From a virus: a DNA stretch of 33,015 bases. The notes below the pieces were generated by a model that had not been told where the DNA came from, searched no databases, and saw only the letters and a program-made list of their open reading frames with translations. How positions within the stretch are numbered: the stretch's first letter is position 1; each line of letters opens with the position of its first letter. The stretch lies in the IMG/VR virus record IMGVR_UViG_3300036978_000557, positions 1-33,015 of that record; one strand, written 5' to 3'. Positions 1 to 33,015 of the stretch are shown one piece after another. The position numbers and the translations under genes were made by a program.

Positions 1-28
1 CACCACCCCACCCCCCCCCTACGCACAC

Positions 29-66
29 ATATAGATATAGAATATAGAATATAGATATAGGTATAG
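29..66. repeat. TATAG short tandem repeats, AT-rich
   Basis: Six TATAG units spaced 6-7 bp apart run through this segment, which is strongly AT-rich in an otherwise GC-rich genome. Such a tract next to iteron-like repeats resembles the DNA-unwinding element of a replication origin. It could also hold overlapping -10-like promoter elements, but no matching -35 box was found. Confidence 0.7.
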
Positions 67-92
67 GGGTGGTAGGGGGGTGGGGGGTGGGG
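66..92 (+). other. Potential G-quadruplex
   Basis: Four G-runs (66-69, 75-80, 82-87, 89-92) are separated by a five-base loop and two single-T loops. This fits an intramolecular parallel G-quadruplex on the + strand. It overlaps the right arm of the 16-bp inverted repeat, so the two structures would exclude each other. This is prediction from base pattern only. Confidence 0.55.
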
Positions 93-124
93 TGGTGGTA
101 CCCCCCCTCCATTGAAGCTCTGAG

Positions 125-203
125 GCAAAAAACCCGTAACCCGTAAAGGTTCCGGGCGAACCTCGGTTACCCCGTTTCAAACCCGTACCAAACCCGTAAG
201 GCG
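125..203 (+). repeat. Left copy of a genome-end inverted repeat with CCCGTA iterons
   Basis: The module has a 23-bp block (125-147), a 21-bp spacer (148-168) and a 35-bp block (169-203). The first block is a perfect inverted match to 32953-32975. The second matches 32897-32931 with one mismatch (position 188). Spacers have equal length but unrelated sequence. CCCGTA occurs at 133, 140, 182 and 193, with CCCGTT at 171; the 171/182/193 sites are 11 bp apart, about one helical turn. The left spacer holds its own dyad (GGTTC/GAACC). It lies just upstream of the first rightward gene, so it may be an operator, an origin iteron array or both. Confidence 0.85.
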
Positions 204-236
204 CGCGAGGCTTCCCCGCCGGGTTAGGGGACTGGA

Positions 237-770
237 ATGACCACCACTCTCAGCATTGACGCAGGACTACACGGCTTAGGATGCGGACTATTCGACGGTT
301 TGGAACTTATAGCCGCTTGGTACGCTTCCCCGGGCGGTTATGGGCGCGGACCGGCTCGGTGGCGCGCAGTTATAGCGGCGGGACTCGCTCCGCTGGAAAC
401 TATGGCCATAAGTCCCGACACGGTAGCCATAGAGACCATGCAAATCTATAATCGAGCATCATCGCGAGGTGATCCAGCCGATATTCTGGAGGTGCAGGGC
501 GTCTGTGGCGCTATATCTGGATGGGGTCCGTTCGCTGGGTCCACGCTGGTCGGGTACGCTCCGCGTGCGTGGAAAGGCGCGGTCCCCCAGGCCGTCTACG
601 CCGCCAGAGTGGACGCCTACCTCGCGAGGCGCGGGTGGAGCTCGCGGGTGTCACCGCACCCAGCTGCGCGGCACCACGACGTCTGCCACGGCATCGGGGT
701 GGGCCTCCATCACCTCGGACTTGTCGTCGCAGGAAAAAGCTGCTACCCTGCTCCCGGCCTGTCGTTGTAG
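237..770 (+). CDS. RuvC-like Holliday junction resolvase (RNase H fold)
   Basis: This 177-residue protein resembles phage RuvC-type resolvases, which cut branched DNA before or during packaging. The opening strand is LSIDAGLHGLG with the expected first acidic residue at D8. The second acidic residue lies in VAIET (E66). A C-terminal HHDVCH segment places D148 and H151 where RuvC has its last acidic pair, so the final position is His rather than Asp. The length is close to bacterial RuvC. The start is an ATG behind AGGGGA. It sits directly before the terminase genes, a usual place for a resolvase that clears junctions ahead of packaging. The fold call is fairly safe; the exact substrate is inferred. 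Confidence 0.65.
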   Translation: MTTTLSIDAGLHGLGCGLFDGLELIAAWYASPGGYGRGPARWRAVIAAGLAPLETMAISPDTVAIETMQIYNRASSRGDPADILEVQGVCGAISGWGPFAGSTLVGYAPRAWKGAVPQAVYAARVDAYLARRGWSSRVSPHPAARHHDVCHGIGVGLHHLGLVVAGKSCYPAPGLSL

Positions 771-797
771 CGCCTCCCCTTTGAGCGTGCTCGCCAC

Positions 798-1244
798 TTG
801 AACGTACCCCGCACACAACTGACCACCCTCCAGCTCGCGTGCATCCAGCACCTCGTAGCGGATGGGTGGTCCGTTCAACGCTGCCTCGATCACTACCACA
901 TCCCAAAGGCAACGTGGTACAACCAGTGGCGCAACGACGGGCGGTTTCTGCCTGCGATAGATGAGGCCAAGCGGGTGCAGCGCGAGGGCGTGTGGGCGAG
1001 CATCGCGGCCTCGGGTGTGCGCGCGGCTCAGGTGCTCGACGACATAATGATGGACCCGATGTCCAAAGAGTCGGTGCGGGTGCAAGCGGCCACCACGCTG
1101 CTGGACCGTGCCAACTACCTCAAAGCGGAAGCCGCCGCAGCAGAGGTCGTTCCGTACGCCACGCGCGACGAAATGGTGGCGGCGTTGGCCTCCATCCCCG
1201 TCGATGTGCTCGAGGCCGCACTGGCCGCGCGGGTCAAGCCATGA
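798..1244 (+). CDS. Terminase small subunit (probable)
   Basis: This 148-residue protein should bind phage DNA and hand it to the large subunit. The N-terminal half carries a helix-turn-helix-like stretch (LACIQHLVADGWSVQRCLDH, then IPKATWYNQW), typical of small terminases that mark the packaging site. The C-terminal half is helical and alanine-rich, fitting an oligomerisation region. The start is a TTG with no clear ribosome binding site. The preceding resolvase ends at 770 in the same reading frame with one TAG and no other stop between, so readthrough or an unusual start is possible. Its stop overlaps the next start as ATGA, indicating translational coupling. The call rests on the HTH and on the adjacent large terminase. 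Confidence 0.65.
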   Translation: MNVPRTQLTTLQLACIQHLVADGWSVQRCLDHYHIPKATWYNQWRNDGRFLPAIDEAKRVQREGVWASIAASGVRAAQVLDDIMMDPMSKESVRVQAATTLLDRANYLKAEAAAAEVVPYATRDEMVAALASIPVDVLEAALAARVKP

Positions 1245-2566
1245 TGCTTCGGGTACTGGCTACCTTGCGAGACCGCCAGCTCATGCTGTTCCAAGCCTCG
1301 CCGGCGCTGGTGGGGTTCATGCGTTCGACGGCACGGCGCATACTGGTCCGCGCTGCCAACCGCGTCGGCAAGACGAAGCACGCCGCCGCCAAGCTCGCCT
1401 CGCTCATGCTCGAGCGCGCCGGTGGTCGGTACCGCGCGGTCGCTGTTAACTACCAGCAGTCCATCGCGGTGGTCGGGCAGTACCTCGCGAACTTTCTGCC
1501 TGCGGACCAGCTGGCGTCCAACTGCCGGTTCAGTTTGGAAAACGGATGGACACACCAGCTCATCGTGCTCCGCAACGGCACAACGTGTGAGATTCGAAGC
1601 TGCGAGCAGGCGGCTATCTCACACGCGGGCAGCGACCTCGACGGCGTGTGGCTCGATGAGGTTCCGCCCAGTTTCATATTGCAGGAAAACTTGTACCGCG
1701 TGAAAGCCCGCGACGGTTGGGTGTGGATAACTGCCACCCCCATCGGTCGCCCAGTCGAGTACCTCCGCAAAGTGCTTGCCGACGAAGACACCACCTGGGT
1801 GGAGCACGTCGCGCCCCTGTCGGCATCCAACTGCCCTTGGTACTCGGAGGCACAGGTCGAGGCGTGGGTCGCAGAGGCGCGGCTGTTCCCCGACAGCTAC
1901 GAGCAGCGGATCAACGGCGCGTGGGAAGGAACGACCAGCGAGCGGACGTTTAGCGGGTTCGACTCGACGTGCTTGATCAACGCGGAGCACCCGCTGCCCA
2001 AGGCTTGCCGCATCGGGGTGGGCCTCGACCACGGCGAGCACGCTGGGTCACAGGTCGCCGTGTTGATCGCATGGAACAGCGACGGCGTGTGGGCGCTCGA
2101 TGAGGAAGTCAGCACCAAAGCGACGACGCCCGCCGACGACGCAAAGGCCGTGCGGCGGATGCTCATGCGAAACGGCATGGACATCCACCAAGTCGATGTG
2201 TGGGTCGGCGACATCAACAGCGCCGGCAAAGCGCAGGCGGGTTTTCGCGTCAACGACGTGCTCGCCTACGAGCTCGCAAAGGACGCTGGACACCATCGGC
2301 AAGGGTTCACTATCGGCACACCGGTCAAAGGCAAGGGCAGCGTTGACTACGGTGAAAAGCTGCTCAACTCCGCGTTCCTGCTGCATAAGTTATGGGTCGC
2401 CCCTCGATGTGTCGCACTTATCAAAGGGCTCAAGCACTCCAAGGGCATCAAAGCGGATGAAAGCCTCAAACACGCCCTCGACGCACTCCGATACATCGCC
2501 TATGCCCCCCTCTCTGCCATGACCGGTCAGCGGCACGCCGCAACCCGCTACCAACTGTCACTTTAG
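1241..2566 (+). CDS. Terminase large subunit (ATPase-nuclease packaging motor)
   Basis: This 441-residue protein pumps DNA into the prohead and cuts it. The ATPase part has a Walker A-like ANRVGKT (residues 39-45), a Walker B VWLDE (136-140) and a coupling-type ITATP (163-167). The RNase H-like nuclease part follows, with GLDHGEHAGS (D263), WVGDINSAGK (D324) and a late HALDALRY (D414). The length and domain order are normal. The frame is open upstream to about 992, but the ATG at 1241 overlaps the small-subunit stop and begins right at the conserved domain, so it is preferred. The portal gene follows after 8 bp. Confidence 0.9.
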   Translation: MMLRVLATLRDRQLMLFQASPALVGFMRSTARRILVRAANRVGKTKHAAAKLASLMLERAGGRYRAVAVNYQQSIAVVGQYLANFLPADQLASNCRFSLENGWTHQLIVLRNGTTCEIRSCEQAAISHAGSDLDGVWLDEVPPSFILQENLYRVKARDGWVWITATPIGRPVEYLRKVLADEDTTWVEHVAPLSASNCPWYSEAQVEAWVAEARLFPDSYEQRINGAWEGTTSERTFSGFDSTCLINAEHPLPKACRIGVGLDHGEHAGSQVAVLIAWNSDGVWALDEEVSTKATTPADDAKAVRRMLMRNGMDIHQVDVWVGDINSAGKAQAGFRVNDVLAYELAKDAGHHRQGFTIGTPVKGKGSVDYGEKLLNSAFLLHKLWVAPRCVALIKGLKHSKGIKADESLKHALDALRYIAYAPLSAMTGQRHAATRYQLSL

Positions 2567-2574
2567 GAGCTACC

Positions 2575-4029
2575 ATGCTGCAACCTGAGAACCCCAACGA
2601 CCAAGCCCGCTGGACGATGACCCGCCTACGCCGCAACATGTTGCAGGGAACGTGGGAGCAAGAGATCCAAGAGCGGATGCGGGAGCAGATGGGCCTCACC
2701 AACGTGGGCAACCTCGGTCGCCCGTCCACCTCGGTCAACTTGCTCGAGAACACCACCGACCAGACGGCGATCATCTACGACGCCGCGCCCACCGTAACCA
2801 ACCCGGCCTTCGACCCTGAGCAGGCTAAGGCGTGGAGCGACACCGTCAACGGTGCCCACCTTTGGGGCATCATGCAGGACGTGTGCAGTAAGACGGTCGG
2901 CCTGCGTGAGTGCTTCTTGTGGGTGGTCCCGACCGCCTCGGGTATGCAGCTGGAGATCGTAACGCCCGATGAGATCGTGGTGCTCAAGACCACCGGGGAC
3001 GCCTCGACCCCGACCGCGCTGAAGCGGGCGGTGACGTTTGCCGTCACCAGCGCGCTCACCGGCAAAGTGGAGCACATCGATACATGGGAGTGTTGGGATG
3101 TGTCGGATCCGACCGCGCCGACACACACCGTGTTGGACGGCGAGGGCAACGACATCACCGCCGACGTCTACCCCGACGACCAGGGCACTTACCTTTACGT
3201 CGATGAGCAGGGGCCGTACCTGCCCTGCGTGCTGTATCGGGCGCGATACACCGGCGATACATTCGACCCGTACTGGGGCTCGGGACTGGTACACGGCACG
3301 CTGGACATCGGCATTGCGTGGACCGTGTGGTCCGTCTGCCTCAGAAACAACAGCTGGCCGCAGTGGTACCTCGTTGACGGTGTGGTACCCGGCCAAAGCA
3401 TCGGCGACACACCCAACATGCTCGACGGGGTGGCAGCGCCTCCCGGCACTATCGAGCTCGCGCCCAACTCCATCATCCGGTTTAAAAGCGAGGGTGGGCC
3501 GGGTAGCGCGAAGGTGGGGCAGCTCACGCCGTGTGACGCGAAGCTCATGGCCGAAGCGATTATGATAAAACAGAACACGATCCTCAACAACGTCGGCATC
3601 CACCCCGACGACTTGAGCAACGCAGGCCAGCCGATGAGCGGCGTGGCCATCCAGCTCAAGAAGTCGTCAAGCCGCAAGATCGCAACGGCGATGGTTCCTA
3701 TGTTCCGCGACGCCGACTCCAAACTGTACAACGTCATGGCGCGCGTCCACAACGTGTTCTACGCCGACAGCGAGCAGGGCATCCCGATGTTGCCCACGGA
3801 GGGTTGGCAGATCCAGTACAACCTGCCCGAAATGTCCACCGATGAGTTTCTCGCGGACCTCGCCAAAGACGAAACGCTCATCGAGCTTGGCCTGCTGTCC
3901 AAAGTAGACGTCGCGATGAAGTTCTACTCCCTGACCGACCCAGCCGCCGCCATCCGCAAGCTGCAAGAAGTCGCGCAGTACAACCTCATGTTCCCGTTCG
4001 TTCCTCCGTCCACCAAACCAAAGTTCTAA
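2575..4029 (+). CDS. Portal protein
   Basis: This 484-residue protein is called the portal, the ring at one capsid vertex through which DNA passes. It lies between the large terminase and the head genes and has the expected size. The sequence has a mixed alpha/beta body, a region resembling portal stem and wing segments (LMAEAIMIKQNTILNNVGIH), then SGVAIQLKKSSSRK, a pattern seen near the C-terminal part of SPP1/HK97-type portals. The ATG follows GGAGCTACC, a good ribosome binding site with the same leader style as several neighbours. No fused head-morphogenesis domain is visible. Confidence 0.75.
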   Translation: MLQPENPNDQARWTMTRLRRNMLQGTWEQEIQERMREQMGLTNVGNLGRPSTSVNLLENTTDQTAIIYDAAPTVTNPAFDPEQAKAWSDTVNGAHLWGIMQDVCSKTVGLRECFLWVVPTASGMQLEIVTPDEIVVLKTTGDASTPTALKRAVTFAVTSALTGKVEHIDTWECWDVSDPTAPTHTVLDGEGNDITADVYPDDQGTYLYVDEQGPYLPCVLYRARYTGDTFDPYWGSGLVHGTLDIGIAWTVWSVCLRNNSWPQWYLVDGVVPGQSIGDTPNMLDGVAAPPGTIELAPNSIIRFKSEGGPGSAKVGQLTPCDAKLMAEAIMIKQNTILNNVGIHPDDLSNAGQPMSGVAIQLKKSSSRKIATAMVPMFRDADSKLYNVMARVHNVFYADSEQGIPMLPTEGWQIQYNLPEMSTDEFLADLAKDETLIELGLLSKVDVAMKFYSLTDPAAAIRKLQEVAQYNLMFPFVPPSTKPKF

Positions 4030-4038
4030 GGAGTCTCT

Positions 4039-4680
4039 ATGGCAACCGAAACCACCGAAGCCGAAGCCCGCATCCAGCAACTGATCACCGAACGCAACGC
4101 CGCGCGCTCGGACCTCCAAGAGGCGCGAGCGGAGATCGCAACGCTCACCGAAGCAGGCACCGCCACCAAAGGCGCGACGGAGTCTGCTGTCGCAGCTGCG
4201 CGCGCTGAAATGCAGGCGCGCATCACGGAGCTGGAGTCGTCGCTCCGTCGCACCACCAACCGCTCCCTGCTGCTCGCGGACAAGATCCCCGAAGACGGCA
4301 TGGACGATCTTTTGGAGTACCTGGACTACCAGTACAGCAAGCTCGAGGCCGGTGCTGACGGCACAGCCAAACCAGAGTTTGCGGACTGGTACAAGGGCGC
4401 GAGGCGCGACAACAAGGTGTTGCGGGCAGCGATGAAGCCCTCGGTGGCGGCAAAGGCGGCAGAGGTTGAAGGCGAGACCGTCGAGACCGTCGAGGCCGCG
4501 CCGGTCAAAGCGGCACCCGCAGCTCGTACCGCCATCCCTGCCAAACCCAACGTGGTGCCGGTTCGACCCGGGGACACGGGCAAAGAGATCGATATCTCAA
4601 AGCTTAAACATGGCACCGCAGAGTTCGCCGCAGCTAAGGCTCGGTTGAAGCAGTTAGCGTTTCCGTCCGTGCGGCAGTAA
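4039..4680 (+). CDS. Probable capsid scaffolding protein
   Basis: This 213-residue protein sits between portal and capsid genes, where scaffold genes usually lie. Residues 1-75 form a charged heptad-rich coiled coil. The middle has a short helical segment (DGMDDLLEYLDYQYSKLEA). A low-complexity Ala/Val/Glu linker is followed by a short basic helical tail, a common layout for scaffolds whose C-terminal end binds the capsid protein. No serine-protease motif is seen in or near it, so this phage appears to lack a recognisable prohead protease. The start follows AAGGAGTCTCT. The role is inferred from position and composition. Confidence 0.5.
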   Translation: MATETTEAEARIQQLITERNAARSDLQEARAEIATLTEAGTATKGATESAVAAARAEMQARITELESSLRRTTNRSLLLADKIPEDGMDDLLEYLDYQYSKLEAGADGTAKPEFADWYKGARRDNKVLRAAMKPSVAAKAAEVEGETVETVEAAPVKAAPAARTAIPAKPNVVPVRPGDTGKEIDISKLKHGTAEFAAAKARLKQLAFPSVRQ

Positions 4681-4840
4681 AAAGTAACTTATAACTTATA
4701 GCGTATGCGGCTTGCCAACCGGGACCATAGCCGGTACCGTAGAGGCAACGCCCGCCCCACGTCAAGGGGCTCCGATGATCGGTCGCCCACGTTACGGGTC
4801 GGAGTTCCCCCCCTCAACCCTTGATTTTAGAGTGTGACTC
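4681..4840 (+). promoter_or_regulatory. Structured leader before the capsid gene with competing stems
   Basis: This is the longest untranslated gap in the late region. ACCGG (4718-4722) pairs with CCGGT (4731-4735). GCCCC (4754-4758) pairs with GGGGC (4766-4770). The same GGGG can instead pair with CCCC at 4807-4810 while CTCCGA (4770-4775) pairs with TCGGAG (4799-4804), leaving a TT bulge. CCGA/TCGG (4772-4782) is a further small hairpin. The mutually exclusive stems resemble a regulatory leader. No U-run follows, so it is not a typical terminator. No tRNA T-arm is present. The function is unknown. Confidence 0.5.
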
Positions 4841-5764
4841 ATGGCCGCAGATACCAATGCCTCCCTCGCCGGCGACCTCGGCATTACCGCATATTTGAAC
4901 CTCCAGTTTTTCGACCTGCTTCACGAAACGCGCGACTTGAAGGAAGTTTGCACCTACGTTCCGTTTACAGCGGGAGCAGGGAGTGCAACCCAGAAGCTGC
5001 GTTTTCTCCAGCCCGTCGATCCGATGACCCAGCCCGGTGAAATCACCGCGCCCGCGATCACCAACTGGACCACCGCGAACAAGACGATCACCGTCGCCAA
5101 GTCGAACCTTTACCGCAGCGGCTCCGACCTCGCGTACATCACCGGCGTTATCCAAGCGGACAACCTGGTTATGTCGTTCCTCAAGTCCGTCGTGTACCAC
5201 CGCTCCAGCCTCATCGCGGCGTTGGGCTCCGGTTTCACCGCGAACACCGCAGTCGGCTCCACCGGCGTGGCGCTTACCGTGGATACAGCCTATGCAGGCC
5301 TGTTCAGTCTCAGGAAGGCCTTAGTTGAAGGTCAGATCGACCTCGTTACGCACGCGACCGGAATCACCCAGTTCATGGCCTCGCTCCGTGGCGAGACCGC
5401 TACCCCGCTGCAAATCGCCCCTGAGACTCAGGGCGCGCTTTCCAACGACGGCAGCGGCAACATCCAGTTCAGCTGGATGGGCATCAACTTCCGCAGCCAC
5501 GCCTCGGTGCCCAAGATCAACGCCAACGCGGACTACAGCGGCTTTATGTCCAGCCCCCGCGCCATTGCGTTCACCGAAGCACCGGTTGCGAACTTCCTCA
5601 GCCGTCAGTCGTTCAACCCGCAGACCGTGGCCGGTGAGACCGCCATCATCTGTCAGGATCTCAGCACCGAATCTATCGGCGCTCGCTCCTACATCTGCCA
5701 CTACTACCCCGGTGTGGCTGAAATGGAAGACGCGCGCGGCGTCCAGGTTGTGTCGGCGGTCTGA
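4841..5764 (+). CDS. Probable major capsid protein
   Basis: This 307-residue protein is the best candidate for the shell subunit. It follows the scaffold candidate, has the length of small HK97-fold capsid proteins, and has the expected alternation of a helical N-terminal region (about 1-40), beta-rich segments, a long central helix near residues 105-130 and a beta-rich C-terminal half. No long N-terminal delta domain is seen, consistent with a separate scaffold. The Shine-Dalgarno is weak (AGAG in TTTTAGAGTGTGACTC), a degraded form of the TTTTAGGAG leader before other head genes. A strong hairpin follows at 5780-5802. No definitive motif can be named, so the call rests on order and size. Confidence 0.65.
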   Translation: MAADTNASLAGDLGITAYLNLQFFDLLHETRDLKEVCTYVPFTAGAGSATQKLRFLQPVDPMTQPGEITAPAITNWTTANKTITVAKSNLYRSGSDLAYITGVIQADNLVMSFLKSVVYHRSSLIAALGSGFTANTAVGSTGVALTVDTAYAGLFSLRKALVEGQIDLVTHATGITQFMASLRGETATPLQIAPETQGALSNDGSGNIQFSWMGINFRSHASVPKINANADYSGFMSSPRAIAFTEAPVANFLSRQSFNPQTVAGETAIICQDLSTESIGARSYICHYYPGVAEMEDARGVQVVSAV

Positions 5765-5779
5765 TAGGTAGATAGTCGA

Positions 5780-5814
5780 GGGGGTCCGACACCCGGACCC
5801 CCCGTACCCTTTTT
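5780..5814 (+). terminator. Hairpin after the capsid gene, terminator-like
   Basis: GGGGGTCCG (5780-5788) pairs perfectly with CGGACCCCC (5794-5802) over a five-base loop. A T-run at 5810-5814 begins seven bases after the stem, so it is imperfect as an intrinsic terminator. It could partly stop transcription or protect the 3' end of capsid mRNA. Transcription must continue to some extent, since head and tail genes follow. Confidence 0.6.
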
Positions 5815-5827
5815 AGGAGTCTCTCTC

Positions 5828-6520
5828 ATGGATCTCACTGCCAAGCAGTTTTCGCCGCAAGCGTTCAGCGAGGTCTCAGAGACCCGCGACCGCCTCCCCG
5901 TGCAAATGATCAACAACAAGCACGAGTTGTTCCACAAGCCCTTCGATTGGGAGCTTAAAAACGGCGCTTGGCTGCCGGTGTTGTCGGTGATGCCTTTCAT
6001 GGCAAGCCTGAACAACTACGATATGGATGGCGTGAAGGACTGCGAAAACGTCCGCCAAATCTTTAGGAACAAGGGCTGCGCTTGCATTCCCAACGGCGAC
6101 CAGCGCCTCGGCAAATATGCCAACTACATGGCGACCGTCGATGCGTACAACCCCGCCATGAACAGCGTCGGGAAGTACTGGATCACGATTTTCGATAGCC
6201 CCATCATGGTTGGTAATCGGGTCAAGTGGGCCCGCGACGAAAAGGGCTACGACGCCTTCCGGCAGCTGCTGGTGGACGTCGGCATTGTGACCCTCAACGC
6301 GACCATCGCGGGCATGGTCATTGATCGCAAAGTCGAGTCCCTGACCTCGATGCATCAGATCCCCGTGACCTCGAAGTCCAAGCAGCTCGCGGTCGAAACC
6401 CTCGAGCGCGACATCGCGGCAATGCGCGCCTCGCTGCTGGGCCTCGACCAGCCCGTCCCCGCCGCGCAACCCAAGCGCCGGCGCTTCACTTCTACACCTG
6501 CAACTGAGGATGAATCCTAA
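5828..6520 (+). CDS. Putative virion protein, unknown
   Basis: This 230-residue protein follows the capsid gene behind a good ribosome binding site (TTTTAGGAG). It has a compact mixed alpha/beta N-terminal two thirds, with Cys pairs around NKGCACIPNG, then a helical region (SKQLAVETLERDIAAMRASL) and a proline- and arginine-rich tail. No family was recognised. Its position suggests a head-associated or minor capsid protein. The stop overlaps the next start as TAATG, so the two are likely made together. Confidence 0.6.
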   Translation: MDLTAKQFSPQAFSEVSETRDRLPVQMINNKHELFHKPFDWELKNGAWLPVLSVMPFMASLNNYDMDGVKDCENVRQIFRNKGCACIPNGDQRLGKYANYMATVDAYNPAMNSVGKYWITIFDSPIMVGNRVKWARDEKGYDAFRQLLVDVGIVTLNATIAGMVIDRKVESLTSMHQIPVTSKSKQLAVETLERDIAAMRASLLGLDQPVPAAQPKRRRFTSTPATEDES

Positions 6521-6777
6521 TGCCCTACGCACCCGAAGCCCTCGAGGCTACCCGCTCCGCGTTGCAGGCCGCGCTCGCCGCTTGCGAGGCCTACGACCCT
6601 GCCGACTCCGCACCGCTCGATGAGGCGCTTGTGGCGCTCGAGCAGGCGGTCGCCGGAATGAAGGGCGATACCGAAGAAGAGGACATGGACATGTCCAAAA
6701 TGGACCTTGCCGCCAAGTCGCCCGAAGACAAGGCGACGCTAAAAGCCAAGCTCGCTAAGGCGGCGTTCGGTGGCTAG
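6520..6777 (+). CDS. Small acidic helical protein, unknown
   Basis: This 85-residue protein is coupled to the upstream gene by TAATG. It is very acidic in the middle (GDTEEEDMDMSKMD) and helical at both ends. The C-terminal part (SPEDKATLKAKLAKAAFGG) is basic. No family was recognised. Its place among head genes suggests a virion or assembly role. Confidence 0.55.
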   Translation: MPYAPEALEATRSALQAALAACEAYDPADSAPLDEALVALEQAVAGMKGDTEEEDMDMSKMDLAAKSPEDKATLKAKLAKAAFGG

Positions 6778-6949
6778 CGATCCCAACGCCCCCAGCAAGG
6801 TCGTTGGCTTCGGCTACGGCGAGCAACCCAACAGCCGCAGGGCAATGGGAGAGGTCACCAAAGCGATGATCCAAGGCGGTGTCAAGCCCGCCGATGCAGA
6901 ACGCAAGGCACGCCAACTTGCGGTAGACTGGGACCGGAAAAACCGGTAG
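6770..6949 (+). CDS. Small 59-residue protein, unknown
   Basis: A GTG at 6770 opens a 59-codon frame overlapping the end of the previous gene by 8 bp and closing at TAG 6947-6949. The product begins MASDPNAPSK and has a helical second half (GEVTKAMIQGGVKPADAERK) with many charged residues. The tight packing between flanking genes and the non-repetitive composition make it likely to be real. The 3' end contains a small ACCGG/CCGGT dyad (6933-6947). No function can be assigned. Confidence 0.5.
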   Translation: MASDPNAPSKVVGFGYGEQPNSRRAMGEVTKAMIQGGVKPADAERKARQLAVDWDRKNR

Positions 6950-6988
6950 CCCGGAAGAGACTTTCAACCCCCCGTTTTAGGAGATACC

Positions 6989-7540
6989 ATGCCCGCATCC
7001 ATCAAGAGCACTACCCCGTTTCAGTTCTATCGCCGCTTGGCTTATGCGGGCGATGGTGTTGCTGAGCAGACGATCACTGCCGCGTTGACGATCACTCCGT
7101 TTTACGAAGAGATCATCGCGCTCAACCCTTCGACGGGTACCCGCGTTGTGACCCTGCCGACTGCGGCAGCAGGCGCTCGCAAGGGCATGTGGCACCGCAT
7201 CGTTAACAGCGGAACAACCTACAACTTGACCATCAACAAGCCCGCTGCGACCACGCTCTGCACGCTTGCGCCTGGGCAGTTCTGCGATGTCGTGTTTGGC
7301 ACCGTTTGGACGCTGGTGGGGGCTTCCCCGACCTCGACGAAATCCTCGGAGCAGACCGGCACCGGCGCACCTCAGGTAGTCGCGCACGGCCTGAATGTAG
7401 TGCCGTCGCTCTACTACGCAGTGCCCAGCAACCTGACCGGCGGTGCCTACGTCGTATCTGCGGAAAGTGCCGATAATAACAACGTTACCTTGACGGTCAC
7501 GTTGGGCGAGAAGTTCCGCGTCATCGCGTTCGCCAAATGA
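6989..7540 (+). CDS. Beta-rich virion protein, head decoration or fibre candidate
   Basis: This 183-residue protein has a strong Shine-Dalgarno (TTTTAGGAGATACC). The sequence is rich in Thr, Val and Ala with repeated strand-like segments. The middle (LNPSTGTRVVTLPTAAAG, then IVNSGTTYNLTINKPA) resembles a beta motif seen in many phage head-fibre and surface proteins. A Ser/Thr/Gly linker near residues 112-125 separates a second beta domain ending in LGEKFRVIAF. Its position in the head module suggests a decoration or head-fibre protein. No enzymatic motif is present. Confidence 0.55.
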   Translation: MPASIKSTTPFQFYRRLAYAGDGVAEQTITAALTITPFYEEIIALNPSTGTRVVTLPTAAAGARKGMWHRIVNSGTTYNLTINKPAATTLCTLAPGQFCDVVFGTVWTLVGASPTSTKSSEQTGTGAPQVVAHGLNVVPSLYYAVPSNLTGGAYVVSAESADNNNVTLTVTLGEKFRVIAFAK

Positions 7541-7752
7541 ACCCCATCGCACCCAAACGCAAGGTCGACGTGCTCCACCTCGTTGCCGTGATCGCCGGCG
7601 CTATCGCGGGCATCGCTGGTGGGCAGCAGCTCGCGAGCCGCCCAGCGCCGTGCCCGGCGTGCCTCGAGTGCGCGCCCTGTCCCGAAGTGGTGGTCGCCAC
7701 TCCCGCCGACTGCGAGCCCCCAGCAGCAGCAGCTCCGGCAGTGGTGCCCTAA
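7537..7752 (+). CDS. Small one-span membrane protein with Cys-Pro motifs
   Basis: This 71-residue protein starts with ATGA overlap onto the previous stop. A basic N-terminus (NPIAPKRK) precedes a hydrophobic segment (LHLVAVIAGAIAGIAGG, about residues 13-29), then a Pro/Cys-rich tail with CPAC, CAPCP and a later Cys. It looks like an N-in, C-out membrane protein. No lipobox is seen. A membrane protein between head genes is unusual. A role in lysis, such as a pinholin or spanin-like part, is conceivable but unsupported. Confidence 0.5.
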   Translation: MNPIAPKRKVDVLHLVAVIAGAIAGIAGGQQLASRPAPCPACLECAPCPEVVVATPADCEPPAAAAPAVVP

Positions 7753-8511
7753 GTGCCCACCTACTCCGTAGATTCGCAGCTGCCGTCGTTCTACGAGCGC
7801 GAGTGCTCCGCGACGATCACGTTGCCTGTTTACGCGGGTGGGTCGTCGCCGGTGGTCGCCACCAGCGGCACGTTTACGTTGTACGACGTAACCAAGGCCA
7901 CCATTACAACGGGCGCGGTGACGTTCCCCGGGGGCATTGCGACGTTCACCGTAGCAGCTGCCTCCCTGCCTGCTACGACGGCGCTGTCGGCGTTCTGGCA
8001 AGAGGAGTGGGTGTTGGTGTTTGGGTCGCACGTCGAGACCTTCCGGCGCGATGCGTTCTTGTGCCTTAGGTTGCTGCACAACGTCGTAACGGAGACCATG
8101 CTGGTACGTCGGGTGTCTGACCTCGCCGCTATCCGGCCTCCGACGATCACCAGCTACGAACCGTACATCCAAGAAGCCTGGGGTATCTGTCAACGCACCC
8201 TGCTCCAAGACGGGCGCAGGCCGTACTTGGCGATGAACGACTACGCTTTTGCCGACTGGGTGTGCGCCCTGACCCTTGAGCTCGCGTTCAGGGACTTCGC
8301 GACGTACAGCGGCGAGGGCAGGTTTAGCACGGAGGCGGACAAGTACCGCGCCGATGCCGACAAGGCGTTCGACCGGTTAAAACTTGAATACGACCTCAGC
8401 GAACAGAACGTGCGTACCGCCGCTATCCCCGGCCAAAGTGCCCAACCTGTAATCTATACCAACTACAACCCCGCCTCCGCATACCGGATGTGGGGTCCAC
8501 GGAGATTCTGA
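7753..8511 (+). CDS. Head-tail connector (adaptor)-like protein
   Basis: This 252-residue protein begins at a GTG one base after the previous stop. An N-terminal beta domain (about 1-115) is followed by a helical C-terminal domain that resembles gp6/gp15-type adaptors, with helices around PYIQEAWGICQRTLLQDGR, DWVCALTLELAFRDFA and YRADADKAFDRLKLEYD. Adaptors extend the portal and receive neck proteins. The helical pattern and the position between head and tail genes support this. The fused N-terminal beta domain is an addition to the usual short adaptor. Confidence 0.5.
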   Translation: MPTYSVDSQLPSFYERECSATITLPVYAGGSSPVVATSGTFTLYDVTKATITTGAVTFPGGIATFTVAAASLPATTALSAFWQEEWVLVFGSHVETFRRDAFLCLRLLHNVVTETMLVRRVSDLAAIRPPTITSYEPYIQEAWGICQRTLLQDGRRPYLAMNDYAFADWVCALTLELAFRDFATYSGEGRFSTEADKYRADADKAFDRLKLEYDLSEQNVRTAAIPGQSAQPVIYTNYNPASAYRMWGPRRF

Positions 8512-8512
8512 T

Positions 8513-8911
8513 ATGCCTTACGTTTCAACCGTTGTTGGTCCTACAACCTCTGTAATCAAAGGTCGCGCGACCTATCGCTGGACTATCAGCGAGACCGGTG
8601 CGGCACCCACCGACACTTGGACGATCACCGGCGCGCCGGCGGTCGGCACCGTATCGCTGTACCGCGCCAACTTGACAGCCGGGACCGGCGTCACGATCAA
8701 CCCCCGCCTCGGTAGGACGCTTGCGTTTACGACCTCGACCAACGATGTGATCGGAGTGAGCGCGACTACCGCTGCGCTGATCAACGACGGCACGGCGCTA
8801 AAGTATTCGGGGCTTACCTCTGGTAAAATCTTCGGGAGGTCCCTGCCAAGCAACGCCGCCGCCGATCACTCGGTCTCGACTGAGATTGTGATCATCGAAG
8901 GTGTCGAATGA
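8513..8911 (+). CDS. Small beta-rich virion protein, unknown
   Basis: This 132-residue protein starts one base after the connector-like gene. It is rich in Thr, Val, Gly and Ala with regular strand-like segments (YRWTISETGAAPTDTWTITG) and no catalytic motif. It overlaps the next gene by four bases (ATGA type), so the two are probably co-translated. It may be a decoration, fibre or collar protein. Confidence 0.5.
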   Translation: MPYVSTVVGPTTSVIKGRATYRWTISETGAAPTDTWTITGAPAVGTVSLYRANLTAGTGVTINPRLGRTLAFTTSTNDVIGVSATTAALINDGTALKYSGLTSGKIFGRSLPSNAAADHSVSTEIVIIEGVE

Positions 8912-9813
8912 GTTGGTCGCAAGCCACCGGCGCTGGGTCAAGTAGCGCCACGCTCCCCACCGGCTTCATGGCCCAACAATATGGCACCGGCGCTATGGGG
9001 GATCTCACTGTCCTGACCGGCACTTCCCCGACGCTGTCTAAGGACAGCTACTATAATAATGTGACCATTCAGGGCACCGGCCAGTTAAAACCCAACGGCT
9101 ACCGGCTGTTCGTGTCCGGTACCCTTACAATCTCCAGCGCCGGTAGCATCAACGACGACGGCGTAACGGCTACCGGCGTAGCAGGCGCTGCGGCGTTGAC
9201 GGCGCGTGGGTCAATCGGTGGCCAGTCTGGTGGTGGTGGAGCGGGGCTAACCAACACTATCGCTAACGGCGCGGCGGGCGGCGGCGTCGTTACGTCCAGC
9301 ACTTCCTCTGCCCCTACCAACATCATGCCCAACGGTGGAGCCGGTGGGGCGTCCTTAAGTGGCGCGCAGACTGGAGGGGCTGGCGGCGTTGCCACCAACC
9401 CAACGGGCCAGTCTATCTGGGGCGCGTGGGACTCGGCACGCATCACCACGGCGGTTCTGTTTTCCGGCGGGGCTGGCGGCGGTGGCGGCTCATGCAGCTC
9501 GAGCACGTTGGCTGTGAGCGGCGGCGGCGGGAGCGGCGGCGGGGCTGTAGCCGTGTACGCAAAGACCGTGACTAACGCAGGTAGAATCAGCGCCAACGGC
9601 GGCAACGGCGCGGCGGCGGTCGGAACCAACAACGCGGGCGGTGGCGGTGGCGGGGCTGGCGGTTGGGTTATTTTGGTCACCGACACGCTGACCAGTGCGG
9701 TTGGCACCGTTCAGGCCAACGGAGGCACCGGCGGTGCCTCGATAGGCACATCGCTCCCGGCGGCCACGGGCACCTCGGGCGCTGTTTGCATTATCGGCAT
9801 GAACGGCACATGA
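8908..9813 (+). CDS. Glycine-rich surface/adhesin-like virion protein
   Basis: This 301-residue protein starts with a segment common in phage surface proteins (DLTVLTGTSPTLSKDSYYNN, then QLKPNGYRLFVSGTLTI). It continues with long glycine-rich runs (GGAGG, GGGGG, SGGGGSGGG) from about residue 100 to 270, like glycine-rich polyglycine-II adhesin tips. A short non-repetitive end follows. It could be a head fibre, collar or receptor-binding component. Its position between the connector and tail terminator candidates is odd for a tail-tip adhesin and favours a neck or head location. The stop overlaps the next start as ATGA. Confidence 0.5.
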   Translation: MSWSQATGAGSSSATLPTGFMAQQYGTGAMGDLTVLTGTSPTLSKDSYYNNVTIQGTGQLKPNGYRLFVSGTLTISSAGSINDDGVTATGVAGAAALTARGSIGGQSGGGGAGLTNTIANGAAGGGVVTSSTSSAPTNIMPNGGAGGASLSGAQTGGAGGVATNPTGQSIWGAWDSARITTAVLFSGGAGGGGGSCSSSTLAVSGGGGSGGGAVAVYAKTVTNAGRISANGGNGAAAVGTNNAGGGGGGAGGWVILVTDTLTSAVGTVQANGGTGGASIGTSLPAATGTSGAVCIIGMNGT

Positions 9814-10265
9814 GCGTTCGCGAGCGCCAGGACCAGACCCTTCGCGGCCTGCTTACGCAGGTCGATGGAGTGTTGTCTGGTACTGGCCTCAAACGGTCGC
9901 CGTCGTTGTTTTCAGCCAACGACCTACCCAAGACGCTGGTGGACAACGCTTACTGCATGGCGATCCAAAGTGCCGATACGCAGCTGTACCGCGAGGGCGG
10001 CGAAGAGAGCGCGCGGGTGATCCACCAGCTCACGCTGTCGGTGCTCAAGCAAGTCAAACCGATGGCGCAGTTCCAGAGCTTGCTCGACGCTGGCGACGTC
10101 GAAGAACGCCTCATGGCAGCAATGCTGAAACGCTCCAACCTGCCCTACGCAGTTGTGAAGTGGCTCTCGACCCAACGCACCCCGACCCCATCCCGCGAGT
10201 ACCTGCTCATCGAGGCGGTGTTCAGCCTCGAGTGTGATTGGTCGTGGTCGGGGCTTAACGCCTAA
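9810..10265 (+). CDS. Tail terminator/completion-like protein
   Basis: This 151-residue protein starts at an ATG overlapping the previous stop; the same frame is open further upstream, but that part lies inside the glycine-rich gene. The pattern of an early helix, a segment DLPKTLVDNAYCMAIQSAD, a beta strand (RVIHQLTLSVLKQV), a central helix (VEERLMAAML) and a C-terminal strand (REYLLIEAVFSLECDW) resembles tail terminator or neck proteins that cap the tail tube. It lies between the connector and tail tube candidates, which fits. No exact family match was made. Confidence 0.45.
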   Translation: MSVRERQDQTLRGLLTQVDGVLSGTGLKRSPSLFSANDLPKTLVDNAYCMAIQSADTQLYREGGEESARVIHQLTLSVLKQVKPMAQFQSLLDAGDVEERLMAAMLKRSNLPYAVVKWLSTQRTPTPSREYLLIEAVFSLECDWSWSGLNA

Positions 10266-10304
10266 CTTTTATGTGCTATACCCCCCAATCCATAGAGGTG
10301 TCTC

Positions 10305-10811
10305 ATGCCTGAATCTACTGTGATCCGCACCAAGCGCGACGGCCAAATCCTACTCGCGGACAACGGCGCGGGAAACACCTACACCATCGTCAGGGAAGAC
10401 GGTAGTTTCACGTTGAACCTGCCCGATCACTCCATCGTGCATGTGCTCGACCGTGGTGTAATCGGCGCTATCCCGATGATCCGCATCGGCGACGAAGCGG
10501 TGATGAGCGGCGGTTTCAGCGCCTACCTGAGCGACTTGGGCGCGACTGCAAACAACTACGTCACCCTCAACGACCTCATCATGCGGTTCACCGCCCGTTA
10601 CGTCGCGACCAACTGGGTGAGCACTATGGGTGCCAACTCGGACGTCTTTACGGTCACGATCACCTACACCATCGACGGCTCGCCGTTTGGTGAGGCGGAC
10701 AAGTCGCTTGTTTTGCCGTTCTGCGTGGTGCGCGGCAACATCGCCGAAGGCGACCCCAACAAGTTCGCCGTTACCTTCACCTCGTACGCCGTACGCCCCA
10801 CCCTTTCGTAG
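10305..10811 (+). CDS. Probable major tail (tube) protein
   Basis: This 168-residue protein starts behind AGAGGTG. It begins with short strands (VIRTKRDGQILLAD and NTYTIVREDGSFTLNLPD), then a middle part with MSGGFSAYLSDLG and a strand pair around DVFTVTITYTIDG. This resembles the beta-sandwich plus long-loop plan of siphovirus tube proteins. The size and location after the terminator candidate fit. The neighbour at 10827 is a second candidate. Confidence 0.45.
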   Translation: MPESTVIRTKRDGQILLADNGAGNTYTIVREDGSFTLNLPDHSIVHVLDRGVIGAIPMIRIGDEAVMSGGFSAYLSDLGATANNYVTLNDLIMRFTARYVATNWVSTMGANSDVFTVTITYTIDGSPFGEADKSLVLPFCVVRGNIAEGDPNKFAVTFTSYAVRPTLS

Positions 10812-10826
10812 TCAGGAGCCACCAAC

Positions 10827-11372
10827 ATGGGCAATGCATCCGCCTCCGTCTCCCTCCAAATCACCGCTCGCGACGTCCTGAACTCGGGGCTGTCTCGCGG
10901 CGTCATTCCGATCCAGTTCGCGCAAGTGCTCGAGCTTAACAGCGGCCTTACCGACGCCAACATCGACCTTGCTTGGTCGGTGACTCGCGTCAATATGCCC
11001 GCGTCCGCTACGACCAACATGGACCTCCACGGCGCGTTGAACGACTCGTTTGGAAACGCCGTTCAGTTCCACGAGGTGGTGTTGATCGCACTGGTCAACA
11101 CCCGCGCAGACGCTGGGGCGCACCTGTTGCTTGCTCCCGCAGCGGCCAACGGTTTTGGCCGTCTGACCACGTCCAAAGGGTTTTGGCCCGCCGACCTCGC
11201 GGCGGACGGCGACCAGGGAAACATCGTAGGGCCGTCGTCGTGGCTGTGTCTGTACGATCCTACCGGCGTGCCTACCACACCGGGCACTGCGGACATCCTC
11301 TCGATCACCACCAGCGCGGTGGTCGGCTCCACCAACGGTTGGTCAATCTTGATCCTCGGTCGCTCCGCTTAG
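10827..11372 (+). CDS. Virion structural protein, beta-sandwich type
   Basis: This 181-residue protein contains a pattern I recognise from phage structural proteins: DLAWSVTRVNMPASATTNMD, then LNDSFGNAVQFHEVVLIAL and a final GWSILILGRS. Its exact place in the virion is uncertain; it may be a tube, decoration or tail-associated protein. It follows the previous gene by 15 bp with a GGAG ribosome binding site and has no catalytic motif or transmembrane segment. Confidence 0.5.
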   Translation: MGNASASVSLQITARDVLNSGLSRGVIPIQFAQVLELNSGLTDANIDLAWSVTRVNMPASATTNMDLHGALNDSFGNAVQFHEVVLIALVNTRADAGAHLLLAPAAANGFGRLTTSKGFWPADLAADGDQGNIVGPSSWLCLYDPTGVPTTPGTADILSITTSAVVGSTNGWSILILGRSA

Positions 11373-11400
11373 TCTTACCCCGCACACACTGGAGGGTTCC

Positions 11401-11802
11401 ATGCACGCCCACTCCCCCGACCTCGCCCTAAAAATCGCCGCCATCGAGCGTGAGCTCGACGTGCTCCACCCCGGATGGCGCGACAAGGCGCGGTTCGATC
11501 ACGTTACCTACGACACCAAAGCACGCATCAAATGGTGCTTGAAGCGGCTGTCGTTGCTGTGTGAGGGCAACGACTACGACGTGCTCATCGTGCGTGACGC
11601 CCGCAACTCCCAGCAGTGCTACGCACACCCCGTGCTGCCGGCTACCCACCGCTACGAGGCGGTCACCCGCGAGCCTCCATCCCCCCTCAGTGTGCTCCCT
11701 CTGGCGGTTGCGGAACTAGAGACTCCCCTCGACGTCGGGGAGTCCACTTTGGTCGGCAACACCGACCGCGAGCAGCTGCGGCAGCTTGGGGGTGCGGAAT
11801 GA
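11401..11802 (+). CDS. Hypothetical protein in the tail module
   Basis: This 133-residue protein has a strong ribosome binding site (GGAGGGTTCC). The first half is charged and helical (LKIAAIERELDVLHPGWRDK, then KWCLKRLSLLCEGND). The second half is proline-rich and acidic and may be flexible. The stop overlaps the next start as ATGA, so it is likely translated with the chaperone candidate. No family was recognised. Confidence 0.5.
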   Translation: MHAHSPDLALKIAAIERELDVLHPGWRDKARFDHVTYDTKARIKWCLKRLSLLCEGNDYDVLIVRDARNSQQCYAHPVLPATHRYEAVTREPPSPLSVLPLAVAELETPLDVGESTLVGNTDREQLRQLGGAE

Positions 11803-12275
11803 AGACGCGCTCCAAGCCGCTGGTGCTTCCCGTGCCGCTCCCCGACCGGTACTGGCAGCTGAACATCGAGGACCGGGGCGTGCTGACGTTCCGTCACCCC
11901 TACTACGGGGTGGCGTCGGCAGTGGTGCAGTGCCTGCTCGCCCACCGCACCGACGACGTGGATCTCAGCCCGCAGGCCACTGCGGAGCGGATGCTGCCGA
12001 TGTGCGGATTGGTGATCGGAGCGTGCTGGTACGACCCTACCCGCGAGCTCGAGACCCAGCTGGACCTCAGCAAGCTCGGCGATGCCGACCTTGTCGCGTA
12101 CGGGCACCGGGTGTGCGAGGAACTACAGGATGCCGGGTGGGTGTTGCTCGACCTCGTCGAGCTGCTCGGCGGCATTGCGCCGCAGCTGTACCAGCGGCAG
12201 CTGTTGTTGAACATGGCAATGGCCCGCTCCAGTTTTTCCGCAGCCCCCAAGGACGACTCGACGGCCTGCTCGTAG
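11799..12275 (+). CDS. Probable tail assembly chaperone, short form
   Basis: This 158-residue protein starts at an ATG overlapping the previous stop. It is mostly helical, with a segment LVELLGGIAPQLYQRQLLLN near the end. Siphoviruses usually encode a short chaperone and a -1 frameshift-extended form between the tube and tape measure genes. Here a second frame opens in exactly the -1 direction and runs to 12514, with a slippery-type T-run and a stem nearby. That geometry, not sequence similarity, is the main support. Two small genes separate it from the tape measure, which is not the classic arrangement. Confidence 0.5.
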   Translation: MKTRSKPLVLPVPLPDRYWQLNIEDRGVLTFRHPYYGVASAVVQCLLAHRTDDVDLSPQATAERMLPMCGLVIGACWYDPTRELETQLDLSKLGDADLVAYGHRVCEELQDAGWVLLDLVELLGGIAPQLYQRQLLLNMAMARSSFSAAPKDDSTACS

Positions 12276-12301
12276 AGCACGGCGCTCGACACCTGGGGGG
12301 C
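12233..12301 (+). promoter_or_regulatory. Candidate -1 ribosomal frameshift signal
   Basis: The heptamer T TTT TCC (12233-12239) is read in the frame of the 11799 gene. Slipping back one base keeps TTT at the P-site and places the Ser tRNA on TTC with a middle U-G pair. Three bases later GCCCCC (12243-12248) can pair with GGGGGC (12296-12301), extended by AGG/CCT (12250-12252 with 12292-12294) after one mismatch. The zero-frame TAG lies inside this loop. The five-C run at 12244-12248 is a second possible slip point. Confidence 0.45.
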
Positions 12302-12514
12302 GTACACGCTGCCTACAATCTACCGACAGAGGAATATGTGGATCTGGTCGCGCACATCATCACTCGCGACTCCCCGGATGGGTGGCAAAACACGCTCGCC
12401 CCGGTGAGCGCGAGCGACCACGTCTACATGAGCAACGTGCGCTCTAAGCCCGCCAGCCCTGCCCGCCCCAGTGACCCTGCCCTCGCGGCGTTCAGCGACT
12501 GGGCGGCACGGTAA
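12233..12514 (+). CDS. -1 frame extension of the tail assembly chaperone (or separate small gene)
   Basis: The -1 frame relative to the 11799 gene is open through 12514 and ends two bases before the next ATG. The extension reads plausibly as protein past the zero-frame stop, for example HAAYNLPTEEYVDLVAHIIT and DSPDGWQNTLAP, and ends PALAAFSDWAAR. It has no ATG or GTG start in the overlap. The alternative is independent initiation at the GTG at 12338, behind AGAGGA with a short spacer, giving 58 residues. Without any product here about 240 bases would be empty in a densely packed region. Confidence 0.45.
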   Translation, partial: FFRSPQGRLDGLLVEHGARHLGGVHAAYNLPTEEYVDLVAHIITRDSPDGWQNTLAPVSASDHVYMSNVRSKPASPARPSDPALAAFSDWAAR

Positions 12515-12515
12515 T

Positions 12516-12965
12516 ATGGGCATCGAATGGCCAGTGCGGCTGGACTCCATCGACCGCTATCGACTGACCCAACACGGTGGGTTTAGGTTCCTCGAGCTTG
12601 AAGAGTTGCAAGTGCTCGACCGCTACGCGAGCGAGCTGCTCAACGAGATCGAAGATGCGTGGCCGGTGGACACCTCGACCTCGCGAGACGCCTTTAGCTA
12701 CACGTTGTTGAGCGATGGCACGACGGGTTTCACGATCCAGAACGACGTGGACTATGTCGAATACATCACGGAGGCGGGGACTACCCCCGTGCGCGATGGG
12801 GGCGCTCCGCTGTATGAAACTCTCATCCCGCAGATCGTAAGCGGCGGCAACCCCACCGTGGTCGCGATGCTCGACGCGATGCGGGTAATCACCGACTCCG
12901 TCGAGGCGCGGTTGTCAAGCACCCCAGCAGCTGCTCGACCACGGAGGCCGCGTGGCAACCGTTGA
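12516..12965 (+). CDS. HK97 gp10-like minor tail/neck protein
   Basis: This 149-residue protein starts at ATG 12516, directly after the extension stop. The middle has the pattern of gp10-like proteins: a helix (ELLNEIEDAWPVDTSTSRDA) with the PVDT turn, two strands (SYTLLSDGTTGFTIQNDVDY) and VEYITEAGT. Members act at the head-tail joint or tail completion. The tail end is Arg/Pro-rich. It overlaps the next gene by 14 bp. The next gene appears to have a weaker version of the same plan. Confidence 0.45.
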   Translation: MGIEWPVRLDSIDRYRLTQHGGFRFLELEELQVLDRYASELLNEIEDAWPVDTSTSRDAFSYTLLSDGTTGFTIQNDVDYVEYITEAGTTPVRDGGAPLYETLIPQIVSGGNPTVVAMLDAMRVITDSVEARLSSTPAAARPRRPRGNR

Positions 12966-13410
12966 GGTCATCAGCACCGTTGACCTGACCACCAATATTC
13001 AGCGGCGGTTGAGTGATTGTGAAAGGCGGGTGTTTCGGCGGCACAAGGATCGGATCCTGTTGGCCGTCAAGACCGCCTGGACGGGGTGGCTCTACATCGG
13101 ACGCCCTGCCGGCGCACAAGAAAACGTCAGCTTTAAAGAGTGGTACGCCACGATTGAAAGCACGGTCGGCGATAAAGTAGTGCTCAGAATCTTCAATGCG
13201 GCGGACTACTCATCGTTTGTGCATCGTAGCGGGTCCACCGTGATCGAGTGGCAGCGGATATGGGCAGAGGTGGAGGCGGCGTACATCCCGCCCCTCGCCG
13301 CCGACCTGCGGGCTGAGATTATCAAAAACCTATCCGCGCCTGCCAACCCGAAGAAGCTGGGTCCAAAGGGTGGTGCTACAACAATCCGCAGAGAGGCGAT
13401 ATCACTATGA
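12952..13410 (+). CDS. Second gp10-like tail protein, divergent
   Basis: This 152-residue protein starts at GTG 12952 behind GGAGG. It has a helix (ERRVFRRHKDRILLAVKTAW), a strand pair (YATIESTVGDKVVLRIFNAA), then DYSSFVHRSGS, which aligns in kind with the DYVEYITEAGT segment of the preceding protein, and a C-terminal helix. The classic PVDTG turn is missing. It may be a diverged paralogue or an unrelated tail protein. The stop overlaps the tape measure start as ATGA. Confidence 0.4.
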   Translation: MATVEVISTVDLTTNIQRRLSDCERRVFRRHKDRILLAVKTAWTGWLYIGRPAGAQENVSFKEWYATIESTVGDKVVLRIFNAADYSSFVHRSGSTVIEWQRIWAEVEAAYIPPLAADLRAEIIKNLSAPANPKKLGPKGGATTIRREAISL

Positions 13411-15278
13411 GCACCGTAAACATCCCGATCACCGGTGACGCAACCTCGTTGGTCGCCGCAACCCAAAAAGCCAACGCGGCACTGGCCACGATTGGCGTGG
13501 CTGCGGACAAGGCGAGCTCCAAGATCACACCGGCTATGGGAAGCCTAAGCGGTGGAGCGCAGAAGGCGGCGGCGGCGCTCGGACCGTTGGGCGGCGTGCT
13601 GTCCAAGATCTCACCGGAGGCCGGTTCAGCCGCGAGCTCCATCGCCGGTCTGGCCAGTGCGGGTCAAGGGCTGGCAGCTGCGGGAGCGGCGGCTGGCGTG
13701 AGCATGACCGCTATGGCGGCGGTCCTCGGACCGGTGGCTATCGCCGTGGCCGCTCTGGCCGCTGCTTACTATGTGCTCGATCAGAACCTTCAGGCCGTTG
13801 AGGAACAGAACCGGATCGCGGCGGAGCGGGCCGGTGACGCCACCAAACGGTTCATCGATCAAAAGGCGGTGGTCAAGGAGATCGGGGACGCCTACGCGGT
13901 GAGCTCGGGCCAACAGACCGCCGCAGACCTGAAGGCCATTGCGCTCAAGGAGAAGCTTCAAGCGGCTTTTGCGGTGGACGTGGCCAACGCTCAGACCGCG
14001 CTGAACTACGCAAAAAAGCAAGCGCAGAACACCGGCGCGGGTTCGGACGCGGACAAGGCGCGGATTCGGGCTGAGGAGGGACTGGCCGCGATCAATGGCC
14101 GGTTGGAGATCCAGAACGCGCTTATAGACGAAACGATCCGGCTTGACGGCAAAAAGGCAAGCAGCGCCAAAGGCGTGAACGACGCGCTCAAAAACCAAGG
14201 CGACATTGAACGCGCCAACGCTGAAGCCCACGCCGAATACGTGAAGATGGACGCGGAGCGGGTAGCCAAAGCCCGCGATCACATTGAAAACATCAACGAC
14301 CAGATCAAGGCAACGAACGATCTCACCGAAGCGGTCCGCCGCCAGGGAATGACGGAGTGGGAAACCACGGCGGCGTCTGGAGCGGCGGTAGACGCCAACC
14401 TCCGGAACCAGATCGCGGCTAACCTGAAGCTCGGGCTGGACACCAAGGCGCTCGAGGACGCGCGGGTGACCAACCACGCGAACACTGCGGCGGCGTTGAA
14501 CGCCATTGACGAAGAGCGCCACGCGACTGAGAAGAAGACGGCGGAGGACGCCGCGCAGATTGACAAGGACGCGAACAAGGCCAAGAAGGAAGCGGCCATG
14601 GACGTTGCCAACTTCATGGCGGAGCAAGCTACGGCGGGACTTGACGCCATGGCCGCCGGGTTCGAGAAAGCTCAGGACGCCGCCAACGAGACGGCCAACC
14701 AACTTACCAGCCAGTTGATCGAGGGAGATGAGCACTACACGAAGTCCCAGAAGGCGCAGCTGGTTAAGCGAATCGCGGAGCAACGGGCCGCGGCCAAAGA
14801 AGCGTTCGCCATTGCCAAAGCGGCGCGACTTGCTGAGGCCGTGATCACAACCGCCATGGCCGTTATGAACGCCTACTCCACAGGCGTGGCCATTCCAATC
14901 GCGGGCGTGGTCCTTGGACCGGCCATGGCCATTGCGGCAGGCGTGGCTGGCGCGATTTCAATCGCGGCCATTGCGTCAGAGCAGCCCGCGTTCCACTCCG
15001 GCAAGTCACCTGACGAGATGCAGGCCACGATTTTGAAGAGCGAGGCTGTGTTGAACCCGACTGCCGCCGCCCGCATGGGGCGTGGGCGCATCGAAGACAT
15101 GAACAACGGTCGCATGGGCGGCAACGGCGGGGGCGGCCCAGCGCCCGTCGTGCTCGGGCACCGCGTGTTTGAGGCGGGTCTGAAACGGTCTTTGGATTCC
15201 GCTGGGGTGTTGCGTGAAGCGCTGCACGCCGGATCAGTGTATGGTCACCGCTCCAACAGGAGGCTCTCAAGTGTCTGA
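13407..15278 (+). CDS. Tail tape measure protein
   Basis: This 623-residue protein is called the tape measure, which sets tail length and helps DNA entry. It is Ala-rich and mostly helical. It has a hydrophobic stretch at about residues 80-122, a long charged coiled-coil region (about 125-470), a second hydrophobic stretch at about 477-523, and a terminal FHSGKSPDEMQATILKSEAV of the type found at tape measure C-termini. By the usual 0.15 nm per residue, the tail would be roughly 90 nm. That is short for a siphovirus; no sheath gene was found. It overlaps both neighbours. Confidence 0.8.
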   Translation: MSTVNIPITGDATSLVAATQKANAALATIGVAADKASSKITPAMGSLSGGAQKAAAALGPLGGVLSKISPEAGSAASSIAGLASAGQGLAAAGAAAGVSMTAMAAVLGPVAIAVAALAAAYYVLDQNLQAVEEQNRIAAERAGDATKRFIDQKAVVKEIGDAYAVSSGQQTAADLKAIALKEKLQAAFAVDVANAQTALNYAKKQAQNTGAGSDADKARIRAEEGLAAINGRLEIQNALIDETIRLDGKKASSAKGVNDALKNQGDIERANAEAHAEYVKMDAERVAKARDHIENINDQIKATNDLTEAVRRQGMTEWETTAASGAAVDANLRNQIAANLKLGLDTKALEDARVTNHANTAAALNAIDEERHATEKKTAEDAAQIDKDANKAKKEAAMDVANFMAEQATAGLDAMAAGFEKAQDAANETANQLTSQLIEGDEHYTKSQKAQLVKRIAEQRAAAKEAFAIAKAARLAEAVITTAMAVMNAYSTGVAIPIAGVVLGPAMAIAAGVAGAISIAAIASEQPAFHSGKSPDEMQATILKSEAVLNPTAAARMGRGRIEDMNNGRMGGNGGGGPAPVVLGHRVFEAGLKRSLDSAGVLREALHAGSVYGHRSNRRLSSV

Positions 15279-18200
15279 TCGCACCCCTACCAATCCGGCC
15301 CAGTACCAAGCTATCGTTCGCCAGACTTCCGGGGACGTTGACGCCTCTACCGTGGCGTTGTCTACCGGTGGCGGTTGGGCCTTGCCTGTTCGCACCCTGC
15401 TGACCGCCACGGGCGGCCTTCCCGTGACCGGGCCCGCCTATGGCAACCTCTACGCATCCGGCACGCTTGTAGGGGCTACAACCGCGAGTCTGACAGGCAT
15501 CCCCGGCGCGGGCCCAAAGGTCGTCGTGGTGTCCACTACGGAGACACCGCGCATCACCTTGACGCCCAACCCCGGCGTGCTTGGAGCCCCTCTGTTGCCG
15601 ACTGCCGGACAGGATCCGCCGACGTCGTTGTCGGGCATGGAAATCCTGGACTTGTCCACCGTAAACACTGAGTGGGACTCCCCCAGCATCTGCACGCACC
15701 CTGACGGCGCTATGACGATCAGCGTGACCCACAACTTCACCGACATCTCCATTTGGCACCGCGCGCTCGCGGGTAGCTGGGGCGCGCGGCTGGACCTGCC
15801 AAACTACTCCGCGCCAAACAACGGCGGGGCTGTTGCGACCCCTTACGACAATGTCTCGTGCATCGTGGCGCTGCCTGACGGCGGCTGGGTTGTATTTGCT
15901 GTCGATGCAAACAAAGAGATCGTGTCCTGGCGATCCGCCCCCGATGAGTACCAGGCATCGACTGACGCACCGCGCTCGCTCGCCCAATACACCGGCGTCA
16001 ACCTTGTTGGACACACGTTGTTCAAGATGAGCGGCGCTTTTGCGAACGGGCAAATCTCGTTGGCAGTGTCGGTCGCGGACGCCCCTACCAACACCGTCAA
16101 AATGTACGCAAGCTCGGACCTCGGTGGAACGCTTGAGCGCATCGTTGACATTCTGCACGCAGGCTACGCGAGCGTCACCGCGTGGGCTGGCGGGTTTGTG
16201 ATGGCTTACGTGAGCGACAACGTCCCAACAACGGGCGCGACGTTCGTCCCCTACGTGCGGCGCAGCGCCAATGCGTTTGACGGGTTTAACGGAGCGATCC
16301 CATCGCTCGGGACAACGCAAGCCAACACGATGGAGTGGGCGTCTATTGGCGGCGGAGGCGCGTTTACCTTCGGAGAGCTTTCGCTGTGCGCGGATGACAC
16401 CGGGACGCTGTGGTTGTTTGGCAGCGACCATGACGCCCCAGGCGGCGCGTTGATGGAGGGTTACGTTCAACAGTCCTTGGACGGCGGGATCACGTGGACC
16501 ACGGTAGGCACCGGCGTGGGCCCCGCGACGGGGCTTGCATGGTGGCGGTCAGCGGACGCTGGCACCAAGTTCAGAGACTACCAAATGACAGCGCAGGGCT
16601 CACGGATCGTAGCCGTGGCTCAGGCGGCGGCGTCCACGGGAAACGCGGCAGACTCCTCGCTGGTGACGTTTACGCTCGGCGGTTTGTCGCTGAACCCGAT
16701 GCCTCAGACGGGCACCAGAGATCCAACACCAAATCGAGCAAGCGGCTACAGCACCAACTGGGCTGCTGTGAATCTGCCGCAGAACACCGGCGCAACGTGG
16801 ACGTACACCCCGACAGGCGCTCCCGCTATAACGCTTACCAGCCTGGGCTTGCGTGCGCTCGGTGCCGCGCCGGGGAACGTTGCGCTATGGTTAGCAGCTC
16901 CGGCGTTCACGCTTGCCAGCGGTGCGCGCGTTGAAGCGCGAGGCATCCGGGTAGACGTTGGGTATTTTGAGTTGCGTGCTCGCATTGGCGACGGCACGCC
17001 TCGGAGCTACGACGTTCGAGTGCGCGCCACGCCCACGACTGTCACGGTGACGGACATGAACGGAGGCGGCGTGGGTGTACCGGCCACGATTTACACGGAA
17101 ACCGCCGCAGTGAACGCGCTTCGCATTTGGTTGTATGAGAACAACCCCGCAGGGCCCACAGCGCGTGTGATGGTGTCTTACCTAAGCGACACCTCGACCC
17201 TCGTTCGGCGTGCCGGAAAAGGCGTTGACGAATGGTACACAAATCAAAATGCCACCTCGGTGGTTCAACCCGGCACGGGGACGACTGACTTGGTATCGTT
17301 CGCGTTCGGCACCACTGGTATTATCAACCCAGACGGCTACGTTGAAACCGTGTCGCTTGGCACCGGTGGGGATCCCGGCCTAAGCTCGCGGTTGCTGGGG
17401 CAGGCGCTGCTGCCGACCACGAGCTTCGTTGGCGAGCTGGGCCTTAAGCTCGCGGGCGTTGGTCTGTTCCCGTCAGGCGCGACTTGGCAAATCGACACCG
17501 CGTTCCCGTACCCTGCCGCCAACACCAACCCCCTGGTCCGCTCGAGCCCGCAGTCCGGCGGGCGGTTCGACCAAGCGGTGGGTGTGGATATGGATGTTGC
17601 AGGCACGCACGACGGTGGAATCATGGCGGTCTGCCTGCGTAACTGTAACTTTGAGACCGCCACGTTCAGCTACGTTGACCCCGTTGCGGGCGCGGTCAGC
17701 CGCACCATCGACTTGAAGATCGGCACCGGACTTCAGTACACCCGCACCGGTACGATTATCCAGTGCGACCCCGCTGGCGGTAACAACATCACCGACTACC
17801 TGCCCGCGCACACCCTCGCGGGTGCGACGTTCCGGTTTGGCGGCGGCGGTGCTATCCGCAAAATCGCACGCAACACCGGAGGGCGCTGGTCAACAACGGC
17901 GACGATGGGCACCGGGCTCCGTCCGGTGCTGACCCTTGAGGGCATTGACGGTACCGAAGCGGCAAGCGGCGGCGCAGGCTCGATCTTGAGCCCTGACGTT
18001 ACCGTGCTGCTCCGCAACGTAGCAGCGGGGGCTACATCGTTCAACCTGACGGTAGCGCCCACATCGACGGCGTCGGGGTACATCGAGATCGGCAAGTTCT
18101 TTGTCGGCACCGCGTTGGTGTTTGCCCGTCGCACGTCACGCGGCGAGCAGCACTCCGTCGCCACCAACATCCAGACGACGGAGGCCAAAGACGGCACCCG

Positions 18201-18585
18201 CCGCGTGGTGCGCGAGGGTGATGTTCGGCGCGCGGAAAGCATGGATTGGGTGGATGGGGTGGACACGACCAACCTGCACGCAACCAGCCCCGACTACGTA
18301 ACGTCCTACACCGGCGGCACTGTGATTGGCAACTGGGCCGCAACGCCCTTCGATATGTTTGGGCTGCTTGCCAGCGACGGCGAGAACTGCATGGTGTACC
18401 TACCTAAAGTCCCTGTGACTGCCGGAGCGGCCAACGTCACCACGATTACTGCCCGCGACCTCCAGCTGTACGGGCGGATCGCGACCGACACGTTGCAAAT
18501 GGACGTCGTCCTGGGTAACGCGTGGACGGGATCGGCTGGAGAGCTTATCCGCATGGGAACCCTGCTTGTGGAGGAAGAACTGTGA
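15271..18585 (+). CDS. Large tail protein with a sialidase-like propeller region
   Basis: This 1104-residue protein starts at GTG 15271, seven bases after a perfect AGGAGG; an upstream in-frame ATG lies inside the tape measure gene. Residues about 120-430 look like a beta-propeller of the BNR/sialidase type, with repeated strand patterns and one clean Asp-box, SLDGGITW (402-409). The remainder is beta-rich and Gly/Thr-rich, like tail-tip proteins. No full set of catalytic sialidase residues was confirmed. It could bind or degrade host glycans. It follows the tape measure, where distal tail genes lie. Confidence 0.55.
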   Translation: MSDRTPTNPAQYQAIVRQTSGDVDASTVALSTGGGWALPVRTLLTATGGLPVTGPAYGNLYASGTLVGATTASLTGIPGAGPKVVVVSTTETPRITLTPNPGVLGAPLLPTAGQDPPTSLSGMEILDLSTVNTEWDSPSICTHPDGAMTISVTHNFTDISIWHRALAGSWGARLDLPNYSAPNNGGAVATPYDNVSCIVALPDGGWVVFAVDANKEIVSWRSAPDEYQASTDAPRSLAQYTGVNLVGHTLFKMSGAFANGQISLAVSVADAPTNTVKMYASSDLGGTLERIVDILHAGYASVTAWAGGFVMAYVSDNVPTTGATFVPYVRRSANAFDGFNGAIPSLGTTQANTMEWASIGGGGAFTFGELSLCADDTGTLWLFGSDHDAPGGALMEGYVQQSLDGGITWTTVGTGVGPATGLAWWRSADAGTKFRDYQMTAQGSRIVAVAQAAASTGNAADSSLVTFTLGGLSLNPMPQTGTRDPTPNRASGYSTNWAAVNLPQNTGATWTYTPTGAPAITLTSLGLRALGAAPGNVALWLAAPAFTLASGARVEARGIRVDVGYFELRARIGDGTPRSYDVRVRATPTTVTVTDMNGGGVGVPATIYTETAAVNALRIWLYENNPAGPTARVMVSYLSDTSTLVRRAGKGVDEWYTNQNATSVVQPGTGTTDLVSFAFGTTGIINPDGYVETVSLGTGGDPGLSSRLLGQALLPTTSFVGELGLKLAGVGLFPSGATWQIDTAFPYPAANTNPLVRSSPQSGGRFDQAVGVDMDVAGTHDGGIMAVCLRNCNFETATFSYVDPVAGAVSRTIDLKIGTGLQYTRTGTIIQCDPAGGNNITDYLPAHTLAGATFRFGGGGAIRKIARNTGGRWSTTATMGTGLRPVLTLEGIDGTEAASGGAGSILSPDVTVLLRNVAAGATSFNLTVAPTSTASGYIEIGKFFVGTALVFARRTSRGEQHSVATNIQTTEAKDGTRRVVREGDVRRAESMDWVDGVDTTNLHATSPDYVTSYTGGTVIGNWAATPFDMFGLLASDGENCMVYLPKVPVTAGAANVTTITARDLQLYGRIATDTLQMDVVLGNAWTGSAGELIRMGTLLVEEEL

Positions 18586-20456
18586 GCCAACCCCGTCACC
18601 ACATCTTGCTCGAGCTTGAGTTCAGCGGAGTTACATACCGGATTTCAGACGCCACGTTTGAGGTAGGTAACGTCGATCTAAACAACACGCTGTCGTTTGA
18701 GTCTGGGTTTGACGACGTCGCCATGCAGCAAGCAATGACGTTCCTCGCATCAGCCCCTGCGGCGTTGACCGTACCGGTGCAATGCGTGCTTCCGGTGGAC
18801 GTCGCGGCTCAATACGCCTTGGGGTGGCAGCTGGCCCGCAGTCCGGCGCGGTTGAGCGTGTGGCTCGAGGGTACGGACTACTCTCAGCGGTTGCAGCTCA
18901 TTGACGGCATCGTGACCGGACCGACTTGGCGGTTCCTCGGTGACCCGGTGTCGTTCTCTATCGAGCTGCCGGAGTCCGTTCGCGAAGTTGTCTACCCGCC
19001 TGTCAGTCAGCAAGTCAGCAGCGACACCGTTGGGGAGTTCACCGCGCTGTCGTTGTCGTTGGACGAGCTGGGGCTGACGTACCCTACGGTGTTTGGGTCG
19101 CCGGGCAAGACAGGCGATACCACCTGGGTACCGGCTACGCAGGCTCTATGGTACGCGCATTACGGGCAAGGAACGGCTGGTGCGGGTTTGCCGCGAGACA
19201 ACACCTTGCGTCTCGTTCTTGCTGGGCATCACGTGACCGGAACGTTTGTAACGTTGACCGGCGACGCGGATTTGAGCCCGAACGGCCATCGGTTTCCTGT
19301 CGCTAACACCTATGATTTGCTGGGGCAGCCAGTCGCTGTAGTCTACGAGCACGCGAACATTCGGGACTACGGGTGGGAGGATTGGTTTGGCAATCGAAGT
19401 GCGCCTGACAACTTTTTCATCGACGGGAACCCGGAGAACGGCGGGTATTGGTACGGGCTTGGCCATCAGATAACCCCCGGTAACCCTAACGACTTTGACC
19501 CCAACCTCGACCCTGGGTTGTACCAGCCGATCACTGTGGTGGCTCCGTACGACACGCCTAAAAACCCCTCCGCAACCCCGCCCGAGAGGCCCACGACGTC
19601 CAGTGTGTTTTGCGCGTGGCGTGAGTACCACAGCTCCACCTGGGAAGGTAACGGGATTGTGGGTCTAAGCCCGTTGGCCGGTGACGTGATTGAGTACATG
19701 CTGAAACGCGCCGGGCTGACGATTGACTACGCCCGCATGGCGTCTACGGCGGTAGCGCTTCAAGCCTACCGGTTTGACTGCGCTATTGACGACCCGGTAA
19801 AACCGCTCGAGTGGTTGGAAGCCAACATCCTACCGTTCCTGCCCGCCAGCGTCGTGCGAGGTAACGAAGGGTGGTACGCGATTTTCTGGCGGAAAGACGC
19901 CACGGCGGCAGACGCGACGGCAACGCTTGATGTCACTACAGACAGCTCCATCCGGTTGCTTGGTGACGTCAGCTTTGACAGCGACGTGATCAACCAGGCG
20001 AGCCTCCAGTATCAGTACGATGTGCAGCACTCTCGGTACACAGCGACCATTTGGCGCGGAGGGTACCCCAACGACCAACCGGCGTCTGCGACTGCCGCGC
20101 TGAACGGCGAGAGCACCTACGACCCGTCGCAGGACGCCTACACTCGGATCTCGCAAGCCGCCTTTGGTGTACAGCCCCGCGCCTACATGGCTCCCTGCAT
20201 CTACGACTCCGCCACGGCTGGGCGGGTGCTGGCAGACCGCATCCGCGCTTTCGGTCAGCCCCGGATGCGTGCAGTGTACACCGTGCCGCGCTCTTACAAC
20301 CTCGAGCTGGGGCAGGTAGTCACGTTGACTGACCCGCAGTTGTCGCTGTATGCTCGCGTGGCGTTGGTTGAGCAAATCGAGATCGACTCGACTGGTTTGG
20401 ACGCCGTGCGGTTATTGTTTATCGCTGACCCTCTTCGTGACACTGTTGGAGCTTGA
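18582..20456 (+). CDS. Tail-tip hub/baseplate-like protein
   Basis: This 624-residue protein starts at GTG 18582 behind GAGGAAG, with GTGA overlap onto the previous stop. The N-terminal part (HHILLELEFSGVTYRISD) resembles distal tail or hub proteins. The centre has a Trp/Tyr-rich insertion. The C-terminal part includes KPLEWLEANILPFLPASVVR, RYTATIWRGGYPND, and a final beta region (YNLELGQVVTLTDPQLSLYA) typical of gp27-like hub domains. It probably closes the tail tube and carries the receptor-binding parts. No lysozyme or peptidase domain is visible. Confidence 0.55.
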   Translation: MSQPRHHILLELEFSGVTYRISDATFEVGNVDLNNTLSFESGFDDVAMQQAMTFLASAPAALTVPVQCVLPVDVAAQYALGWQLARSPARLSVWLEGTDYSQRLQLIDGIVTGPTWRFLGDPVSFSIELPESVREVVYPPVSQQVSSDTVGEFTALSLSLDELGLTYPTVFGSPGKTGDTTWVPATQALWYAHYGQGTAGAGLPRDNTLRLVLAGHHVTGTFVTLTGDADLSPNGHRFPVANTYDLLGQPVAVVYEHANIRDYGWEDWFGNRSAPDNFFIDGNPENGGYWYGLGHQITPGNPNDFDPNLDPGLYQPITVVAPYDTPKNPSATPPERPTTSSVFCAWREYHSSTWEGNGIVGLSPLAGDVIEYMLKRAGLTIDYARMASTAVALQAYRFDCAIDDPVKPLEWLEANILPFLPASVVRGNEGWYAIFWRKDATAADATATLDVTTDSSIRLLGDVSFDSDVINQASLQYQYDVQHSRYTATIWRGGYPNDQPASATAALNGESTYDPSQDAYTRISQAAFGVQPRAYMAPCIYDSATAGRVLADRIRAFGQPRMRAVYTVPRSYNLELGQVVTLTDPQLSLYARVALVEQIEIDSTGLDAVRLLFIADPLRDTVGA

Positions 20457-20457
20457 T

Positions 20458-20745
20458 ATGCCCGAAAGCACTATAGACCGCCTGTTTACAATGTTAGAGG
20501 CTCAGGCCCGGCTGGCGACCAAAGAGCGGGGCGCGTTAACCGATGCGTTTGAAAGGCAGATCACCGGCTTGAGGCTCGAGCTGCGGATCATTTTCGTAGT
20601 CACCTCGGTGATCGTGCTCGCCTTAAGCGGCATCGGCGTCCGCCTCGCCAGCCCTGCTGGGTCAGTCACGACGACGGCGTTGGGCGCGGAGTCGTCGGAG
20701 GCGTCGGAGCCGGCAGCACCGTTAGGCGCTCACTTGACTCCCTGA
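20458..20745 (+). CDS. One-span membrane protein, holin-like (XhlA type)
   Basis: This 95-residue protein starts at ATG 20458 after GGAG; the longer frame lies inside the hub gene. Residues 1-42 are charged and helical (FTMLEAQARLATKERGALTD). A single membrane span follows at about 44-62 (IIFVVTSVIVLALSGIGV), then a Ser/Ala/Pro tail. This is the plan of XhlA/hemolysin-type phage lysis proteins. Being last in the late unit and next to the endolysin supports a holin or holin-accessory role. Its end overlaps the opposing endolysin gene by 16 bp. Confidence 0.5.
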   Translation: MPESTIDRLFTMLEAQARLATKERGALTDAFERQITGLRLELRIIFVVTSVIVLALSGIGVRLASPAGSVTTTALGAESSEASEPAAPLGAHLTP

Positions 20746-21221
20746 CTCGCAGCGAGGACCAGCTGCATGTAGCGATCCCACGGCCAGTGCGTCCCCGGGT
20801 CGGTGTGATCCACTCCAGGCACCTCGACGTGCCCGATAATGTGCTCGCGGTCCACCGGGATCGCAAACTTCTTGCACAGCACAGCAGCGCAGCGCGCCGA
20901 CGCCACCAGCATCGCCTCCGGCCACTGCTCTTGCGATGCGTAGCCCTCATGCTCAAACCCGATTGAACGATCATTCCACCCGCGCTCCGTCGAGCTGCCC
21001 GCGTGGTAGCACTTGCGTTCGTCGGGCACCATCTGGCACACATCACCAACGCGCGAAAACAGGTAGTGCGCGGCGGTCGGGACTTTGCGCCCTGACTTCT
21101 GGAACCATGCGATGGTGCCCGCAAAACTACCCTCCATCGTGTGAATCACCAACCGGTCGATTTTGATCGAAGGCTTGCGCGGGTAGATGCAGTCGTAGGC
21201 GGCGAGTCGTAGGCTGTTCAT
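20730..21221 (-). CDS. N-acetylmuramoyl-L-alanine amidase endolysin
   Basis: This 163-residue Amidase_2 (AmpD/T7 lysozyme-like) enzyme cuts the bond between muramic acid and the peptide in peptidoglycan. The first zinc His lies in DRLVIHTMEGS. The C-terminal part has GHVEVPGVDHTDPGTHW, giving the second zinc His and the Asp ligand of the T-D-P-G motif. No cell-wall-binding domain or signal peptide is seen. The start at 21221 is chosen because it follows GAGGA and overlaps the stop of the 48-residue gene as ATGA; a longer start at 21248 is less likely. It belongs to the leftward replication unit, not the late unit. Confidence 0.85.
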   Translation of the reverse strand: MNSLRLAAYDCIYPRKPSIKIDRLVIHTMEGSFAGTIAWFQKSGRKVPTAAHYLFSRVGDVCQMVPDERKCYHAGSSTERGWNDRSIGFEHEGYASQEQWPEAMLVASARCAAVLCKKFAIPVDREHIIGHVEVPGVDHTDPGTHWPWDRYMQLVLAASQGVK

Positions 21222-21364
21222 AGTCGAGTCCTCAACCACTGCACACATAACACCCAGTTAGGGCCGCAGACCCGCACCGCCCACGCGGCCTGCTCGGGAG
21301 TGCATCCGGTCGCCCGTCGCACTGCTCGAGCTGCGCGCTCGCACTCCGCTTCGTAGTGGGTCAA
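21218..21364 (-). CDS. Small 48-residue protein, unknown
   Basis: A TTG at 21364 overlaps the stop of the winged-helix gene, and the frame closes at a TGA overlapping the endolysin ATG. The product is helical and charged, starting MTHYEAECERAARAVRRATG and ending with CGPNWVLCVQW. It has three Cys and several Trp residues. It fills the gap between two genes exactly, with coupling overlaps at both ends, which is the main evidence. A competing frame is Arg/Ser-rich and looks like a shadow. Confidence 0.55.
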   Translation of the reverse strand: MTHYEAECERAARAVRRATGCTPEQAAWAVRVCGPNWVLCVQWLRTRL

Positions 21365-21744
21365 GGTGCCACCGCATAGCGGAACGGTCGCACCGTGGAA
21401 TCGACGACGACGCGCCCTCGCACCTCGAGGTTCCGCAGCGTGCTGTGGATCCGCGCGCGCGGCACGCCGTGCAGCTGGAGCTCGGTGACCGTCTGTGGGC
21501 CGTGCTCGCGCAGCAGCTCAACCACAGTGTCCGTTAAAGTCACTGCCGACTGAAGCGGGTACAACATGTGGTACCGGCATCCAGTGCGTTTACACACACC
21601 CAAATAGACAAGGCGAGTCAGTAGCAGCTGAATCCAGAGTTGAGATCCACGCCCTGCGCGGACCTGCTCCGACACAGTGCTGGGCAGCGCCTGCAACACG
21701 GCGAGGATCTCAGGCGAGCGGGGGCGGTATTCGGGGTAGGTCAT
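21361..21744 (-). CDS. Winged helix-turn-helix DNA-binding protein
   Basis: This 127-residue protein starts at ATG 21744 behind GAGGGGGCAGA. The C-terminal half has a winged-helix pattern: VVELLREHGPQTVTELQLHG, a recognition-helix-like PRARIHSTLRNLEVRG, and a wing RVVVDSTVRPFRYAV. The N-terminal half includes CKRTGCRYH. It could regulate phage or host transcription. It is coupled on both sides to neighbours by overlapping starts and stops. Confidence 0.6.
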   Translation of the reverse strand: MTYPEYRPRSPEILAVLQALPSTVSEQVRAGRGSQLWIQLLLTRLVYLGVCKRTGCRYHMLYPLQSAVTLTDTVVELLREHGPQTVTELQLHGVPRARIHSTLRNLEVRGRVVVDSTVRPFRYAVAP

Positions 21745-22121
21745 TCTGCCCCCTCGCGGCAGTGGTCGCCGCGTTCGATGGCAAGAGCCCACTTTTCAGC
21801 GGCACAAGCCTCGTTGATCCTCAGCAAAATAAACCCCTCCGTCGCGCATCCGTTCAGCCAAGACACCACGGCGACGCGCTCGCGCTCTGCCTCACCGCGC
21901 AGCCGCTCTACCTCTTCTACCAGCGCACCGATGTCGGCGGGGGCGTTGCCGATAAGTGTAGTCACCGCTGTGTCAGCGTCGTAACGATTGTTTCCGCTCC
22001 AATCTCGCATACTGACAAGTACGCGTATCCCGTGGTCGGCAAGTCGCGTGTGAATCACGGATATGCCAGCGGCGTGTACCGCCGCCAGCCGCGCTTTTAT
22101 CGCGTCAAGGTCGATAGTCAT
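21741..22121 (-). CDS. Ea22-like small protein, tandem copy 1
   Basis: This 126-residue protein starts at ATG 22121, with the same leader as its downstream neighbour. It opens with LDAIKARLAAVHAAG and has a coiled-coil middle (GALVEEVERLRGEAERERVA) and a C-terminal IERGDHCREGAE. The upstream gene has the same opening and the same C-terminal residues. The pattern resembles Ead/Ea22-type phage early proteins of unknown role. The upstream part of the longer frame is a shadow of the neighbouring gene. Confidence 0.55.
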   Translation of the reverse strand: MTIDLDAIKARLAAVHAAGISVIHTRLADHGIRVLVSMRDWSGNNRYDADTAVTTLIGNAPADIGALVEEVERLRGEAERERVAVVSWLNGCATEGFILLRINEACAAEKWALAIERGDHCREGAE

Positions 22122-22157
22122 TCTGCCCCCTCGCGGCAATGGTCGCCGCGCTCGATG
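21741..22157 (-). repeat. 40-bp direct repeat at two gene junctions
   Basis: Bases 21741-21780 and 22118-22157 are the same 40-base sequence with two differences. Each copy holds the last codons of one gene, its stop, the ribosome binding site and the overlapping ATG of the next gene. The copies are 377 bp apart. This points to tandem duplication of a gene together with its downstream junction, or to a conserved cassette joint used for exchange. Confidence 0.8.
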
Positions 22158-22453
22158 TTGGCCGCTTGCAGGATTAGCACCAGTCGTGCCTCGGTGGACA
22201 ACAACGGCTTGCCCTCCCCGGTCCACGCTGGCGAGGTGGCAACGGCGCGGAGGTGTGCCGTCACGTTCTGCCGCTCTTCCCGCGCGCCGTCTTCCCAAGC
22301 GTTGTTGAGGATCACAGTCGCCGCCGCGCGCAGCTGCTCCACCTCAGCCACCAGCGCGATGTTGTCGGCGATTACCTGCCCTGCATAGTCGGTGCCACCA
22401 GCGTGGCGCATCAGCGCCTCCAGCCGGGAGCGGATGCCGTCAAGGTTGCTCAT
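22118..22453 (-). CDS. Ea22-like small protein, tandem copy 2
   Basis: This 111-residue protein starts at ATG 22453 behind GGGAGG; four in-frame codons upstream are not needed. It opens with LDGIRSRLEALMRHAGG, has a helical middle (ALVAEVEQLRAAATVILNNA) and ends in the same ERGDHCREGAE as the downstream gene. The overall plan matches copy 1, while the middles have diverged. It follows the DNA polymerase gene with a four-base overlap. Role unknown. Confidence 0.55.
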   Translation of the reverse strand: MSNLDGIRSRLEALMRHAGGTDYAGQVIADNIALVAEVEQLRAAATVILNNAWEDGAREERQNVTAHLRAVATSPAWTGEGKPLLSTEARLVLILQAANIERGDHCREGAE

Positions 22454-24534
22454 ACTGCCTCCCATACCTGCAAGCGTCCACTAACATCGCGGCGTTCGTC
22501 GGCGCTCTTCGACCACACCCGGAACATCGACGGCTCCACCTTGACGGGTACGTTGGGCATGTACTGCTGCATACCGGCGACCATCACGGCGCACATCCGC
22601 TCACAGGCCTCGGCAGCGCGTGCCTCGGGTGCCTCAAACACAAACTCATCGTGGATCTCGATCACCGGGCGGCATCCAAACAGCGCGCTCGTTTCATGCG
22701 GGTGGCGGATACGTCGCTCCCAAAACACACCAAACCCGGTGTAGCACTCGGAACTCGCGGCAAACAACGCCGACTTCATGCCGTCGGCGGTCAAGCCTTG
22801 GAAGTAGCTATTGCACCCCTGCGAGTAGTTGCACCCGCCGCGCAGGCGACCACTGCGAGGCTGGACCAACGTAAACTCACCGCCTCCCCGCTCCACTTTA
22901 GCCGACACATCCGCAAAAAACTTTCGCATTTCCGGCCAGCGGTTTAGCCAAGCCGCCTTGAATCGCCCGGCCCTGTCGAGAGCCTCGGTGTCGTCGTCGC
23001 CGAAGATCACAGTGAAGTCGGCTTTGCTGATTTGCTTCCTGACCGTCGCTATAAACTTTTCCGGCCCCATCCCGCCCGGAAAGCCAAAGTTGATTTGCTT
23101 GGCCGCTTGCCGCATCACCGCGACCTGCGGGTCTTTTTGCTTACGCCGCACGGCGGCTTCTTGGTAGGTGATGCCCAGCAGCTCGGCAGCGAGCGCGAGG
23201 TGGAGGTCGCGCCCCGCCTTGAGTGCTTCTGCCATCTCGGAATACCATCCCTGGTCAAGGCAGTGCTGCGCGAGGGCGACCAACTCGATACCGCTGTAGT
23301 CCGCCTGAATGAAGACCGTACCCGGTCGCGCTTCGATGCACTCCCGATAGCCACCGGCTTTGGGCAGGTTCTGGAGGTTTAGCGGCTTGCCGCAACTGGT
23401 GCGCCCCGACTCCACCAGCACGTTGAAGCGGGCGGTGATCGGGTGGTCGCTGCCGCTGCGGAGCGGCTCGATGTAGGTGGCGAGGTTGTGTTCGTCGGCA
23501 GAGATCGACGCCAACGCTAACAGGATCGGGACGTCCTGCTCCGACCGTTCGCCGGTGAGCTCATCTGACATCCACACCCGCACGGTGGGCTGTCTCCGCG
23601 TGGGTGCCGCGAGCAGCACTTCTTTAGCGGTCGAAGTCTTGCCCCCGGCAGTTTGGGGTGCCTCCAGCCCCTCGGATGCGTAGGCGTCGGCGACCTCGCG
23701 CGCCAACCTGGTGGTGTCCTTCGACCCGTCCTTAAAGCGGAACAGGCTACCGGTGAGCGCATCGCGCACGCTGCGGCTGTTGGCCTCCAGCAGCTGCGCG
23801 AGCGCATCCACCTTGGCGCGGTTGGTCCGCACTCCCCACGCGCTCATCAGCTTGAGCGCGAAGTCGGCGGCGGCTTGGCTTTGCTCATCGGTGACCATTC
23901 CGGTCACCGCATCGACGACGCCGCTGTGCGTGTCGCTCGCTTGCGCGCACCACATCTGGTACGTCTGCACAACGTCGCGGATGGGGTAATCGCGCGCCTC
24001 GGCGGGCCACTGGTCGAGCGGCACGCCGTCGAGCTCGGCGTACCGCAACCGCCACGCATCGGGCGATGCCTTGTCGTCGGATATGTCCACCCCGAATCGG
24101 GTGAGCATGATCGCCGACATCGAAAACGACCCCTGCTTTTTGCTGCCGAAGTCGCTGCTAAAGTTCCCCAGGGCGAGCTGGATCAACTGCTCGCGGATTT
24201 GCGTGCAGCTGATCCTGCCGTGCGCGTAGGCCTCAAAAATCCACGGCACCAGCGTAGGGTCGGCAGCGCCACAGACGGCGAGATCGTAGGCGACGTTGTG
24301 ACCGACAATCCGGGTGGACGTGTCGAGCAGCGCGAGGCGCAGATCGTGGAGCCCCGCCGCCTTGTCCAGCAGCTTGCCGCCATTGACCAAGGGCAGTGGG
24401 CCGTTGCTGCCGATGCGGTGGGGGTAGGCGGACAGGGCGCTCACGCATACCAGCGGCGGTATCGGTAGGCCCGGCTGGACAAGGTGGGTTTCAGTGTCGA
24501 AGACGTAGAGTTTGACAGGAGTGGTGGTGGTCAT
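22450..24534 (-). CDS. Family A DNA polymerase with 3'-5' exonuclease
   Basis: This 694-residue enzyme copies phage DNA. The exonuclease domain has FDTET (D13, E15), GHNVAYDL (D84) and RDYPIRDV. The polymerase domain has motif A ADYSGIEL (D412), motif B RQAAKQINFGFPGGMG (R475, K479, F483) and motif C EIHDEF (D629). F483 matches E. coli Phe762. The position of Tyr766 is Gly487, in an FPGG turn that I recall from some phage polymerases. No 5'-3' exonuclease domain is present. The ATG has no clear ribosome binding site and lies just after a strong hairpin (24544-24570). Confidence 0.9.
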   Translation of the reverse strand: MTTTTPVKLYVFDTETHLVQPGLPIPPLVCVSALSAYPHRIGSNGPLPLVNGGKLLDKAAGLHDLRLALLDTSTRIVGHNVAYDLAVCGAADPTLVPWIFEAYAHGRISCTQIREQLIQLALGNFSSDFGSKKQGSFSMSAIMLTRFGVDISDDKASPDAWRLRYAELDGVPLDQWPAEARDYPIRDVVQTYQMWCAQASDTHSGVVDAVTGMVTDEQSQAAADFALKLMSAWGVRTNRAKVDALAQLLEANSRSVRDALTGSLFRFKDGSKDTTRLAREVADAYASEGLEAPQTAGGKTSTAKEVLLAAPTRRQPTVRVWMSDELTGERSEQDVPILLALASISADEHNLATYIEPLRSGSDHPITARFNVLVESGRTSCGKPLNLQNLPKAGGYRECIEARPGTVFIQADYSGIELVALAQHCLDQGWYSEMAEALKAGRDLHLALAAELLGITYQEAAVRRKQKDPQVAVMRQAAKQINFGFPGGMGPEKFIATVRKQISKADFTVIFGDDDTEALDRAGRFKAAWLNRWPEMRKFFADVSAKVERGGGEFTLVQPRSGRLRGGCNYSQGCNSYFQGLTADGMKSALFAASSECYTGFGVFWERRIRHPHETSALFGCRPVIEIHDEFVFEAPEARAAEACERMCAVMVAGMQQYMPNVPVKVEPSMFRVWSKSADERRDVSGRLQVWEAV

Positions 24535-24540
24535 ACGCCG

Positions 24541-24570
24541 AAAAGCCCGACCCCCGAAGGGGTACGGGCT
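24541..24570 (-). terminator. Intrinsic terminator-like hairpin with TTCG loop
   Basis: Read on the - strand, AGCCCG and CGGGCT (24565-24570 with 24544-24549) enclose an inner stem of C and G runs closed by a TTCG loop, followed by four Ts. It lies between the ssDNA-binding protein gene and the polymerase gene, whose ATG begins ten bases past the stem. It may terminate part of the transcripts or control polymerase expression. Confidence 0.6.
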
Positions 24571-24585
24571 ACACTCGCCGGCAGC

Positions 24586-25062
24586 TTAGAACGGCGTACC
24601 AAAGATCGGCTCAAAGTCATGGACGGTGAAGTCCCCGCCGACCTTGGTTTTAACAGCCTTAGTGCGGCACTTGACGCGCGTGCCTGCTGCCATCGTACCC
24701 GGTGCCGACGACTTCGTGGCAGGCTCGAGCAGGTCGAGCACCTCGGCCTCGCCGACCTCGCTGGGATTGACGTGCTCGCCTTTCAAGCTGCCGCACAACG
24801 CGGTGACAAGCTTCTTAACGTTGCCAAGAAAGCTCATTTTAGAGGCACCGGAGTTCCCCACAAAGTAGGAAACCTCGGTGCCGGGCTTGTGCTCAGAGTC
24901 GGACTCGATGACCGTGAATGTCGCTACAAAGTATTCGTCGCCGGTGGTCTTCTTCTCGCCAGTGATCGCACTGACAAGCTCCAAAACGTAGTTTGCGTTC
25001 GGTGCCATGTACACGCCGGACTGTGAATAGCTTGCGTCTTTCATCTTTGAAAACAGGCCCAT
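24586..25062 (-). CDS. Putative single-stranded DNA-binding protein
   Basis: This 158-residue protein has an OB-fold-like run of strands: SGVYMAPNANYVLELVSAIT, EYFVATFTVIESDS, EVSYFVGNS, then a helix (FLGNVKKLVTALCG) and TRVKCRTKAVKTKVGGDF. Many phages have such a protein next to the polymerase gene. No OB signature residue can be named, so the call is by pattern and context. The start has AAGGAGG, which sits inside an AGGAGGCTCCT dyad that could hide it. Confidence 0.45.
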   Translation of the reverse strand: MGLFSKMKDASYSQSGVYMAPNANYVLELVSAITGEKKTTGDEYFVATFTVIESDSEHKPGTEVSYFVGNSGASKMSFLGNVKKLVTALCGSLKGEHVNPSEVGEAEVLDLLEPATKSSAPGTMAAGTRVKCRTKAVKTKVGGDFTVHDFEPIFGTPF

Positions 25063-25063
25063 A

Positions 25064-25074
25064 GGAGCCTCCTT
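25064..25074 (-). promoter_or_regulatory. Ribosome binding site within a dyad
   Basis: The sequence AGGAGCCTCCT is a self-complementary element, with AAGGAGG on the - strand serving the 25062 start. Folding of the mRNA or binding by a protein could mask this site. The loop is a single base, so a simple hairpin is unlikely; a dimer-bound site or coincidence are alternatives. Confidence 0.35.
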
Positions 25075-25100
25075 ATTTGCTTTTGAGGTTGACTGATTGA

Positions 25101-25490
25101 TTATCGGTTGCCCGACGAAGTAACTCTATCGCGTGCCGCACGCTTGGCAAGGGTTTTTTTATCGGGAGTGCAAATCCGCAGGTTTTCGCGCCGAAGGTCT
25201 CGGGCGTCCCCGTTGATCGTGCTCGTTCTGTCGCTGGGTGTCGCGCCTGCCAGTAGCCGCGCGAGGTAGATCGTGTCCCTGTCGTCGCCACCGTGACTCA
25301 CTGGCCTGCCGGCCTTTCCGGCGCTCCAGTGATGCGACTCGACGATGGCGAGGTCGGCGACGTCAAACAGGATCACTACGCTGGGCGCGATACCGGCCTG
25401 CGACGTTGGTATGGTGAGCAGCAGCAGCTCAGGGTGACCGATAGAGATCGTAATCTCGTTGATTTTGCGGGGCCTGCCTATTGGCATCAT
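25101..25490 (-). CDS. HNH-type protein with lost catalytic residues
   Basis: This 129-residue protein has the plan of phage HNH homing endonucleases: a central strand-helix part (DTIYLARLL) and a conserved tail, INGDARDLRRENLRICT (92-108). In active relatives the residue before INGD is His, followed later by D-N-R-R-E-N-L. Here those positions are T91 and L99, and the usual LHR is LAR. The enzyme is therefore probably inactive as a nuclease but may still bind DNA. Start 25490 overlaps the helicase stop as ATGA; 25487 is the alternative. Confidence 0.55.
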   Translation of the reverse strand: MMPIGRPRKINEITISIGHPELLLLTIPTSQAGIAPSVVILFDVADLAIVESHHWSAGKAGRPVSHGGDDRDTIYLARLLAGATPSDRTSTINGDARDLRRENLRICTPDKKTLAKRAARDRVTSSGNR

Positions 25491-27208
25491 ATGCTCCAGG
25501 TGTTGGGTAGCCACGTCCCAAGCTCCACCTTGCGGCGAGTGCTCATAGACTGCTGGACGTAGGTTTCGTCGGTGAGGCTGTCGCGCAGCGAGGTGCGCGC
25601 CTGCGGGGTGTGGCTGAGGTAGTGGACGTCAACGGCGTCGGCCAGCTGCCCGGGGCGGTGTGCGCGCCCGATAAGCTGCTCGACGGTGGACCCGCTGCGC
25701 GGCCAGTTCAGCACCAGCATCACGGGTGTCCGTTGCAGGTTCTTGCCGGTGCCGTGCGCGATGATGCTGCACGCCACCGCGTCGTCGGTGCTTGTTTGCG
25801 GGTCGCTGCCTGACCCGTACAACGGCAAGCCCAGCTGCTCGAGCGCGAGGCCCAACGCGGTGTGCTCGTACCACACCGACACCGGCACACTGGGCCGCGT
25901 TGACAGCTGCTCGAGCACCCACGCGCCGGCGGCACGGACCAAAAAATCCGACAACCACACCGGCTTCGTCGGCGGTTGCGGACGGTCGCGCACAGCTTTC
26001 CACCCCTCATAGGCGGCGAGGGCTTTGGGGTCCTCGAGGGTGCCGTTGGAGAGCGCGAGGGCAACGCGCAACGGCGAGTCCCACCGGTGGTCGTTGGTCT
26101 TGAGGATCCGTCGCACCGCCTTGTTCCACGACGCACGCCGCTCCATCCACTCGACGTCAACGACGCCGCCCGGCCAATCCCAAACGTAGTAGAACCCGCT
26201 GCTGAGTTGCTGCTCAACTCTGAACACGGCGAACGCATCGACCAGCTCCTCCCCATCCGGGCGGCACCACGTCCGCTGGAGCTCCAACCGCGCCGCCTTG
26301 ACGACCTCGGGTTCGGTGAGCGGCAACTCATGGAAATAGAGACCGACACCCAGGTCACTCTCATCGGAGGCAACGACGCCGGGGGTAGCCCGGAACCTGT
26401 CGGCGAACGCCTCGCGCGCCACCCGCGCGTCGGTGGTCGGAGCGGTCGGCAGCAGGCACCGCGAGATCGCACGCCAATCGCTGGGCAGCGCAATGCCATC
26501 GGCGTCGAGCACGTTGGCCCACGACAGCAGCTCGGCAAGCTGAAGCGGAATGGGCGCACCGTCACCCAGCGCGAGCTCGATGAGGTGCGCGTAGTCTTTG
26601 AGACCTCGTTTGGTCAGCGTGCCCGATATGAACGCATACTTAGTCTGGGGAAACTGACGGGCGTACCGCATGAAACGTTTGGTGCGCGTCGAAGTCAAGT
26701 GCCGCAGGTTGTGGGCCTCATCGCAGATGATCAAGTCAGGCCGGTACCGCATAAGGAAGTCCGCGCCGCTGTTCACCGACAGCGCGGAGTACGTCATAAT
26801 CTTTAGATTGGTAGCGACCTTAAAGTGCTGTCGGAACTTCCGGTATTCCATGTGGAACGTGTCGAGCAGGTTGGCGGGCAGCAGCAGCAGGGGCCGCTCG
26901 GCACCCACGGCAACGGGTGCCAGCATCGTAAACAACCCCTTGCCTCCACCAACCCCCACGGGGCCGCAGAGACCGCCGGTCTGCTCGAGGTTCCACAACA
27001 TCGCGTTCTGAACGGGGCGCAAGCTCATCGTACCGCCGGCGGCGCGGTACCGCTCCGTCTGGTCGGGGACGTCGTCGGCGGACCAGCGAGGCAGGGCAGC
27101 GATGCGCCCCGCCTCGGTCTGCTCGGTGGGAGGCGCGGCAGGCAACGACGCCCGGTAGGCATCGCGACGCGCGACCGCTGCCCGGATGTCGATGCCGCCG
27201 CTGCCCAT
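25487..27208 (-). CDS. SNF2-like superfamily 2 helicase/ATPase
   Basis: This 573-residue protein is a DNA-dependent ATPase likely acting in replication or recombination. It has GPVGVGGGKGLFTML at the Walker A position (loop residues 84-91; the usual Thr/Ser after Lys is Gly), DEAH (163-166), a motif III-like FISGTLTKRG (193-202) and a late QLIGRAHRPGQ (511-521), the motif VI of SNF2-like enzymes. The start at 27208 is four bases after the previous stop; the open frame upstream is a shadow. Family members often sit beside phage polymerases and RecB-like nucleases, as here. Confidence 0.75.
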   Translation of the reverse strand: MGSGGIDIRAAVARRDAYRASLPAAPPTEQTEAGRIAALPRWSADDVPDQTERYRAAGGTMSLRPVQNAMLWNLEQTGGLCGPVGVGGGKGLFTMLAPVAVGAERPLLLLPANLLDTFHMEYRKFRQHFKVATNLKIMTYSALSVNSGADFLMRYRPDLIICDEAHNLRHLTSTRTKRFMRYARQFPQTKYAFISGTLTKRGLKDYAHLIELALGDGAPIPLQLAELLSWANVLDADGIALPSDWRAISRCLLPTAPTTDARVAREAFADRFRATPGVVASDESDLGVGLYFHELPLTEPEVVKAARLELQRTWCRPDGEELVDAFAVFRVEQQLSSGFYYVWDWPGGVVDVEWMERRASWNKAVRRILKTNDHRWDSPLRVALALSNGTLEDPKALAAYEGWKAVRDRPQPPTKPVWLSDFLVRAAGAWVLEQLSTRPSVPVSVWYEHTALGLALEQLGLPLYGSGSDPQTSTDDAVACSIIAHGTGKNLQRTPVMLVLNWPRSGSTVEQLIGRAHRPGQLADAVDVHYLSHTPQARTSLRDSLTDETYVQQSMSTRRKVELGTWLPNTWSI

Positions 27209-27212
27209 CGCT

Positions 27213-28376
27213 CTACGCCCGCACGACGACGGATGCCATCGGCAGCAGCACCGCGAGCACCGCGTTGGTATAGGGGGCGCTCGGGTCAACGCAGATGACG
27301 CCGGTGGGCGCGTTCAACAGCAACGACGCCGCGAGCAGCTTCTGCCCTTCGTTGTACGGCAGCAAGTCCCAATAGCTGACCCGCTTAAGGGTTTCGACAT
27401 CACGCATCGCGGGCTCGAGCACGTCGTGCAACTCGCGGTACTCCATGCCTTTGCTGGGGCGGCACCCGATGAGCAGGGTGAGGGTAGGAGGCGCGACCAC
27501 GACGGGTGCGGCAAGCTCCACAACCTGCACGACGGGTTCGGCAACCTCCACGACGGGGGCCGCGACGACGACGGGCGCGGCGACCTCGACGACCTCAACA
27601 GGACGGTCGCCGGGACCGGGCTCAAACAGCACCTGCTCGAGCTCCACAAACGTCGCCTTGACCTCGGCCTGCGTGGGCGGCTTGCGGCGGGTAAGGTCGA
27701 AGCCGTCGCCGTCGATGTCCCACTCCGACGCGAGCAGACTCTCAGTCAGGATGCGCCCGAAGATCTCATCCGATACCACCAGCAGCTGCTGGTAGTCCCA
27801 CCCCAACCGCAGGGCTTCGTTCAACGACTTCTCGCTGTTCAGATCCCAGTCCACAAACTCGGTGGGTGCGGCGGGCTGGTCACGATCCGTGACCTCGGCC
27901 TGCTCTTCGATCACCGGCGGGGGCTTCAACCCGGCGTCGAGGATCTCGTGCTTGCGCTCGCAGCTCATGCGGGAGATCTCAACCTCCGACCACCCCAGCG
28001 CCACAAGGCGCGGGGTACCGTTGCGGGGCTGGCGTTTGGAGGTGGCGACCTCGACGACGGCGACAACCGGCGCGAGCTCGACGGCGGCGACGACGGGCAC
28101 CACAACCGGGGCGACCTCGGCAATAGGCGCGAACACTACGGGCGTGGGCACGGCGGCGATCACGGGGCGCACGGCACCCGGCTTGAGCGCGGCGGCAATG
28201 CCCGCCAAACTGGGGGAGGCCGGGGCGTCGGCGGGTGTAATCTGACCGGGCTTGGCCAGCTGCGCGGCAATAGACGCCGCGAGGCCAGGGCGAACAGCGA
28301 CGGGGGCGGCGGTAGGAGTGGTGGGCGATGCGAGGGCGGCGGCACGTTTGGCGGCGAGATCAGACAGTAGGGACAT
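27213..28376 (-). CDS. Internal-start product, 387 residues, unknown
   Basis: An ATG at 28376 begins codon 264 of the nuclease frame and is preceded by AAGGATCCACCACC, a good ribosome binding site. It follows the last nuclease cysteine by only 13 residues, exactly where a stand-alone nuclease would end. The product starts MSLLSDLAAKRAAAL, has Ala/Pro/Val-rich repeats, a charged middle (DWDLNSEKSLNEALRLGWDY) and an end with LTLLIGCRPSKGM and GVICVDPSAPYTNAVLAVLL. I do not recognise the family. Either a two-part fusion or a nested second protein, or both, is made. Confidence 0.5.
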   Translation of the reverse strand: MSLLSDLAAKRAAALASPTTPTAAPVAVRPGLAASIAAQLAKPGQITPADAPASPSLAGIAAALKPGAVRPVIAAVPTPVVFAPIAEVAPVVVPVVAAVELAPVVAVVEVATSKRQPRNGTPRLVALGWSEVEISRMSCERKHEILDAGLKPPPVIEEQAEVTDRDQPAAPTEFVDWDLNSEKSLNEALRLGWDYQQLLVVSDEIFGRILTESLLASEWDIDGDGFDLTRRKPPTQAEVKATFVELEQVLFEPGPGDRPVEVVEVAAPVVVAAPVVEVAEPVVQVVELAAPVVVAPPTLTLLIGCRPSKGMEYRELHDVLEPAMRDVETLKRVSYWDLLPYNEGQKLLAASLLLNAPTGVICVDPSAPYTNAVLAVLLPMASVVVRA

Positions 28377-29165
28377 GGTGGTGGATCCTTGATTTAGTGT
28401 TTTGATTGACTTGCAGGTGTCTATAAACGCGCAACCGCCAAAGGCGGTACACGCGCTCCAAGTGGGAGTAACTCTATCGGGGGCTGGCATCAACGCGACT
28501 TGCGCCATTTCGCGCACCGTCGCCTGAATCCCTTGCCACTGGTGCTCGATGTGCTCGAGGTCGAGGTAGACCGGCCCGACGACAACGCCCTCAGCGGCTT
28601 TAGGGGGTTTAATCAGCGCGATGTGCGCCACGCCGACGGCCTCGGGCTCGCACCCGTAGACTGTCTGGTGCCGCAGCACGGTGGCGGCGGCGTACAGCGT
28701 CATCTGCACATCGGTGCGGAGCTGGTCGGGCTCTTTGATCCACTTGCGGTCCTTCGTGGTTTTTTGGTCCCATACGACCGGCCACCCTGCTTTGAGGTCG
28801 AGCAGGTCCATGTAGCCCTCGGCGGGCAGTCCATCGACCTCGAGCAGCGCCACGCCCGATGCGTTGACCGCGCGCCGGTCCACCCCGATGGGGTGCTCGA
28901 CAAGCACCGTGCTGCCGGGGCGAGTGCGCGGCCCAGGGATCTTACCCGACGCTGCGAGGGCAACGAGCGGACGGGTGACGCTGCTCAGTCCGTCAGTCTC
29001 GCCGGTCAGGAAGAACTGCTCGGCCTCTTCGGCGTACCGCTTGCCGTCGAGCAGCGCCTGCGTGACGGGTTGCTCCATCCCGACTATTTTGGACAGGAAC
29101 CACTTTCGTTGGCACAAACGGAACGTCGTTACCTGCGTGGCGCTCCAGTGCTGAAACGGCTTCAC
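27213..29165 (-). CDS. Cas4/RecB-like nuclease fused in frame to an unknown C-terminal protein
   Basis: This 650-residue frame starts at GTG 29165 with GTGA overlap onto the lipoprotein stop. Residues 1-263 form a PD-(D/E)XK exonuclease: WSATQVTTFRLCQRKW (C18), E90, GYMDLLD (D120), VVWDQKTT (D133, K135), QMTLY and a final CTAFGGCAFIDTC. C18, C239, C245 and C251 are the four cysteines of a Cas4/AddB-type iron-sulfur cluster. From residue 264 a second part follows with no stop. It has Ala/Val/Pro repeats around residues 300-380 and 540-580 and a conserved-looking C-terminal domain. It acts probably in DNA end processing or replication. Confidence 0.65.
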   Translation of the reverse strand: MKPFQHWSATQVTTFRLCQRKWFLSKIVGMEQPVTQALLDGKRYAEEAEQFFLTGETDGLSSVTRPLVALAASGKIPGPRTRPGSTVLVEHPIGVDRRAVNASGVALLEVDGLPAEGYMDLLDLKAGWPVVWDQKTTKDRKWIKEPDQLRTDVQMTLYAAATVLRHQTVYGCEPEAVGVAHIALIKPPKAAEGVVVGPVYLDLEHIEHQWQGIQATVREMAQVALMPAPDRVTPTWSACTAFGGCAFIDTCKSIKTLNQGSTTMSLLSDLAAKRAAALASPTTPTAAPVAVRPGLAASIAAQLAKPGQITPADAPASPSLAGIAAALKPGAVRPVIAAVPTPVVFAPIAEVAPVVVPVVAAVELAPVVAVVEVATSKRQPRNGTPRLVALGWSEVEISRMSCERKHEILDAGLKPPPVIEEQAEVTDRDQPAAPTEFVDWDLNSEKSLNEALRLGWDYQQLLVVSDEIFGRILTESLLASEWDIDGDGFDLTRRKPPTQAEVKATFVELEQVLFEPGPGDRPVEVVEVAAPVVVAAPVVEVAEPVVQVVELAAPVVVAPPTLTLLIGCRPSKGMEYRELHDVLEPAMRDVETLKRVSYWDLLPYNEGQKLLAASLLLNAPTGVICVDPSAPYTNAVLAVLLPMASVVVRA

Positions 29166-29332
29166 TCTGCCACCTCGGTGGCGGCGTAGGCCTCGAGGTA
29201 GTCGTGGATGGCGACACCCGGGCGACCGTAGGGCCGCGATGCGGAGCACCCGGCCAGCGTGCTCGCGGCAAACATGATCGCCAGCCCAACGGCTACGATC
29301 ACGGCGACCAAACCGACATCATCGCGCGTCAT
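29162..29332 (-). CDS. Small lipoprotein, unknown role
   Basis: This 56-residue protein starts at an ATG overlapping the previous stop and ends overlapping the nuclease start. After MTRDD comes a hydrophobic segment of about 20 residues, then STLAGCSAS with a classic lipobox L-A-G-C (Cys29). The mature part is short (about 28 residues). It should be lipidated and exported. Phage lipoproteins of this size include Rz1-type lysis proteins and superinfection-exclusion proteins such as Cor/Llp, but no sequence link is claimed. Its position in the replication unit favours early expression. Confidence 0.6.
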   Translation of the reverse strand: MTRDDVGLVAVIVAVGLAIMFAASTLAGCSASRPYGRPGVAIHDYLEAYAATEVAE

Positions 29333-29616
29333 TCCTGCACCACAGCGGCGTAGCCCAGATCTTCCGGCGTCGGCGGCGTAAACGCCTCGGTGCCATTAAA
29401 CGCAACCCGCAACGCGCGGCGGGCGTGGTAGCCGCGTTCGTCGGCAAGCTCCAGCAACATTGCGGTATGGTCGCTCCCCGCGCCGCCGGGCAGGGCTACC
29501 AATCGGTCGTAGTCCAGCTGTGCGTTGTCGCGCTCAATCTCGAGCGCGCGTTGGAGGTGATGCATCGCGAGCTGGAGCTGCGCGAGGATGATGAGGATGG
29601 GGGTAGGTGCTTGCAT
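29329..29616 (-). CDS. Small helical protein, unknown
   Basis: This 95-residue protein has a long amphipathic helical start (ILAQLQLAMHHLQRALEIER), an ERGYHARRALRVAF helix and a proline-containing tail. The stop overlaps the lipoprotein start as ATGA. The ribosome binding site is weak. No family was recognised. Confidence 0.5.
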   Translation of the reverse strand: MQAPTPILIILAQLQLAMHHLQRALEIERDNAQLDYDRLVALPGGAGSDHTAMLLELADERGYHARRALRVAFNGTEAFTPPTPEDLGYAAVVQE

Positions 29617-29646
29617 AGTGTGTGCCTTTGGGTGTGGGTAGGTAGA

Positions 29647-29955
29647 CTACGAGTCGTGCCGGCAGGTCCAGCAGTCGGTCGCTTTGGTGTACTCTTCGAC
29701 GGAGCCGCAACGGCAACCGGTGCGGGTGGCGCTGGTGGAGCGCGTGTCGGTCGAGCGCACAACGCCGCTACGGAAGGGGCCAGTGCTGCATGTGACGCAG
29801 ACGCCGCTATCGGTGATCGACGTGACGCGCGCCTGCCACTCTTTGCCTGCGGCAGTGCGGATGGTCAAGAGGTCGCCGACCTTAGCGGCAGCGCAGTACG
29901 CGCCCCACTGGCCGTTGGGGAGCTTGCGGGGGGAAGCGATAAGTGAGGAAGCCAT
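29647..29955 (-). CDS. Small zinc-ribbon-like protein, unknown
   Basis: This 102-residue protein has a strand-rich start (LPNGQWGAYCAAAKVGDLLT, TIRTAAGKEWQARVTSITDS) and a Cys-rich end, GCRCGSVEEYTKATDCWTCR. The CxC and CxxC pairs may bind zinc. CVTC in the middle adds another pair. A nucleic-acid-binding role is possible. The start is behind AGGA with a longer spacer. A promoter-like region lies just upstream (30013-30045). Confidence 0.5.
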   Translation of the reverse strand: MASSLIASPRKLPNGQWGAYCAAAKVGDLLTIRTAAGKEWQARVTSITDSGVCVTCSTGPFRSGVVRSTDTRSTSATRTGCRCGSVEEYTKATDCWTCRHDS

Positions 29956-30012
29956 GATGTTGTGATCCTGTGGTGGTGGTGGACCCGACCGGTGTGGTGC
30001 CGTTCGGGGTGC

Positions 30013-30045
30013 TTTATAGTTATAGGATTATGGTTTACTTTGCAA
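30013..30045 (-). promoter_or_regulatory. Candidate leftward promoter
   Basis: On the - strand TTGCAA (30040-30045) is followed 15 bases later by TATAAC (30019-30024), overlapped by a second TATAAA (30013-30018). The stretch is AT-rich in a GC-rich genome and lies in the 110-base gap between the primase-helicase and the next gene. A CCCCGGGG dyad (30047-30054) is just upstream. A spacing of 15 bases is short for sigma70, so confidence is low. Confidence 0.4.
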
Positions 30046-30065
30046 CCCCCGGGGCGTTTATATTT

Positions 30066-32567
30066 TCAATAGGGCACGCCATCGGCGTCGGGCACATAGG
30101 CGGGGAGCACGTCCACCACGGGTTCGGATGGGGGTGGCGCATATTTTGGCGGGTCGGTGATCCGCGCGCCTCGCGGGGGGACGGCGTGTTTTTTCTGCGC
30201 GGCGGACGGGTGCCACACCCAGCAGCGCCTCGCGCCCGTTGTCCGCTTGACCCACCCAAAGCGGATCATGGCGAGGCCGATGTTGGTACCGTTGGGCCTC
30301 GCGGCCCCGAAGCAAAGCGCCGCCACTTTTTCGAGCAAGTCCGATGCGCTCCACTCGGTGTTGCTGTGCTTGACGATCACCTGGTACACCGCGTCTTCGA
30401 CGCTGTCGTCGGCGAGGTACTGCTGGTTGCGGACTCCGATCTCCGTCTGCTCCGCAGCTGTCGGCCACCAGTGGACGCCCGCTGTGATCTTAGCGTCCGC
30501 CTCTGCCCACAGCTGCGGAGCAACCGCCTTGACCCGTGCGAGGTCGATGCGTCCGCTGCGTACCTCGAGCGTCCAAAACCGGCGGTTTTCGCTGCTGCGG
30601 TCCACAAGGTAGAGTTTGACGTTGGTGTTGCCAAAAAACACGCATTGCCTTGGGATATCTTCAAGCTCGGTGCCGTGCATCCTCACGCCGGTGTCGCGGC
30701 GGCGGTCGATAAAAGTCATATATTCGACGTGGTTTTTCCACGTCGGCATTTCTGCCATTTCGTGGATCAAGTAGTTCGGGAGCACCATAATGCTACGCTT
30801 TTCGTCTTGCGGAACCGGTGCCGGGTTGAACCACGACTCATCCGGGCACAACGCGCGCAACAGCTCCGTCTTGCCCTCGCCGCCATCGGCGGCGTAAAGC
30901 ACCAGCATCGAGTCCGCTTTGCTGCCCGGCTTGCGAGCTCGCACCACGGCGCTCATCATCCACCACATGAGGCAGCGCGCGTTGTAGGCGTCCTCGGTGA
31001 CGTCCGGTGCGGCTCCAAACAGAGCGCGGGCTTCGTCGCTGAAACGCTCGGTGCCGTCCCACGACAGCGAGTCGAAGTAGTCGGTGATCGGGTTGCGCTG
31101 GTCCTCGGCAGCGCGGGCATAGATGGCCTCGCGGGTGTCGCCGGCTGTCGGGTGGACGTCCTGGGCGTCTAGCTGCACGCGGATCTCCCTCGACAGCGCG
31201 TCGGTGAGCGGTGACGACTTGCCCTCCGACTCCACCATCACCCGCCGCTTGAAACTATCGGTCCAGAACATCGCATCGAACGGCGGCATCGACAGCGCCC
31301 GCACAACGTTCCCGAATGTGGACTCGGGTCGGTTGTTGGAGTTCGTTCGCAGGCCACCTTGCTGGGCCTGCTGAGCACGTTGGGCCTGCTGGGCCTGCTT
31401 GGCGGCGGCGTCCGCTGCGCGAGCTGCTGCGCGGGTGTGCTGAGTCATTGCCGCGACTGCGGAGCGGCGGGCGTTGGTCGCGTTGAGTCCCACGCCGATG
31501 GTGCTTGCGTGGCGCATAGCGAGCGCGGTTAGGACGCCGACGTCGAGCACTCCCGATGCAAGGAGCGCGGCGAGGTAGGCGCGACCATCGGAGCCCCGCG
31601 ACAGCGCGTCGAGGTTGGGGTCGTTGTTGTGCGCGGCGATGGTCTCGACGTCGCCGGCCTCGACGTCGCTGTGTGGAGCGTCGGCGGCAAGCGTCGGCGT
31701 CCTCTTGCGGAAAGCTCCGGCGATGCTCGCGCCGACGTCCTCGGAGGCACCGGCCTGCAAGCCACGGCTAAACGCGCTGCTGTGGTCCTTAGAGCCCTCG
31801 CTGGACCACTGCGACTGGACGTGCGCGAACACTGCCAGGGCGACCGCAGGGGCCAGAGAGCGCGCCCCAACCCGCAGGCCTGCCCGATACCCTTGCGCGT
31901 TGGCAACGTCGTTGCGTTTGCCGCGTGGGGTGCCCAGCAGCAGGGCGGCGACCTCGTCGAGCGCGTCGAGCGACTCCGGCGAGGTCTCGACGTCGGCGTA
32001 GTCGTCAAGCTCCACCGGGTGCGCGGCGTGTTGGTGGGTGGCGTTGTAGCGGGGGAGCAGCGCGTGGTACGCCATCGGCAGCTCGGCGAGCTGCGCGCGA
32101 GGTGGCGGCACGCAGTCAAAGTGGATGCAGCTGTACCCGGAGTTGCTGCGAACATCGAACCCGGCGATGCCCAACACCGCCGAATCGAACCCCAGCGCCA
32201 TGTCCTCAGTATCTGGGTACTGAAACCACAGGTGAAACCCACCGCCGCTGGTCTCATCGCGGTAGGTCTCTGGTAGGGTCCATCCGACGCGCGCGAACAC
32301 CTCGGCAGCAACGAGGCCCTGCTCGGGCTTGGTGTCGAAATCCAGCATCACCACCCCATCGCAAACCGCGATGGAGGGGATGGCGTTCGGCCAGCTGGTC
32401 CACCAGTTGCGGATCACAGTCGGATCCTGCGTGGCGTTTTTCCACCCGTTCGGGGTGCGCGGTTTTTTATTGTCGCCACACGGGAAGACCCAGTAGCCGT
32501 TGCTCGCGGCCTCGAGGGCGACGTCGAGGCGTGGACGGTTGCGGGTCTGCGGGGTAAGAGTATTCAT
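30066..32567 (-). CDS. Primase-polymerase/VirE-like helicase
   Basis: This 833-residue protein probably starts replication. The N-terminal prim-pol domain has DFD (D76, D78), SGGGFHLWF (H112) and DVRSNSGY (D138). A middle linker contains Gln/Ala repeats (391-403). The C-terminal ATPase domain resembles virulence-associated E/D5-type helicases, with a Walker A DGGEGKT (561-567), NYLIHEMAEM (E603), FFGNTN (645-650) and NRRFW (R662, R663). The ATG at 32567 is chosen over an upstream ATG because it follows AAGG and begins just before the conserved domain. It is the second gene of the leftward unit, after the RHH protein. Confidence 0.8.
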   Translation of the reverse strand: MNTLTPQTRNRPRLDVALEAASNGYWVFPCGDNKKPRTPNGWKNATQDPTVIRNWWTSWPNAIPSIAVCDGVVMLDFDTKPEQGLVAAEVFARVGWTLPETYRDETSGGGFHLWFQYPDTEDMALGFDSAVLGIAGFDVRSNSGYSCIHFDCVPPPRAQLAELPMAYHALLPRYNATHQHAAHPVELDDYADVETSPESLDALDEVAALLLGTPRGKRNDVANAQGYRAGLRVGARSLAPAVALAVFAHVQSQWSSEGSKDHSSAFSRGLQAGASEDVGASIAGAFRKRTPTLAADAPHSDVEAGDVETIAAHNNDPNLDALSRGSDGRAYLAALLASGVLDVGVLTALAMRHASTIGVGLNATNARRSAVAAMTQHTRAAARAADAAAKQAQQAQRAQQAQQGGLRTNSNNRPESTFGNVVRALSMPPFDAMFWTDSFKRRVMVESEGKSSPLTDALSREIRVQLDAQDVHPTAGDTREAIYARAAEDQRNPITDYFDSLSWDGTERFSDEARALFGAAPDVTEDAYNARCLMWWMMSAVVRARKPGSKADSMLVLYAADGGEGKTELLRALCPDESWFNPAPVPQDEKRSIMVLPNYLIHEMAEMPTWKNHVEYMTFIDRRRDTGVRMHGTELEDIPRQCVFFGNTNVKLYLVDRSSENRRFWTLEVRSGRIDLARVKAVAPQLWAEADAKITAGVHWWPTAAEQTEIGVRNQQYLADDSVEDAVYQVIVKHSNTEWSASDLLEKVAALCFGAARPNGTNIGLAMIRFGWVKRTTGARRCWVWHPSAAQKKHAVPPRGARITDPPKYAPPPSEPVVDVLPAYVPDADGVPY

Positions 32568-32596
32568 CACTGCCTTGGTTGTGCGAGGTGGTTGAA

Positions 32597-32648
32597 GTGG
32601 CCGGTGGCAGCGTGGTGGCTGTCCCGGCCACGCCCCTTTTTTGGGGCT
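32597..32648 (-). repeat. Two hairpins between RHH and primase genes
   Basis: GTGGCCGG (32597-32604) pairs with CCGGCCAC (32624-32631), extended by GGCAGC/GCTGTC after one bulged T. Next to it GCCCC/GGGGC (32633-32637, 32643-32647) enclose a six-base T-loop on the + strand. No U-run follows in leftward transcription, so these are not clear terminators. They may stabilise mRNA or regulate the primase gene. Confidence 0.55.
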
Positions 32649-32808
32649 AAGAACGTGGTAGAACGAGCACGCCACGCAAGACAAGCTCGAGCACGCGAGA
32701 GAAGTTCTGACCGCTTGAGGTTGTGAGCGCCTGAAGCTGCGCGCGGATCACAGGGTCAAACGTGACAGCGACAACAGGGCGGGTGCGTTTTGCAGTGGTG
32801 GTAGGCAT
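32647..32808 (-). CDS. Ribbon-helix-helix DNA-binding protein
   Basis: This 53-residue protein starts at ATG 32808 and has the Arc/CopG plan: a strand (RPVVAVTF), a helix (DPVIRAQLQALTTS), a turn (SGQN), a second helix (FSRVLELVLRGVLV). Such proteins bind short DNA repeats as dimers. It is the first gene in the leftward unit, right beside the CCCGTA iterons, so it is a natural candidate to bind them. It has no Shine-Dalgarno; a promoter-like element just upstream would give a leaderless mRNA. No metal-binding domain is present. Confidence 0.65.
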   Translation of the reverse strand: MPTTTAKRTRPVVAVTFDPVIRAQLQALTTSSGQNFSRVLELVLRGVLVLPRS

Positions 32809-32814
32809 GTAGGG

Positions 32815-32843
32815 AGTATTACACGCGGTCGAAACCTCAGCAA
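32815..32843 (-). promoter_or_regulatory. Candidate early leftward promoter for leaderless mRNA
   Basis: On the - strand TTGCTG (32838-32843) and AATACT (32815-32820) are 17 bases apart, with an extended TG before the -10. The predicted start falls near the ATG at 32808, which lacks a ribosome binding site. The iteron module begins about 54 bases upstream. Both hexamers are weak matches. Confidence 0.35.
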
Positions 32844-32896
32844 GCGGCCTCGGCAATCCTCGAGAGTGTTTATTCTGACGGGCCTGTCACTTTCCA

Positions 32897-32975
32897 CGCC
32901 TTACGGGTTTGATACGGGTTTGAAACGGGGTTTGGCAGGTTGGAGCGCGATGTTTACGGGTTACGGGTTTTTTGC
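32897..32975 (-). repeat. Right copy of the genome-end inverted repeat with CCCGTA iterons
   Basis: This is the reverse-complement partner of the left module. The 35-bp block (32897-32931) has one mismatch to 169-203. The 23-bp block (32953-32975) is identical to 125-147. The 21-bp spacer is unrelated in sequence. On the - strand CCCGTA sites mirror those on the left, again with an 11-bp step in the inner block. It lies just upstream of the RHH gene. The remaining 40 bases to the end show only C-rich DNA. Confidence 0.85.
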
Positions 32976-33015
32976 TCAGTACCTCTTGGAGAGCACCCCT
33001 ACACAACCCCACCCC

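Follow-up and report, generated by a model that had tools for sequence, protein, structure and literature searches.

Mirrored iteron modules at the joining ends of a tailed-phage genome as probable halves of a single replication origin

The window, a 33,015-bp stretch of viral DNA, encodes tape measure, tail and endolysin genes together with a terminase and a family-A DNA polymerase (22450–24534). Its left end carries a gene for a 177-residue protein (237–770, plus strand), conserved in two related contigs, G001 and G002, and followed by the terminase large subunit (1241–2566, plus strand). At a cut-off of E 0.001 the 177-residue protein matched no family; the PHROGs it did hit, at E 0.08–0.33, are unnamed. 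The right end contains two minus-strand genes, one for an 833-residue protein combining a Prim-Pol with a VapE-like helicase (30066–32567) and one for a 53-residue ribbon-helix-helix (RHH)-like protein (32647–32808). The latter was assigned by a structural match in which CopG was best, at a non-significant E of 0.87, and gave zero matches in Pfam and PHROGs searched up to E 10.

Megablast of positions 1–16000 against phage records returned zero matches, as did tblastn of the 177-residue protein and of 2575–4029 and 4841–5764, and tblastn of the terminase gave one weak match. Distant tblastn records were obtained with the helicase (456) and the DNA polymerase (210), all below 60% identity. A host search of genome contigs found relatives in 0 of 89 stretches for the helicase and 0 of 76 for the terminase. 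Rfam yielded 0 matches on the window and a tRNA search likewise 0. A promoter scan of 32560–33015 found 0 sites; in G001 the scan found one leftward site, matching at 9 of 12 positions.

Between the coding regions and the contig ends lie two inverted copies of a 79-nt module (125–203 and 32897–32975), a symmetry claimed in the original prediction and confirmed by alignment. Each arm consists of an outer block (125–147; 32953–32975), a 21-bp spacer (148–168; 32932–32952) and an inner block (169–203; 32897–32931), reading on the plus strand at the 5′ end and on the minus strand at the 3′ end. The arms agree at 23 of 23 positions in the outer block, 9 of 21 in the spacer and 34 of 35 in the inner block, or 66 of 79 overall (84% by another comparison). 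CCCGTA starts at 133, 140, 182 and 193, mirrored at 32902, 32913, 32955 and 32962, and the steps of 7 bp in the outer block and 11 bp in the inner block had been read correctly. The word AACCCGTA, found at 131 and 138 in the outer block of the 5′-end arm and at 180 and 191 in its inner block, where a degenerate CCCCGTT precedes it, has eight copies in the 33,015 bp, every one inside the arms; 200 dinucleotide shuffles gave a mean of 0.575 and a maximum of 4. When the first 500 bp are compared with the reverse-complemented last 500 bp, exact identity extends over at most 23 bp, against no more than 11 in any of 40 shuffles. The spacers had been described as equal in length and unrelated in sequence; the length of 21 bp holds, but the letters are not wholly unrelated, as a degenerate unit, AACCT, stands at the same place in both (159 in the 5′-end arm) and, read from the sequence, continues the 11-bp phasing (approximately 159, 169, 180, 191). 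An imperfect palindrome noticed by eye at 32876–32889, TGACGGGCCTGTCA, which has one change in G001, is a candidate RHH operator or promoter element.

A DNA pattern scan of IMG/VR gave five stretches, G001 among them. Candidates with CCCGTAA repeats before the start codons of other genes (L008, L010, L011) or with a tandem run (L009) were judged unrelated by eye. G001, at 75–80% DNA identity to the window, reads through the junction of the window's ends with both arms adjacent inside the contig, and this comparison of sequences supports the joining of the ends into one region that had been proposed. It is the one relative with both arms: its outer iteron block is identical, its spacer has the same length, and the spacing within all four arms is the same (7/42/11). 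The distance between the arms differs, 184 in the window versus 158 in G001, and the centre of about 164 bp given originally is exact only if the contig ends miss no base. Inverted ends of this kind could be the product of the assembler, and the window does break in a potential hairpin, but this explanation has practically no chance of being right: G001, a separate contig, contradicts it with the same two arms and diverged spacers and flanks, and G002 begins inside an arm, at window position 160.

In the order of G001, the C-rich 32976–33015 at the contig end is joined to 1–124, in which a C-tract is followed by a TATAG-rich AT stretch and a G-tract, with 19-nt stem arms at 1–19 and 79–97. In its joined form the centre has the potential to fold into a hairpin of C-tract, TATAG-rich stretch and G-tract (z = −3.18 in the window, −3.78 in G001), within which the window contig breaks. 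Elsewhere z is −2.7 in L030, −1.2 in L032, −1.1 in L041 and about 0 in L026 and L044; the stem-loop was accordingly dropped as a universal signature, being strong only in clade A and L030. GC skew was rejected as evidence for an origin, giving no support: it is weak near the window ends, and its sign there is opposite to that of the usual leading-strand pattern.

The helicase is of the PICI/SaPI PriRep type (Rep/Pri-Rep, VapE/D5 kind). Its profile matches 7pds (PriRep1) with E 7.6e-52 over the helicase core, the match ending before the C-terminal domain. Structural comparison gave a Foldseek match at E 5.6e-14 and, by VIA-align, Z 19.1 over 351 residues, with 7pds PriRep1 and the 7ola SaPI5 primase-helicase matched; the nearest solved relatives are thus helicase-initiators of staphylococcal satellite islands. 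Residues 720–792 (321–393 of the model) match winged-helix domains, with a best Z of 8.7 over 67 residues; confidence in the model is modest (mean pLDDT 62.6, roughly 50–70 in the C-terminal domain). The predicted C-terminal winged helix is the most likely means by which the helicase would read the iterons.

Relatives were sought with the terminase as query, which favours finding loci beside a terminase. Of 84, 80 were kept (79 loci), the examination stopping short of L062–L117, which have weaker or partial terminase matches; L042, L043, L055, L056 and L061, each with less than 520 bp upstream, were left out. The iteron scan was run without L045, which begins in the centre, and L046, which repeats the L044 region, and the comparisons of iteron spacing and RHH identity without L023 and L022, the latter starting inside the right iterons. 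In these phages the helicase gene has beside it a centre surrounded by other iteron words, whose orientation is inverted in three of the five clades (A, B and E) and mixed in clade C. Clade B has two to three copies of GATCAACA on the left and six inverted on the right (6 of 6 loci scanned), clade C has TTGCACAC in mixed orientation (2 of 2 loci scanned), and the one clade E locus scanned has two and two inverted. Neighbouring origin iterons in clades B and C step by 9–12, unlike the 7 and 11 bp of the arms. The best 8-mer count exceeds all 300 shuffles in the window, G001, L030, L026, L032 and L028; in clade E the best count of 4, reached by 1 of 300 shuffles, is common to the iteron CGAACGAA and an unrelated word, CAGCGGGG. 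Convincing iterons were not found in clade D (L041), where 9 of 300 shuffles reach the best count. No element was seen in L054 within 1.5 kb upstream, nor in L031 within 1800–3240, which was read, 1–1800 being covered by word search only. The idea of a DnaA-trio was set aside as a common feature because [T/A]A[G/A] triplets form runs of up to 9 in clade C alone, with 2–3 elsewhere.

Clades A, B, C and E all have the element on that side of the helicase gene which faces the terminase, with the helicase on either strand. Such a position would suit a cos or pac site, in which the repeats are terminase-binding sites and the contig ends are the physical ends of the genome, and four contigs (the window, G002, L022 and L045) have an end that falls in or beside the element. 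The position of these ends varies, however, being within an arm, among the right iterons or in the centre; the contigs of G001 and of the other loci read in this region continue across the element, and G001 ends elsewhere, in a 140-bp direct repeat located in another gene. With at least one gene (237–770) also separating element and terminase in the window, we regard a packaging site as very improbable.

A stronger contender, though still an unlikely one, is that the RHH protein binds the arms as a twin operator and represses both divergent units simultaneously, the leftward RHH-helicase operon and the one running rightward, with any origin located elsewhere. Each arm does lie just upstream of a divergent unit, as had been noted, 33 bp before the ATG at 237 and 88 bp before the ATG at 32808. 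The 11-bp step of the inner blocks recurs in the RHH arrays of clade B, a separate array upstream of the RHH gene was not seen in the window, and the N-terminal RHH stretch RPVVAVT is unchanged between the window and G001. Nevertheless, the RHH proteins of the window and G001 are only 64% identical although the iterons are identical, as compared with 66 of 73 residues in the winged helix. The RHH gene of clade B comes with a separate, one-sided array, distinct from the origin iterons. A change in this array goes with a change in the RHH N-terminal strand, and the origin iterons remain as they are: identity is 0.40–0.48 across RHH types and 0.76–0.96 within them, and 0.87–0.97 in the origin part. 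L023 has an RHH type and array like those of L024. Because of the covariation in clade B, the RHH protein is judged from sequence less likely than the helicase to read the arms, and its suggested binding there is unsupported and somewhat disfavoured.

A twin operator alone would also leave unexplained the presence of the element in two further settings. Transcription of the helicase gene in clades B and C runs toward it, which makes a helicase operator unlikely, and L032, of clade C, has an iteron-bearing centre with no RHH gene in the helicase-terminase interval. A narrow motif search found no RHH genes in L028, L032, L022 and L031, misses that mean little because it also failed to detect those of L004 and L029.

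A division of labour is conceivable as well, with the RHH protein reading the inner 11-bp block and the helicase the outer 7-bp block, such that copy-number control is coupled to initiation. All arms, including those of G001, have two block types with different steps, and an RHH protein with a Prim-Pol/helicase is the layout of the pRN1 replication operon (PMC4234260, PMC3869888). Both blocks, however, share the same core word, which favours one reader, and we consider dual use improbable.

The reading we prefer is that this circularly mapping phage has a single replication origin, to which each module contributes one half and which is used by the Prim-Pol/VapE helicase encoded next to it; we hold this to be probable, if well short of certain, and the comparison with relatives lends support to the origin interpretation made originally. 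Each half would be a cluster of CCCGTA iterons of fixed geometry, mirroring the other across a hairpin-forming, AT-rich melting site with C/G tracts. The C-terminal winged helix of the helicase would most likely recognise the iterons, one hexamer would be assembled on each arm, and the helicase would then melt the centre and prime both strands, making replication bidirectional. The phage family-A DNA polymerase would extend the primed strands. The RHH protein would most likely repress the RHH-helicase operon from a site at or close to its own promoter, in a copy control resembling that of CopG or ORF56. The sequence itself, the joined ends, the geometry of the arms in one relative, the helicase family and the recurrence of iterons among relatives are observed; the function as an origin, the pairing of proteins with sites, the two hexamers and bidirectional replication are inferred. 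Several findings weigh against the origin reading: clade D lacks convincing iterons, an unrelated word equals the iteron count in clade E, orientation is mixed in clade C, the iteron steps of clades B and C differ from those of the arms, the element of the window is 5′ of the helicase operon, the hairpin is not general, and the AT-richest 24 bp of L026 and L027 fall in the RHH array, outside the centre.

The paired-iteron plan is already known from PICI satellites, and the element in the window would be a variant of it. Two iteron sets flanking an AT-rich region have been published for these satellites, their origins lie immediately 3′ of the rep gene, and the C-terminal domain of Rep binds the iterons and drives autonomous replication. 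The window shares with PICI/SaPI origins a related helicase-initiator and an AT-rich stretch enclosed by two sets of iterons. It differs in that its element lies 5′ of the helicase operon, beyond the RHH gene (in L032 it is directly 3′), that the arms are composite, with 7- and 11-bp steps and a fixed 21-bp spacer, that the centre can form a C/G-tract hairpin, and that an RHH-like gene stands between element and helicase. Its carrier, moreover, is no satellite island but a phage that itself encodes terminase, tape measure, tail and endolysin.

The pRN1 replicon comprises the ORF56 RHH repressor, the ORF904 protein (Prim-Pol, SF3 helicase and winged helix) and a 100-bp stem-loop origin. As in pRN1, an RHH-like gene, assigned here by non-significant matches (E 0.87), lies directly upstream of the Prim-Pol/helicase gene on the same strand; the small RHH protein of pRN1 is described as a repressor with a proposed role in copy-number control (PMC4234260, PMC3869888). 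The stem-loop of G001 and of window positions 1–97, with 19-nt arms and 59 nt between them, is close in size to the 21-nt stem and 58-nt loop predicted for pRN1 at 75 °C. Unlike the window, pRN1 has a stem-loop 3′ of the replication gene and no iteron origin; unlike in pRN1, a strong hairpin is confined here to clade A and L030 and absent from L026 and L044. In phage P4, crr is a separate, distant element. The P4 alpha protein, a helicase-primase, uses a winged helix to bind origin repeats, as is predicted here, although its primase is of the Toprim type (PMC4234260). Bordetella phage BIP-1 likewise encodes a Prim-Pol/helicase/winged-helix protein with a stem-loop beside its gene, but the repeats found there were judged in the same paper not to be an origin (PMC4234260).

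In the open-access literature searched, PMC4234260, PMC6092414, PMC7145576 and PMC7581432 included, no description of such an origin in a complete phage was found. We tentatively suggest, as a possibility somewhat short of even, that a lineage of tailed phages of about 31–33 kb has a satellite-type origin merging paired iterons with a pRN1-like stem-loop, its mirror arms loading two opposed Prim-Pol/VapE hexamers. From one clade to the next the iteron word and its winged-helix reader would be exchanged under a constant plan, in the manner of incompatibility groups, and the RHH switch would evolve its operator code separately, swapping one β-strand with a phased array. A satellite-type origin in an autonomous phage would tie satellite replicons to a phage source, or else point to a solution common to both. 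As an origin the element would be small, amenable to testing and read by a member of a known family. The replacement of iterons by clade would provide a natural data set on how winged-helix initiators change specificity, and the joint change of strand and array in clade B a natural test of RHH recognition.

The window is a complete virus record of 33,015 bp carrying one arm near each end (125-203 and 32897-32975). As originally predicted, the arms are inverted copies, agreeing at 23/23 positions in the outer block, 9/21 in the spacer and 34/35 in the inner block. A scan of the whole window finds AACCCGTA in 4 + 4 copies, all within the arms (mean 0.575 and maximum 4 in 200 shuffled windows). 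With the ends joined, the 443 bp between the start codon of the 53-aa RHH protein and the ATG at 237 hold eight copies, which 0/300 shuffles match. The spacers had also been described as equal in length but unrelated in sequence; the lengths are indeed equal, but AACCT is common to both at the same place. The inner block can thus be read as about four units at 11-bp steps and the outer block as two units at a 7-bp step. The iteron element of the arms is real, conserved and mirror-image. A 41-nt direct repeat elsewhere in the window (21740-21780 and 22117-22157) falls in the interval separating the endolysin gene from that for DNA polymerase; its copies share 95% identity at a distance of 377 bp. 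The endolysin-like gene (20730-21248, minus strand; PHROG 670, E = 5e-15) suggests a bacterial host.

The ends join, as judged by comparison with the relative G001 (IMGVR_UViG_3300011114_000947; 32,802 bp). Compared with the window, this genome is permuted; direct repeats of 140 bp, differing at one position, lie at its termini, and it holds both arms side by side internally, aligning through the junction. The within-arm spacing is 7, 42, 11 in all four arms of the two genomes, whereas the distance between the facing words is 184 bp in the window but 158 bp in G001, so the arms are rigid units joined by a flexible centre. The spacer length, whose variation among relatives had been named as evidence against the proposal, is thus the same in the one relative compared, G001. 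G002, a third contig of the same clade (A), starts inside an arm. Four contigs end in or beside the element at different bases (the window, and G002, L022 and L045 at their starts), perhaps through assembly breaks at hairpins or low-complexity DNA.

Folded as single-stranded DNA, the centre (window 1-110) reaches -30.3 kcal/mol (z = -3.18), and its G001 counterpart has a z of -3.78. The predicted fold is a C-tract/G-tract stem, with arms of 19 nt each in the window separated by 59 nt, and a TATAG-rich AT loop. The clade C centre contains nine consecutive [T/A]A[G/A] triplets resembling a DnaA-trio (L032 3366-3392, minus strand); such runs are ≤3 in the other clades.

The leftward operon encodes the 53-aa protein (32647-32808) followed by an 833-aa Prim-Pol/VapE-like protein (30066-32567). 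Searches of Pfam and PHROGs up to E = 10 gave no match to the former; the homologue in G001 hits two PHROGs, both of unknown function (E = 0.0034 and 0.021). The 53-aa protein is modelled as an N-terminal stretch and then two helices; the top structural match is CopG, in the company of other RHH proteins, with a best E of 0.87 and none significant. Going by this predicted fold, it is likely an RHH protein. The 833-aa protein matches PF09250 (E = 5.1e-22) and PF05272 (E = 9.1e-42). A profile of nine relatives matches PDB 7pds, a VapE-like helicase whose entry title names PriRep1 with dsDNA (E = 7.6e-52), covering the helicase core and leaving the C-terminal domain outside. The structure predicted for residues 400-833 (mean pLDDT 62.6) likewise has 7pds as its best match (Foldseek E = 5.6e-14; Z = 19.1), with the NrS-1 and SaPI5 primase-helicases next. 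Winged-helix domains match model residues 321-393 (protein 720-792), the best with Z = 8.7 over 67 residues; most of the rest score under 8, which the tool labels possibly common.

Terminase searches gave five groups with a readable region: clade A (the window, G001 and, in part, G002), B (six loci scanned), C (L028 and L032), D (L041) and E (L044). Clade B carries GATCAACA two to three times on the left and TGTTGATC six times on the right in 6/6 loci, and sites of the GGTGTGC type number four to five in clade C, in mixed orientation. Clade E has TTCGTTCG twice on the left and CGAACGAA twice on the right, its best count of 4 being reached by 1/300 shuffles and also attained by an unrelated word. 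Clade D shows no iterons beyond shuffle level (9/300 shuffles reach its best count). L044 also contains a long array of 15-bp units (1073-1466), and its minus-strand frame 1117-1530 reads as pentapeptide repeats of the ADLxGA type. In another phage group, CCCGTAACCCGTAAAGGATTCACCATG repeats precede start codons (L010 3190-3235, L011 610-650 and L008 3980-4005).

In clades A, B, C and E the helicase gene has the element on its terminase-facing side, and in A and B the RHH gene intervenes between them; a position beside the terminase is partly ensured by the terminase-based search. The helicase gene runs leftward in A, D and E and rightward in B and C. The element therefore stays put while the gene flips, which speaks for an origin retained alongside its initiator rather than an operator serving the helicase gene. 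That the arms are an operator is the chief alternative, and we regard it as unlikely. From sequence comparison, the element is probably a replication origin of which both modules are halves, with iterons read by the winged-helix domain of the helicase.

In clade B the interval separating the RHH start from the origin iterons holds an extra array of about five modules ~55 bp apart with 11-bp steps inside; in L026 (2690-2980) and L030 (2890-3160), as seen in the longer loci L038 and L040, this spacing is near five helical turns. Two types occur: GTTGTGGmCA-type modules with the RHH N-terminus M(S/P)NP(A/S)TLHVRF (L024, L025, L029 and L030), and ACAACGTATGTAC modules with DSRFNVRF (L026 and L027). 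When one type is compared with the other, RHH residues 1-10 agree at 3-5/10 and the arrays at 0.40-0.48, with residues 11-60 at 43-49/50 and the origin part at 0.87-0.97; within types, arrays agree at 0.76-0.96 and the origin part at 0.87-0.93. The clearest pair is L025 (2598-3150) and L027 (1012-1575), phages otherwise near-identical here whose strand (4/10) and array (0.41) differ together (origin 0.97, RHH body 49/50). Strand and array differ together likewise between L024, L029 or L030 and L026. This looks like a natural specificity swap, the six loci perhaps recording only one or two exchange events. The helicase C-terminus from TFSTSD on is identical in L025, L030 and L038, the contig of L026. 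RHH proteins read DNA with their N-terminal strand. Since strand and array change together, the target of the clade B protein is most likely the extra array rather than the origin iterons. Clade A has no separate RHH array, so the protein may act on the arms there; an imperfect palindrome (32876-32889), present in G001 too, is another candidate site.

Two known types of replicon resemble this arrangement. Reports on pRN1 describe a replicon with three requirements: orf56, there called CopG, for which a role in copy-number control is proposed; a protein combining Prim-Pol, helicase and winged-helix parts; and a stem-loop of 100 bp, whose stem of 21 nt and loop of 58 nt are predicted at 75 C (PMC4234260, PMC3869888). 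The orf56 protein is given an RHH fold in another paper (PMC12117459). The window shares its operon and stem-loop with pRN1, but differs in having iterons and in the position of the stem-loop, which is not 3' of the replication gene. With the PICI satellite islands it shares iterons, but differs in position (the element is 5' of the helicase operon) and lifestyle (phage versus satellite). Because of these departures, the element would, by analogy, work like the origins of both while being a member of neither, and is better viewed as a variant.

Follow-up and report, generated by a model that had tools for sequence, protein, structure and literature searches.

The window considered in the present analysis is a contig of 33,015 nucleotides (33 kb) from an uncultivated phage, which carries a replication gene cluster on its minus strand in the order Prim-Pol/VapE protein, nuclease-tail frame, SNF2-type helicase, small ORF, 158-aa protein and family A DNA polymerase (PolA). 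The Prim-Pol and VapE-like helicase domains reside in a single protein (30066-32684, -) upstream of the nuclease. The nuclease-tail frame (27213-29165, -) starts with a GTG at 29165, preceded by the Shine-Dalgarno (SD) sequence GAGGTGG, and extends to a TAG at 27213 with zero internal stops, as the first-pass annotation had claimed, thus encoding a fusion of 650 aa. The ATG of the SNF2-type helicase (25487-27208, -), a neighbour that is kept in the relatives, lies 4 nt past the stop of the tail; its Pfam match (8.9e-5) is below the Pfam cut-off and its match to phrog_62 has an E-value of 8.3e-16. PolA (22450-24534, -) was assigned by PF00476 (1.4e-25).

The 158-aa protein (24586-25062, -) has no family match in Pfam or PHROGs, while homologues occur at the same position, adjoining PolA, in about 20 loci. 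Its gene has a very strong SD (AAGGAGG, -12.2 kcal/mol), and its position is the sole ground for a guess that it binds ssDNA. The 137-aa ORF (25101-25514, -) between the helicase and the 158-aa gene is HNH-like by eye, with no Pfam match. An antisense ORF of 394 aa (27186-28370, +) with high GC content, lying over the tail, was considered spurious.

The nuclease domain

The N-terminal part of the frame (28390-29165, -; residues about 1-258) is a PD-(D/E)XK nuclease of the Cas4/RecB type, an identity proposed earlier and backed here by a match to Pfam PDDEXK_1 (PF12705, 4.5e-15). A PDB sequence search with the nuclease gave no match; its AF2 model, with pLDDT mostly >90, retrieved AdnA (3.7e-6) and Cas4 (1.9e-5) in Foldseek, along with EXO5, AddB and RecE. 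The motifs D120, D133-x-K135 and Q154xxxY158 are conserved among 47-48 aligned members. The domain has one N-terminal cysteine, C18 (29112-29114, -), and three C-terminal ones, C239, C245 and C251 (28413-28451, -), which together presumably hold an Fe-S cluster; C239 and C245 are invariant and C18 and C251 are at least 90% conserved in the same alignment.

Two more specific assignments were rejected. CRISPR Cas4 proper is excluded by the TIGR00372 score of 14.5 bits (cut-off 65) and by the SNF2, PolA and Prim-Pol/VapE neighbours, and an Rpn-type (COG5464) nuclease domain by a Pfam search at E up to 0.1, which returned only PDDEXK_1 (PF12705). The domain, the four cysteines and the catalytic motifs are shared with the Cas4/RecB-type phage exonucleases (phrog_69 and phrog_1218) and with the Cas4, AddB and EXO5 structures. 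In contrast to the present frame, the distant relatives L007, L008, L096, L097 and L099 are stand-alone nucleases that end soon after the cysteines and lack the tail.

Distribution of the fused frame

Relatives were sampled with a polymerase query, from which 79 loci were taken (roughly 130 further relatives were also found), and with a helicase query, which added 2 more; the usable set comprised 52 loci in 43 clusters at 50% identity. A nuclease profile detects the gene in most sampled loci, and those without it appear truncated by a contig or flank edge ahead of the gene, several beginning within the tail. SNF2 lies downstream in nearly all loci, followed by PolA. In 52/52 loci, one frame holds both the nuclease and its tail, the latter roughly 135-415 residues long; a stop before the internal ATG, sought in relatives as had been proposed, was found in 0/52. 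Sequencing error or a lost stop in the window is therefore ruled out, since the relatives share the open frame. Since the two parts are uninterrupted by a stop in every lineage seen, the fusion is probably useful in its own right.

From the last cysteine to the first ATG, the linker ranges in length from 9 to 34 residues; it is free of in-frame stops, with stops present in the +1 frame of 28/41 linkers and in the +2 frame of 14/41. In part of the family, it is fixed at 12 residues and its coding is conserved (CNLSPxERLxSxM). When bacterial genomes were searched with the nuclease profile alone and no PolA query, three loci (L093-L095) were obtained, all with the open fused frame and an in-frame ATG; the SD is good in L093 and L095 and weak in L094. 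Searches for cultured phages using tblastn with the nuclease, the tail and two family members gave a sole credible tail-bearing match, the uncultured complete genome MW202816.1. This encodes a 596-aa protein, about 24% identical and annotated as a single CDS, whose BLASTP alignment runs through the cysteines up to MSLL; it has the same C-terminal domain and an internal SD and ATG of its own (AAGGAAGGA...ATG), 30 codons past the last cysteine.

The internal start site

An in-frame ATG (28374-28376, -) is situated 13 codons past the last cysteine of the cluster (28413-28415), and translation from it would yield a stand-alone C-terminal product of 387 aa (27213-28376, -), predicted from the conservation of this start; both position and length agree with the first-pass annotation. 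That annotation had also called the ribosome binding site strong. The SD AAGGA is indeed present (28386-28390, -), in line with the anti-SD meta-profile of the family, but is only of medium strength in the window (-5.2 kcal/mol, compared with -7.4 for the nuclease GTG, -3.6 for PolA and -3.3 for SNF2), its force lying in its conservation. GC3 drops from 0.81 to 0.5 across the nuclease/tail junction. In L002, whose nuclease is 87% identical, the frame is the same and about 30 nt covering the SD and the ATG are identical. The arrangement is thus more than chance, because L002 keeps the frame, the SD and the ATG and 52 loci repeat it. A sigma-70-like site was looked for as an internal promoter and none was found. 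A 27-nt block with a GATAGAGTTACTCCCACTTGGA core and rare codons (28457-28483, -), about 80-105 nt upstream of the internal start, is also identical in the window and L002; it might be a regulatory element, or a product of chance.

The start-site signatures were examined on one codon per cluster, defined as the first in-frame ATG 9-40 codons past the last cysteine. Such an ATG is present in 41/43 clusters and absent in L023 and L054. The mean SD duplex energy of these 41 ATGs is -5.15, while 287 further in-frame ATGs from these genes have a mean of -2.51 (p=3.5e-9); 73% of the former against 20% of the latter reach -5 or below. The second residue is S/T/A/G/N/P in 37/41 vs 115/287 (p=4e-10), with Ser in 19/41 vs 17/287. 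Anti-SD pairing peaks at -12 to -9 nt with -3.9 kcal/mol for the internal ATGs and -3.1 for the first ATGs of PolA/SNF2, the profile of 345 control ATGs being flat at -1.2 kcal/mol. Local RNA structure at the internal ATG is weaker than the gene mean in 41/41. As the clusters are related, the p-values serve as guides and not as exact probabilities. A chance ATG at 28376 is ruled out by the control ATGs of the family.

Two relatives have another codon at the start position. In L023, GTG replaces ATG (GTG TCC CTC CTG), and in L004 the equivalent place holds a TTG (TTG TCA CTA CTT), each with an SD-like stretch before it; L004 is counted among the 41 by a later ATG, which is without an SD. The internal start seems to be lost in L054, and weak SDs occur in L022, L094 and the L061 group. 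Shuffling of synonymous codons, where the ATG was picked by the best SD, gave a Fisher p=0.018; as the SD is already spelled out by the residues of the linker, this is too weak as sole proof. What speaks for the internal start is hence the combination of the signatures and not by any single test.

The weakness of the synonymous test, the frame unbroken in all loci and the 12-residue linker with conserved coding in part of the family would all suit a single fusion product, with the Met-Ser...LL segment serving as a helix motif and the AT-rich linker remaining as a relic of gene fusion. Against it stand the SD peak at the correct spacing, the start-like second residue, the relaxed RNA structure, the replacement of ATG by TTG or GTG and the persistence of these signals over linkers varied in length and sequence, and we consider a single product quite unlikely. 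Two starts in one frame are, on the contrary, highly likely. At the level of sequence, the arrangement is an in-frame gene-within-gene, with a conserved SD and start codon and a shared stop. The earlier suggestion that one frame makes both a fusion and a stand-alone C-terminal protein is strongly supported by the comparison, with 52 open frames and start-site signatures across the clusters. A gene with a nested start is common to at least 40 uncultivated phages that are distantly related to one another. It very probably yields the whole enzyme and a separate tail, and the latter is probably useful, since its start signals are kept.

The tail region

The tail of 387 aa is composed to 42% of Ala/Val/Pro/Gln. 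It begins with the helix MSLLSDLAAKRAAALA (28329-28376, -; residues 264-279 in the AF2 model, moderate confidence), whose LLxxL..K-like pattern recurs across the family, followed by a Pro/Ala-rich stretch that is modelled with low confidence where included. The motif ITPADAP (28221-28241, -) is the version in the window of a recurrent [IVL]xPP[DE]A; this or [IV]NPP is present in 31/43 clusters, with 40 matches in 13,737 tail residues vs 2 in 106,702 PolA/SNF2 residues, counts that are descriptive only because the patterns were written after viewing the sequences. The motif looks like a docking motif.

The C-terminal end of the tail (27216-27488, -; LTLLIGC...VVVRA) is modelled as an alpha/beta domain (AF2 pLDDT 91) with the order beta-alpha-alpha-beta-alpha-beta. 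The 387-aa tail as a whole has zero matches in Pfam, PHROGs and NCBIfam, in keeping with the unknown domain noted in it earlier. Fold searches gave weak Rossmann/P-loop-like matches (Foldseek E at least 0.18; Z 5.6 with VIA, the best, and 4.5 with Sak4, both weak), and no Walker motif was seen in the alignment of the domain. The profile of the alpha/beta domain matches most fused ORFs; in some members another short region takes its place at the end. AT-hook-like patches (KRGRPRK/GPGRPRK) occur in 15/43 clusters, e.g. L058, L064, L077 and L073, often in members whose final region differs from the alpha/beta domain.

These patches and the long disordered tail would be expected if the free tail were the main product with a job of its own, such as DNA binding, the nuclease being an N-terminal add-on and the two forming no common complex; PMC9430671 likewise mentions two-polypeptide endolysins in which heteromers are not formed. 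However, a separate tail gene is present in no lineage examined, the apparent cases in the sampled loci sitting at a cut locus edge; this suggests that the covalent link is important. A role of the tail independent of the nuclease is accordingly regarded as very improbable.

Proposed mechanism and comparison with known systems

The favoured explanation as a whole, to which we give slightly more than even weight, is a gene-within-gene whose fusion and free tail assemble into one complex. Ribosomes initiating at GTG 29165 would produce the 650-aa nuclease joined to the long tail, and those initiating at ATG 28376 the 387-aa tail alone. The free tail would then assemble with the tail of the fusion, the most likely association because the tail is common to both products. 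The short motif, the AT-hook-like patches of many relatives and the folded end may dock this complex on the phage replication/recombination machinery, with the SNF2 helicase and PolA encoded next door as putative partners. The nuclease would thereby become a minor, targeted and dosage-limited subunit of a tail-docked complex, a proposal that we hold to be evenly poised.

Nested in-frame phage genes with a common C-terminus are known from lambda C/Nu3 and T7 4A/4B, which, unlike the nuclease-tail pair, encode a protease and a scaffold and a primase and a helicase, respectively.

In those two-polypeptide endolysins that have been studied, each full-length chain associates with three or five C-terminal chains, giving 1:3 or 1:5 complexes (PMC7098653, PMC9430671). 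LysIME-EF1, CTP1L and LysP7951 (PMC7098653, PMC4777826, PMC9430671) resemble the present gene in being phage genes with a catalytic N-terminal part and an internally started C-terminal part. They differ as cell-wall hydrolases, whereas the gene described here encodes a DNA nuclease in a replication cluster, with unrelated domains and a complex that is only predicted. In the Type I-D Cas10d/Cas11d system, as far as it is cited in PMC10327210, an internally started C-terminal subunit joins the complex of the full-length protein; that is a CRISPR effector and not a phage nuclease-tail protein. By analogy with the endolysins and with Rpn, the fixed ratio and shared complex suggested earlier are plausible for the present pair.

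The main rival to an adaptor or loading complex is suggested by the Rpn system. There, the C-terminal product of an internal start, RpnS, attaches to RpnL, a PD-(D/E)XK nuclease, and blocks it (PMC10327210), and the order of the parts is the same as here. By the same principle, the free tail could be a built-in inhibitor, bound to the fusion and holding the nuclease inactive up to the moment of its use; phage DNA would thus be protected, and release of the tail would start the cutting. The present comparison fits inhibition and assembly equally. Rpn, for which inhibition is proven, is, on the other hand, a different nuclease family encoded by a mobile bacterial defence gene, and RpnS is a small three-helix dimer, while the present gene belongs to a conserved replication cluster; we thus regard a built-in inhibitor as unlikely. 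The conserved replication genes around the frame and the motif carried by the tail speak more for an adaptor or loading complex.

Significance of the probable nested gene

In-frame nested genes as a kind are already known from phage lysis enzymes and bacterial Rpn nucleases. In the open-access literature, most subscription journals being outside its scope, no description of this nuclease family, of the tail domain or of their replication-cluster setting was found, nor a prior report of a two-in-one gene in a phage DNA-replication cluster. It is conceivable, though we lean somewhat against it, that in a large clade of uncultivated phages the replication-linked nuclease of the Cas4 type always works as a pair of products, an obligate system whose internally started adaptor sets the loading number of the nuclease. 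We put forward with similar reserve that this adaptor, consisting of the helix, the [IV]xPP[DE]A motif and the alpha/beta domain, is previously undescribed and governs the loading of the nuclease on a replication/recombination complex.

If true, in-frame nested genes, as known for lysis enzymes and defence toxins, would also operate in the DNA-processing core of phages. Annotation by the rule of one ORF, one protein may overlook a product in a whole phage clade, as illustrated by MW202816.1, the sole relative with an annotation, for which a single 596-aa protein is listed. The tail also offers two candidate adaptor elements, a defined but uncharacterised domain and the short motif that recurs across the family, and the nested arrangement would offer a simple route to how phages limit their own nucleases.
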